This document shows positions 1 to 64,000 of a stretch of DNA of 64,000 bases, piece by piece. The stretch comes from Bolinopsis microptera. Its lineage: Eukaryota > Ctenophora > Tentaculata > Lobata > Bolinopsidae. The position numbers and the translations under genes are program-made. The stretch covers positions 20,050,494 through 20,114,493 of the forward strand of contig NC_087082.1 in assembly GCF_026151205.1 (NCBI RefSeq). Direction: 5' to 3'. The notes below the pieces were generated by a model that had not been told where the DNA came from, did no database searches, and was given only the letters and a program-made list of their open reading frames with translations. Within the stretch, counting starts at the first letter, position 1. The number at the start of each line of letters is the position of its first letter.

Positions 1-428
1 GCACATATAATATTAAAAAGTGGTAAACTTAGCCACAGTTACCAGGTTACCTGGTTACCAGGCTACCAGGTTACCAGGTTACCAGGTTACCAGGTTAGAT
101 ATTTACCTGGACTGCACATATAATATTAAAAAGTGGTAAACTTAGCCACAGTTACCAGGTTACCTGGTTACCAGGTTACCTGGTTACCAGGTTACCAGGT
201 TACCTGGTTACCTGGTTACCAGGTTACCAGGTTACCTGGTTACCAGGTTACCAGATTACCTGGTTACCAGATTACCAGGTTAGATATTTACCTGGACTGC
301 ACATATAATATTAAAAAGTGGTAAACATAGCCACAGTTACCAGGTTACTAGGTTACCAGGTTACCTGGTTACCAGGTTACCAGGTTAGATATTTACCTGG
401 ACTGCACATATAATATTAAAAAGTGGTA
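1..428. repeat. composite repeat of GGTTACC units inside ~110-185-bp blocks
   Basis: A block beginning GCACATATAATATTAAAAAG and ending in GATATTTACCTGGACT starts at about 1, 115, 299 and 405. Between these edges sit variable numbers of 7-8-bp units (GGTTACCA, GGTTACCT). The open frame across it (63 residues) only translates the repeat. Confidence 0.9.
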
Positions 429-1004
429 ACTGGTAACCTTAGCCACAGTTTTAGAAACTACATATATTTATGTTTGTAGTTTCATTCAGAGTTTTTGTTT
501 CGTTCTGGATTAAATTAAATTATTATTAACATACAACGTTTTCAGTAACTCAAACACAGCCAATTATGAATTCTTTATAAAATTATCGTAACTATTTTCT
601 TTGTACTAATAGTAATAATGTATTGACTATGGTTTATACATAGGATATGAATATCTAAGTTCTCATTTACCAAACCAATTGATTTATACCTATATCCCAA
701 TTCGCTATTCAAAATCAGTTTGAGTTCCCGAGTCGGAATTTCATTTGCCCTTGATTTTTGATACACGCGCCGAGTTGTAACCCTTTTGTAAGCCTTTGGT
801 CGGCCGAAGTGCACGAGAGAGGTATAAAACGTGTAGACTGCATGTAGCAAATTCGTAGTCCATAATTATTAATACATTTCCATTATAATGGACTAATAGG
901 TTCGCGATATTAATTAAAATTAAATAACTCAATCCTAGTTTTCAATTCACTGTCACCAAGATGTAACCCAACTCATGGTATTTTTGCATAAAATATTCGG
1001 AATC
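429..1004. other. no gene recognised
   Basis: Mostly AT-rich sequence. A more GC-rich stretch at about 700-850 gives an open minus-strand frame of 91 codons with no recognised motif. It could be a decayed mobile element. Confidence 0.4.
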
Positions 1005-1098
1005 AATTTATTACTGGGCGGCGCTCAGATGAGCCTATAATTCCGCCGAATCTTTATGTTTATGAACATACTAGCTTGGGGTCCCCAGGTAAATTTAG
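1005..1098. mobile_element. interspersed repeat copy, related in inverse to 53,498-53,592
   Basis: TTACTGGGCGGCGCTCAG, then ATTCCGCCGAATC, then GGGGTCCCCAGGTAAA reappear in reverse complement at 53.5 kb as TTTACCTGAGGACCCCAG ... GGCGGAATGACAGGCTGAGC ... CCCAGTAA. The matching blocks are in the same order with small indels. This is the pattern of an old dispersed element rather than chance. Class unknown. Confidence 0.65.
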
Positions 1099-1220
1099 AA
1101 TTGCATTTCAACCTAATACTGCATGCAAAAACTGCGGCCAAATTTCAAAATTAGCCGGGTCACTGACACTGTTATCTCGAAAACAAGTTTCACAAAAAAT
1201 CGGGGTGAACCCCCCTCCCC

Positions 1221-1349
1221 ACAGGGGGACTATAATGCAAAGAAACTGCTGCTAACAGTAGCAGTTAGCAGCAGTTAGTAGCAGTTAGCAGCAGTTAGCA
1301 GCAGTTAGCAGCAGTTAGCAGCAGTTTCTTTGCACTATAGTCCCCCTGT
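1221..1349. mobile_element. MITE-like foldback: ~30-bp inverted repeats around a 10-bp repeat
   Basis: The left arm ACAGGGGGACTATAATGCAA... is matched by a right arm whose complement reads ACAGGGGGACTATAGTGCAA..., with one mismatch over about 30 bp. The core is tandem GCAGCAGTTA units (about 7). Together it could fold into a single long hairpin. No coding capacity and no clear target-site duplication. Confidence 0.6.
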
Positions 1350-2346
1350 AACTACATAATTCTAACCAAGTTATTACAACAGAGCACATAATTCTAACCA
1401 AGTTATTACAACAGGGCACATAATTCTAACCAAGTTATTGCAACAGGGCACATAAGTCTAATCAAGTTATTACAACAGGGCACATAACTCTAACCAAGTT
1501 ATTACAACAGGGCACATAACTCTAACCAAGTTATTACAACAGGGCACATAATTCTAACCAAGTTATTACAACAGGGCACATAATTCTAACCAAGTTATTA
1601 CAACAGGGCACATAATTCTAACCAAGTTATTACAACAGGGCACATAATTCTAACCAAGTTATTACAACAGGGCACATAATTCTAACCAAGTTATTACAAC
1701 AGGGCACATAATTCTAACCAAGTTATTACAACAGGGCACATAATTCTAACCAAGTTATTACAACAGGGCACATAATTCTAACCCAGTTATTACAACAGGG
1801 CACATAATTCTAACCAAGTTATTACAACAGGGCACATAATTCTAACCAAGTTATTACAACAGGGCACATAATTCTAACCAAGTTATTACAACAGGGCACA
1901 TAATTCTAACCAAGTTATTACAACAGGGCACATAATTCTAACCAAGTTATTACAACAGGGCACATAATTCTAACCAAGTTATTACAACAGGGCACATAAT
2001 TCTAACCAAGTTATTACAACAGGGCACATAATTCTAACCAAGTTATTACAACAGGGCACATAATTCTAACCAAGTTATTACAACAGGGCACATAATTCTA
2101 ACCAAGTTATTACTACAGGGCACATAATTCTAACCAAGTTAATACAACAGGGCACATAATTCTAACCAAGTTATTACAACAGGGCACATAATTCTAACCA
2201 AGTTATTACAACAGGGCACATAATTCTAACCAAGTTATTACAACAGGGCACATAATTCTAACCAAGTTATTACAACAGGGCAAATAATTCTAACCAAGTT
2301 ATTACAACAGGGCACATAATTCTAACCAAGTTATTACAACAGGGCA
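1350..2346. repeat. 32-bp minisatellite, ~31 copies
   Basis: The unit contains CACATAATTCTAACCAAG and TTATTACAACAGGG. Copies are nearly identical, with scattered single substitutions. It abuts the right arm of the foldback at 1,221-1,349. It is not a CRISPR array: units are directly adjacent with no unique spacers. Confidence 0.95.
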
Positions 2347-2523
2347 CAGCTGCGATGATTATCTCCTGTGGGTTGAGCATCCTGAACTTCGTATTCTTCC
2401 TTCAACATGAACGTAGAGGCTCTATTGTGCAGGTACCTTTCATAGCCTGGACCTTTTACCTCTCTTTCTGTGGGTTGAGGATCATTAACGTTGAGGATAA
2501 AACTCTATGATGTGTACTGTGTA

Positions 2524-4507
2524 GGTGCAGTAAAGTGTAGCAGGTGCAGTAAAGTGTAGCAGGTGCAGTGAAGTGTAGTGGGTGCAGTAAAGTGTAGTAG
2601 GTGCAGTAAAGTGTAGTGGGTGCAGTAAAGTGTAGTAGGTGCAGTAAAGTGTAGCAGGTGCAGTAAAGTGTAGTAGGTGCAGTAAGTGCGATAAAGTGTA
2701 TTAGGTGCAGTAAAGTGTATTAGGTGCAGTAAATTGTATTAGGTGCAGTAAAGTGTAGTATATGCAGTAAAGTGCAGCAGGTGCAGTAAAGTGTAGTAGG
2801 TGCAGTAAAGTGTAGAAGGTGCAGTAAAGTGTAGTGGGTATATTAACTTGTATTAGATGCAGTAAAGTGTAGTAGGTGCAGTAAAGTGTAGCAGGTGCAG
2901 TTAAGTGTAGTGGGTGCAGTAAAGTGTAGTAGGTGCAGTAAGTGTAGTAGGTGCAGTAAAGTGTAGTATGTGCAGTTAAGTGTAGTAGGTGCAGTAAAGT
3001 GTAGTAGGTGCAGTTAAGTGTATTAGGTGCAGTAAAGTGTAGCAGGTGCTGAGGTGCAGTAAAGTGTAGTAGGTGCAGTAAAGTGTAGTGGGTGTATTAA
3101 CTTGTATTAGGTGCAGTAAAGTGTAGTATGTGCAGTTAAGTGTAATAGGTGGAGTAAAGTGTAGTAGATGCAGTAAAGTGTAGTGGATGCAGTAAAGTGT
3201 AGTAGGTGCAGTAAAGTGTAGTATGTGCAGTTAAGTGTAGTAAAGTGTAGTAGATGCAGTAAAGTGTAGTGGATGCAGTAAAGTGTAGTAGGTGCAGTAA
3301 AGTGTAGTATGTGCAGTTAAGTGTAGTAAAGTGTAGTAGATGCAGTAAAGTGTAGTAGATGCAGTAAAGTGTAGTAGATGCAGTAAAGTGTAGTAGATGC
3401 AGTTAAGTGTAATAGGTGCAGTAAAGTGTAGTGGGTGCAGTAAAGTGTAGTAGGTGCAGTAAAGTGTAGCAGGTGCAGTAAAGTGTAGTAGGTGCAGTAA
3501 GTGCGATAAAGTGTATTAGGTGCAGTAAAGTGTATTAGGTGCAGTAAATTGTATTAGGTGCAGTAAAGTGTAGTATATGCAGTAAAGTGCAGCAGGTGCA
3601 GTAAAGTGTAGTAGGTGCAGTAAAGTGTAGAAGGTGCAGTAAAGTGTAGTGGGTATATTAACTTGTATTAGATGCAGTAAAGTGTAGTAGGTGCAGTAAA
3701 GTGTAGCAGGTGCAGTTAAGTGTAGTGGGTGCAGTAAAGTGTAGTAGGTGCAGTAAGTGTAGTAGGTGCAGTAAAGTGTAGTATGTGCAGTTAAGTGTAG
3801 TAGGTGCAGTAAAGTGTAGTAGGTGCAGTTAAGTGTATTAGGTGCAGTAAAGTGTAGCAGGTGCTGAGGTGCAGTAAAGTGTAGTAGGTGCAGTAAAGTG
3901 TAGTGGGTGTATTAACTTGTATTAGGTGCAGTAAAGTGTAGTATGTGCAGTTAAGTGTAATAGGTGGAGTAAAGTGTAGTAGATGCAGTAAAGTGTAGTG
4001 GATGCAGTAAAGTGTAGTAGGTGCAGTAAAGTGTAGTATGTGCAGTTAAGTGTAGTAAAGTGTAGTAGATGCAGTAAAGTGTAGTGGATGCAGTAAAGTG
4101 TAGTAGGTGCAGTAAAGTGTAGTATGTGCAGTTAAGTGTAGTAAAGTGTAGTAGATGCAGTAAAGTGTAGTAGATGCAGTAAAGTGTAGTAGATGCAGTA
4201 AAGTGTAGTAGATGCAGTAAAGTGTAGTAGATGCAGTAAAGTGTAGTAGATGCAGTAAAGTGTAGTAGATGCAGTAAAGTGTAGTAGATGCAGTAAAGTG
4301 TAGTAGATGCAGTAAAGTGTAGTAGATGCAGTAAAGTGTAGTAGATGCAGTAAAGTGTAGTAGATGCAGTTAAGTGTAATAGGTGCAGTAAAGTGTAGTA
4401 GATGCAGTAAAGTGTAGTAGATGCAGTAAAGTGTAGTAGATGCAGTTAAGTGTAATAGGTGCAGTAAAGTGTAGTAGATGCAGTTAAGTGTAATAGGTGC
4501 ATTACAG
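2524..4507. repeat. 19-bp minisatellite with ~815-bp higher-order duplication
   Basis: The unit is GTGCAGTAAAGTGTAGTAG with many variants. Landmark variants recur at a fixed offset: AGTAAGTGCGATAAAG at 2,681 and 3,496, and GGTATATTAACTTG near 2,837 and 3,651. So a block of about 815 bp was duplicated as a whole. The 129-residue minus-strand frame across it is just the repeat (3 x 19 bp = 19 residues). Confidence 0.93.
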
Positions 4508-5720
4508 CAGTGGAGAAACATATGACTCGTAGTTTGACTCGTAGTTTGACTTATATAAATGTAGTTAGTTATAATTATATTAAAGACCTAGTATTTTAAT
4601 TTGGCTATTTTATTATTCTGCTGAATGCAGGACATTTCAGCGTTGTAGGACATCATGTTCTAGATATTATATTCAATAGTTTCCACTTTCAATTTCTATT
4701 TTAAAATTAAACATTTACTTTTAGTTGGTATGATAGAAAATTTTAAAAATATTTCTTGTCAAGATAGATTTTAAACATGAAACATTTTGAAAATATCTTC
4801 CTTTTATGTCGAATACCGGATAAGTTAAACAAATGAAGACAGCGTTTATGTTTCGTATTTGTAAAAATGGGTGAAAATAAGATATTCGCAAATTAACATA
4901 TCATACACAGAATAATCAATAAAATAAAAAAGTTTTCAAAAAGAAATAGCTGTTTGCAGGGACTGTATTCATTACTTTTCACTCCTTTATAAATGTTTGT
5001 TTCAATAACAAAAATTAACTTTTCACTCTATAAATATTTGTTTCAATAACAAACATTCACGTCCAGCACTAATAGTAATGAGTGTTACCATTTCCTTGCA
5101 TTAATTTATTAATTATAAGAAATACCTTCAAATTTTCTTGAACATAGCACGTGTATCATCGTAACAAATTTTAGATAGTCAAAACAAACAAACTTATTAA
5201 ACAAAAGTTAACTGTTTTTTGATTCCTTAGTATTGCTTATCAATTCGCGCACAAATTTAGAAAATCAAGTATAATTGATAATAGTCAAATAAAATCTAGC
5301 TTTAACATTTCTTATCTAATATGTCAGAAGATAATAATGAATGTGTCTTTAACGATAAGTCACAATCAATTCATTGTGTAATTAATGACAAACCGACAAA
5401 TCAATCGATTAGGAATTAACTAACTCTAAAAACACGAATTTAAAAGTTGTATTATCTAAGGTACCAGCGCATACGTATTACGTAATGGTGTAAAATAAAC
5501 AAACTAAAAGTAAAATACTTCTGAGACACTTCTCAAGACGACTCTAGCACTAAAATAAATGAGGTCGAAAATCAGTTGCTTGCGGTGTCCAATGATGTGA
5601 CGTCACTTGTAGTCAACCTGTAGTCAATTTGTAGTCAACTTGTAGTCAACTTTTAGTCAATTTGCTAACTTCATTCTTCATTCAATTCTTCAAATCCATA
5701 ATTTCACAAGTGCAATCTCG
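4508..5720. other. AT-rich DNA downstream of the MRL gene; no gene recognised
   Basis: No open frame of note. At 5,596-5,665 a TGACGTCA palindrome (CRE-like) is followed by about five short repeats of TTGTAGTCAA. Confidence 0.5.
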
Positions 5721-5722
5721 TC

Positions 5723-5728
5723 TTTATT
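5723..5728 (-). promoter_or_regulatory. candidate polyadenylation signal of the MRL gene
   Basis: AATAAA on the minus strand (TTTATT on plus) lies about 195 bp beyond the MRL stop codon, the expected side and distance for a 3' UTR. Short motifs like this occur by chance in AT-rich DNA. Confidence 0.35.
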
Positions 5729-5920
5729 CTTCGTCATGATAACAGCATTGCTTGAGGATCGTTTTTTCTATGATCTTTGACGCAATCTCTTTCCCCAGAA
5801 TGATAGTAGTATAATTAGTAGTATATACCTCTAATTACTACTAATTATATCATGTGGAAATACAAACTTCTCCGTATAAAAGGCAACTCTAAAACAAGGA
5901 GTTCTGGACCCTATCTTTCA

Positions 5921-6114
5921 TTACTTGTGAAGCCTAACCATGGTCATTCCCTGTGTATCTGTCTCTAAGTTAATATCGAACAAGCTGGGAGCCTCCTTGA
6001 TCGTCACGTTCTCTCCGTTGTTCCATGCAGCTCCGAACCGAGCAGCGAAGATGTCACCAGCGTTGTCATCAATGTCTGGCAGGACGATGGATGCTCTGTC
6101 GTCACCACCGAGTC
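5921..6114 (-). CDS. MRL gene, terminal coding exon
   Basis: The acceptor CTCTCAG precedes the exon. Its first two bases complete a Gly codon begun by the phase-1 donor at 9,912. It encodes 63 residues including GGDDRASIVLPD and FAARFGAAWNNGEN, then ends MVRLHK-stop. A GT in ATG|GTTAGG near the end could act as a donor, but the frame closes within six codons, so this is read as the last coding exon. It has no FPPPP or other obvious Ena/VASP motif, unlike the long proline-rich tails of vertebrate lamellipodin. Confidence 0.7.
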
Positions 6115-9100
6115 CTGAGAGAGTTGTCATGTTATTATGTAACATCACACTTAATGTTATGATGTGTTAATTATATTTGATTAGTTTATTTTCAGTAAGC
6201 AAAAATCCGGGAAGGGACTGAGTCAGATGGTGAAATAAATCTCAGCAAAATTTAATTTCCTTCTTCATTTCCTCTACATCTAAAGTGTGAAGGAAACTAA
6301 CCGAATTGGAAGCTAGAATGTAGAGTTTGGGAAACTAACCGAATTGGAAGCTAGAATGTAGAGTTTGGGAAACTAACCGAATTGGAAGCTAGAATGTAGA
6401 GTTTGGGAAACTAACCGAATTGGAAGCTAGAATGTAGAGTTGGGGAAACTAACCGAATTGGAAGCTAGAATGAAGAGTTTGGGAAACTAACCGAATTGGA
6501 AGCTAGAATGTAGAGTTTGGGAAACTAACCGAATTGGAAGCTAGAATGTAGAGTTGGGGAAACTAACCGAATTGGAAGCTAGAATGTAGAGTTGGGGAAA
6601 CTAACCGAATTGGAAGCTAGAATGTAGAGTTTGGGAAACTAACCGAATTGGAAGCTAGAATGTAGAGTTTGGGAAACTAACCGAATTGGAAGCTAGAATG
6701 TAGAGTTGGGGAAACTAACCGAATTGGAAGCTAGAATGTAGAGTTGGGGAAACTAACCGAATTGGAAGCTAGAATGTAGAGTTGGGGAAACTAACCGAAT
6801 TGGAAGCTAGAATGTAGAGTTGGGGAAACTAACCGAATTGGAAGCTAGAATGTAGAGTTGGGGAAACTAACCGAATTGGAAGCTAGAATGTAGAGTTGGG
6901 GAAACTAACCGAATTGGAAGCTAGAATGTAGAGTTGGGGAAACTAACCGAATTGGAAGCTAGAATGTAGAGTTGGGGAAACTAACCGAATTGGAAGCTAG
7001 AATGTAGAGTTTGGGAAACTAACCGAATTGGAAGCTAGAATGTAGAGTTGGGGAAACTAACCGAATTGGAAGCTAGAATGTAGAGTTGGGGAAACTAACC
7101 GAATTGGAAGCTAGAATGTAGAGTTGGGGAAACTAACCGAATTGGAAGCTAGAATGTAGAGTTGGGGAAACTAACCGAATTGGAAGCTAGAATGTAGAGT
7201 TGGGGAAACTAACCGAATTGGAAGCTAGAATGTAGAGTTGGGGAAACTAACCGAATTGGAAGCTAGAATGTAGAGTTGGGGAAACTAACCGAATTGGAAG
7301 CTAGAATGTAGAGTTGGGGAAACTAACCGAATTGGAAGCTAGAATGTAGAGTTGGGGAAACTAACCGAATTGGAAGCTAGAATGTAGAGTTTGGGAAACT
7401 AACCGAATTGGAAGCTAGAATGTAGAGTTGGGGAAACTAACCGAATTGGAAGCTAGAATGTAGAGTTGGGGAAACTAACCGAATTGGAAGCTAGAATGTA
7501 GAGTTGGGGAAACTAACCGAATTGGAAGCTAGAATGTAGAGTTGGGGAAACTAACCGAATTGGAAGCTAGAATGTAGAGTTGGGGAAACTAACCGAATTG
7601 GAAGCTAGAATGTAGAGTTGGGGAAACTAACCGAATTGGAAGCTAGAATGTAGAGTTGGGGAAACTAACCGAATTGGAAGCTAGAATGTAGAGTTGGGGA
7701 AACTAACCGAATTGGAAGCTAGAATGTAGAGTTGGGGAAACTAACCGAATTGGAAGCTAGAATGTAGAGTTGGGGAAACTAACCGAATTGGAAGCTAGAA
7801 TGTAGAGTTGGGGAAACTAACCGAATTGGAAGCTAGAATGTAGAGTTGGGGAAACTAACCGAATTGGAAGCTAGAATGTAGAGTTGGGGAAACTAACCGA
7901 ATTGGAAGCTAGAATGTAGAGTTGGGGAAACTAACCGAATTGGAAGCTAGAATGTAGAGTTGGGGAAACTAACCGAATTGGAAGCTAGAATGTAGAGTTG
8001 GGGAAACTAACCGAATTGGAAGCTAGAATGTAGAGTTGGGGAAACTAACCGAATTGGAAGCTAGAATGTAGAGTTGGGGAAACTAACCGAATTGGAAGCT
8101 AGAATGTAGAGTTGGGGAAACTAACCGAATTGGAAGCTAGAATGTAGAGTTGGGGAAACTAACCGAATTGGAAGCTAGAATGTAGAGTTGGGGAAACTAA
8201 CCGAATTGGAAGCTAGAATGTAGAGTTGGGGAAACTAACCGAATTGGAAGCTAGAATGTAGAGTTGGGGAAACTAACCGAATTGGAAGCTAGAATGTAGA
8301 GTTGGGGAAACTAACCGAATTGGAAGCTAGAATGTAGAGTTGGGGAAACTAACCGAATTGGAAGCTAGAATGTAGAGTTGGGGAAACTAACCGAATTGGA
8401 AGCTAGAATGTAGAGTTGGGGAAACTAACCGAATTGGAAGCTAGAATGTAGAGTTGGGGAAACTAACCGAATTGGAAGCTAGAATGTAGAGTTGGGGAAA
8501 CTAACCGAATTGGAAGCTAGAATGTAGAGTTGGGGAAACTAACCGAATTGGAAGCTAGAATGTAGAGTTGGGGAAACTAACCGAATTGGAAGCTAGAATG
8601 TAGAGTTGGGGAAACTAACCGAATTGGAAGCTAGAATGTAGAGTTGGGGAAACTAACCGAATTGGAAGCTAGAATGTAGAGTTGGGGAAACTAACCGAAT
8701 TGGAAGCTAGAATGTAGAGTTGGGGAAACTAACCGAATTGGAAGCTAGAATGTAGAGTTGGGGAAACTAACCGAATTGGAAGCTAGAATGTAGAGTTGGG
8801 GAAACTAACCGAATTGGAAGCTAGAATGTAGAGTTGGGGAAACTAACCGAATTGGAAGCTAGAATGTAGAGTTGGGGAAACTAACCGAATTGGAAGCTAG
8901 AATGTAGAGTTGGGGAAACTAACCGAATTGGAAGCTAGAATGTAGAGTTGGGGAAACTAACCGAATTGGAAGCTAGAATGTAGAGTTGGGGAAACTAACC
9001 GAATTGGAAGCTAGAATGTAGAGTTGGGGAAACTAACCGAATTGGAAGCTAGAATGTAGAGTTGGGGAAACTAACCGAATTGGAAGCTAGAATGTAGAGT

Positions 9101-12100
9101 TGGGGAAACTAACCGAATTGGAAGCTAGAATGTAGAGTTGGGGAAACTAACCGAATTGGAAGCTAGAATGTAGAGTTGGGGAAACTAACCGAATTGGAAG
9201 CTAGAATGTAGAGTTGGGGAAACTAACCGAATTGGAAGCTAGAATGTAGAGTTGGGGAAACTAACCGAATTGGAAGCTAGAATGTAGAGTTGGGGAAACT
9301 AACCGAATTGGAAGCTAGAATGTAGAGTTGGGGAAACTAACCGAATTGGAAGCTAGAATGTAGAGTTGGGGAAACTAACCGAATTGGAAGCTAGAATGTA
9401 GAGTTGGGGAAACTAACCGAATTGGAAGCTAGAATGTAGAGTTTGGGAAACTAACCGAATTGGAAGCTAGAATGTAGAGTTGGGGAAACTAACCGAATTG
9501 GAAGCTAGAATGTAGAGTTGGGGAAACTAACCGAATTGGAAGCTAGAATGTAGAGTTGGGGAAACTAACCGAATTGGAAGCTAGAATGTAGAGTTGGGGA
9601 AACTAACCGAATTGGAAGCTAGAATGTAGAGTTGGGGAAACTAACCGAATTGGAAGCTAGAATGTAGAGTTGGGGAAACTAACCGAATTGGAAGCTAGAA
9701 TGTAGAGTTGGGGAAACTAACCGAATTGGAAGCTAGAATGTAGAGTTGGGGAAACTAACCGAATTGGAAGCTAGAATGTAGAGTTGGGGAAACTAACCGA
9801 ATTGGAAGCTAGAATGTAGAGTTTGGGAAACTAACCGAATTGGAAGCTAGAATGTAGAGTTGGGGAAACTAACCGAATTCGAAGCTAGAATGTAGAGTTG
9901 GGGAAACTAACCGAATTGGAAGCTAGAATGTAGAGTTGGACTCAAACAGGCCCTCTGAATATCGTCTCCCTGCTCCTTGTTCAGCTTCTCCAGGAACGCT
10001 CGAGATGTGTTAAAGTTGTTGAGTAGTTTCTCACCGTATTCGAGACGACGCAGCGCGTTTGTCCACAGTCGGAACTGCAGCTCGTTTTCAACACAGATAC
10101 ACCTGAGAGGGGTGAAGCGTGAATATTTTGACAAGATAAGACGTGATGGTATAGTATTGTAGAGAAAGTGAAACTAACCTGGTAGAGAAAGTGAAACTAA
10201 CCTGGTAGAGAAAGTGAAACTAACCAAGTAAAGTGAAAGTGAAACTAACCTGGTAGAGAAAGTGAAACTAACCAAGTAAAGTGAAAGTGAAACTAACCAG
10301 GTAGAGAAAGTGAAACTAACCAAGTAAAGTGAAAGTGAAACTAACCAGGTAGAGAAAGTGAAACTAACCAAGTAAAGTGAAAGTGAAACTAACCTGGTAG
10401 AGAAAGTGAAACTAACCAAGTAAAGTGAAAGTGAAACTAACCTGGTAGAGAAAGTGAAACTAACCAAGTAGAGAAAGTGAAACTAAGCAAGTAAAGTGAA
10501 AGTGAAACTAACCTGGTAGAGCGGTGTTGTTCTCGGGTGTTGGTCTTGGTTCGTATCAGGAAGCAGTATTCTGTGGGAGCTTTGTGCTGTTTCTTGAACT
10601 CTTTATTGTTGTTCGGCAAGAACATGTCGTTCTCTTCTGTCCTAAACGAAACTACGTGTTACAATCAAGGCAAATAATTAACTAATTATATAATTGATAT
10701 CATATTTTGATCGCAATTTTATTGCTGTTGGTATTGGGCAAATGCGAAGAATTTGCGTCAAAAATGATCAGTGTTATTACAATTTTACAAATGCTGAAAC
10801 AAACATGATCACAAGTTTGATCGCTAAAATAACACATTCCCGAGTTAGATAACTAATCCTACATATTCCCTCGACACAGACAAACCTAACCAATATCCGA
10901 TATCTAGTATTAAGGCAACATCTCCATATGCATAACCTAAGAGTAAGCAAAGCGCTAGACGCAATCCTATCGTTGGTCCTAGATCCAGCTCCTCGAAACA
11001 AGAAAAAAATACTCCCAGGAGTCCTAGATTCAGCCCCTCGAAACAAGGAAACAATATTCCCGGAAATGTTACTAAGTGCAAACCTTGAGAAGCATGTTAT
11101 AACTAAGTATTGTTACTAGTTGCTAACCTTGAGAAGCATGTCCAAGGCAGGGATTGCGACTTATTCTTAGCTTTTCCAGCGTAGTAGATACCACTGTCCC
11201 TTATCACGAAGTTCATTTTCCTCCAACTCTTCTTTCCTGACTTCAGCCAATGGACACCTTTCAGACCTACAGTGGTTTTAGTGAGGAAATATGATAGATA
11301 TGTAATAATAATGTTTAATCAATTTGACAAAAAATTTAGTATCAAAACTTGAATTTCTAAATAGAGATTTAGAAATTGTTAACGGATAATAATCAACAAC
11401 ACGAGTGCACAATATACAGTAAGTTACATAAGACAATCAGTAATTATGGGGATAAATAGCTAACTGACCAATTAATTGATCAACAGACAACTAACAAAGA
11501 TAACTAATTAGCTAATTAGCTAATTAGCTGATTAGCTACTTATACCACGTGATATGACCTACCTATGCTGGGTATCCTTGTGTTAGCTGTATTGGAGAAG
11601 AAATCATCAATAAGAACCTGTCTACACTCCCTATTCAGGTCCACTACATTAGCGTACGTGTCTACAGGCTTTAGGAAGAGTTGAGGTCTTCTGAATAACT
11701 CGTATCTAGAGGAAGTGGTTAGTTTAGCATTGTTTAGATAGTGAGTTATCAGTTAAGGGTGAGTTAAGGGTAAATCACCCGGTAATCAGAAAGTAATCAT
11801 AAAGTAATCAGAAAGTCGATAAAAGGTCAGAAGTTCCAGAAAGTCTAAAATTGCACAAAGTCCAGAATTGCAGAAAGTTAAGAAATTTCAAAATGTAAAG
11901 AAAGTATTAACCTACGTAAGTACTACGTAAGTATTACGTAAGTATTACGTAAGTATTACGTAAGTATTACGTAAGTATTACGTAAGTATTACGTAAGTAT
12001 TACGTAAGTATTACGTAAGTATTACGTAAGTATTACGTAAGTATTACGTAAGTATTACGTAAGTATTACGTAAGTATTACGTAAGTATTACGTAAGTATT

Positions 12101-15100
12101 ACGTAAGTATTACGTAAGTATTACGTAAGTATTACGTAAGTATCACGTAAGTATTACGTAAGTATCACGTAAGTAATATGTAAGTATTACGTAAGTATTA
12201 GTACACTAACTTTCTGACGTTGTTTCGGAAGTACATCTTGTTAGTAGAGTCTCGGCTCCAACTATTCAACACATCGTACACTATCTCGTGATCCTCTAAC
12301 TCTCGTTCTGAGATAAGGATTAATTAGGTTTAATTATTAATTAGTCAATAACTAAACTATCAACTAATTATTAATTAGTCAATAATTAAACTATCAACTA
12401 ATTATTAATTAGCCAATAATTAAACTATCAACGTGCGTGTTGGGCATATACCTTTGAGACTTCTTTAATCTTGCAAATCTATCCGTTAATAGCGAGTATA
12501 TATATATCGGTTAAAAGCGAGTTCTAATTTCAAATAATATCTCCAATGACATTTGACAAAGCTTTCAGTTTCAAGTTCCAACAATAGTTCAATGTTAAAA
12601 GGTTGGCACTTTGCCACATACCTATTGGCACTTTGCCACATACCTATTGGCACTTTGCCACATGCCTATTGGCACTTTGCCACATACCTATTGGCACTTT
12701 GCCACATACCTATTTCCAGATCAGTGATGTGTTCCACTAGAGTCCAGTCAGATCCAGGTTTGTAATAGTTCTTCTCCGCCAGAACCTGACACACCTCCCA
12801 AGCAGTCTGCTTCTGTTCCACCCAGATAGTCTTGGAGCTGTTGTTAACGTTGAATACTTTCATTGCTATCTTCAGGTTGCTGGCGATCTTCAGTTTTTCT
12901 AGCGCTATTTTTAATTTCTCCTGTGAGCAGGGTTCTGTTTAGAGTTTGGAGTTTATATTTTAGGAAATAAAATAACAGTGCAGTGCAGTATCATTTGTCG
13001 CAGAAATCAGAATAATCAGAAATTATCATCTGTCTATTGTTATGCGACTAATGAATAATGTTCCAGTCCATAATCTTTATACCCATTGAGTATTGATTTA
13101 ATTAAAAATATATTAGATTTGGGCACTGTTGGAGATATGAACCATATCTTGTTTTGACACCTGACCATTCTAAATCCAGAATGGCTGTCACGTGTAAAAG
13201 ATTAACCACCAGTAAATACAGTAACCATAGCAACATAGCTAACCTTCTTCAAGATAGCTGCTTTCTCCTCCTCAGTCAGATCCTCCTTCTCCTTAAGTAT
13301 CATAGTAAGTCTGCGCTGTATTTTAGCTGACTTTGGGCCGGGAGTAATAGGTGTAGTTGGGCTCGGTTCCTGTAACGCACCAGTGTGAAAACTACACTTA
13401 CACTTGGGACATGTCAGCTTGTGTGGGGGTTTGGGCGAGGGGGTTGCTCCCTCCCTCCCTCGCGAGGGGGTTGCTCCCTCCCTCCCTCGCGAGGGGGTTG
13501 CTCCCTCCCTCCCTCGCGAGGGGGTTGCTCCCTCCCTCCCTCGCGAGGGGGTTGCTCCCTCCCTCCCTCGCGAGGGGGTTGCTCCCTCCCTCCCTCCCTC
13601 ATTCCTACTCCTCTTTTTGAACATCATGTAAACAAACGCAATGGTATTGTGTGATAAAAACAAGCAAAAGAAAACATACGGGGTCATTAAAGAACGGTTC
13701 GTTGTCAGGGACACGGATAGGAACATTCATAGGATCAGTCTTGAAGTCGTTCTGAAAGTGGGCAGTTTGTTAAACTACATACCTAGTTTAATTCATTACA
13801 CGTAACAACTTATGTTATTATTACAATAAGCGGGTGTCTAAAGTGTTCCTGAACGGAGATATGGCTTCTGACAAGTTTAACGCGGACTTTACATTGACGG
13901 GAACGTGTTGGTACGCGATTAGAACTTTAGAACGTTATTAAAAGCGAGTCTGAATATAGAACCCACGAAGGAACTTCGTGCTCATTTCCATGGAAACAAC
14001 ATTTTGTGTGATATACAAAACTGAAAAGGCACTTAAGAGGCTTTGGGTTTCGACACTCAATTTTCAAAACCCCAACTTTGACACGGTAAAGCTCCACCCT
14101 GTATTTTGAGACTGTTTTGATAAATTCGTCGTCAAGATTCTGATATAATTTTATGTTACCAAAGCTGCCGATAAAAGCTGTGTTAAATTTACTTGGAACC
14201 AATAAAAGTGAAAGTTTGAACTGACCTCTCTGAAATCAGTAGTTGTGCTGTTGAGACTCATTTTACTGTCGTACAACTCAGAGGAAGAAGAAGTTAGGTA
14301 GCTGCTGACTCCGCTGCTCTTGCTTATGGTTGAGTGAGGGGTGGTAGACATGGTGTACATGGACCTGGGGGTCGGGAAACTTAAGGGACTGTTAGAAATC
14401 ATGCGAATTTACATTCAAGAGACGGTTCAAATCGTACAATTTTTCCATGTACTGAGATCGAAACGGGAACCGGACGCGATGGCGGTACTTTCTTAAAAAG
14501 GTGAATACGAGAGCGAATCACATGAATCACTTTAATTATTTATCGATAAAGAGATGCTTAAGTAGTACACGTGAATAAGAAATGTAAAAGTTGTAACTCA
14601 CCCATTATTGCCGCTGCTAGGGTTAGAGTGAGAACTAGCTCCAGAGCTAGTAGTACACACAGAGGTTCTCTGATCGAATACGGAGGAAGCAGGACGTCCC
14701 TCAGATACCATGCTACCTGGTCTACTGTCCCGCTTGTCTGGTTCTGGAGGGTGCTCTGTTAGTGCCACTTTGGAGGCTCTGTCCGTGTGTCCGTGTGTCA
14801 CTCTGGACGCTCTGTCCGTCTGTCCGTCTGTCACTCTGGAGGCACTGTCTGTCTGTCCATCTGTCACTCTGGAGGCTCTGTCCATCTGTCCGTCTGTCAC
14901 TCTTGAGGCTCTGTCCGTCTGTCCGTCTGTCACTCTGGAAGCTCTGTCTGTCTGTCCGTCTGTCACTCTGGACGCTCTGTCCGTCTGTCCGTCTGTCACT
15001 TTGGGGAGTCTGTCAGTCTTGTCTTTTTTCTTGTTTTTCTTTCGTTTCCGAAATGATGCGAACATACTTTTAGGGCGAGATTTCAAGGCTTGGTCAAAGT

Positions 15101-18100
15101 TTGTTTCAGTTGTAGAAGTCCAACTCTGAGGTCGTTGGTCGCTAATTGATCTAGTTGGTCTACCTAGTAACTCACGACTTGTCTCCATCTCAACTGACTT
15201 GTTCCTCTCTAGACTACTTTGATACTGTTTCTCTTTTGATACTAAAGTCCTACTCAATATTATCTCATTTGTCATACTCGAAGGTCTGCGTAGGTCAAAA
15301 GTTTTGAACTCTTTGAATTGTTGTGGGGACCAGCTCATAGGTCGGTCATTTGTCAGTCTACAACTAGAGATATAGTCTGGGAGAGTGGTTTCATCCGGAG
15401 ATGAATGCTTTTCTGTTGCACTGTCAGAATCGTCTAAACAAGGATTTGTAATAATCTGTCAAAAAAGAAAATCTTTGCCAATTCTTGTAATCCCAAAGAA
15501 GCAAAAATATAAAATAAAAAAGCGGGTTTCAAAATGTGTAGGTTCCAGTGACTCACCAGTATTATCAGTACTACAGGGCGGAGGAGGAGTGAGGGCGGGG
15601 GAGACTGGAGCTGGAGACATTGTGGGAGGAGGAGGAGGAAGAGAACCTGCATCTGATATTAGGGAGGTAGCTGAAGCAGCTAGGGAGGTGGGAGGAGGCC
15701 CAGGTTGTGTTCGTTCTGGTGGAGCGGTGGTGGTACTCCTAGATCGCTTTCTAAGTCAGCTGCAGAAAATAACTGTGTTTAAGAAAGCATCAAGTGGAAA
15801 TGCCTCCGTAAAATTGTAACAGGCAATTACAAAAGTTAACAAGTTACAAATCAAAGTTACAACTTAAAGTCCAATCTGCTAATCTGAATAGTTACCTAGA
15901 GCAGAGCTGAGATCGTCATCAGGAGGAGGGGGAGGCATTACCTCTACTGGAGGGGCAACAGGTGCAGGTGGGGGAGGCATAACCTCTACTGGAGGGGCAA
16001 CAGGTGCAGGTGGGGGAGGGGGTGTAGCTCTAGCCATCTCCTCGTATATAGTGGGAGGTGGGGGCAGGTTGTCTGAACTAGCACCCAGAGGAGCTGGCAG
16101 GGATCCAAACTGCATCTGAAATATCAGTGGGTGAGTTTATTTTATTTTGTGTATTAAACCACGTAATACGACTGTTGTAATAGGAGAACTGTTGACGGCT
16201 TTAATTAACCGGTTTTCACCGGTTCAACGTAATTACAGTCATTACATCAGATGTCAAACCTTAGCTTTGGGATTGGTAGGGGTTGGTATATCGTTGAAAC
16301 CAAACGAGGCATTGATATCCTCCATATCGTTACACAAATCATCTAGAAGCGAATCTAAGTCTTTCTCATCAGTGTCTGAAGAATAGTTAGGTCAGTATTA
16401 ATTCCGGCACTGTAGAAATAAAAGATTTTTTTGTTGCCGGTTCCAAAATAGCCCATGTAACTTGACGATCAGCCAAGATAATTATAAATTATCCCATCTA
16501 ATTAGTAACCTAATTACATAGCGTGTAGTACATTGAGTGTTGTATTACGAGGCTGTCTGTGGTAATGACCATAGCATATACATGATAAAGTTGGTGAAGG
16601 AGCACCTAGAGACGCTAATGTTGATGAAGGAGCACTGCAGAGGCCAGAGTAAGACCCCACAGAAGAAGCCCTGAAAGAGACCTCCACCACTCGTCACCAC
16701 TAGTTACCATAGTTACACCACTCGTCACTATACTACACCACAATTAAACCACATCTAATGACAAACGCTCATATTGATGAAGGAGCATCTACTTGTCAGC
16801 AATTTAAGTCACGTGAGAGCAAATCAACCATTCAGCTCACAGTTTTACCTTTCTCAGCCAATCAACGCCTTGGTTATCTTAACAGGTAAAATTGCCTTCC
16901 AATTAATGATAAAACGAGAGTTTAAACTTAAAACTAAAACAAGACTCCGACTTATGAAAAGGAGGCTTGTTAAAATTCGCAGACTTTTAAAACTAAATGT
17001 TATACTTACTTAACTTTTTGATCGTGCCATTTGCTATGACTCGCATAGCTGATAATAATTATTTCTCCAAATTTATGTTTCTTCTCTTTCCTCTGGCATT
17101 TTAAAAGACAATGGACAAGTGTTCAGATCGGAACAAAACAAAATGATCAACACAGTATTTACACTTACTGAAATAGGATCGTAGCATTGAGATAGAAGTG
17201 GGCCGTTTTGCGAGGAACGCCACAGCCGCCATTGTGAGCTAGATTATTCCTTTTACAAGACAAATTATAATTTGGAAACAATAGCTTATTGGTCATGGTG
17301 AATGGTGGAGAATATATCAGTGGTTTTAGCGGAGTATTTATCAATGAGTACGAGGTCGTGACTAGAGACAAATATGTACCCGATATTATAAAAATGCAAG
17401 TTCAACTGACGACTCAAGTCTCAAGACATGTATTAATGAAAAGACAATGGCAAGTTCGAATAACACAATCATAAAAATGAAAATCACGTACGATTTAAAT
17501 GAAGCACATAGACTCAGGAAGGAAAGAAGGCATAAAAATTATAACCGTCCAAACAAATATGATGAATATTATGTTCGTACTAATGTTTACTATGTACTAC
17601 TATGTTCGTACTAATCCAGCAATGTGAAAGAGGTTTATTGGCTTATTGATTTAGCTATTAATTGAGTAAAGCATTAGTTTCTACTCCGAATAACAAAAGA
17701 AGTATCATGGCCAGGATTTAGTACCCACACTGGAAACTAAAAGACTGAGAAGACAGGACAAGTTAACGAGACATCCTGCGTAATGACGTAACCATTACCT
17801 GCTTTAGAGTGTGCTATTATGCAGGTACTGCAGGTACTACAGGTAGTACAGGTAATAGTGCCTAATAATAATAACCTATTGTCCAGTCCTGTGCTCCTTC
17901 ACCAATATTAGCGTCTCTGTGCAGTGTGCAGACACACTACTCTGTATTGGTCTGTGCACAATAGACCGCCTCCACACTGCCAGCAGCAGACACAGGACTT
18001 ATATTAGGACTACATCCCCCCTCCCTCTCTCTGATATCATGCAACCAATAACCTGCTGATATCCGGACCATGTGGCCTGTGTGGGCCAATGGGAGCGCTG

Positions 18101-21100
18101 TATTTCATCATGCATGAGTTAGCCGATTATCCGTGGTGATCAAGTGGATTTTAACCTTGAATTTATTAGATTAGTGGTCATTTAGACGAGTTGTTGCAAG
18201 ATGGTAGGGGCAGGTGACGGATCATATTATAGAAGTAATAAAACCAGAAACTGAGAGAAGAGTACAAAACGGAACTGGTTTCTCAGTATTGTTAGGTGTT
18301 GTGCCCCCCGTGTAACCAAGATCCTTATATTTACAAACGGGTATTATATATTTCATAGTGGTTTATGGTGACTAGTACCCCGGTGTGGGGTTATGGAATG
18401 TTAGTGTCGACCTCACAATATGTAGCCAGCAACTAACAAATACAACCTAGTTAAACTTAAACAAATATAAGGAGAGGGTTTTCAGAGGTAGGAACCAATC
18501 TGCAGCGCAAGAAACTGTTCACAAATATCAACCACTCAAATTAAGGGCCCGGGTTATATTAGGCCCGAAAAACGTATCCTGTCATGATGATGGAATGTTA
18601 CAAATAAACTCCTGGACAGAAACCAGGGAAGTTCCAACATTTGGAGAAATAACGAGATAGCGTTTAATTATAAATCTGTACACTCGACCCCATAATTGGT
18701 TAATTGGTTACGATGCTAAATTTAGACATCGCTTGATCCAGGTAGGAAGCCAACGAATGCCATACAGAAACATAGCACCATATAAGGGTATAATAGGTGG
18801 TAATTGACTCAAAATTGTCACAATTATTTTCGGAACATAATTTCTTATGTGGGTCTAGTGCGATTGAAGCAGAAGGTCCAAAAGAATATGATAACATTTA
18901 TAATTAGACTCTGAAACAAAGCGAATACCTGAAAATTCAATCCCATCCACTGATAACTGAAAATCCATCCCGTCCACAGACAGCTGCATTGATAACTGCA
19001 TTGACAACTGCATACTAAATGCTGCAAAACGATTTGACAAAAAAACAAGGCACAAACAAAACCTCACAAAACGCAACAATATATAATAACCGATAAGATC
19101 TGAACAAAACAACTAAATTGACGGACCAATACCCACCTGTAAAACCCTGATTGAATTAATGTCGTCATGACTCCGTAACAGTTAGGTCACTTAACCAGCT
19201 CTCCTACCCACCTACTCCTCATTCCGTCATATCACAATTACCTTCATACCTATCCAGTGTCACAAAATCAGTGACAAACCCTCACAGCCAATCAGAACGC
19301 TGGAAACAGCACATCGACCAATGGGGGAGCCGCGCAAGGCTCACTGCTCCTGATTACGTGTATGCTGTCTGCAGTGCAGGTAGAGATTGAATTATATTAA
19401 CGCTAATGTTGATGAAGGAGCGAGAGAAACACACCTTCGCACCCTACTGATAGAGGGCCTAGCAGGGGCCTGCTCCTTCATCAACATTAGTGTCTGAACT
19501 GAGACTAGTTACCAGTTGTATTATTATTAACGTTAGACTGAGGGTCGCCAACATATTATGGGGAGGTTGGCTGGATCTGGTTCTAATATGAAACAGTGGG
19601 AGAAACTGGCGAGATTCAGACATGATGGAACATTATCTGTGATTGGAAATAACAGAGGTTGCCGGGACCAGGTACAGGAGTCTATCTCCATTTTACAAGT
19701 CTATTATTATCTGGCCGGTTTGAAGCCTTCTGGAACCGGCTAAAGTCACAAATATTCAGAAATTCATCGTTAACAGTAACAGTATATTTAAATGAATCGA
19801 TTATTAGAACGTCCAGGAATGAATGGTAATAATCCGTGATAATCAATTTAAAGTAACTTACTGCCAAGCGCCATGATGGACATTCTGTAGGCGGCAGAGT
19901 TCTGAAAATATGTTTAGATATTAGTCAGGAAATTAGCCCGGAAAATGTTAGTTTCCAAGAAAACAGGAAGCTTTTATCAAGTTTTTTTACAATTTGAATA
20001 ATTCTTGTGATTTAAGAAGGAAAACTGTGTTGTAATCACTAATAAACAGCTGAAAAGCGTTGAAAGGGCGATAAATTCCAAATATAATTATTCAGAACTT
20101 TAAACTAGGATAATATTTAGATAAATGAATTTAATTCCATCATAGCTTAATTTAGCAGGACAGGTTTATTTTCTATACTATTTTTACAGCGTGCAAATTC
20201 TTCCAATAAATTGTAAAGCACAACTTAGAGGAGACATTTCAAAATTCCACCAAATCCGAAAACAAATGACCCAGGACCCGACATGCTCCACTTCTCACCT
20301 CACAATTAGTCTTAATCTTCCTCCTAATGGTGCTGGAGTAGACCAGAGGATCAAACACAAGCTTTACACTCTTTCTACTGTACGTCCTGGTCCTAGATCT
20401 GGACATTGTCATTAGGTTACCCATCCTGTAGATCCGTGTGAGACACTGGTGAGACACTGCTGAGACACTGGTGAGACACTGGTGAGACACACTTCAGAGT
20501 TGAGGCACACTTCAGAGCTGAGACACACTTCAGAGTTGAGACGAACTTCAGAGTTGAAACTGAAGGAGACGAAGTTTCGGAGGTTCCTAGGATGCTGGAT
20601 CCTCAAAAGAAATTGCAGGAGTACGAAATTCCAGGAGTCAGACACAGACACACACAACTACAAGATCAGAACTTTTAAATAGTGGAGACCCCCAAATACC
20701 AGAGTCCAGAGGAGAACGGACAAACGACAGTCCACAACAAGTAGTAGGACAAGTCTGGAACCTTGAAACAGAACCAGTTACTTCAGAGTTCAGAGTCAGT
20801 ACCACTGTCAACACCACTGTAATCTAGACAAACGAGCACTTAAACAAGCTGTAGTATAGTTACACACAGCTCCAGAAGCAAATAACAATCCTGTCAAATA
20901 TTTAAACTTTCCATACAGTCTAAAGTTCAAGACGCCCTCTCAACAGATCTCCAATCTGTAGCTTGAGTACTAGTCCAGTGGCTCCAGCCTATCTAGGCAC
21001 TACGCTCTTATATCCAGATATCAACCAGAGACAGCGTGCTATTGTATCTACTATATACTACTATATATATATTGTATTTACAACCTGGAGCCACTTCTGA

Positions 21101-23516
21101 GCAGATATATCTTCTTGCTGAGTAAACCTTGCTATGATGCACACTATAACCATATAACCAGTATGTAGTGATGATAAGATACTTAAAGTTAGGTTTGGTA
21201 TAATACAAGTAACGGGGGTATTTACTTATTTAGATCACGAGATCAAGTGGTGAGCTGGAACAATGCCCAATATGTGAGCTGGAAAAATGCCAAATATGTG
21301 TCTAGAACTACTGACTCAAGAAGTGGAATGTTGCCAGGGTAATAATCAAGAAGTGAAATGTTGCCAGGGTAATAATCAAGAAGTGGAATGTTGCCAGGGT
21401 AATAATAAATGCCTTGGCTCGATGTTCTTAAGAACCTCGATCGACTTTTGAAAAATATTACCTTTAAAATCGTGCTCACCATAAACTATTTAAAAATGGG
21501 AGAGGGGTCCATCGTCACTTACGCCATGTTGACTCCCCTTAAAACTAGTTAAATAATTATTCCTTAAAAACTTAAGTACTCACAGTAGGTGGAACCTTCT
21601 TCCTGAGTCTGACAGTGTCAGATTCTCCGAGAGCAGCAGGCATACCAGACAGTTCCCGTTCCATCTCCAGGAACTGATCCATTATATCATCCAGCTCCGT
21701 GTCCATGGTTTGTCCGGGCATCTCTTGTGATTTGGGGGCTGGTGCTAGATCCTGGGGAAGGGAGGGGAGGTTAGATATTGTGATGTGGGGGCTGGTGCTA
21801 GATCCTGGGGAGGGAGGGGAGGTTAGATATTATAGATATTGTGATTTGGGGGCTGGTGCTAGATCCTGGGGCAGGGAGGGGAGGTTAGATATTGTGATTT
21901 GGGGGCTGGTGCTAGATCCTGGGGCAGGGAGGGGAGGTTAGATATTGTGATGTGGGGGCTGGTGCTAGATCCTGGGGAGGGAGGGGAGGTTAGATATTAT
22001 AGATATTGTGATTTGGGGGCTGGTGCTAGATCCTGGGGAAGGGAGGGGAGGTTAGATATTGTGATTTGGGGGCTGGTGCTAGATCCTGGGGCAGGGAGGG
22101 GAGGTTAGATATTGTGATTTGGGGGCTGGTGCTAGATCCTGGGGAAGGGAGGGGAGGTTAGATATTGTGATTTGGGGGCTGGTGCTAGATCCTGGGGCAG
22201 GGAGGGGAGGTTAGATATTGTGATTTGGGGGCTGGTGCTAGATCCTGGGGAGGGAGGGGAGGTTAGATATTATAGATATTGTGATTTGGGGGCTGGTGCT
22301 AGATCCTGGGGCAGGGAGGGGAGGTTAGATATTGTGATGTGGGGGCTGGTGCTAGATCCTGGGGCAGGGAGGGGAGGTTAGATATTGTGATTTGGGGGCT
22401 GGTGCTAGATCCTGGGGAAGGGAGGGGAGGTTAGATATTGTGATTTGGGGGCTGGTGCTAGATCCTGGGGCAGGGAGGGGAGGTTAGATATTGTGATTTG
22501 GGGGCTGGTGCTAGATCCTGGGGCAGGGAGGGGAGGTTAGATATTGTGATGTGGGGGCTGGTGCTAGATCCTGGGGCAGGGAGGGGAGGTTAGATATTAT
22601 AGATATTGTGATGTGGGGGCTGGTGCTAGATCCTGGGGCAGGGAGGGGAGGTTAGATATTGTGATGTGGGGGCTGGTGCTAGATCCTGGGGCAGGGAGGG
22701 GAGGTTAGATATTGTGATGTGGGGGCTGGTGCTAGATCCTGGGGAGGGAGGGGAGGTTAGATATTATAGTGTGGGGGCTGGTGCTAGATCCTGGGGAGGG
22801 AGGGGAGGTTAGATATTATAGATATTGTGATTTGGGGGCTGGTGCTAGATCCTGGGGCAGGGAGGGGAGGTTAGATATTGTGATGTGGGGGCTGGTGCTA
22901 GATCCTGGGGCAGGGAGGGGAGGTTAGATATTGTGATGTGGGGGCTGGTGCTAGATCCTGGGGAGGGAGGGGAGGTTAGATATTATAGTGTGGGGGCTGG
23001 TGCTAGATCCTGGGGAGGGAGGGGAGGTTAGATATTATAGATATTGTGTTGTGGGGGCTGGTGCTAGATCCTGGGGCAGGGAGGCGAGGTTAGATATTAT
23101 AGATATTGTGATTTGGGGGCTGGTGCTAGATCCTGGGGCAGGGAGGGGAGGTTATATAAATTTCTAAATATTGTGGTACTATCTTATTGCTGTAATCTTT
23201 ATGTTTGAAAGTTGTATACTGGAGGTCAAATGTATCGTTTTCTGGGAATGTCAGGGGTTGGATTTCTAAAAGAATTTACCGTCTACTCAAAGGTTTGTTT
23301 GTAGAGGGAGGGGTACAGCGTTCTAGAGTAATTATGTAATACATTCCAGAATGACATAAAGAATTTGCTTATGTAATATTCTAAACGTAAAAGACAAAAG
23401 ATAAAAACTTAGCTAAAGAACTCACCCGATTGTCAAGGTCGGCTCCTTTCAGCGCTGAGTAGAGCTTGTCTTTATCATGGTCAGGTATAAAGGGTAGACT
23501 ATTCAATGATGCATCG
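5921..23516 (-). CDS. RAPH1/APBB1IP-like: MRL-family adaptor (MIG-10/RIAM/lamellipodin), 17 exons
   Basis: MRL proteins link Ras-family GTPases and membrane phosphoinositides to Ena/VASP, profilin and talin, and so control actin protrusion and integrin activation. Exons read on the minus strand, 5' to 3': 23516-23426, 21751-21584, 19901-19862, 16375-16260, 16115-15942 (or to 15896), 15746-15557, 15433-14602, 14388-14226, 13751-13680, 13369-13244, 12920-12710, 12307-12211, 11705-11563, 11266-11128, 10641-10513, 10102-9912, 6114-5921. Junctions are GT-AG and phases match throughout. The one doubtful junction is near 15.75-15.94 kb. From 21,751 to the stop this gives 2,985 nt, about 994 residues. 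The order (talin-type helix, prolines, RA, PH) is that of RIAM and lamellipodin. Identification rests on the RA-PH motifs (EDHE...WSRD, GKKSW, SGIYY, KAPTEYCF). Which vertebrate paralogue is closer cannot be told. The start is uncertain: a Met in the 21.7-kb exon, or further upstream. Confidence 0.88.
6292..9938. repeat. 38-bp minisatellite (~96 copies) carrying the MRL 5' splice site
   Basis: On the minus strand each unit reads AACTCTACATTCTAGC, TTCCAATTCG, then GTTAGTTTCCCC. The first 26 bp equal the last 26 bp of the PH exon (ending at 9,912) and the rest equals the start of the intron. Every copy therefore repeats the exon/intron boundary TTCG|GTTAGT. The main variation is GAGTTGGGG versus GAGTTTGGG; the donor core appears intact in all copies. 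Reading past the first donor meets TAG at once. Confidence 0.97.
9912..10641 (-). CDS. MRL gene, exons for the second half of the PH domain
   Basis: Two exons, 10641-10513 and 10102-9912, joined in phase 2. The first carries FKKQHKAPTEYCFLI, matching the KAPTD(Y/H)CFVLK strand of the RIAM/lamellipodin PH domain. The second carries LQFRLWTNALRRLEYGEKLL, matching the C-terminal PH helix (TLxQWVxGIRIAKYGKxLY in vertebrates), then a linker ending SPTLHSSFQF. The Trp and the YG(E/K)K(L) pattern are conserved. Both exons end in 5' splice sites that are multiplied into minisatellites in the following introns. Confidence 0.85.
10159..10520. repeat. 23-bp-based minisatellite carrying the 10,513 donor
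   Basis: The minus-strand unit CTCTACCAG|GTTAGTTTCAC repeats with interposed variants (TTACTTGGTTAGTTTC). The exon itself ends CGCTCTACCAG, so exon end and donor form one repeat unit. About 14 donor-like GTTAGT cores occur within 360 bp. Confidence 0.93.
11128..11705 (-). CDS. MRL gene, RA-PH linker and first half of the PH domain
   Basis: Exon 11705-11563 continues the RA domain into the linker: KYELFRRPQLFL matches the KYAVFKNPQNF(Y)L segment of RIAM. Exon 11266-11128 opens the PH domain with GVHWLKSGKKSWRKMNFVIR and SGIYYAGKAK, matching GxLxLKxDGKKSWK(R)RYF and SGIYYVPKGK of the family. Phases are 2/1 and 1/2 and agree with both neighbours. The GKKSW basic loop is where family members contact phosphoinositide. 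Confidence 0.88.
11505..11538. repeat. short TAATTAGC tandem
   Basis: Four consecutive TAATTAGC/TGATTAGC units lie in an MRL intron. TAATTA is a homeodomain-type core; no functional evidence. Confidence 0.6.
11913..12200. repeat. 11-bp minisatellite, ~25 copies of TTACGTAAGTA
   Basis: It lies about 10 bp inside the intron that follows the RA exon at 12,211. Each unit holds the palindrome TTACGTAA, the consensus of PAR-bZIP/E4BP4-type factors. On the plus strand it also holds GTAAGT, a perfect donor in antisense. A few CACGTAAG variants occur at the exon-proximal end. Confidence 0.95.
12211..12920 (-). CDS. MRL gene, Ras-association (RA) domain exons
   Basis: Exon 12920-12710 starts with EKLKIALEKLKIA, the helix preceding the RA domain in RIAM. 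It continues through the ubiquitin-like fold: MKVFNVNNSSKTIWVEQKQ, then WEVCQVLAEKN and DWTLVEHITDLEI. Exon 12307-12211 gives ERELEDHEIVYDVLNSWSRD and NKMYF, matching EDHExxVEVLxxWxRDxxNK. Both junctions keep the frame. The donor at 12,710 is itself part of a 22-bp minisatellite in the next intron. Family members bind Rap1 or Ras through this domain. Confidence 0.9.
12325..12432. repeat. ~37-bp repeat, three copies
   Basis: AATTATTAATTAGTCAATAA followed by AACTATCAACT is repeated three times with small changes, in the intron just before the second RA exon. Confidence 0.8.
12600..12714. repeat. 22-bp minisatellite (5 copies) carrying the RA-exon donor
   Basis: The minus-strand unit contains AATAG|GTATGTGGCAAAG. 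The exon ends GAAATAG and its donor is the first GTATGT of the array, so the 5' splice site is present five times. Confidence 0.92.
13244..13751 (-). CDS. MRL gene, two exons before the RA domain
   Basis: Exon 13751-13680 (72 nt, phase 0/0) encodes NDFKTDPMNVPIRVPDNEPF. Exon 13369-13244 (126 nt, phase 0/0) is proline- and serine-rich, then basic, and ends KEDLTEEEKAAILKK. This leads directly into EKLKIALEKLK of the RA exon, as LTxEEKxxKIKLALEKLK does in RIAM. The reading frame also stays open upstream of the 13,369 acceptor through a CPKCKC segment and the 27-bp repeat to about 13,726. A longer exon is possible, but the acceptor GCGTTACAG fits phase and family better. Confidence 0.72.
13437..13592. 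repeat. 27-bp minisatellite, six copies
   Basis: The unit has GAGGGGGTTGCTCCCTCCC and TCGC, with a TCGCGA at each junction. It lies between two MRL exons and is open on both strands because 27 is a multiple of three. The repeated peptide is GREGATPSR. Taken as intronic, although an extended exon cannot be excluded. Confidence 0.93.
14226..15433 (-). CDS. MRL gene, Ser/Thr-rich exons with an 11-residue coding repeat
   Basis: Exon 15433-14602 (832 nt) encodes about 276 residues: an acidic/Ser-rich start, a basic stretch (RKRKKNKKKDK) and about eight copies of an 11-residue DGQTDRASRVT-type repeat (33 bp on DNA), then an SS/SN-rich end. Exon 14388-14226 is Ser/Thr-rich (SKSSGVSSYLTSSSSELYD). 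The phase 2/1 junction joins them through a split Gly codon. No domain is recognised. The repeat is probably disordered, and its copy number is likely to vary between alleles. Confidence 0.7.
14758..15010. repeat. 33-bp coding minisatellite in the MRL gene
   Basis: About eight copies encode DGQTDRASRVT-type units. Each is dense in GTCTGTC/CTGTCCGT on the plus strand. It lies within exon 15433-14602, and the length keeps the frame for any copy number. Confidence 0.93.
15557..16115 (-). CDS. MRL gene, proline-rich exons (Ena/VASP- or profilin-binding type)
   Basis: The 16115 exon reads MQFGSLPAPLG, then LPPPPTIYEE and two 15-residue repeats of the type PPPPAPVAPPVEVM, then PPPPPDDDL. The 15746 exon adds LPPPPPTMSPAP and TPPPPC. 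RIAM has similar N-terminal LPPPP segments before its RA domain, and such motifs recruit EVH1 domains or profilin. The join between the two is unresolved. A donor at 15,896 (phase 1) does not fit a stop-free acceptor. A donor at 15,942 (GAG|GTAATG, phase 0) fits the AAAG acceptor at 15,746. Alternative splicing or an assembly base error is possible. Confidence 0.6.
16260..16375 (-). CDS. MRL gene, conserved DLDSLLDDL exon
   Basis: The exon encodes TDEKDLDSLLDDLCNDMEDI and INASFGF. This matches the second N-terminal helix of RIAM/lamellipodin (DLDALMADL in vertebrates), part of the region that contacts talin. Phase 2 at its start takes the single A left by the 19,862 donor, giving Asn. The donor AAG|GTTTGA is non-ideal but in phase with the next exon. 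Confidence 0.75.
16591..19492. repeat. dispersed ~25-bp motif in both orientations (six copies)
   Basis: GACGCTAATGTTGATGAAGG plus AGCAC or a close variant occurs at 16,591 (partial), 16,611, 16,764, 17,891 (inverted), 19,401 and 19,470 (inverted). All lie in the intron between MRL exons at 19,862 and 16,375. The last two form a hairpin. Confidence 0.8.
19400..19493. ncRNA. hairpin with 22-bp arms (miRNA-precursor-like or foldback)
   Basis: CGCTAATGTTGATGAAGGAG at 19,401 pairs with TGCTCCTTCATCAACATTAG at 19,471, leaving a loop of about 48 nt. The 22-nt stem has a single G-U-type mismatch. Size and arm length resemble an animal microRNA precursor. However, the arm sequence is also a dispersed intron motif, so a foldback repeat is at least as likely. 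Confidence 0.3.
19862..19901 (-). CDS. MRL gene, 13-codon micro-exon
   Basis: This 40-nt exon has a clear acceptor (TTTTCAG) and donor (GTAAGT) and encodes NSAAYRMSIMALG. It is in phase with the 21.7-kb exon (phase 0) and the 16.3-kb exon (phase 1). The segment corresponds to the FSYRFSxxNxNEAL motif just before DLDALMADL in vertebrate MRL proteins. Confidence 0.65.
20430..20550. repeat. two short arrays: GAGACACTGGT and CTTCAGAGTTGAGACACA types
   Basis: About five 11-12-bp units followed by four 18-bp units, in the intron between MRL exons at 21,584 and 19,901. Confidence 0.85.
21305..21408. repeat. ~35-bp repeat, three copies
   Basis: AATCAAGAAGTGGAATGTTG and CCAGGGTAATA are repeated three times in an MRL intron. 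Confidence 0.85.
21584..21751 (-). CDS. MRL gene, N-terminal talin-binding-type helix exon
   Basis: The 56-codon exon begins DLAPAPKSQEMPGQTMD, then the amphipathic helix ELDDIMDQFLEMERELSGMP. This parallels the talin-binding helix of RIAM (DQMFxxLLGEMDLLTQSL in human). The two Met codons at its start are possible translation starts if the upstream exons belong elsewhere. Its 3' splice site, CCCCAG|GATCTAGC, is the first of about 26 tandem copies that fill the preceding intron end. Confidence 0.75.
21727..23152. repeat. ~53-bp minisatellite (~26 copies) carrying an MRL 3' splice site
   Basis: On the minus strand each unit reads CTCCCCTCCCTGCCCCAG|G followed by ATCTAGCACCAGCCCCCA: a pyrimidine tract, AG and the first bases of the exon starting at 21,751. 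Some units carry an extra 8-11 bp (TATAGATATT). The exon-proximal copy alone continues into the unique coding sequence (AAGAGATGCCCGG). About 26 tandem 3' splice sites thus precede one exon. Confidence 0.96.
23426..23516 (-). CDS. MRL gene, upstream 30-codon exon
   Basis: A strong acceptor (TTTTCTCCCTCTCAG) and donor (CGG|GTGAGT) bound an exon encoding DASLNSLPFIPDHDKDKLYS and ALKGADLDNR. It ends in phase 0, matching the 21,751 exon. It begins with one base left over, so the upstream exon must end in phase 2. The exon ending at 33,142 does so. Confidence 0.65.
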
Positions 23517-23828
23517 CTGAGAGGGAGAAAAGAAGGGTTAACGGTGTGATAATAACGGAGCTGGAGCACTGGAGCACTGGGTGCTGTAGGTGCTTAGTTC
23601 ATGAGAGTGTAGTCAGTACACTGTACTGGTGTTTAGTGTGGGTTACTGTGTTTGTGATCTTAGCACAGAGCCTGTAGACAACGCGACTAGACACGCTATA
23701 ATATAGTATGTATATATAGAATTTGACATGAAAGTCTATTATTCTAAGCGGTGTTCGTTCACTTGGATTGTGTGCACTATTTGTAATATTGTAATAATCT
23801 GGTTTATTCTGAGCGGTTAGAAAAAAAA

Positions 23829-23857
23829 AATCCAGCTCTAGTAGTAGAGCTGGATTA
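23829..23857 (-). terminator. perfect hairpin followed by a T run
   Basis: AATCCAGCTCT and AGAGCTGGATT flank a 6-nt loop (11-bp perfect stem). On the minus strand the stem is followed by about ten T. It looks like an intrinsic or Pol III-type terminator. There is no associated small-RNA gene that can be recognised. Confidence 0.25.
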
Positions 23858-24282
23858 AATGGAAAGCTTGGCTTCACGATCAATTAATTATTAACCTGGG
23901 ATATGTAATGGCCGAGAATTTACCAAATATCAACTTACATCATGATTCCAACTGTCATTTTGGGAGAAAACACTCAAACTAAAACTAAAACTAACGCTAC
24001 AAAAACTATCGCTAAAAATAAGAATAATGAACATGTTCTAGACCCCAGATAACTTTATACCCCATAATCTCGTTACAAAAGGTGACGTCACAGTGCCAGT
24101 ACTCACTAATACACTTACTAGTACTCACTAATATATTACAGTAATTCTATCTCACACACTATCTATCACATGTCATTTTAAAGTCGGAACATTGTACTGA
24201 CCAATGATATGGGGCCCCGCCTCTCTTAGCTCGGGGAGACTTCCTTATTTTTAGAGTTTTAGATAAGGAAGCAAGGGATTGA

Positions 24283-24372
24283 GGTACAGAAGTCACGTGG
24301 TATTGAAGTCACGTGGTACAGAAGTCACGTGGTACAGAAGTCACGTGGTATTGAAGCCACGTGGTAAGAAGA
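24283..24372. promoter_or_regulatory. five tandem CACGTG E-boxes (16-bp repeat)
   Basis: GTACAGAAGTCACGTG and GTATTGAAGTCACGTG units repeat five times; one has GCCACGTG. GTCACGTG is the core bound by MiT/TFE and USF-type bHLH factors. About 0.8 kb upstream of the 23,516 exon. Confidence 0.5.
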
Positions 24373-24952
24373 CCAAGTCCTTAGACAGTGACAGAGAGCC
24401 TTTAAATCGTGAGATGAATCTGGGGGGGGGCTGAGGGTAACAGTAACCCTAGTAACAGTAACCATAGTAACAGAGGGGGGCTCATGATTAGCACCAGAAA
24501 CTGCTAATGGTTGGGAGGTGGTACTCTACCTAGAGGTCCCGAGCTGGCTGCTGATAAAGTATTACAGTTGGCAAGGATGCTGGTACGGGACAAATTACGA
24601 TTATTAAATTAAGAGAAATCAATTCAACTTATCAGAACTGTATAATTATTTTTAGTAAAAACCTCAAGAAGCACGCGTTGTGCGACTAGTTAGTAGTTAC
24701 AGACGAAGTGACGCTAATAAAGTAATCATATGAGTATTTAAGTAATTAGGAGAACTAGACGAAGTGGGACGAAGTGCTCTCAGAGACCCGGCTAGTAGAG
24801 GGACAGTGTCCGGCTAGTAGTGGGACAGTGTCCTGGACTACTAATCACGACTAGAGGGGCTACTGACCGGGGCTAAATATAGGGACTACTTCACCGCCCC
24901 GTGAACTAGAGCACTTTGCAACACCTCCACAATGTGCTCCGCTTGTTGAGCG

Positions 24953-25056
24953 GTGCAGCCAGCCAATCAGCACACAGAAGCCGTGTCACGTGGTGTGTGA
25001 AAGCCAATCAGGACACAGCAGCTGTGTCACGTGGTGTGTGAGAGCCAATAGGAAGA
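24953..25056. promoter_or_regulatory. two tandem CCAAT + CACGTG modules
   Basis: AGCCAATCAG ... GTGTCACGTGGTGTGTG occurs twice about 56 bp apart, followed by a third AGCCAATAGG. It could be an alternative promoter 1.5 kb upstream of the 23,516 exon. It lies immediately beside the 18-bp array. Confidence 0.45.
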
Positions 25057-25184
25057 AAGCGTGCCAGGACAATAGGGACCAGCATCCAGCAAGCTTAATA
25101 AAACACACTACAGATATTAAACCGGAGAGTTCCGCACAAAAGGTATATCCCAACAGTATCGGCTGCAGTATCAGCTGCAGTATC

Positions 25185-26780
25185 GGAACACTGTTTATAA
25201 CAGGAACACTGTTTATAACAGGAACACTGTTTATAACAGGAACACTGTTTATAACAGGAACACTGTTTATAACAGGAACACTGTTTATAACAGGAACACT
25301 GTTTATAACAGGAACACTGTTTATAACAGGAACACTGTTTATAACAGGAACACTGTTTATAACAGGAACACTGTTTATAACAGGAACACTGTTTATAACA
25401 GGAACACTGTTTATAACAGGAACACTGTTTATAACAGGAACACTGTTTATAACAGTAACACTGTTTATAACAGGAACACTGTTTATAACAGGAACACTGT
25501 TTATAACAGGAACACTGTTTATAACAGGAACACTGTTTATAACAGGAACACTGTTTATAACAGGAACACTGTTTATAACAGGAACACTGTTTATAACAGG
25601 AACACTGTTTATAACAGGAACACTGTTTATAACAGGAACACTGTTTATAACAGGAACACTGTTTATAACAGGAACACTGTTTATAACAGGAACACTGTTT
25701 ATAACAGGAACACTGTTTATAACAGGAACACTGTTTATAACAGGAACACTGTTTATAACAGGAACACTGTTTATAACAGGAACACTGTTTATAACAGGAA
25801 CACTGTTTATAACAGGAACACTGTTTATAACAGGAACACTGTTTATAACAGGAACACTGTTTATAACAGGAACACTGTTTATAACAGGAACACTGTTTAT
25901 AACAGGAACACTGTTTATAACAGGAACACTGTTTATAACAGGAACACTGTTTATAACAGGAACACTGTTTATAACAGGAACACTGTTTATAACAGGAACA
26001 CTGTTTATAACAGGAACACTGTTTATAACAGGAACACTGTTTATAACAGGAACACTGTTTATAACAGGAACACTGTTTATAACAGGAACACTGTTTATAA
26101 CAGGAACACTGTTTATAACAGGAACACTGTTTATAACAGGAACACTGTTTATAACAGGAACACTGTTTATAACAGGAACACTGTTTATAACAGGAACACT
26201 GTTTATAACAGGAACACTGTTTATAACAGGAACACTGTTTATAACAGGAACACTGTTTATAACAGGAACACTGTTTATAACAGGAACACTGTTTATAACA
26301 GGAACACTGTTTATAACAGGAACACTGTTTATAACAGGAACACTGTTTATAACAGGAACACTGTTTATAACAGGAACACTGTTTATAACAGGAACACTGT
26401 TTATAACAGGAACACTGTTTATAACAGGAACACTGTTTATAACAGGAACACTGTTTATAACAGGAACACTGTTTATAACAGGAACACTGTTTATAACAGG
26501 AACACTGTTTATAACAGGAACACTGTTTATAACAGGAACACTGTTTATAACAGGAACACTGTTTATAACAGGAACACTGTTTATAACAGGAACACTGTTT
26601 ATAACAGGAACACTGTTTATAACAGGAACACTGTTTATAACAGGAACACTGTTTATAACAGGAACACTGTTTATAACAGGAACACTGTTTATAACAGGAA
26701 CACTGTTTATAACAGGAACACTGTTTATAACAGGAACACTGTTTATAACAGGAACACTGTTTATAACAGGAACACTGTTA
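25185..26780. repeat. 18-bp minisatellite, ~88 copies, almost invariant
   Basis: The unit is GGAACACTGTTTATAACA. Apart from one G-to-T change near 25,457 (CAGTAACACT), the copies look identical. Being 18 bp, it is open in several frames on both strands and produces spurious frames of about 600 codons. Confidence 0.98.
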
Positions 26781-26952
26781 CAATTACTCAAACAGTAAAT
26801 CTGGGAGGACCTTACTAATATGTAGTATGATCTAAGTGACGAAACTGAAGGTCGCACTGTATCCAAATAGTACTCCTACAACCCCTCCTTGTACTCAAGT
26901 ACTGGCACTGAGCAAACATCATCACAATGGAAGTTATCTTCAGGAAGAGGAG

Positions 26953-27030
26953 CAGTAACGAGCCAATCAGAGCACAGAACGAGAGCTGTTAGCCAATCAG
27001 AAGGCTGGAGATAAGTCACGTGACACGTGC
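26953..27030. promoter_or_regulatory. CCAAT/CACGTG cluster
   Basis: GAGCCAATCAGAGCACAG, TTAGCCAATCAGAAGGCTGG and AAGTCACGTGACACGTG lie within 75 bp. The phrase AGCCAATCAGAAGGCTGGA recurs at about 49,098. Confidence 0.4.
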
Positions 27031-27947
27031 GAGGAACTAGGATATTAGAGTATATTTTAGGTAGAGCATGTAATTAATGTGTTATGTGCAGACATGCAAC
27101 AGACATGTAACAGACATGTAACGTCGAAACAGCAAAAGAAAGACAATCCCAACAAATTAAAGAGTTAGGAGATAATGATTACAGTCACAAGACCGCTATA
27201 TTAAGCATAAAAGTGAAATAATGTTGCGAGTAAAATATAATTATGTCGAAGTTCTCGTGATTATATTACGGGGAAATGATATTATATTCTAAATAAACCA
27301 TGACAATGATAGCTTTTCTACATAGCAACTTGGAGCGAAATATCTAGTATGGAGAGGTATAAATGCCGAAATTTTCCCAGCGTCTGATGAACAGAAGCCT
27401 TATTCCCCGCCCTAGCACTGTAGTGTAACTATAGCACTGTATTGTATGTGTGGATTTATTAAGTTATTAGAAGAAACTAATGGTTCATAAAGTGCGTTGA
27501 TTTGTTTGGCGCCAAGTCCAAGGTGAGGTTACATTTGCCATATTAATGCGTATGATTCGATTAATACCTTTTTTATGAGGATAAATTATGTTATAATTCA
27601 CGAACACTGAAAAAAGTCACGTTGACTGCTGCTGGATAAAAATAGAAGAGAGTAGTCCAAGTTTGTTTTGGCACGTGACAGCTGTTTTGTTTATTTCCGA
27701 AGAAATAAGCAAAACGAATTACAGCAAGAAAAAACAATGTGAGACAAGAAACTCCGAATAAAACCCAATACAGGTAAATGAAACCCGAAATAAAGGTACT
27801 TGACCAGATATAACCATCTATTCAACTACCAACATAATCAACTACATACAGACACAGTACGATAAAAGTATTCAATATTCGTAGACTACCCCGGGGCAAA
27901 CAGGTCTCTGAGTAGATGAAGTGTTCCAGCACAAGCATACAGACGTA

Positions 27948-28022
27948 ACCACGTGGGCTGGTTTCTGAGCACGTGGGCTGTTTCTGAGCACGTGGGCGAG
28001 GGGATTGGTCACGTGATAGGCT
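27948..28022. promoter_or_regulatory. three CACGTGGGCTG repeats plus ATTGGTCACGTGAT
   Basis: GCACGTGGGCTGTTTCTGA-type units occur three times, followed by an inverted CCAAT (ATTGG) joined to TCACGTGAT. Same motif pair as the other clusters. Confidence 0.4.
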
Positions 28023-30865
28023 GGTTGCTGATAAGAGTAGCTATTATCAACGTGTGAGCTGTTGAGAGTGGGGTTTCGGACATGTGTTATAGGAAGCAGA
28101 TCCTACGATTTCGAGTTGGCGTAAAAAGTATGATTTCTGTAGAAGACGATTCTTTATTTAGAATAGTTGAGCCTTATTTCATAGTCGTGAACTAGTATTA
28201 TCTTATCTAGTGTTATTGTAGTTCAGAATATCGATAACCATACCTCTTGGCTCAAATGCGTTAATTTTTATTCACATAATTCCATTTATCTATAATTCTT
28301 CTTCTTCGTAGGGGGCTGTGGTCTTTACTACTAAAGTGGTCTTTATCTATAATTATTTACTACCCAAAATAGCTTATTTTAACGGTGTAAATATTAAATA
28401 AGCATGATTAAATTGGCACAGAAACGACTGAAGCGTGCATTATTTAAGTTTTAACCACAAATTGCTTTTACCGAGCAAATTGAAACAGATAAAGTATGTA
28501 CAATCATTACTATTGGATGTATAAAGCCCACCTTGAATCAATTCTCATGTATTGTACTGTTAAACTGTGTGTCCCTGTCTTATAAAAAAATGAATAACAA
28601 CTTAAATTTGTAAAATTACAACCAAAAGTCAACACTGCAAGGTAATAGTACCAATTATCCAAATGACGACAAAGAAATGGAAATAAAAAACTGACTGCAG
28701 ACAAATACAGTCTTAGCGGGAAATTTGTGAAATGGATGCAGTTGTAATCTTCAGTAAGATCAGAGACTAATGAGGAACGAAAAGGGAGACAGTTAATGAA
28801 GATGTCTAAAATCAGACTTCAAAAAGTGGGGAATATTATCTGACGATATCATCATCATGAATGAATGATAGTTGCAAACTTAAAACAGAGCACTAGTATA
28901 ATAGTTTATTAGATCACCAGTATTACTTGCAGGTGTGTGTGCGTTATCTGTCAGCAGCATGCATGACCATGCAGGTGGGTAAATTGTAAATAGAGTGCAG
29001 CGCACGCCGCACGCGTTGCGCGCAATGTACTATAATTGACGATATCACTTTTCTATACAAAATGTTCGTAATTCGCGCGCTACAGAAAGTCATTTAATCT
29101 GGTTTTTTTGTGTAGCGTGATTTGACGTCACTGGGAGTGGGAAATATAAATATCCGTGTAATTTGCTAAATTGCTCGAAACTACACTACCGTATATGGTA
29201 ACATAAAGCTTGCCGAGACGATATGTTAAACAGTAGCGTCAAGCTGATCCACAATCTAGGTAACACTACTAATAAAGGGATGTCTGTGCGTTTTCAAGTA
29301 AATTTAGGAACTTAAAAAGAAACTGGACTGGGCAAAAAGACACGGATTACCTAATTTAAATATCATCAATAGTGAAGAGAAACGAAGACACCAACCTCTC
29401 GTAGTCTGGATAAAGAAACTAAGTTCACCACGATGAACGGATAATATGATGAAAATGGGGAAGCGGAATTTAAAACTTAATTACAACATCCCTAATTACA
29501 ACATTCTTTATGGCGACACTAGTTAGACTGTCAGACCAGAGCAGTCATCGTAAGTAACTTTGCAGCTCACAAACACACGCTTTAAGAACAATAACCAATA
29601 TCGTAATCTTCAAAGAATCTCTGGAAACGTGTTGTCATTACTTTAAATAACATCACAAAAGCAACTCAGTATTTCCGTAAGCTAATTGCAGGTGACGTTT
29701 GGAAGCAGTGACCAAGCAACTGTGGAGTGCTATATATTAAAGGGTGACTCAGAGCGAATACCAACCAAGATTAAATTTGTCCAATCAAGTGCAGTCCTTT
29801 CAGCGTCTTTTTAAAGGCACTGAGGGCCCAAAAAAGGTAAGTAAAGAGGAGGGCGGAAGGACGAAAATAGATTAAGCAAGCCGATACAAAAACTGAACAT
29901 AGACAGGGTAAAACAAGTCATGATGTAAGTTATGAAGAAAGTTATGATTTTTAACTGAACGAGGGGAAAACCACCACATTTCCCGGTATGAGCTCCAAAT
30001 GAGCAAAGCTAAAAACTAATTAATCTGCAAAACGACGTAATTAGACTGTCATGATTAGGTCGTGTGTTGCTACATGCTACATGCTACAGTACATTTGAGC
30101 ATGTGGTAGCTACAAAACCAGTTATTAATACACATTATGTAGAGACATACTAAGAGGTATACCTTGTGCACCTTGTAGCGTATAATCATTGAGATTCACT
30201 TTTACAATACATATTTAATCAGACTCTAACCTACACTGCCTAAATCACTCTACGTTGAGACTCTTGTGTATTGTAATTGAGGGCAAGTCAGTGATTTGCC
30301 TAACTTTAGTTAGTGACGAGAAATATAACCACACAATTACGAGATAAGGTTCACAAAATCAAGAAACCCACATTTCCAGAAAACCATGACAAACATCTAG
30401 ACACGCTCTGCAGAAAGTGTGGTACCATGGTAACTGTAATTATTAATCTCGGTCTTTATTACACAAATTACTCGGGGCTATAAAACCAATGCCTGCTCAT
30501 CAGATACTAATTAATGTTAATTACTGTTAATTAATGTTAATTAATGCGAATACCAAAATTACTTTACAGGTATTTATAATGTATTACCAGTTTAATTTTA
30601 TAGCTGACGCACACAGAGAGGCAGCTGTAAAGTTAAATCCAAGCGCAAAACAATGTGTTACCATAGTTACACCACTAGTTACCATAGTTACACCACTAGT
30701 TACCAAGCGCAAAACAATGGACCAAACTAAGATTTTAGTAATCCAATTAGTAAATGCTGGACGCAATTTTCTCCATTACCACAACCATATAAGGCAAGAT
30801 TATGGATTGGAAGTAAAAGATATCTAAATACTTAAGATCTGACAACTGTTCAAAATAAAACCACT

Positions 30866-31315
30866 TGAAAGTGTGGTACCATGGTAACTGAAAGTGTGGT
30901 ACCATGGTAACTGAAAGTGTGGTACCATGGTAACTGAAAGTGTGGTACCACGGTAACTGCGTACCATGCTCGGTACCATGGTAACTGTTGGTTAACATGG
31001 TAACTGAAAGTGTGGTACCATGGTAACTGCGTGTTACCATGCTCGGTACCATGGTAACTGTTGGTTAACATGGTAACTGAAAGTGTGGTACCATGGTAAC
31101 TGAAAGTTTGGTACCACGGTAACTGCGTACCATGCTCGGTACCATGGTAACTGTTGGTTAACATGGTAACTGAAAGTGTGGTACCATGGTAACTGCGTGT
31201 TACCATGCTCGGTACCATGGTAACTGTTGGTTAACATGGTAACTGAAAGTGTGGTACCATGGTAACTGCGTGTTACCATGCTCGGGTACCATGGTAACTG
31301 CATACCATGCTCGGG
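30866..31315. repeat. 23-bp-based array of X-box-like palindromes
   Basis: Units GAAAGTGTGGTACCATGGTA+ACT alternate with GCGTGTTACCATGCTC and GTTGGTTAACATGGTA. About 15 GTACCATGGTAAC cores occur. A single seed copy (GAAAGTGTGGTACCATGGTA) lies 450 bp to the left at about 30,414. Confidence 0.93.
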
Positions 31316-32786
31316 TTGGTGTTCTAACCTGATAGTGATAAACTTAGACCTGTCTTAAAATGAGTTGAAACCCCCTGTTAACCAATGAAACCACTCCTCA
31401 TTACACCACGTGATCAGAGTTGGTGTCAGGTGACCACTTATTGCCCTAATATGGTCAGAGTGTATCAAATTAATTTAAGAATCGTCTTTCTGGCGAAACA
31501 TAGAGGAACACATTATTATATACAGTCTTAAATACCGATTATACCTTAAATACCGGCTCAAACGGACTCAATTCATGGCTAATTAGATAATTAAGTAATC
31601 ACGTAATTTAAAATATGTATTAACTGTATTATCTTATTCTACGATTGCTGGTAGTTGCTCTATGCAAATCATAAACGACATATTTTATCTCGTTATATGT
31701 ATCATATGTATAGATTATAGAAGGTATTATCGTGTGTTTATGAGACGTATTATCTGGTAAGTGATAGTAAAATATAAAAAGAAGCTCACGACATAACATA
31801 ACAATAAAGCAGACAATTCAATGATCCTTATCAACAAATTCAATATGTAGACAATTTTATGAGCGACACAATCGCATTGTATATTATATTGTATCGGATC
31901 CCATGAAATAGAACGACACTTATCATATAAACTCAGAAGGTAAGTTAGTGAACTTTTTATAAGGATACGCTTTTTATAAGGATACGCTGCAAGATAAGGT
32001 GCATATAATAGGGATAAACAGATAATATCTAACTTATATATTATAACTTATATAACTTATATAACTTATACAGATACAGATAAAGAGATACTATCTAACT
32101 TATATATAACTTAAACAGATACTATAACTACTTGTATGATTCTTCGTATCCCCTCAACCGTATCCCAGTGGTTACTTGTACATTAATTGTATTGTGGGAT
32201 GTCATGATATTGTTGTTGATATAGATTGTTGATAATTACCCTGACAATGAAGCGTAAAGAGTACATCTTTTAAGAGCCCGGCTTATGGGAATAACCTCAG
32301 ATGCGAGTATTAAGTATTAACACCTTCGTGGACAGTGTAAACGCTTAAAAGAGAACTATAACACGTCATGACAAGGCCCTTTAAAGCACGATCGTGTACG
32401 AATATAAAAAACATTTCGTTTCCTTCTTTTACGCTAGTTCGTACCATGTAAAATGAGGAAGGTAATGTTTAACATTGCCACGAAGACTGAAGAGGAACCA
32501 CTTGATCCTTCTCTTAGTATCCATAGTAACCATGATGTTAACGTAGTATCTGAGTTCTATGTTCTGCTCAAAATGAAAATATAGCTTCTCAACTATTCCG
32601 TATTCAAGAAAAACATCAAATAAAAAGCCGATACCCAGAATTAGGATACTCATAATAACGATACATTTTTGCTGATCCGTAATATCAAACGTATAACCAA
32701 CCACTAAAATTACCAAAAAAGGAAGTTCAATGTTAGCTCAAAAACAGCTCAAAGACATCAGCCGTTTTACCTACCTCTTGATGAAG

Positions 32787-32805
32787 ACCCCCCCCCCCCC
32801 CCCCG
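32787..32805. repeat. homopolymer C tract (~18)
   Basis: An uninterrupted run of C just downstream of the large exon; its length may be a sequencing artefact. Confidence 0.8.
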
Positions 32806-32808
32806 GCC

Positions 32809-33160
32809 CCTTCAACCTACCTCTTATACTTATAACTATGGTTAATGGTAACTAGTGGTGTTACTATGGTAACTAATAGTGTAACTATGGTAACTAGTGG
32901 TAACACAATGTTTAACCTACCTCTTATACTTATAACTATGGTAACTAGTAGTGTTACTATGGTAACTAGTGGTGTAACTATGGTAACTAGTGGTAACACA
33001 ATGTTTAACCTACCTCTTATACTGCTTGATAGACACAGTCTCCACCACACCACTAATATCCCCTACGTCCCAGCACACTGGTAACTATGGTAACTAATAG
33101 TGTAACTATGGTAACTAGTGGTAACACAATGTTTAACCTACCTCTTATACTGCTTGATAG
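32809..33160. repeat. partial tandem duplications of the exon end and donor at 33,142
   Basis: TTTAACCTACCTCTTATACT (minus strand: exon end, AGAG|GTAGGTTAAA) occurs at about 32,810, 32,912, 33,004 and 33,131, separated by GTAACTATGGTAACTAGTGG units. The copies at 33,004 and 33,131 share up to about 75 bp of coding exon (TGCTTGATAGACACAGTCTC...). The donor is thus present about four times. Confidence 0.85.
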
Positions 33161-35006
33161 ACACAGTCTCCACCACACCACTAATATCCCCAACATCCCA
33201 ACACACTGGATCCGCGTACTCCTTGCACGTGCGCCGCGGGAAGCACCTGTCAGCGAAGTAGCGCTTCTGCAGCACATCATACGGGTCCTGCTGCGCAATG
33301 CGCACTTGATAGTCAGAGTCAGTAGACCTGATAGAGGCCCGGCTGGAACTACGGGACATGTGCTCTGAGGACCACAAGGACCAGCGATCAGAGTGCACAG
33401 AGCTGCCTCTAGAGTGTAGGCCGAGTAGAGAGCGGAGGGAGTTTATAGAGGGAGTGCGGCGGTGTAACTGAGGGGTACTGTGTTTTGAGGAGGTGATGGG
33501 TCTCCTTCCTGAACCACCTCGCTGGAAGTTACTGAGATTCTCGTAAATGTGGGAACTAGACTGGGACTCTGCTGAGGACTGTCTCTGTAGTGCTGACCCG
33601 TAACCATGGTTACCGTGGTTACCGTGGTTACTAGTGTATTGTAGTGCTGACCCGTAACCCGAACTAGAACCACTTGACCTGTCTGAAGATTGCCTGACAA
33701 ATGGCTGGGTTTTTGAGGCACTCTGCTGAGTTAGTGAGGGTTTCCTAGAGTGTCTGGCCTCCCTCTCCTTACCCTTACCAGGTGAGTTACCAGGTAGGTT
33801 ACTAGGTGAGTTTCCAGGTGGGTTACCAGGTAGGTTACTAGGTAGGTTACTAGGTGGGTTACTAGGTAGGTTACTAGGTGGGTTACCAGGTAGGTTACTA
33901 GGTGAGTTTCCAGGTGAGTTACCAGGTAGGTTACTAGGTGAGTTTCCAGGTGGGTTACCAGGTAGGTTACTAGGTAGGTTACTAGGTGGGTTACTAGGTA
34001 GGTTACTAGGTGGGTTACCAGGTAGGTTACTAGGTGAGTTTCCAGGTGGGTTACCAGGTAGGTTACTAGGTAGGTTACTAGGTGGGTTACTAGCTGGGTT
34101 ACTAGGTGGGTTACCAGGTAGGTTACCAGGTAGGTTACTAGGTGGGTTACTAGGTGGGTTACTAGCTGGGTTACTAGGTGGGTTACCAGGTAGGTTACCA
34201 GGTAGGTTACCAGGTAGGTTACTAGGTGGGTTACTAGGTGGGGTAACCCTCTGGTGAGCAGCTCGTATTCTTGCTAAGTGTAGTTTGTGTTCTTCTTCTA
34301 ACCTTCCTTTCTGTCTTTCCATCACGCTCTCTTTTCTTTTCAACTCTTTCGCTTTCCTTCTCGATATACTTTCTTTCAGTTTCCTTGACTCCTGATTCTG
34401 TATACTCTCAATTGTCTGTTCCTTCTTCACAAACTTTTCAAACTTCTGCTGCTCCCTTCTTTCTGCTGTTTTGCGCTGATCAGCATGGCGCTGCGCCCCG
34501 ACCTGCTGATTCCGGCCGTACTCTATCTTCTGCTGCTGCGCCCCGACCTGCTGATTCCGGCCGTACTCTATCTTCTGCTGCTGCGCCCCGACCTGCTGAT
34601 TCCGGCCGTACTCTATCTTCTGCTGCTGCGCCCCGACCTGCTGATTCCGGCCGTACTCTATCTTCTGCTGCTGCGCCCCGACCTGCTGCTTCCGGCCGTA
34701 CTCTATCTTCTGCTGCTGCGCCCCGACCTGCTGCTTCCGGCCGTACTCTATCTTCTGCTGCTGCGCCCCGACCTGCTGATTCCGGCCGTACTCCATCTTC
34801 TGCTGCTGCGCCTGGAAGCGCGCCTGTTGCTGGTGGAACTGCTGACGGGAGAGGAGGCGATGATCTCCTATAAAGGTGAGACGAGGCTGGTATCTTGTGG
34901 GGGGGTTAAAGGTGTTGATGTAGAGAGGTTCACTGCGAGGGGTGGGGTTAAGGAGGTGTTTAGGGGTCGGCTTTAGAGCGGACGTTAATCCTCCCAACAC
35001 CATCAT
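33142..35006 (-). CDS. large 5' exon: coiled-coil/low-complexity protein, possibly the MRL N-terminal extension
   Basis: An open frame of 621 codons runs from ATG at 35,006 to a donor AAGAG|GTAGGT at 33,142 (phase 2). Residues about 1-55 are unique and basic. They are followed by about eight 15-residue Gln-rich repeats (QQQKIEYGRNQQVGA type), then a highly charged helix (RREQQKFEKFVKKEQ to KGRLEEEHKLHLARI) likely to form a coiled coil. Next come about 32 pentapeptide repeats (PSNLPGN type), a Ser-rich region and a unique C-terminal part (DPYDVLQKRYFADRCF, CWDVGDISGVVETVS). No known domain is recognised. Phase permits splicing to the 23,516 exon and so to the MRL gene. The alternative is a separate gene. 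CCAAT and CACGTG motifs lie 240-330 bp upstream. Confidence 0.6.
33772..34246. repeat. 15-bp coding minisatellite (~32 copies)
   Basis: GGTAGGTTACTAGGT and GGTGGGTTACCAGGT-type units encode PSNLPGN repeats on the minus strand, with larger blocks themselves duplicated. It is part of the 33-35 kb exon; 15 bp keeps the frame. Confidence 0.95.
34483..34812. repeat. 45-bp coding minisatellite (~7-8 copies)
   Basis: The unit contains GCGCCCCGACCTGCTGATTC and TCTATCTTCTGCTGCTG. It encodes a 15-residue Gln-rich unit (KIEYGRNQQVGAQQQ) on the minus strand. Open frames on the opposite strand are shadows. Confidence 0.95.
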
Positions 35007-35009
35007 CAA

Positions 35010-37089
35010 TATCTCTCTTTAGTAGTGTGCCACTCTTTTCTTTAACAGAGTTGCTTTAACAAACCAGACCAATATTCTACTGTATCAACCTACTAAAACT
35101 ACATAACAAACGGAAAAAAGGGCTGCCAAGTATTGCCAGTATTGGCAGTATGACAGTGCTTGGCAGGGCTAGCAGGAAATCAGTTACAAGCACCCCCAAT
35201 ACACGCTCCACGTTATACCATTAACCACATGAGGTGCACTCCCAGCCAATCACAACACACCGTTATCTCAACCAGCCAATCAGAGAGCAGTATTTTATAT
35301 CACGTGGTGTGGTGAGAACCAATAGGAAGGGAGTATTTGAGCAGGAAGCATTATGGGGCAGGGCTCTACGGGCTCGGATAGGGTGACGTAGCTAGATGGA
35401 GTTTTTGGGCACTGATCCAGGGGGGTAACGACGGGTCATTATGTGATTAATTACCATAGTTACATTATGTGATTAATGTTAATATACTTTGTGTTTAATG
35501 CGTACTGGATAATATATATTTTACAAATGAGTTTAAAGCTGACGTGGATAACTGGAGAGAGGATGAAGCAGAGACCAGAATAAAGAACATGACACCCGAA
35601 CATACGAAACATAAACCTGAAGTTCAAGACGTAAAGAAAGAAAGCAGTTTGCAGGTTCTGCATCACTAACGTAATACAAGGAAACTAATGGAACATTGAC
35701 CTCTCAAATCCCTTAGTGGTGGACAATACCAGATGGTTTGAGGGAGGGCTCTGATTGGGTATCAGACTATCACGTGACCAATTAGGACCAATTAGAAGAG
35801 AGGACCGGTAGTAGGATCCCACATTGGTCTGCCCCAACGACAGGAGGAGGACCTCACGAGTCACGACCTTGTCCTCATTAGAATTTTAATTCAGGAATTT
35901 AGACGGGAGCTTTGAGTTGAGAGTTAGCTTATAAATCATTTAATTAATTTTATTACCGTGCATACATAATTTATTACTAAGATATGTGTAGACAGAACAT
36001 TTGCACACATATTTTCATTATTAATATGATTAGCCTGCACAAAATACACCCAACGTCCCAACATAACCATCATTCAGACCATCATAACCATGGAATGTAA
36101 GAATTCAACATTAAGAAGAAAGTAGGGGCTAGGGACTACTGTTGTTTTTGGCATGATGACAAAATTACAATTCAGTATCAATTTTCGTGTTAACTTGAGT
36201 GTATTATCATCATTATGTGTATGCTTAATGCTTATGTTACCTAGTTCATCATGTATTATTTAAGTAGTTAGCTCGAACTGTAATTCGTTCAAACTTTTAA
36301 AGCATTAAATTAATTTTTCCCACATTGATTTCCGTATTAATATTTCTCATAACTCACAGCTATTATAAAAGCGACATTTTCTAAAATCTCTATTTTACAA
36401 CCGAATCATAATTAGTGATAATTTATATAAGGATACTGCAATCTAACTCTGTTAATTAATAATTACTGGGCAGTGTGTAGCGACAAAATGGGAATTTACT
36501 GTAACCGCTGAATAAGTCTGGTGTCTCTATTCTATAATTGTTACCGCTACAGTTGGCACTATTTTCAACGTGAACACATGCCAACTAGAGCTGTAGCTAA
36601 AATACACTGCCTTATTTCAATACAAACCAGACCAATTTAGCTGAGTCAAGTCATGTAGATAAGTTTGCTGAGTCACAATAGGAATCTGAGGATTTGTTTT
36701 GAATAGAGATCATATCAGGGTGGTTATTGATACTTGAGGAGGGATTGGTAACGTAATTCACTGATAAATTGGATATTGAGCAGTCCTTTACATTCTATCA
36801 GTATAAGTCAGTATCAATATGTCGGACTGAATACGACGTTTCTGAAAATAAAATTATTAACAAATACAAAAGTCTGTCTTTACTGTCTTTAGTCTTTAGT
36901 TGGTTCACTAAAATTGTACATGATTTAGGCAGTTCAGCGTGTAGTACTCTAGTAAAAGTGCAATCTGAGTAGTACAGCTGTGTGAGCTGTGTTTTATCAT
37001 GTGTATCATGTACCTAACTAATCGTATATCTTTATGTTATTTGACACGCTCCCCCGCTACTTCGCCAGATAAGAAGCCAAATAACCACT
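35010..37089. other. upstream/intergenic DNA; no gene recognised
   Basis: Apart from the promoter-like cluster at 35.2-35.3 kb and another ATTGG/TCACGTGACCAAT group at about 35,750-35,795, the sequence is AT-rich. Only short open frames without recognisable motifs or splice context occur. Confidence 0.5.
35235..35325 (-). promoter_or_regulatory. candidate promoter of the 33-35 kb exon: CCAAT boxes and CACGTG E-box
   Basis: About 230-320 bp upstream of the ATG at 35,006 lie three CCAAT motifs (two AGCCAATCA, one ACCAATAGG) and TATCACGTGGTG within about 90 bp. NF-Y binds CCAAT and bHLH factors bind CACGTG. Position relative to the ORF makes this the most promoter-like of the similar clusters in the window. 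Confidence 0.5.
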
Positions 37090-37104
37090 ACTAAACTTCT
37101 CTCT

Positions 37105-37530
37105 GGTTGCCACGGTAACATCAACATTGCCACGGTAACATCAACATTGCCACGGTAACGTCAACATTGCCACGGTAACGTTAACATTGCCACGGTAACG
37201 TTAACATTGCCACGGTAACGTTAACATTGCCACGGTAACGTCAACATTGACACGGTAACATCAACATTGCCACGGTAACGTCAACATTGCCACGGTAACG
37301 TCAACATTGACACGGTAATGTCAACATTGCCACGGTAACGTCGACATTGCCACGGTAACGTCAACATTGCCACGGTAATGTCGACATTGCCACGGTAACG
37401 TCGACATTGCCACGGTAACGTCAACATTGCCACGGTAACGTCGACATTGCCACGGTAACGTCGACATTGCCACGGTAACGTCGACATTGCCACGGTAACG
37501 TCAACATTGCCACGGTAACGTCAACAGTGG
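37105..37530. repeat. 20-bp minisatellite, ~21 copies
   Basis: The unit ATTGCCACGGTAACGTCAAC varies at a few positions (TTAAC, TCGAC, GACACGG). GTTACCGTGGCAAT on the minus strand is X-box-like. Confidence 0.96.
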
Positions 37531-37810
37531 TAATCGTTTCAGTTGTGACTTAAGAATGTTTGTTATGGGCGTGGTCGCCAACCGGAAATATAATATCTGA
37601 GTGAAAATGTCTCTGATTTAACGTATTAACGTAAGAGGATACGCATCATAGCCCTAACACAGATTGTTACAGATTAATGAATGGTCATCACTACATAGTG
37701 GTTAGTAATATTTCACATTTACTAACATTACATCCTGTTTGTTATACTTTACACTGGGAGAATGTGACTGATATTGTGCAGATATGGGGTATCTAGTTCT
37801 GGGTATCATC

Positions 37811-37887
37811 TTACAGTGTGTTATATTTAGACTTGAAACGCTTGCGGAGGTGGGAGTAGACCTCCTCCCTCTTGCCAAACACCACTC
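37811..37887 (-). CDS. possible terminal exon, 24 codons, gene unknown
   Basis: An acceptor (GTGTTGACAG) is followed by GVVFGKREEVYSHLRKRF and KSKYNTL, then a stop. The basic amphipathic character and codon use look like real protein, but I do not recognise the family. It needs an upstream exon ending in phase 1; none was found. The minus-strand frame runs on through the CCAAT array to the right, but that part is repeat translation. Confidence 0.35.
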
Positions 37888-37913
37888 CTGTCAACACGAT
37901 ACACAGTGGGTGA

Positions 37914-37980
37914 CACGTGACACACACTGCTGACCAATTACAGGATAGTATCCCACACATTGACCAATCAGATTGCAGCT
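37914..37980. promoter_or_regulatory. CCAAT/CACGTG cluster at the edge of the 31-bp array
   Basis: GTGACACGTGACACAC, TGACCAATTACAGG and TGACCAATCAGATTGCAG occur within 65 bp. The array that follows multiplies a related CCAAT sequence. Confidence 0.4.
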
Positions 37981-37992
37981 TGAAGAGCTGTC

Positions 37993-39893
37993 CTCCAATG
38001 AGAGACGAGGAGAGGAGGGTGGGAGCCAATGAGAGACGAGGAGAGGAGGGTGGGAGCCAATGAGAGACGAGGAGAGGAGGGTGGGAGCCTATGAGAGACG
38101 AGGAGAGGAGGGTGGGAGCCAATGAGAGACGAGGAGAGGAGGGTGGGAGCCAATGAGAGACGAGGAGAGGAGGGTGGGAGCCAATGAGAGACGAGGAGAG
38201 GAGGGTGGGAGCCAATGAGAGACGAGGAGAGGAGGGTGGGAGCCAATGAGAGACGAGGAGGGGAGGGTGGGAGCCAATGAGAGACGAGGAGAGGAGGGTG
38301 GGAGCCAATGAGAGACGAGGAGGGGAGGGTGGGAGCCAATGAGAGACGAGGAGGGGAGGGTGGGAGCCAATGAGAGACGAGGAGAGGAGGGTGGGAGCCA
38401 ATGAGAGACGAGGAGAGGAGGGTGGGAGCCAATGAGAGACGAGGAGGGGGGGTGGGAGCCAATGAGAGACGAGGAGAGGAGGGTGGGAGCCAATGAGAGA
38501 CGAGGATAGGAGGGTGGGAGCCAATGAGAGACGAGGAGGGGAGGGTGGGAGCCAATGAGAGACGAGGAGAGGAGGGTGGGAGCCAATGAGAGACGAGGAG
38601 GGGAGGGTGGGAGCCAATGAGAGACGAGGAGAGGAGGGTGGGAGCCAATGAGAGACGAGGAGAGGAGGGTGGGAGCCAATGAGAGACGAGGAGGGGAGGG
38701 TGGGAGCCAATGAGAGACGAGGATAGGAGGGTGGGAGCCAATGAGAGACGAGGAGGGGAGGGTGGGAGCCAATGAGAGACGAGGAGAGGAGGGTGGGAGC
38801 CAATGAGAGACGAGGAGGGGAGGGTGGGAGCCAATGAGAGACGAGGCAGGAGGGGAGGGTGGGAGCCAATGAGAGACGAGGAGAGGAGGGTGGGAGCCAA
38901 TGAGAGACGAGGAGAGGAGGGTGGGAGCCAATGAGAGACGAGGAGAGGAGGGTGGGAGCCAATGAGAGACGAGGAGAGGAGGGTGGGAGCCTATGAGAGA
39001 CGAGGAGAGGAGGGTGGGAGCCAATGAGAGACGAGGAGAGGAGGGTGGGAGCCAATGAGAGACGAGGAGAGGAGGGTGGGAGCCAATGAGAGACGAGGAG
39101 AGGAGGGTGGGAGCCAATGAGAGACGAGGAGAGGAGGGTGGGAGCCAATGAGAGACGAGGAGAGGAGGGTGGGAGCCAATGAGAGACGAGGAGAGGAGGG
39201 TGGGAGCCAATGAGAGACGAGGAGGGGAGGGTGGGAGCCAATGAGAGACGAGGAGAGGAGGGTGGGAGCCAATGAGAGACGAGGAGGGGAGGGTGGGAGC
39301 CAATGAGAGACGAGGCAGGAGGGGAGGGTGGGAGCCAATGAGAGACGAGGAGGGGAGGGTGGGAGCCAATGAGAGACGAGGCAGGAGGGGAGGGTGGGAG
39401 CCAATGAGAGACGAGGGTTTGAGGAGGGTGGGAGCCAATGAGAGACGAGGAGAGGAGGGTGGGAGCCAATGAGAGACGAGGAGAGGAGGGTGGGAGCCAA
39501 TGAGAGACGAGGAGAGGAGGGTGGGAGCCAATGAGAGACGAGGAGGGGAGGGTGGGAGCCAATGAGAGACGAGGAGGGGAGGAGGGGAGCCAATGAGAGA
39601 CGAGGAGAGGGGGGTGGGAGCCAATGAGAGACGAGGAGAGGAGGGTGGGAGCCAATGAGAGACGAGGAGAGGAGGGTGGGAGCCAATGAGAGACGAGGAG
39701 AGGAGGGTGGGAGCCAATGAGAGACGAGGAGAGGAGGGTGGGAGCCAATGAGAGACGAGGAGAGGAGGGTGGGAGCCAATGAGAGACGAGGAGGGGAGGG
39801 TGGGAGCCAATGAGAAACGAGGAGGGGAGGGTGGGAGCCAATGAGAGACGAGGAGGGGAGGGTGGGAGCCAATGAGAGACGAGGATTTGAGGA
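37993..39893. repeat. 31-bp minisatellite (~61 copies), one CCAAT box per copy
   Basis: The unit is GGGAGCCAATGAGAGACGAG followed by GAGAGGAGGGT. Variants include GAGGGGAGGGT and insertions (GCAGGAGGGG). Each unit has AGCCAATGAG, an NF-Y-type site, so about 61 CCAAT boxes are spaced 31 bp apart. Long open frames on the minus strand (up to 676 codons) are artefacts of the repeat. Confidence 0.97.
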
Positions 39894-39928
39894 GTGGTTA
39901 TCAGAAAGTGTCGGGGCTTCTTCTTCAG

Positions 39929-40072
39929 AAGTTCATGTTGGGTGTGCTAATTATTATATGTGTGGGGCTTGTAATGCTTGTTATTGCTGGTGTACTAAAA
40001 CACAGGGTACCTCCGGGTGGAGAAAACTTACAATCGTGGGTTGAATGTTTGTTAGTTACAGCTGTCAATTAG
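39929..40072 (+). CDS. possible terminal exon encoding a membrane anchor
   Basis: After the acceptor TTCTTCTTCAG the frame reads KFMLGVLIIICVGLVMLVIA + GVLKHR, a 20-plus-residue hydrophobic helix flanked by basic residues. It then continues VPPGGENLQSWVE and stops. This fits the C-terminal anchor of a single-pass or tail-anchored protein. No other exon of such a gene was identified, and the region to the left is the CCAAT array. Chance hydrophobicity remains possible. Confidence 0.35.
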   Translation, partial: KFMLGVLIIICVGLVMLVIAGVLKHRVPPGGENLQSWVECLLVTAVN

Positions 40073-43000
40073 ATTGGTAAACGGTTAAATGTTGGATAGT
40101 ACAACATGATACTGAATGGTTGGATGGTCCCTCCTCCTGCAAAGTAACAGCTTTACAAGGGAGATAAGGTGGAACTTATACTAACACTATACACTATACA
40201 CTATACTACACTCTTATCTAATACAGCCGTCATGTATAATGTATGTATATTAGTCTTAGTCGTACAATGTATTTAGTCCTTTTAGTTACAGTTAGTGAGT
40301 AGTGACTCTTATGTCACATCGTCACAGCTATCACGTACATCCCTATCCCGAACAGTGCATTTAAAAGTTACACTCTAAAGTGCACGTGACCCTAAATTGC
40401 ACGTGACTTGATCCACAATCCACATCGATGGTAATTTCTAGGTAGTGTCTTTCAACCTTTCATCAACTCTAAAAGTGGCGCTGTATCCAGCTGTACGGTA
40501 TTAAATCCCTTGCAATTACCGACAAGATTGCTACAACATTACCGACAGTATTGTCCCCTAGATTAGATCGAGAGCGTTTATTATGAAACTTGATACGGAA
40601 AATCCCACGCCGGACACAGGAATCGGGAAGTTAGCACGGTATTTTGGGAGATCTGCATTGCAGTGTTCGGACAAATTTACACTTGATTTGTGTACAATTG
40701 TGGAATAATCAGCTTCATTTGTGTGCGGAATGATTGGTTCCAATTAGATCTAGTAATTAAACTAATTAAAGTTAAATTAGGAATAAAATGAGACGGAACA
40801 GCAGCTGTGTGTAACAATCTCTGTTAACAACTATTTTTAGATAATATCTGGTAATATTTTAATTAATTGGATATCGTGGTGGATCATGTTATTTCTGTTC
40901 AGAATTTACCTGATACAAATATTTGGGCTGACCCTTTTTCTAATCAGTTTCGAATAAAAAGTATTGGACGATGATACCCATATTTGCCTTTTCGTAATTA
41001 ATGAAAAATGTGGAAAATATGCGTAAGATTATGTGAGAAACAAACTGTTGCATGTTACTATGGTAACTAGTAGTGTAACCATGGTAACTAACTGTTGCAT
41101 GGAGCTTGGAGCGGAAGAAAGTTCGTCATCTAAATATCCATCTGATATCCTGAACAATTTGAAACGTTTTAAACTAAATAATTTTCATCTTCTAAACTGA
41201 ATAACGTGTAAATTTTCAACTTAATAATATGAAACTTTCGAAAAGGTTTTTATTTTGAAATTGCAATCGGAATTAGATTGTAATCAAGTGAGATACCAAA
41301 GTTTATGTAAAACTAGTAAGGTTTATGTTCGAATTTTAGAATACCATGTAAATATAATATTACTAAAATATTCGAATATCATAATAATACAGACACCTTG
41401 TCTTACTCCCTGCTACCGTGTATGTGCGGTGTCTGTATTTGTTTTAATTAATGTTTAAACAGAAAATTAAAGAACTATTTAACTTCTCCACCAACCCTGC
41501 ACCTTGGTTAAGAAAATTACAAACTGTCACCAGTTCAGTAACTAAGAGTAACAAGTGACACGCTAAATGTCACAGTTGTAAGGTTTACCAGTTTATTAAC
41601 AGATATGATACGTCTAGTTACCATGGTTACACCATGATACGTCTAGTAAAGCACGGGGATTGTGTGATGATATTGTGAGATGAAGATAGACATGGTATTG
41701 TTAAATAATAAATGTAAAACCTTGAAAGTAATTTAATAAATCCTGTTAAGAATGCGGTTAGTAGTTAATATCTGGCGGTTTCGCACTTGTATAACACTGA
41801 ATTATTAACTATTAGCTACTACCATGTCAATTCTATAACTTCAAAGATCCGTACAGGCTACTACAGGGTTATTATTAAGATTATCAGATAAATCTTACAC
41901 AAACTACTTTATCTAAATATAATATATATATTTAATCTTTATCTAAATACTAGTGTAACACGTGTATTGTTAAATATAAAATCTAAGGAACATGGTCATT
42001 GTTGGCAGGGTCCGATATTTGGTCTCAGCCACGCCCTTATCCAACACCTTAGAGTTAAAAACTTGTTTAACTTGATGAGAAACGCGTCTGTTACCATGAC
42101 AACTAGAAACGCGTCTGTTTGTGACAGCGGTAGTAGTAGATATATAGTAACACTAGCGGTAACTATTATATGTCTTCCTTTACAACTAAAGTATAGCTAT
42201 AGTAAAAGGTTTCATTTTCCTATTAGTGATCAGTGTACAACTGTACAACTACTAGGAATCAAAACATTGGTACTGCAATTCTACATTTTAGTGAAAGGTC
42301 CATCTTACTGTAAATGATTGGTTACAGATTGAACTTCAAAATACGTTTTTAAAATGCCATTTCTACACTTTAAATGTGACCTCTTCTTTTCAACTGTATT
42401 TTTGACAATTATCCAAAGATAAAAGCATATGAAAGTGCACAGGATACAGCAACATGTTTCTAGATAAGAAGTTGACATGTATCAGGGGGGATGTAGATTG
42501 TAGGGGAGGGGGGAGGAGGAGAAGTAAATCCACATACGAGAAATTAAAGGTTCACATTCCTTACGAATTACGGAGTGTAAATTCCAGACACCTTAATACG
42601 TTAATATTCGTTATAACGTTTTTGTCTATCAGGGAAGTTACTGTGTGGACGGTCTTTAAAAGTTAGCAGAGGAGATAAGTTGATCATAGTATTTAGGGAA
42701 ATATAATTAGGCGTGTTCCAAGGCAGAGTTTTTTTTCTTGACATTTTTTCCTTCCGCACTTTTGACGAAAATGGATCATGTAGGAATAAACTGGTCTTAT
42801 GGAGAATAGGATTCCCAATAAACAACAAAAGAGCAATGTTAACAACGATCAAACAGACAGAATGGTTAACCTTAATAAAACCAAATATACAATAATGAAC
42901 AAACCAGAATACCAAATTCCAGCGAGAAGTTATCAAAACATTCCAAGCAATTGGAACCAAACTTAAGCTCCCTAACCCTCTATAACTAGACATGACGTTA

Positions 43001-44905
43001 AGGCTGGGAACAGAGCTAAGCTGGAACTTAACTAAATCTTTAGTACCAGACATGAACTTTACCTGAACTTAACCTGAATACCCAGGATTCCTACCGCAAG
43101 CAGTTTAAACATCCCAGGCATTTAATTTACATTCCGGAATGGGAAGTCCTGGAAACGACCAGGGTTGTTATGGAAACGAGGGTTGGGTTAGACAAGGCAG
43201 GTTCACATTAAACAGAGTGACGTCACACACATCTCAGTGTATAACGGTATATCCAGTACTCCTTTATAATATCCAGTACTCCGGTTAAAGATTAGTGAAG
43301 CTAATCAGCTCTAAAATGGCTTGTGTAACATTGACTAGGGAAGCAGAATGACAGATTAACAGTACTACGCTACTACAGATTAAGACTATTTAAGACTATT
43401 TAAACGAGGGAGTTGAAGCAGTATGACAGATTAAGACTATTTAAGCGGTCATCTGATGTAATCCTACTTCTCATGGGAAAGAACAGTAAAGAAATGAACG
43501 CATCAATGATGTACAGCGTCCACCAAGCAACAATCAAAACATTCCTCAGCTTGAAGCAAAACATGAATATCCATGATTTTAACCGGCATTTTCGCTACTA
43601 AATATTGGTCACGTTCCCATGGCAACATTCCTTATTTGGTTACGTTCCCATAGCAACATTCCTGAGAGAATGTGAATATGCTTCACAAACTCAAGGTTGT
43701 TCAAGTTGAACGTCTGTGGTCCGGACGTGACAGCTGACCAATAGGAAGAGGTCTGGTTAGTGGTGAGCCAATCAGCGAGGAGACATTGTTTTCTAATAAT
43801 CATGCAGATACTTGTACACAGTGGCAGTATCTGAGTATCCTTGCGTTAACAAAACATTCTGTTTAGCTAGATAGAGGTTTACACGATGTTTAATGTTACA
43901 AATGTGATGTTTAAATCTGTTTTACAAACTACTGTTTCAATAATTATATAACCATTTCAAATGTGCATTGTGTGTTGCAATGTAGCAGGTAAAAAACCCT
44001 TAAAGCCTCCTTTTGTCCCTTCTATAGTGGACTCCTCTATAAATGCACGCAGAGTTCATATCTCGCTAAACATTGCACTCCCTCCCAACGTTTAGTGTCC
44101 ATTATATCCTACACTCTCACCTGTCCTTGTTTAAAGTTTTAAAGGTTACTTTCTAGATTATCTAGTAGATACAGTGTAGATACAGAGTGTAGATCTTCCT
44201 GTCATCAACCCCTGTTATCATACTGCCCTAAAGTCACTGCTCTAAACTCACTGCTGTATTACTGCTATATTTACCACTAGGTTCAATACTATGTGTGCGA
44301 GGCATATTCTCAAAAAGATCGTTATATTGACAGCGTACTATAATACCACGGATAAAATATTATATTAACCATGAAGAGGATACCACAAGCAATATCCTGC
44401 AATACACACCGAATAACAAGCAGAATACACACACCTATACAGTATACATTGAAAAAGGCGGTACATTGCAAAATTTACATGATTTAACATAAACTGTGCA
44501 TACTTTGCATACTTGGCAAAGGGCCTGCACTACACAAAATACATCCTCAAAAATTCCTCGGTTCTAGCCTATATTCTTAGACTCCTCATAAATTCTTCAC
44601 AAATATTGAACATTACGAAAGTGGTCATACCAAGGAAACAAAACTTTAATCAAAGAAACAGAGTACAAACTAAGATGAGACACAAAACCCACAATAAGCA
44701 AACAGAGTACAAACTAAGATGAGACACAAAACCTACAAAAAGCAATCAGAGAACCAACGAAAGTGTACTTTGAGACTGCATAGTTTCATGAACACACTAG
44801 TTAGAGTTACTCTAGCAGTAACACACTAGTTAGTATCATTCTCACAAATCACAGAAACCACACACTCCTCATAGAATATCACACGACTATTTATAGCACA
44901 TCAGG
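40073..44905. other. no confident gene; AT-rich intergenic or intronic DNA
   Basis: Open frames of 116 codons (41,967-42,317, plus) and 150 codons (42,601-43,053, minus) show no motif or splice support. X-box-like GTTACTATGGTAAC and GTAACCATGGTAAC lie at about 41,056-41,085, and TTACCATGGTTACACC near 41,620. GTTCCCATGGCAAC-type sequences occur at 43,614 and 43,642. Confidence 0.45.
43722..43785. promoter_or_regulatory. CCAAT pair with a GACGTGACAG motif
   Basis: GACGTGACAGCTGACCAATA and GTGAGCCAATCAGCG lie within about 65 bp. No adjacent gene start was recognised. Confidence 0.3.
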
Positions 44906-44910
44906 GATAT

Positions 44911-45232
44911 TATGCTGCTAATTCAAGCTATTCTTAACTTAGTATTCTGAACTGCTTTATGTAACTGTTATGTTATTATGCTGCTAATTCAAGCTATTCT
45001 TAACTTAGTATTCTGAACTGCTTTATGTAACTGTTATGTTATTATGCTGCTAATTCAAGCTATTCTTAACTTAGTATTCTGAACTGCTTTATGTAACTGT
45101 TATGTTATTATGCTGCTAATTCAAGCTATTCTTAACTTAGTATTCTGAACTGCTTTATGTAACTGTTATGTTATTATGCTGCTAATTCAAGCTATTCTTA
45201 ACTTAGTATTCTGAGCTGTTTTATGTAACTGA
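44911..45232. repeat. 66-bp tandem repeat, ~5 copies
   Basis: TATGCTGCTAATTCAAGCTA ... GAACTGCTTTATGTAACTGT starts at 44,911, 44,977, 45,043, 45,109 and 45,175. Copies are essentially identical; the last diverges at its end. Confidence 0.95.
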
Positions 45233-46673
45233 AATAGCTCTGAACTCACGTGAGCTTCACAGTTAAGTGCCTGTGTTTAAGCTTTTCAGCTATCAGGAGT
45301 AATGATATGTTGTTACCCATCTGCAGGTATTTCAGTGTACACTTCCTGACTTAGGTTACAAATTCCATTGTTTCCCGTATCGTAAACCTTTAAAAGGCTA
45401 CCACGTCATTGCTTGGGATCTCTTATCACATGTGTAGGTAGATAAGTTATATGTAAAGTTTTATTGTTCACAATTCCACGCTACATTTACTATACAACGG
45501 CCGTCGTCATAATGCTGTGACCTTACACTATAAGGAATACCGCTCGTGGGAGCTGGCTGGCAGTTTTGTCCATTGTTTTATCCTAAGACCTGCCCATGTT
45601 AAGCTAGGTCCAAACAGTAAATTCAATTCTTTACTTTACCATAGCCCTGACACAAATCATGGTTCAGAAATCCACCCACCTTTTTTGGGTTGGAGGTCTT
45701 GACATTGGGGTGCCTTTTCAGGAAGGATGTAAAGTTAATGTACAAGGTGAAGGGTGTGTTAGTGTGTACTGTGTGTTCTGTGTGTGGTTTACATTGGAGA
45801 GTGTGTGGTTTATGTTATTATGTGTTTGGAGAGACTGTTTACTTAACACTTCACCAACACATCACCTCTCCAGACAATACATAATAAATAAATAATAACC
45901 CTGAGAGTATGGGAATTACACACAATAACCCTGTCAATCCACCACGCACGTGGGCACGCGCGCGCACAGTCACTACTGTATAGAAATACCAGACACTTGG
46001 CATTACTCTCTCAGTTCCTCTCTTAAAACGAGTCTTCTCGTGCCCCGCTACCATCTTACCCCGCTAAAACACTCTTCTCAGTCTCTTCTGAGCATTAATA
46101 TTCTGATTTCTGATTTTCTAAACATTAATATTCTGATTTTCATGATTACAGTAGAGAGCTATCCTATTGTATAAACTGCACTGCTAGATGAACTGTAAGT
46201 GGAGCAACAACCACGGCACAGCAGTGATTATCACACTGTTAGTTGTACAATAGATTGTGAAGGTAGACTATACAATATCACACAGGCACCACCTTGTCTG
46301 GTACTCTGGTACTCTGGTACTAGCAGGCACGTAACAGGCTGGTAATTTACACCACTAAAATTTGTTAAAGCAGATTATGTAAATCTCTGTCACTCTGACA
46401 GCAAATACCTCCACTTCAACTCTTCTACAATCTTTACTACAAGCTTAACTGCTCTTTTACTAGTAGCTCTACTGGGAAAGATATCTCACATATACAGTGT
46501 GTATACATGTAGACTACGTGATTAGGTGTCTTATTTGGGACTGAAGTTCTAACTTTGAGTAGAGGCAGACTGTAATTACACAGCACACATCATACTGTAA
46601 TCACACTGTACTGTACTGTATAGACTGTAATCACAAAAATTACGTTTAACAATGTTACCTGCACTCTCGCACA

Positions 46674-46718
46674 CGCACACGCACACGCACACGCACACGC
46701 ACACGCACACGCACACGC

Positions 46719-46808
<90 letters not shown>
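46674..46808. repeat. (AC)n / (GCACAC)n microsatellite
   Basis: About 50 bp of CACACG hexamers followed by about 80 bp of pure AC. Confidence 0.99.
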
Positions 46809-46811
<3 letters not shown>

Positions 46812-47106
46812 GATCACAATATGTTCCTATTTATTAGAGCAATGTACGAATTGATTTGACGCATATTTCACTACAGCAGGATATAATAATATTGTCATAA
46901 TAACGTACGTTAATAATACAAGAGCTGCAGCCTGAACGCTCTGTGCCCTTTACTTATCCTCCCTGCTACATTACATTATCATGCAATGTAAGGGCACATT
47001 ACATGTACCACAGTATTCAGCAATGTTCACCAAGCAGACTTCTACCAATATTTGTGAGGTAGTAAAGGTATATTTAGGTCTGACAACTAAAACACCTATG
47101 AAATAA

Positions 47107-47270
47107 TAGACCCCACCCCTCCCAGACCCCTCCCAGACCCCTCCCAAACCCCTCCCAGACCCCTCCCAGACCCCTCCCAGACCCCTCCCCCAGACCCCTC
47201 CCAGACCCCTCCCAGACCCCTCCCAGACCCCTCCCAGACCCCTCCCAGACACCTCCCAAACACCTCCCAG
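47107..47270. repeat. 12-bp minisatellite CAGACCCCTCCC, ~13 copies
   Basis: Nearly uniform, with AAACCCC and ACACCTCCC variants at its ends. Purine/pyrimidine strand asymmetry is strong. Confidence 0.95.
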
Positions 47271-47936
47271 GTTTGTACTGTTAAACCTCTCTCTGACATG
47301 TTCTGACTACTAGCTGTTATACTCGTGTACTGTTTTAGAAAATAGTGATGTTATTCGTAGATATTATTAGAAATTGTCAGACTGTCTCCTTATAAAGTTC
47401 TGCCAGTGATGACGAAGTATTATATTTACATGTACAGGGTGTACCACAGTATTAGATATAGGTAGTGTAGAGTGTACCACAGCTGTACCACCCCCTGTAT
47501 TCGTTAGATGGGCTTGTTTAACGTTCTCTTCCTTAATATTGACAGAAAGAATAATTATAATTACCAGTTTGACAGATAGTATTATTATGTAGTGTTTGGA
47601 AGACAGGTAGTATTAAGGAACTTAGTTTTAAGGAGTAGCATTAAGGAGTAGCATTAAGAGGTAGTATATATATATTTATGTAATATATTAGTAATATATT
47701 AGTAATATATTAGTAATATATTAGTGTTAAACTGTAAGAACATTACACTAAAAAGGGGTGTCCGTGTGTTTTGTGGGTAGTCGAGGATCTAGGGCGTAAC
47801 AACTCTAGAGATGCTTTTATCCTCCTCTGTTTTGAGCGACATAAAATTATTTTCCATTACAATTAACTGTATGACAGGTAGTGGTATTACACAAAAAAGG
47901 AGTGCCCTAAACTTCTACAGAAAATTAGTGGTAAAC

Positions 47937-48032
47937 CACGTGACATTGTGTGGTAACACGTGACATGACATGTGACATTGTCATGGTAACACGTGACATG
48001 ACACGTGACATTGTCATGGTAACACGTGACAT
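47937..48032. repeat. 33-bp repeat with CACGTGAC and TCATGGTAAC
   Basis: GGTAACACGTGACATGAC and GTGACATTGTCAT repeat about three times, each with a CACGTG E-box and half an X-box. A related inverted piece (TGTCACGTGTCATGTCACC) lies at about 48,341. Confidence 0.85.
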
Positions 48033-48125
48033 GACTGTCAGGTGTAAGGTGTGCTGTAAACAATGTAAACTTGTACATCTCCTCACACAATACCGTCAAC
48101 TCTTTTGGAATAATGATCGGATAAA

Positions 48126-48197
48126 CTTAACGTCACCTGATTGGCTGTTGTCGGAAATGAGAGCTTCTCATTGGCTGAGAGCGGTCACGTGATAGTG
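48126..48197. promoter_or_regulatory. two inverted CCAAT boxes and TCACGTGA
   Basis: CTGATTGGCTG, CTCATTGGCTGAG and GGTCACGTGATAG occur within 70 bp; same motif pair as other clusters. Confidence 0.4.
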
Positions 48198-49047
48198 ATC
48201 CTGGGATAATTCGATACACGCAGGCAGCAGAGCGGGGTATTATCGCTTATAACTACACAAGCAGCTGATACATGTAGAATATCAGAGTTTAACAGGTTAT
48301 ATACAGGGAGGAGTCTTATTTAACACCTGTAACCATGACAATGTCACGTGTCATGTCACCTGTTACACAGTGTCAAGTATTTTAGCACAACCAATCAACT
48401 GTTAATAATACAACACTGAGGTCATTCAGAAAATACGCTCGACGAAAAGTAAGAAAATCTTTTCAAAACGCAAATCGTCGTGACAGAATTTAAACTATGA
48501 GTAGAAAGGAAGTAGGTTAAGAATCAGTAAAAACGTTAAACTCAATATTCATAGAGCCAAATGACAAATGAAAACAGTCTTCAAGTGAAGCAAAGTTAGA
48601 CAAATTTGAGAATTCGCTTAGAACCGGGATAATATTAACATAATATGATTATATTATGTAACCACTAACACGAACTTCAACTAATCGTAATCGTACGTGA
48701 TAGCGAAGGTCTGGCTAAAATCGCTGAACGGTGGGCTGCAGATTGAAGCTGGACTTTCCATCTGTCTATTCTCAGAGCTTGTTTCAGCCACAGTCACCTA
48801 TTACTTACGATTATAAACGGACGTTAAATAACTAGTGCCATATTTTCAAATCAAATCACACAATCTACGAGGAGAGAGAAATGAGATAATTGAAGGTTTG
48901 AGAGATATCACAAAACAAGAACCTTAACAAGACAAGCATTACCATGACAACAAGACACACGCCAGCGAGCTCCTTAAACCACCTCTTGTAATAAACATTA
49001 GAGCGCTGTATTATACAACCCTCCACATGGTATAATAGCCCTCAGGC

Positions 49048-49222
49048 AACCAACCTCCAATCAGAGCAGCTCACTAGTGTCACGTGATCGTTATTAGCCA
49101 ATCAGAAGGCTGGACTCGTTCCTTTGTATTGAGACCCCCTGTGTGGAGGCTGGTGATTGGTTAGGCCCCGATTATACCTCTCTCTGATAGTCTGATTGGT
49201 TGTTAGACAAGTCACGTGATAT
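49048..49222. promoter_or_regulatory. dense CCAAT/CACGTG cluster (two E-boxes, four CCAAT)
   Basis: TCCAATCAGAGC, TGTCACGTGATC, TAGCCAATCAGAAGG, GTGATTGGTTAG, CTGATTGGTTG and AGTCACGTGATA lie within 175 bp. This is the richest cluster in the window. A plus-strand ATG at 49,561 (MDDIFSIEFER, then a GTGAGC donor) lies 340 bp away and may be a first exon. Confidence 0.45.
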
Positions 49223-49341
49223 GTTGGCACGATGCCAGACTGTTGGAGTGCCAGAGGGAGAAACCAAGTTAGAGTTATATTACATTGTTTAACATATATT
49301 CTAGAACAGTCTGTAATTGATCATTAGTTGCGAGTCAGCGA

Positions 49342-49344
<3 letters not shown>

Positions 49345-49401
<57 letters not shown>
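49345..49401. repeat. (GA)n microsatellite
   Basis: About 28 consecutive GA dinucleotides. Confidence 0.98.
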
Positions 49402-49402
<1 letters not shown>

Positions 49403-50043
49403 TGAGACAGCTGAGTGGAAGGCTGCTGCTCCATGTTACCCTCAGGGTCAGACAAGTGAACTGAGGCAGAAACTTGGACTACAAGACTAAAGACGGGCTA
49501 CTTCTGCCAACTGGATTGTAACGTAGTTCACGAAGGGGGCTATAGTGTGGTTTTGTGGTTATGGATGACATTTTTAGCATCGAGTTTGAAAGATGTGAGC
49601 ACAATTCTACACACAATCAGATAAGAACACAAATTAACATAATATTAGCTGAATTAAACTTAATTATATCAAGTTATCAAGCTAAGATACAGTACTTATT
49701 GTCTCTATTTATCTCTCACTTATTGTATTGGTAGCTATCATTATGGTTAGAATCGTTTAATTCAATCAGCTGGCAGACATTTCAGCTTCTTAACCTGCCT
49801 TAGATCTAGATAAAAAGATAAGAAACGGAATAGTTTAAAACAATGAAAAAAGGAATGATATAAAACTAAGCAATATAAATATCAACATTCTCCTAAGATA
49901 AGCACTATACATGATATTATTACATTGCAAACTGTAAAGGAAAAGCAAGTTGTAGACAAGTAAAATAGAGTGTGAGTAGTTGAGGAGACAGATCACACAT
50001 GTAACTGTGATATGAAACTAGTTCTTAAGTAGCCATACTGTGT

Positions 50044-50128
50044 TCTGATTGGTTGGAGAAAGGTATATTCTGTGTTCTCATTGGTCGGAGAAAGGGATAT
50101 TCTGAGTTCTGATTGGTTGGATAATCGC
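50044..50128. repeat. three tandem ~41-bp units, each with an inverted CCAAT
   Basis: GTTCTGATTGGTTGGAGAAA, GTTCTCATTGGTCGGAGAAA and GTTCTGATTGGTTGGATAA repeat with the spacer GGTATATTCTGT. They lie 330 bp from the SAM exon, on its downstream side. Confidence 0.8.
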
Positions 50129-50455
50129 AAAGACGCTGAACAGGTGATTTGTTTGTTCACCAGTATAGTTCTTTGTAAGTTGGTAGAGGTACTAACTACT
50201 ATGGTAAAACTTTACATAAGTGGAGGAAATAATACGACTAAACACGTTTCCGAAAACATTAAGTAGAGTTTGAATAACTTGATTGCAGATGGATATTATG
50301 ATGGGTGATAGGGTATAATGTTGTTTTTAATTTTATCAATAGAAATTGGGCCGTTCTTTAACAATACAAAATACGTTGATGTGCTTTAAGATCTTTTCGT
50401 TTCTTCATATAACATAATTAACTATCAAGATACAAAGCAACCCCCAAACACTTAC

Positions 50456-50561
50456 ATGGTTAGAGTAGCTATGTCATGAATGCCATGGTCTGTGAGAACT
50501 TTAGTCAAGTGTGACAATCCGATATCTGCCAACCATTCCGACAAACTTTGGTCACTGTCAA
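50456..50561 (-). CDS. SAM-domain exon of an unidentified gene
   Basis: A clear acceptor (TTTACTTTCAG) and donor (CAT|GTAAGT) bound 106 nt. The exon encodes DSDQSLSEWLADIGLSHLTK + VLTDHGIHDIATLT. The pattern (W-L-x-x-I-G-L, six residues, then F/L-x-x-x-G-x-x-x-x-x-x-L) is that of the first three helices of a sterile alpha motif domain, a protein-protein or RNA-binding module. The remaining helices (GI..G.R.KIL) should be in the next exon, which starts with one leftover base. I could not find it or any other exon of the gene with confidence. Confidence 0.6.
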
Positions 50562-51794
50562 CTGAAAGTAAAGCAATTAATTAATTAATTAATTACAATA
50601 AAGAGACAAAAAACAAAAGTTTCAAATAAGAAGTTTATGATGACAAATGCCCACAGCAGTTTTAATGAAGAATGGCTGACTCAGTTGAATTAAATTGTTC
50701 ACTGAAAAACAGAAGCCATTAACTATGAATTCTTGGTATGCAATTGGCAAATGATTATTGTGTAAATATATTCGATCAAAATTCATTAGCATGTGAATTT
50801 ATTAAAATAGCAAACTATGTAATACATATTTGAATGTATTAGATAGTAAATTTGAACTAGTTGATATGTTTAGTGAGAAAAGAACACAGCAGCACGACAC
50901 AGCAGATAACAAGACACAACAAAACTTACAATAATAAGCAAAATCCATTCCAGTACAAAAATCCTGAGTAAAAACCGTTCAACCACGTTTTGAGGCTCAT
51001 GAATGGTTGCGATGCATTGTGCAAATAATAGTGTTTTCATTCAATTTCAATCAATAAAGAAGGAAGATACAGTCAGTGCTTTTCATGCCGAAAGCTGTCA
51101 CACTTTTTTAAACACAGCCAAAACAAACCAAACTCAGAGAATTAGTTTACCTGATGAAGTGTCGAAAGAGTCTGTTGAAATAGCAGAAAGTCGGTTTTCT
51201 GCACGAGACATCCAAATAAGCTGGCAAGATAGTTTTAATTAGATTGGGGCATTATACTTTGAAACTACCTCTCTAGTCTCTGCGGAAGGCAATAAATGCC
51301 TAGAAAATGCGATCGAATGCAGAAGTAGGATCTACATAATATCTTAACACATGGAGCTAGTACATACTTTAAAAATAGGGCCTTTATTATATATCCCAGC
51401 CTGCGAGGCATGATATTATGTGATATAATGTCTAGTAATTGTTTAAGAGACTTCTCTGGCAGTTACGAAGCTAGAGAGAATGTGGGAAAACTGAAGGGAT
51501 AGGAAGCAGTTCTGCCTGACTGCATCAGTAATGATGTAATGACCGGTAATGAGCGCTTCCCAAACACACAAGGATATATCTTGTGTTCTTGGCTAGTATA
51601 TATGAAACATTTGACTCGGAGTTGTGGAGTGAGCTATGTGCCTTGCCGGGCTAAAGTAGTGGATGTCCTTGCTGTACGGCAAGTTAAACAAGGAACTGAA
51701 ACTACTAGGTTCCGTACAGGCTCAACTCTACACCCATGTCAATATGTTCATATGCAAGCCTCTTGATTATATAATGAGAAAAATGAAGGGCCCC

Positions 51795-52056
51795 GCTGAC
51801 CCTGGCGTCCGGGGGTGCCATCTTGAGGGGCGCAAAATCGTCGTTTGAATGTGGGACAATTTTGAAAAACTTAACTGGGGTACTAGCAAAACTGTGCGTT
51901 TTGCTCTAGAAACACACTTTTTTAGAGATTTTAACGGCGTATCCTCTAAAATCACCTAATTTGTTCAATTTTAGGGAGGGGCGCCAAAATGGGATGGGGC
52001 ACAAACAGGGGGGGTGCATTTTTGGCGGGGCGCCAACAGGCAACGTTATGCCACTG
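51795..52056. mobile_element. possible non-autonomous DNA transposon remnant
   Basis: A GC-rich island (GGGGGTGCCATCTTGAGGGG on the left; GGGAGGGGCGCCAAAATGGG and GGCGGGGCGCCAACAGGC on the right) ends at ACGTTATGCCACTG. The complement, CAGTGGCATAACGTTG, resembles the CAGTGGC(A/G)TAAC termini common in DNA transposons. A matching left terminus and target-site duplication were not found, so boundaries and class are tentative. Confidence 0.4.
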
Positions 52057-53124
52057 CTTACAATGCAAGAGATTATAGGAGGGAGATTTTAAGAACAGCT
52101 TGGGAGAATGGATATATCTGTTTTCAATTACCAAAGAAAAGTGGTTTCAAAAAAGGAAATTTCTGGGACCAACATTTTATCTGGCACTAAACTCTGGTAA
52201 AAACCTTTTTAAAAGCTGCAAAAGCTTGCTTTTATTTTGAGCAGAGAAAGTTGTCCGAAAGTCAGATAGTGCAACCCAACTCCACATACATGAAAAATGT
52301 TCATCCTATTTCACATGAATGATCAAAAAGATTGTTTTTGATGCCTAAGTGTGAATGATATCGCTCTAGACCGACCCAAATTGTGCAACAACATCATAAG
52401 CTTCTTTAACAGGTCTGCGTTTGAGTTATAGGAAAATAATTCTTAAAATTGATTTGTATTATCACTACAGTACAAGGGCGATTAAATCTCGCTCATTTGA
52501 TCATGTATCTACCTAAACAAAACCAGTATTCTGTCCCAACTAAACTCGAGTAAATGCAGCTAGATTGTGTTCGTGTAATGATGGCTTTGAAAGTTTGTAA
52601 TCGGTGACAGAGATCATTTATCTACAATCAAATAATGTAGCTGAGACACCTCACAGCAAGTAGACCAAAGTGGCTCTTGCTTGTGAACAGTACATCAATC
52701 AAATAATCAAAAACTACAAAAAAAATAGTAAGCTTCCGTGTTAACAATGACACCATTACAAAGGTACCCTCCAATATAATACATAAATATTTTATAGAAC
52801 ATAATATGGTATTCTGGAAACAGTATTCGAGACTAAACTCTAAGCAGCTGTCCTGCTACAAGTAAACTTGGGCAAAGTTATCGAGTGCGTGTGGTGGTTA
52901 TATTAGCCTTTTTGCTCGTCGACGAGTCCAACTCCACAAATTTTTGCAAAACAATTTAAATTTTTGCTAAACAATTTAAATTTTCGGATTCAAAATTCTT
53001 TTCAAACCTAAAAACAAAAAATTTAAAAGTTGAAATCCAAAAATCAACAACTGTTTCATGCCAGAACTCGAAATTTTTGATCTACAGGGAGTACCATAGA
53101 AAGTGTGACTTTTTGAGAAGTTAT

Positions 53125-53245
53125 ACAAATTGCTCTAACCGGAGCCCTCTCGATCTCGCTTGCGGTAGCGCACGACCGCCCAAAGCGGTGAAACAAGCGC
53201 GTTACGCAGTATGCGTATACACATGGCTATGTGAAAATAAAGTTA
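53125..53245 (+). mobile_element. possible SINE/LINE 3' end
   Basis: A sharply bounded GC-rich block (CTCGATCTCGCTTGCGGTAG, CCCAAAGCGGTGAAACAAGC) sits in AT-rich DNA. It ends in GTGAAAATAAAGTTAAGTTA, a short-repeat tail typical of non-LTR retroelement 3' ends. No reverse transcriptase frame is present and no second copy was seen in the window. Confidence 0.35.
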
Positions 53246-53497
53246 AGTTAAGTTTTCATCACATTGTGTCACTAGGTGTCAAATTTATGCATATCAAATT
53301 TCAAGTCCCCATCAATTTTTACTTCTCACAAATTACTTAATTTTGTTATGGTGCTAATTTAAGAACTTGAGCTTGCTGTAATTTAGAGGTCTCAAGAAAA
53401 AAAATTTCGAAATCAACATTTTAGCTGTTTTTGACAGTAAAGAATAATGTTTATCATTTGCTTCTGTTCCTATCAAAAATTTTGTTCCTAGCCGAAG

Positions 53498-53592
53498 TTT
53501 ACCTGAGGACCCCAGGCTTTAATGTTGTAAACAACATTTCCGAATAGAGATTAGGCGGAATGACAGGCTGAGCGCGGCCCAGTAAGCCGAAG
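53498..53592. mobile_element. second copy of the interspersed repeat seen at 1,005-1,098 (inverted)
   Basis: TTTACCTGAGGACCCCAGGC, GGCGGAATGACAGGCTGAGC and GGCCCAGTAAGC match the complement of the 1.0-kb element in the same order. The following 200 bp (GCGCAAGCGATTTTCTATCG...) is GC-rich and may belong to the same element. Confidence 0.6.
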
Positions 53593-53976
53593 TGCGAAAA
53601 TATTGTTGGTCAAAGGTCAGCGCTCATAAAATTGCGCAAGCGATTTTCTATCGCGCGTAGTGCATGAAAATCGAGTTTATCTGGCGTAGTGAAAATCTTG
53701 ATTAACGATGTCCAACCCATCAAGATCGTTGCTATCAGCTATGCGCAGCAAGAATGCTAGTTTGCGCGGCGCGGCGAAGTCCTCCAATGAAAATCGAGTC
53801 TAAAAATATTTTTATCCGACTGTTTTTGATTAATCACCCCAAAACTTTCAAAATATGTGTTAGGGATCATTTGTGATGTAGAAGAGATTGTCCGGGCAAG
53901 GAAGATCTTCAAAACTTTTTTATTCGATTTTGAAAATCTTGGACCTCAGCCATTACATGAATAATGTCAATTTCAG

Positions 53977-54050
53977 ATGATGTTGATGATGAAGATGATG
54001 AAGTTGATGATGAGGCTGAGAATGTAGAGGAAGAGGTTTCAGAAGAGTGA
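53977..54050 (+). CDS. terminal exon encoding an acidic tail
   Basis: The acceptor GTCAATTTCAG is followed (phase needing one upstream base) by DDVDDEDDEVDDEAENVEEE + VSEE and a stop. AATAAA lies 54 bp beyond. Strongly acidic C-terminal tails occur in histone chaperones, nucleolar and ER calcium-binding proteins. With no other exon identified the protein cannot be named. The repeated GATGAT/GATGAA codons could also arise from a simple repeat. Confidence 0.45.
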
Positions 54051-54103
54051 GCTGAAAAGAAGACAAGTTTCTATTCTAATTTATTGATTATTATATTTAT
54101 TGC

Positions 54104-54109
54104 AATAAA
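54104..54109 (+). promoter_or_regulatory. polyadenylation signal AATAAA
   Basis: TTGCAATAAACAT lies 54 bp after the stop of the acidic exon, which supports a plus-strand gene end here. Confidence 0.45.
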
Positions 54110-56220
54110 CATATAATATTCATTATTCCAGGAGTGATGACAGGATATTCTTTTTATCAATTCAACTATATTTCTGACAAAATTTAGTTAAAAATAACCG
54201 TGAAGTTTAATTCTGTTCAAAACTATTAAAGTGGAAAAAAGTCACACTTTATACAATACACCCTTGTATATGCTTTGCAGAAACATTCATTACAATATTT
54301 ATATATTTAACTGACCGGCACTTTAAACAGTAATTTCAAACTGATTATATTGGCTTCGTTTTCAAAAAGTCATGCTATGACGAAAAAATAAATATTCGAT
54401 ACTTTTCTTTGTTGTCTGTACTCTAAATCTTTTCTACAGAAGACCAGGAACAAAGAAAATGGTGTATGTGGTCTACTGGGTCGAATAATCAGACTGATGG
54501 CGAAGAAAATTACTGTGAAGTGATGAATTCAAGCTTATTGAATGTTGGACTTTATGGTTGTAGCGCATTGCGAGGCTAAGCTTTGCATGCAGCCTCTTCA
54601 TGCACTCGGGCAGCGTATAATAATAGTTATTAGACCGTTTATATTAGTTTTATGATGACTGTACACTGTTCACGAAAGCTTTTATGAACAGTGTTATACT
54701 AGTACCATATCTAAATAATCGTTAGGGCAATGGGGGACATTTTTGATCAAAGTCGAGCTTGATCTTACGAATTTACCGTTATGGTAGCAACATACATCCC
54801 ACTTCGCTGCTTACTTGTACTCTGCCAATTACATCGCATGATTCAATCGAATTGAATATTTTTTTTCTCTTTCTCAAAAGTTAAGTGGTTCCTTTTCGTT
54901 CGTTCGTCAAAAGATGAGTACATCAAACATCCACTGTATCTTCACATTGGACACCGAACTTATGTTTGATGCAAATTTATTTAGTTGAATCATTGCAATT
55001 GTTATTACTTAATGAATATTATCTAAATTATCTGGTTACAATTGTACAATGCAATAATTCCAAGGGGGATCCTATCCCACGGTTTCAGTAGTTAATTGTT
55101 AAATATGTTTTACAAACAGCCACTCTGGACTACTTGCTGTGAAGTGTTGAAGCTAAAGAGAGTTGTTTATCCGATCTTTCCAGTACTCTTGGCCTTGGTT
55201 CAAAGAGTTAATATAAACAAGAAATGCAGCCGCATTTCTTGTGCGGATGGCTGCTCAATTTCCCAATCCATAATGGTGTCTCATATTATATTGCATATAA
55301 TCACATAATATATTGATTATCAAAATCATATTTTCTATTTCTATGCAACCGTAAGCTTAATGCTTATGCAATCTGACACGGATCTGAGCATAATACTAAC
55401 TCTAAATAAAATGTAAAATCCGGATTGGAGTATTATTTATGAGTCGCATTGTTGTAATGTATTCTGGGTAAAATTATCTTTATCCCGGTTGTTGCGACAA
55501 GTAAAAATGCTCTTATTAGGGAAAGGAGATAACCCTTATAACATCAATCAAACCATATTAGGCTCCCACGTTTCACACTTCTCATTGGTCAGTACGATTC
55601 CCGCCATTTTCACTCCACACTAGATACATACCTACACACTTCACATCATGCACCTGTTCACCGTTGTAGCACTCCATGCTTCTGTATCATGTGTAGTATA
55701 TTTAGTAGTAGTTTTAGGAATGTACAGTATTTACTATAAAAGTTTGTCGTCGTATAAACTAATTTTGTTATGAATTTTGTTATGACTTTTTTGTATCGAA
55801 TTTTTGGATAAAGTTGATTGATTAAAAATAAATTAATGTACACAAATTTTGCCTCAGATATATGTTTTTTACGTTTTGAATTTTTAACACTTGTTTTTAG
55901 ATCATGAATACGATCTAAATAAAATGCTATTTATTAACATATCCGCCACTAGACTATATTTTTCTATAAATTAGTGGAATCCCTGCATGGTGAAAATTTG
56001 TAGTTTGCTTGACCAGTTTAGTGCCACTCATTGGCAGTAGGTAACATAACTTTGAAGAACTTGAGCTGAGTCTGACTTTTTTTCTTCAAACAGGACAGTA
56101 ACACAACAGTAAGACTTGGTTGAATGGTTGGAACTACAAATAACAATGGACATTGGCTAAGTAAAGCAACCATATTCAGTTCTATATTTTTTATTTGTGA
56201 CACTTCACGTAATACAGTAT
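54110..56220. other. intergenic; no gene recognised
   Basis: AT-rich DNA with short open frames only. It separates the acidic terminal exon from the EPT1 start, both on the plus strand. Confidence 0.5.
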
Positions 56221-56234
56221 GATAAAAAACTGCA

Positions 56235-56756
56235 ATGAGTAGTGATGTCGAGCAGCTGCTAGAAGCACCAGAAGCCTCCAGTGACAGGGAGACAGTAAAT
56301 AACGGAGAGAACGTCAAACGTGGTATCTGGAACTACATATACCTGTATAAGATGCCTCAGCTTTCACCTGATACACTTGTTGGATTTTCCACTAGATACA
56401 AGGTATCATTCTCAGCATGTTTATTGTTGTGATTTGTGTTAATTATAGTTCATTGTCTTGAAAACGGTATGAAATTAGATATTTTTGTACCTAAAATGCT
56501 TGCTTGCTTGGAAATGACACAATATAATGTTTGGGAATTATGAGTTGAAATTTTACTTGTGGCAGCACGCCAGATATAAATTATGGAAGTGACCTCAAGG
56601 AAAAGGTGTCCTTGAAAAGTCTTGTCTGTGGTTCATGATAATATCTTCTTTAGTTGTTTTACATACTTTTAACATGTATAATTTCAGTATTCGGCGATTG
56701 ACACATCCCCTCTTTCAAAGTATGTGATGCATCCTCTATGGAACTGGGGTGTTACA
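56235..56756 (+). CDS. SELENOI: ethanolaminephosphotransferase 1 homologue, first two coding exons only
   Basis: EPT1 transfers phosphoethanolamine from CDP-ethanolamine to diacylglycerol in ER/Golgi membranes. Exon 56235-56402 starts MSSDVEQLLEAPEASSD and contains LSPDTLVGF before a GTATCA donor. Exon 56688-56756 (phase 0/0) reads YSAIDTSPLSKYVMHPLWNW + GVT before GTAAGA. This matches the EPT1 N-terminus (LSPEQLxGF..[21 protein letters not shown] in human). The next part, with the APNxIT segment and the catalytic DG...AR...G...D...D motif, was not found in 56.8-64 kb. The gene either continues beyond the window, with the BTB genes inside its intron, or is truncated. Confidence 0.75.
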
Positions 56757-57907
56757 GTAAGAAAATTTCATTTCTTATCTTTCAAATTTCAATTGGCACC
56801 ATGATCTCGATAGGGGTAATTCATGTCAAATTGTGTTCCTTTAATTTTAAGTCCATTTTGTCCACCACACTCTATCTTTTTGTGTTGTTATCTACACAGT
56901 AATTGTAGCATGTCATGTATATTGATGGTATTACAAGTAATCTGATATCCTGATTAAGAACTGATGTAGGCAGAGTCAAATTCCTTTGTAATGCAATTAG
57001 CTTCCCTTTGTTCCTGAATATTGCTGTTAAATTTATGTTAAAAGATGTACTGACATACCACCAACTTGTTATCAAGGACATAGAGGTTGACGTCAGTACT
57101 GAAATTACTGCTTATCTTTACCTTCTTTTACAGTTTTACATTATATGTTATATTCAGGTGCCTTATGTTTCTTAAAATTAAGAGAATAAATCATACCATA
57201 TATTTTACTACATAACCAAGGCACGATTTCAGAAATAAGAGTATCTGTAGTTTGCAAAAAATGTATCATAATTAATTTTTGTTCAATGTAATACCTACAA
57301 TCTACATCGCATGAAGCTGAAACCATGTATCCTTAATCAACCTGGCATTCCAAGTCTGGATCAAAACGCTAAATGTATTTATGTGTTAATTATGGATAGA
57401 ATGATATTCAAGTAAAGTTGAATTAATTAAGTGAGTGAACATACAATCTGACGACTGACAATCATGAAAAATACCAATTAGCACTCTTACAATATGATAA
57501 AACTAATAAGATAAGCTGCAGCTGTTCAGAGCAAATAAACTGAATCTCCTTCATGTCTCATCAGATACATGTCCTTTATATGCAGCGAATTTGATTGATT
57601 TTTCAACAGCGAAGTGATATAATATAAATGTTGCAATACACAATTTAACTTGAAAATAATCAATGACTGTATGTTTTGTCCACATTAAATAATCTCGTTG
57701 TTTTTAAAAAAGAAAACAATTACATTAAGATAAATCATCTGAAACTGACCTAAGTTGATAGATGAGTTCACAACTGAAATATGTGTATATTACAAGTACA
57801 CTGTGTGTATACACTGTTCAGTTGGTAAATAAGATAACACTTAAATAACTCGGAAAGAATTTCCACTACTTTTAGTTTAAAGGTCATATCTTCCTAATTT
57901 ACATAAA
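56757..57907. other. intron or intergenic DNA after EPT1 exon 2
   Basis: A usable acceptor (CTTCTTTTACAG at about 57,134) leads only into a short frame with no EPT1 similarity. The right end borders the 3' side of the first BTB gene. Confidence 0.45.
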
Positions 57908-59574
57908 CTAACCGCCTGTATTTAAAACAAGTAAGACATGACAAATTTCAAAAGGTCGTATTTTTGTGCACCTTTTCAACCAAACCTGGTGACTATTCTC
58001 ACAACCTGGTTTGTAGTCAGTAGCAAAGTTGAAACTGAGAACTGTCACTCTGTTACACACTACCTTTAGGTTTGTAGAAGTTTTGGTTATTATCCAGTGT
58101 TTGAATATATCAGCTGGTACATTGTTTAGAAACTGTGCATTGTGATTGTATGGAGTACATCCCCCAATATAATAACCCCACTGCTTGGTTCTAACAATTT
58201 TATAAATCCCCATATGTTTCTCACTACTTCCACCTTCTCCAGATAGAGTATAATACATTCTTATCTTCACTGGCCATGTAGTGTTAGTTATCATCTGTAC
58301 TGGTTCGTAGGGTGACAGGGTGTAGGGTGTGCCCCACTCATACTGTATCCAAGCTATAAATAAGTTAGATATTACATAATATGGAACAATTGATTGATAT
58401 GATGTGTAAATAACGGATAACATGTCACTAACTACGCATTTAAGAATAAAGAATTGTGAAAATTTAAATTGTAAAAATACCTTAATTAACCTATACTATT
58501 ACATATTAGATCTCTTACCTGATTCTATTTCCTCAGTTTGATTAGCAACATCTTTACAATCCTTACCATCACTGTTTTGTACATCTTCAGTATTTTCATT
58601 AACTTCTAGCTCTTTAGAGCTACTTGACTCTTCACTATTCCTCCCTTTAATAAGATTCTCTACACAAAATTTCACTTCAGCACATTCACAATCTCCGGTG
58701 ATAGCAGCAATGAAGTCCGTCAACTCATTTAATTCAAATGGAAATGTGCGGCGGAACTTTTTGACATCCAGCTGTTTCAGAATGTACATAGAATTCTCAT
58801 CTAATCCCTTGGATTTTAGGGCTAAGGAAACATAGGTAATAAGGCAATTACCTATGATGTTTAAATCATTTGCAGCAATAGCTAGGGACATGTCAATCCG
58901 ATGTTTGGGTAGCTCAGAAAAACCAGCCATGTATCTTTGTAAGAAGACAAATTTTCTATTTCCACTGAAAGTAACATTCTTCACAAAGCAGCTGACGTAT
59001 CTGCTGTCTTTTAGATTATAATGTGTTCTGCTAGCAATCTCACAAGCAAATAACATCTCTTCGTACGAGTTGTTCTCAAACTTTAGTACTTCTGCCTTGT
59101 AAAACTTCAGGCACCTCTTAGTCAACCACGACACATCGAATACATGTGCCATTTTGTTAACTTCTTCAAAGTTGTCTTTTTCCAGTTTATCAACTTCACC
59201 AGAGTACATCGCTTCAACAAAGCAGTCAACTGCCAGATTGGCGAAATCATCCACCTCAATAGACGACTGAAATGTGTCAGATATTAATTATTAGAATTTA
59301 ACCATAAGTTTAACATCGTCTATAGTAGACATTTTATTGCAAGCACTTAATTGTACAGTCACTAATTTTACTAACAGTATCGTCCTGCTCTTAATATTTT
59401 TACCTGAAACAGGTTGGTGGTCAGTTTGTCAATTACAGGACTGTTGTAGGACATGATCATGGAATTAGTTCTGATCTCTTGTCCATCTCTCAGCTTCAGA
59501 AGCAGATTTCCGTGTACAGGAGAGTTGATGTGTTCTACACCAAAGTTGGCTGGTACTTTAATTTTTGAAGCCAT
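57908..59574 (-). CDS. BTB-BACK protein with unknown C-terminal domain, copy A
   Basis: Three exons: 59574-59404, 59266-58519, 58353-57908 (phases 0, then 1), about 454 residues. Exon 1 and the start of exon 2 form a BTB/POZ fold (GNLLLKLRDGQEIRTNSMIM; then CFVEAMYSGEVDKLEKDNFE). The rest of exon 2 is helical and BACK-like (CLKFYKAEVLKFENNSYEEM), followed by an acidic Ser/Glu linker. Exon 3 is an unrecognised domain of about 145 residues, probably beta-rich, with GCTP, HWIITKTST, VVCNRV and NFATDYKPGCENSHQVW. BTB-BACK proteins commonly serve as CUL3 ubiquitin-ligase adaptors, the C-terminal part binding substrate; this role is inferred. An acceptor-like TTTTAG just before the ATG suggests a 5' UTR intron or a further N-terminal exon. 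Confidence 0.82.
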
Positions 59575-60085
59575 AGCCAACTCCTAAAATGTAAATTGCG
59601 AATTTGAAGCTCATAGAATTAAAGTCTATAATAATTGATTATAACCGTAGCGTGTAAACTCAGAATAGCATTCCTAATTTAATAATGTGGTGGTAACAAT
59701 CAAACAGTAAAAAGGAACTTTTCCTTAAAGAGGTCGTGAAGAAGAATCAAATTAAAACAATTAAAATAATCTTCAATATGCCATAAAAATATGAATGTGG
59801 CTGCCAGCTATCTTCAGTGCCAAATTTGAAATGTAGCTAATAAAATTTAAGAATTTAAGTTATAACATTAATTAATCTCGTCGTTAAAAAAAACAAAAAG
59901 CACATTGAGATAAATCATCTAAAACTGACCTCAGTTAATAAATGAGTTCACAACTGAATTATGTGTATACTACAAGTACACTGTGTATACACTGTTCAGT
60001 TAGTAAATAAGATAACACTTAAATAATTCGGAAAGGATTTCCACTACTTTTAGTTTAGAGGTCATATCTGCCTAATTTACATAAA

Positions 60086-61747
60086 CTAACCGCCTGTATT
60101 TAAAACAAGTAAATCACGAAAACAATTAATAGGTCGTATTTTCGTGCACCTTTTCAACCAAACCTGGTGACTATTCTCGCAACCTGGTTTGTAGTCAGTA
60201 GCAAAGTTGAAATTGAGAACTGTCACCCTGTTACACACTACCTTTAGGTGTGTAGAAGTTTTGGTTATAATCCAGTGCTTGAATTTATCAGCTGGTACAT
60301 TGTTTAGAAAATTTTCGCAGTAGCTGCGTGGAGTACATCCCACAATATAATAACTCCACTGATTGGTTCTAACATCTTTATAAATCCCAATACGTTTCTC
60401 ACTGCTTCCACCTAATCCAGACAGAGTATAATTCACACATATCTGGTTTAATGACCGTGACATAGTGTTAGTTATCATCTGTACTGGTTCGTAGGGTGAC
60501 AAGTTGTGGGTGCCCCGGCCCCACTGATACTGTACCCAACCTAGAAATATATTAGATATTACATAATATGGAACAATTGATCAATACGACGTGTAAATAG
60601 CCGATAATGTGTCACTAACTACGCATTTAAGAATAAAGAATTGTGAAAGTTTAAATTGTAAAAATACCTTAATTAACCTATTACATATTACATCATTTAC
60701 CTGATTCTATAATTTCCTCAGTTTGATTAGCAACATCTTTACAATCCTCACCATCACTGTCTTGTGCATCTTCAGTATTTTCATCAACTTCTAGCTCTTC
60801 TTTAGAGCTACTATTCCTCCCTTCAATAAGATTCTCTACACAAGATTTCACTTCAGCACATTCACAATCTCCGGTGATAGCAGCAATGAAGTCCGTCAAC
60901 TCATTTAATTCAGAGGGAAAAGTACGGCGGAACTTTTGGACATCCAACTTTTTCAGAATGTACAGAGAATTCTCATCTAGTCCCTTGCATTTTGAGGCTA
61001 AGGAAATATAAGTAATAAGGCAATTACCTATGATGTTTAAATCATTGGCAGCAATAGCTAGGGACATATCAATCCGATGTTTAGGTAGCTCAGCAAAACC
61101 AGCCATGTATCTTTGTAAGAAGACAAATTTTCTATTTCCACTGAAAGTAACATTCTTCACAAAGCAGCTGACGTATCTGCTGTCTTTTAGATTATAATGT
61201 GTTCTGCTAGCAATCTCACAAGCAAATAACATCTCTTCGTACGAGTTGTTCTCAAACTTTAGTACTTCTGCCTTGTAAAACTTCAGGCACCTCTTAGTCA
61301 ACCACGACACATCGAATACATGTGCCATTTTGTTAACTTCTTCAAAGTTGTCTTTTTCCAGTTTATCAACTTCACCAGAGTACATCGCTTCAACAAAGCA
61401 ATCAACTGCTTGCTTTGTAAAATCATCCACCTCAATAGACGACTGAAATGTGCCAGATATTAATTATTAGAATAACAATAAGTTTAACATCGCCTGGAGT
61501 AGACATTTTATTGCAAACACTTAATTGTACAGTCACTAATTTTACTAACAGTATCGTCCTGCTCTTAATATTTTACCTGAAACAGGTTGGTGGTCAGTTT
61601 TTCAACAACAGGACTATTGTAGGACATGATCATGGAATTAGTTCTGATCTCTTGTCCATCTCTCAGCTTAAGAAGCAGATTTCCGTGTACTGGAGAGTCG
61701 ATGTGCTCTACACCAAAGTTGGCTGGTACTTTAATTTTTGAAGCCAT
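60086..61747 (-). CDS. BTB-BACK protein with unknown C-terminal domain, copy B
   Basis: Exons 61747-61577, 61442-60701 and 60540-60086, phases as in copy A, about 455 residues. Exon 1 differs from copy A at a few residues (IDSPVHG, PVVEKL). The BTB/BACK part of exon 2 is almost identical. The linker lacks the NSEE segment. Exon 3 keeps the conserved HWIITKTSTHLKVVCN and PGCENSHQVWLKRC but differs in its first 50 residues (QWGRGTHNLS, SRSLNQICVNYTLSGLGG). The stop-to-stop distance from copy A is 2,178 bp. Confidence 0.82.
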
Positions 61748-62267
61748 AGCCAACTCCTAAAACATAAATTGCGAATTTAAAGGTCGTAGAATTAAAGTCT
61801 ATAATAATTGATTATAACCGTAGCGTGTAGACTCAGTAAACAATTTCTAATTTAATTATTTGTATAAAAAATTGGCAACAATTAAACAGTAAAAAGGTGC
61901 TATTCATTCAAAAAGTCGTGAGGAAGAATCAAATCAAAACAATAGAAATAATCTTTAACATGCCATAAAAATATGAATTTGGCTGCTAGCTATCTTCAGT
62001 GCCAAATTTGAAATGTAGCTAATCAAATTTTTAAAAGGTTATAACATTAATTAATCTCGTCGTTAAAAAAAAAGAAACGCACATCGAGATATAATATCAT
62101 CTGAAACTGACCTCAGTTGATAAATAAGTACACAACTGAATTATGTGTATATAACAAGTACACTGTGTTTACACTGTTCAGTTGGTAAATAAGATAACAC
62201 TAAAATAATTCGGACAGAATTTCCAATAATTTTAGTTTAGAGGTCAGATCTGCCTAATTTACATAAA

Positions 62268-63879
62268 CTAACCGACCGTATTTAAAACAAGTAAGTCATC
62301 ATAATGATTAGAACGTTTAAAAAGTCTTATTTTCGTGCACCTTTTCAACCAAACCTGGTGACTATTCTCACAAAGTTTGTAGTCAGTAGCAAAGTTGAAA
62401 TTGAGAACTCTCCTCCTGTTACATACTAACTTTAGGTGTGTAGAAGTTTTGGTTATTATCCAGTGTTTGAATTTATCTGCTGGTACATTGTTTAGAAACT
62501 GTGTATTGGAACTGATTGGAGTACATCCCGCAATAAAATAACTCCACCGATAAGGTGACGTTGCATCTCTATAAATCACAACTGCTTTCTCACTACTCCC
62601 ACCTTCTCCAGGTAGAGTATAATACACAGACATATAGTTCCCTGACTGTGTAGTGTTAGTTATCATCTGTACTGGTTCGTAGTGTGACAGGGTGTAGTAT
62701 GTGTTCCTTACACACTGTATCCAACCTAGAAATATATTAAATATTATATAGTATGGAACAATTGATTGATACGACGTGTAAATAGCCGATAACGTGTCAC
62801 TAACTACGCATAAGAATAAAGAATTGTGAAAATTTAAATTGTAAAATTACCTTAATTAACCTATTACATATTATATCTCTTACTTGATTTTATTTCAACA
62901 GTTTGATTAGCAATATCTTTACAGTCCTTACCATCACTGTCTTGTACATCTTCAGTATTTTTATCAACTTCTAGCTCTTCTTTAGAGCTACTTACATCTT
63001 CACTATTCCTCCCTTCAATAGGTACTGGAAGATCAGCATTGAACTGAGAACAAATATAACAAATGACAAATTCTGAGTTTAAATTGTAAAAATACCTTAA
63101 TTAACCTATTACATATTATATCATATACCTGATTCTATTTCCTCAGTTTGATTAGCAACATCTTTACAATCCTCACCATCACTGTCTTGTACATCTTCAG
63201 TATTTTCATCAACTTCTAGCTCTTCTTTAGAGCTACTTACATCTTCACTATTCCTCCCTTCAATAAGATTCTCTACACAAGATTTCACTTCAGCACATTC
63301 ACAATCTCCGGTGACAGCAGCAATGAAGTCCGTCAACTCATTTAATTCAGAGGGAAAAGTACGGCGGAACTTTTGGACATCCAGCTTTTTCAGAATGTAC
63401 AGAGAATTCTCATCTAATCCCTTGCATTTTAAGGCTAAGGAAACGTAGGTAATAAGGCAATTACCTATGATGTTTAAATCATTTGCAGCGATAGCTAGGG
63501 ACATGTCAATCCGATGTTTAGGTAGTTCAGCAAAACCAGCCATGTATCTTTGTAAGAAGACAAATTTTCTATTTCCACCGAAAGTAACATTCTTCACAAA
63601 GCAGCTGACGTATCTGCTGTCTTTCAGATTATAATGAGCCCTGCTAGCAATCTCACAAGCAAACAACATCTCTTCGTACGAGTTGTTCTCAAACTTTAGT
63701 ACTTCTGCTTTATAAAACTTCAGGCACCTCTTAGTCAACCAGGACACATCGAATACATGTGCCATTTTGTTTACTTCTTCAAAGATGTCTTTTTCCAGTT
63801 TATCAACTTCACCAGAGTACATCGCTTCAACAAAACAGTCGACTGCTGGCTTTGTAAAATCATCCACCTCAATAGACGA
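62268..63879 (-). CDS. BTB-BACK protein with unknown C-terminal domain, copy C (5' exon beyond window)
   Basis: Exon 2 63879-63129 and last exon 62725-62268 match copies A and B. Exon 1 (first 57 codons) should lie just past 64,000. Exon 3 is the most diverged: CVRNTYYTLSHYE, GNYMSVYYTLPGEGG, and only one Cys (KLCENSH) where A and B have PGCENSH. Between these exons, 63024-62884 is an extra 141-nt exon that duplicates the linker. Stop-to-stop distance from copy B is 2,182 bp. Confidence 0.8.
62884..63024 (-). CDS. duplicated acidic-linker exon in BTB copy C
   Basis: The minus strand reads VPIEGRNSEDVSSSKEELEV + DKNTEDVQDSDGKDCKD and so on, a close copy of the 3' end of exon 2 (IEGRNSEDVSSSKEEL). 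It has its own acceptor (CTTCCAG) and donor (TCAA|GTAAGA). It is 47 codons with phase 1 at both ends, so it can be included or skipped without frameshift. The donor has lost the usual G before GT, so splicing may be weak. It could be a decaying duplicate. Confidence 0.6.
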
Positions 63880-64000
63880 CTGAAATGTGCCAGATATTAA
63901 TTATTATAATAACAATAAGTTTAATATCGCCTATAGTAGACATTTTATTGCAAACACATAATTGTACAGTCACTAATTTTACTAAAAGTATTGTCCTGCT

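What the first reader, a model, noticed from the sequence alone, without database searches (positions are those of the whole stretch)
9912..33160. Recurrent rule: minisatellites in this gene are anchored on splice junctions
Five arrays include a junction: donors at 9,912 (38 bp), 10,513 (23 bp), 12,710 (22 bp) and 33,142 (partial), and the acceptor at 21,751 (~53 bp). Unit sizes and sequences are unrelated, so this is repeated independent seeding rather than one mobile repeat. Possible causes are nucleation at nicks or R-loops over nascent splice junctions, or selection that tolerates expansion only where the exon-proximal copy stays functional. It is also a route to new introns by tandem duplication of splice-site-containing DNA.
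Basis: partly seen in the sequence, partly recalled or inferred. Interest (0 to 1): 0.88.

Follow-up and report, generated by a model that had tools for sequence, protein, structure and literature searches.

The report
Tandem repeats copied across splice sites
Several introns of this animal gene begin or end in short tandem repeats that were copied straight across the exon edge, so the splice signal is repeated many times; the same thing is known from lancelet genes as "mirages", and here it looks frequent but not clearly drawn to splice sites.

Summary
The arrays are real and include the exon edges. The gene is a minus-strand MRL-family (lamellipodin/RIAM-like) RA-PH gene. A second copy of its 3' part, 110 kb away (21 synonymous, 0 non-synonymous changes in 363 codons), dates events: the 38-bp, 96-copy array at donor 9,912 is one unit there; donors 15,557 and 14,226 are single in the window but duplicated there. 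In all, 6 of 14 donors and 1 of 13 acceptors tested are spanned in at least one copy. Four duplications readable to the base began with 0-1 bp of homology. These are "mirages", known from amphioxus, here in a 264.65-Mb genome with about 13 large contigs (probably a ctenophore). "Anchored on splice junctions" is only partly supported: 2.7 spanning arrays are expected per gene copy against 4-5 seen. Myosin and kinesin samples give 6 of 89 donors touched against about 1.5 expected, but a stricter test gives 2 of 89, no excess. One word test favours donors 3.8-fold by clusters; another fails its control. Most likely: frequent short tandem duplication, filtered by selection for a working exon-proximal copy, with at most a modest donor bias.

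The parts
6292..9939 (-). 38-bp minisatellite, 96 copies, spanning donor 9,912 (28 bp of exon + 10 bp of intron per unit)
   Evidence: single unit in the other gene copy
9912..10102 (-). PH-domain exon ending in the array
10159..10521 (-). compound 23/48/71-bp array at donor 10,513; present in both gene copies
10513..10641 (-). PH-domain exon with donor in array
11081..11141 (-).
   Evidence: entered there as 11134, six bases off. The other copy has a 28 bp x 2.0 array across this donor but fails the 14-mer test
12603..12714 (-). 22-bp array, 5.1 copies, spanning donor 12,710 (3.1 copies in the other gene copy)
12710..12920 (-). RA-domain exon
14226..14364 (-). exon whose donor is single here but repeated at a 69-bp shift (49 matching bases) in the other gene copy
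15557..15758 (-). exon whose donor is single here but lies in a 44-bp, 12-copy array in the other gene copy
21586..21751 (-). exon with acceptor 21,751 inside an array; its donor end is uncertain
   Evidence: ORF and splice-site score
21725..23158 (-). 53-bp array, ~26 copies; units with TATCTAAC, pyrimidine tract and CCCCAG
32845..33209 (-). compound 21/42/93/128-bp array spanning donor-like site 33,142
   Evidence: exon by ORF only

Best explanation
The arrays are 'mirages': short tandem duplications that happen to include an exon edge and then expand as minisatellites. Shown: the repeats span the junctions, arose separately at different junctions and in different gene copies, and where the breakpoint could be read to the base they began with 0-1 bp of homology. 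Inferred: this genome makes 20-70 bp tandem duplications very often, perhaps by fill-in of staggered breaks or paired nicks, and existing ones grow or shrink by slippage or unequal exchange. Copies that break a reading frame are removed. Inside an exon units of a multiple of three survive; at an exon edge other lengths survive too, because the exon-proximal copy of the signal still splices correctly and the rest is intron. Short introns make hits on their ends common. A further preference for donors, perhaps two- to fourfold, is possible but unproven. Donors may tolerate it better than acceptors because the correct donor is the first one transcribed.
For: 38-bp unit single in the other copy, 96 copies in the window, no shared bases at the breakpoints. 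Copy-specific repeats at donors 15,557 (44 bp x 12) and 14,226 (69-bp shift). Two-copy duplications over kinesin donors L066 (38 bp) and L074 (53 bp), each with 1 bp of homology. Purifying selection on eight exons: 21 synonymous, 0 non-synonymous of 363 codons. Stops 1, 25 and 14 codons beyond donors 9,912, 10,513, 12,710. The arrays that I place inside coding exons have units of 9, 12, 33, 42 and 45 bp, all multiples of three, while junction units are 22, 23/48/71, 38, 44, 53 and 69 bp, only some of them multiples of three. Array density 0.61-0.94 per kb in four samples. In-gene spanning is near the uniform-seed expectation.
Against: Myosin and kinesin donors touched by arrays exceed the uniform expectation (6 of 89 against about 1.5, p 0.0045), and AGGTGAGT sits in tandem clusters 3.8 times more often than its mutants (p 0.0025); if these hold, chance plus selection is not enough. 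No transcript data show which copy is used. Two of the six spanned donors (14,226 and 11,128) have incomplete repeats (49 of 69 and 19 of 44 bases) whose breakpoints could not be read.
Confidence: 0.62

Rival explanations
1. Donor sites are mutational hotspots: transcription-linked nicks or R-loops at exon ends seed duplications there.
For: 6 of 89 family-sampled donors touched against about 1.5 expected. 6 of 14 donors but 1 of 13 acceptors of this gene spanned in at least one copy. 0 of 45 myosin acceptors spanned. AGGTGAGT clusters 3.8-fold over mutant words. Four breakpoints with 0-1 bp homology.
Against: Strict 14-mer test: 2 of 89 donors (0 of 49 myosin, 2 of 40 kinesin) against 45 of 2,842 intron positions, no excess. 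In-gene p 0.13. AGGTWWCT, not a donor word, is in more tandem pairs than AGGTWWGT (10,756 against 7,324). By whole counts rather than clusters the AGGTGAGT advantage is small (1,085 pairs per 8,474 words against 1,483 per 18,133). Donor bias can also come from selection.
Confidence: 0.22
2. Arrays nucleate on a short motif (GGTTAC/GGTAAC/GGTTAG) that happens to look like a donor; splice sites are caught because they resemble it.
For: AGGTWWCT pairs 10,756 against 203 reversed. GGTAAC in 13 of 186 unit families against 2.7 expected. The 9,912 and 10,513 units share GGTTAGTTTC.
Against: Donors at 12,710 (GTATGT), 15,557 (GTGAGT), 14,226 (GTCAGT), L066 (GTAAGT) and L074 (GTAAGA) and the acceptor 21,751 do not centre on that motif.
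Confidence: 0.1
3. Assembly artefact: arrays or the second gene copy are collapsed or misplaced haplotypes.
For: The second copy is 89% identical over the whole alignment and could in principle be a haplotype.
Against: Repeats reach coding sequence in both copies with coherent exon ends. The copies lie 110 kb apart on one contig; on the right the listed similarity ends near window 15,440. On the left it runs to the edge of what I fetched, so its full extent is unknown. Even as haplotypes they would show the same length change.
Confidence: 0.06

Closest known systems
Mirages of amphioxus (Adh3, globins BflGb6 and BflGb9, troponin C; similar repeats in PGBD5)
   Same: Minisatellite-like tandem duplications that span 5' or 3' exon-intron boundaries, with splice signals in many units, unit sizes 10-160 bp, and length differences between haplotypes (passages read in PMC3087553, and PMC3902484; the first report, Canestro et al. 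2002, is not held, and is known to me only through these)
   Different: Another genome (264.65 Mb, about 13 large contigs); up to 96 copies here; four breakpoints read to the base; copy-specific events dated by a second gene copy; splicing not tested here
Intron gain by tandem genomic duplication of AGGT
   Same: Tandem duplication that includes a splice signal (passages of PMC3443670; search listing of PMC4974935)
   Different: Here duplications lie at the ends of introns and add copies of an existing signal; no new intron was shown
Internal tandem repeats at exon-intron boundaries of human segmental duplicates
   Same: Repeat number differs between gene copies and reaches the boundary (passages of PMC2812944)
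   Different: Those are reported to make novel introns and alternative transcripts; not shown here

Membership tests
Mirage | tandem repeat unit spans an exon-intron boundary | tested here: met
Mirage | unit length about 10-160 bp | tested here: met
   22-69 bp in the MRL gene
Mirage | splice signals repeated in units | tested here: met
   sequence of units
Mirage | copy number unstable between related copies | tested here: met
   96 against 1, 5.1 against 3.1, 1 against 12; gene copies, not proven alleles
Mirage | normal splicing is not disturbed | not testable with these tools
   no transcripts; only frame and purifying selection
Mirage | somatic instability (reported for Adh3) | not testable with these tools
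   one assembly only
Intron gain by tandem genomic duplication | a new intron between duplicated AGGT sites in a former exon | not tested
   intron positions were not compared with other species
MRL family (RIAM/lamellipodin), host gene | RA-PH module | tested here: met

The most novel reading that the evidence does not exclude
In this genome, probably a ctenophore's, exon ends are a preferred target of homology-free short tandem duplication, so that roughly one donor in fifteen (6 of 89 sampled) is touched by an array, and the process is still running between young gene copies. That would make mirages a general animal process outside lancelets.
Probability: 0.25. Interest if true: 0.75.

Novelty: new member of a known kind. 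Interest (0 to 1): 0.45.

Why it matters
It extends junction-spanning minisatellites, which the papers I found describe in lancelets, to another animal genome, gives a before-and-after pair at base resolution, and turns the question whether splice sites attract duplication into a simple genome count. If a donor bias holds, it would bear on how introns grow and how new ones may arise.

Tried and rejected
A first gene chainer over-predicted tiny exons and was dropped. Exon calls were then checked against reversed sequence: 20 against 1 at score 16. One search read the minus-strand myosin loci in the wrong orientation; one search corrected this. The 234-kb region gave few genes besides this one, so homologous exons of myosin and kinesin were used. 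Of 73 myosin matches 55 lay inside fetched loci. From the kinesin list I left out the two one-exon full-length matches and a near-identical second gene copy (C11, 11.34 Mb) when typing it in, and dropped four windows of another near-identical copy (C13, 4.98 Mb); of the 84 donor windows left only 40 could be fetched. One myosin donor (the -5 array) has an uncertain position; one search gives -1. In-gene position coverage was no use as a null, because arrays cover 39% of positions (1,867 of 4,767). In one search TRF's best-scoring periods (273, 48, 73 bp) stood in for shorter base units, which makes the expectation somewhat high. The AGGTWWGT tandem count looked like strong support (7,324 pairs against 574 reversed; 51,555 single words against 43,144 reversed) until the AGGTWWCT control gave 10,756; I do not count it as support, and did not count AGGTWWCT single words. 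The acceptor word test (13,923 against 3,805) is partly one repeat family and was set aside. Units outside this gene with a donor score of 5 or more: 13 against 6 reversed, of 148; inside it 13 against 2, of 48, with a score matrix partly trained on this gene. The array 13,435-13,596 was left out of the parts because its exon end is uncertain. A paper on tandem repeats in Daphnia had nothing on splice sites in the terms searched.

Full report
What is there. The window lies on a 20.8-Mb contig of a 264.65-Mb assembly with 232 contigs. Nearly all matches fall on C1-C13, and the nine of these whose length I saw are 16-26 Mb. This resembles the ctenophore Bolinopsis microptera, about 254 Mb with 13 chromosome-scale scaffolds (passages of PMC10232365), or Mnemiopsis leidyi, 248 Mb with karyotype 13 (listing); the species is my inference. 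Minisatellites are dense: 0.94 per kb in the window, 0.61 and 0.87 per kb on its two sides, 0.67 per kb in myosin loci.

The gene. Minus-strand exons encode an RA-PH module that matches RAPH1 4gmv (E 4.6e-48) and RIAM structures, with Pfam RA and PH: an MRL-family gene. A second copy of about the first 15.5 kb of the window lies 110 kb lower on the contig. In eight aligned exons the copies are 98.1% identical, with 21 synonymous and 0 non-synonymous codon differences of 363. This supports the exons that I used.

The arrays and the junctions. A sixth repeat, 19 bp at a 44-bp shift, spans donor 11,128 (entered there six bases off). Of 14 donors tested in the window, four are spanned by a near-exact copy (9,912, 10,513, 11,128, 12,710). 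Of 12 in the other copy, four are (equivalents of 10,513, 12,710, 14,226, 15,557). Together 6 of 14 donor sites are spanned in at least one copy, against 1 of 13 window acceptors (21,751) and 0 of 10 acceptors in the other copy.

History. The 38-bp array has 96 copies in the window and a single unit in the other copy. The sequence on both sides of the single unit matches the two ends of the array, with no shared bases at the breakpoints (read by eye). At donor 15,557 the window has one copy and the other gene 12 of 44 bp, starting from a 52-bp duplication with about 1 bp of homology (read by eye); at 14,226 the other gene alone has a repeat at a 69-bp shift, with 49 matching bases. The kinesin donors L066 and L074 carry two-copy duplications of 38 and 53 bp with 1 bp of homology. 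So seeding is independent and, in the four cases that could be read, essentially without homology. Growth by slippage or unequal exchange is inferred.

Is it more than chance? Within the gene: 18 arrays in 15 introns, 2.68 expected to span a junction by at least 5 bp if units fall uniformly in collapsed introns, 5 observed (one uncertain), p 0.13. The other copy, which shares some of these arrays: 12 arrays in 11 introns, 2.64 expected, 5 observed (the same uncertainty), p 0.13.

Outside the gene. Exons of the myosin head were found by family search; 49 donors and 45 acceptors could be placed. Arrays of score 50 or more start at -5, -1, +1, +7 and +8 of donors, then at +43 and beyond (+12 is a second reading of the +8 array; one array lies wholly upstream at -131). 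None spans an acceptor; three end 3-15 bp before one. Of 84 kinesin donor windows 40 were fetched. Three are spanned (L066, L074, L080) and one array starts at +23. Together 6 of 89 donors are touched (start at +1 or before); with 0.67 arrays per kb and a 25-bp unit (my choice) 1.5 are expected, p 0.0045. Against this, the strict 14-mer test finds 2 of 89 donors against 45 of 2,842 intron positions, no excess; that null counts every copy in an array and is conservative.

Words genome-wide. AGGTGAGT: 8,474 single words and 1,085 tandem pairs (reversed control 7,650 and 223). Its three T-mutants together: 18,133 and 1,483 (reversed 19,628 and 1,175). By whole counts the difference is small (12.8% against 8.2%). 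By clusters, which I counted by eye on the listed places (10 in 23.0 Mb of C1; 13 in 49.2 Mb of C1 and C2 for three words), the donor word is 3.8 times more often in clusters, p 0.0025. But AGGTWWGT (7,324 pairs) is beaten by the non-donor AGGTWWCT (10,756 pairs): arrays here are rich in a GGTWAC core. The word tests therefore do not agree.

How it works. Exon-proximal copies keep the reading frame: past donors 9,912, 10,513 and 12,710 the frame stops after 1, 25 and 14 codons. The arrays that I place inside coding exons have units of 9, 12, 33, 42 and 45 bp, all multiples of three, while junction units are 22, 23/48/71, 38, 44, 53 and 69 bp, only some of them multiples of three. This is what a selection filter would leave. 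Why donors outnumber acceptors is open; the order of transcription is one possible reason (inference).

What is known. In amphioxus such structures are called mirages, with units of 10-160 bp, in Adh3, globins and troponin C, with similar repeats in PGBD5; they were already proposed as a route to new introns (passages of PMC3087553, and PMC3902484). Searches that joined ctenophore with minisatellite or splice-site terms showed no such report: of 233 papers only 12 were listed, none of which mentions ctenophores, and one search listed three with unrelated titles. The library lacks most subscription journals. I therefore file this as a new member of a known kind.

Noticed in passing
whole genome; window e.g. 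30,866-31,316 and 37,107-37,526: Minisatellites share a GGTWAC/GTTACC core, like an RFX X-box half-site (name recalled): AGGTWWCT tandem pairs 10,756 against 203 reversed, GGTAAC in 13 of 186 unit families against 2.7 expected.
   Followed up: partly
window 1-15,500 and G000:C11:19945600-19957000: A partial second copy of the gene 110 kb away, 21 synonymous and 0 non-synonymous codon changes of 363 in eight exons; could be a tandem duplicate or a placed haplotype.
   Followed up: partly
window 57,908-63,900: Three similar open-frame pairs in tandem on the minus strand; the one scanned has a weak BTB match below the cut-off.
   Followed up: no
window 33,775-34,242 and 34,490-34,812: In-frame 12-bp and 45-bp minisatellites inside one 626-codon open frame, which has no Pfam match at E 0.1.
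   Followed up: no
G000, Pkinase search: Many kinase-domain matches cover the whole profile in one open frame, so intronless kinase genes seem common here (best candidates only).
   Followed up: no
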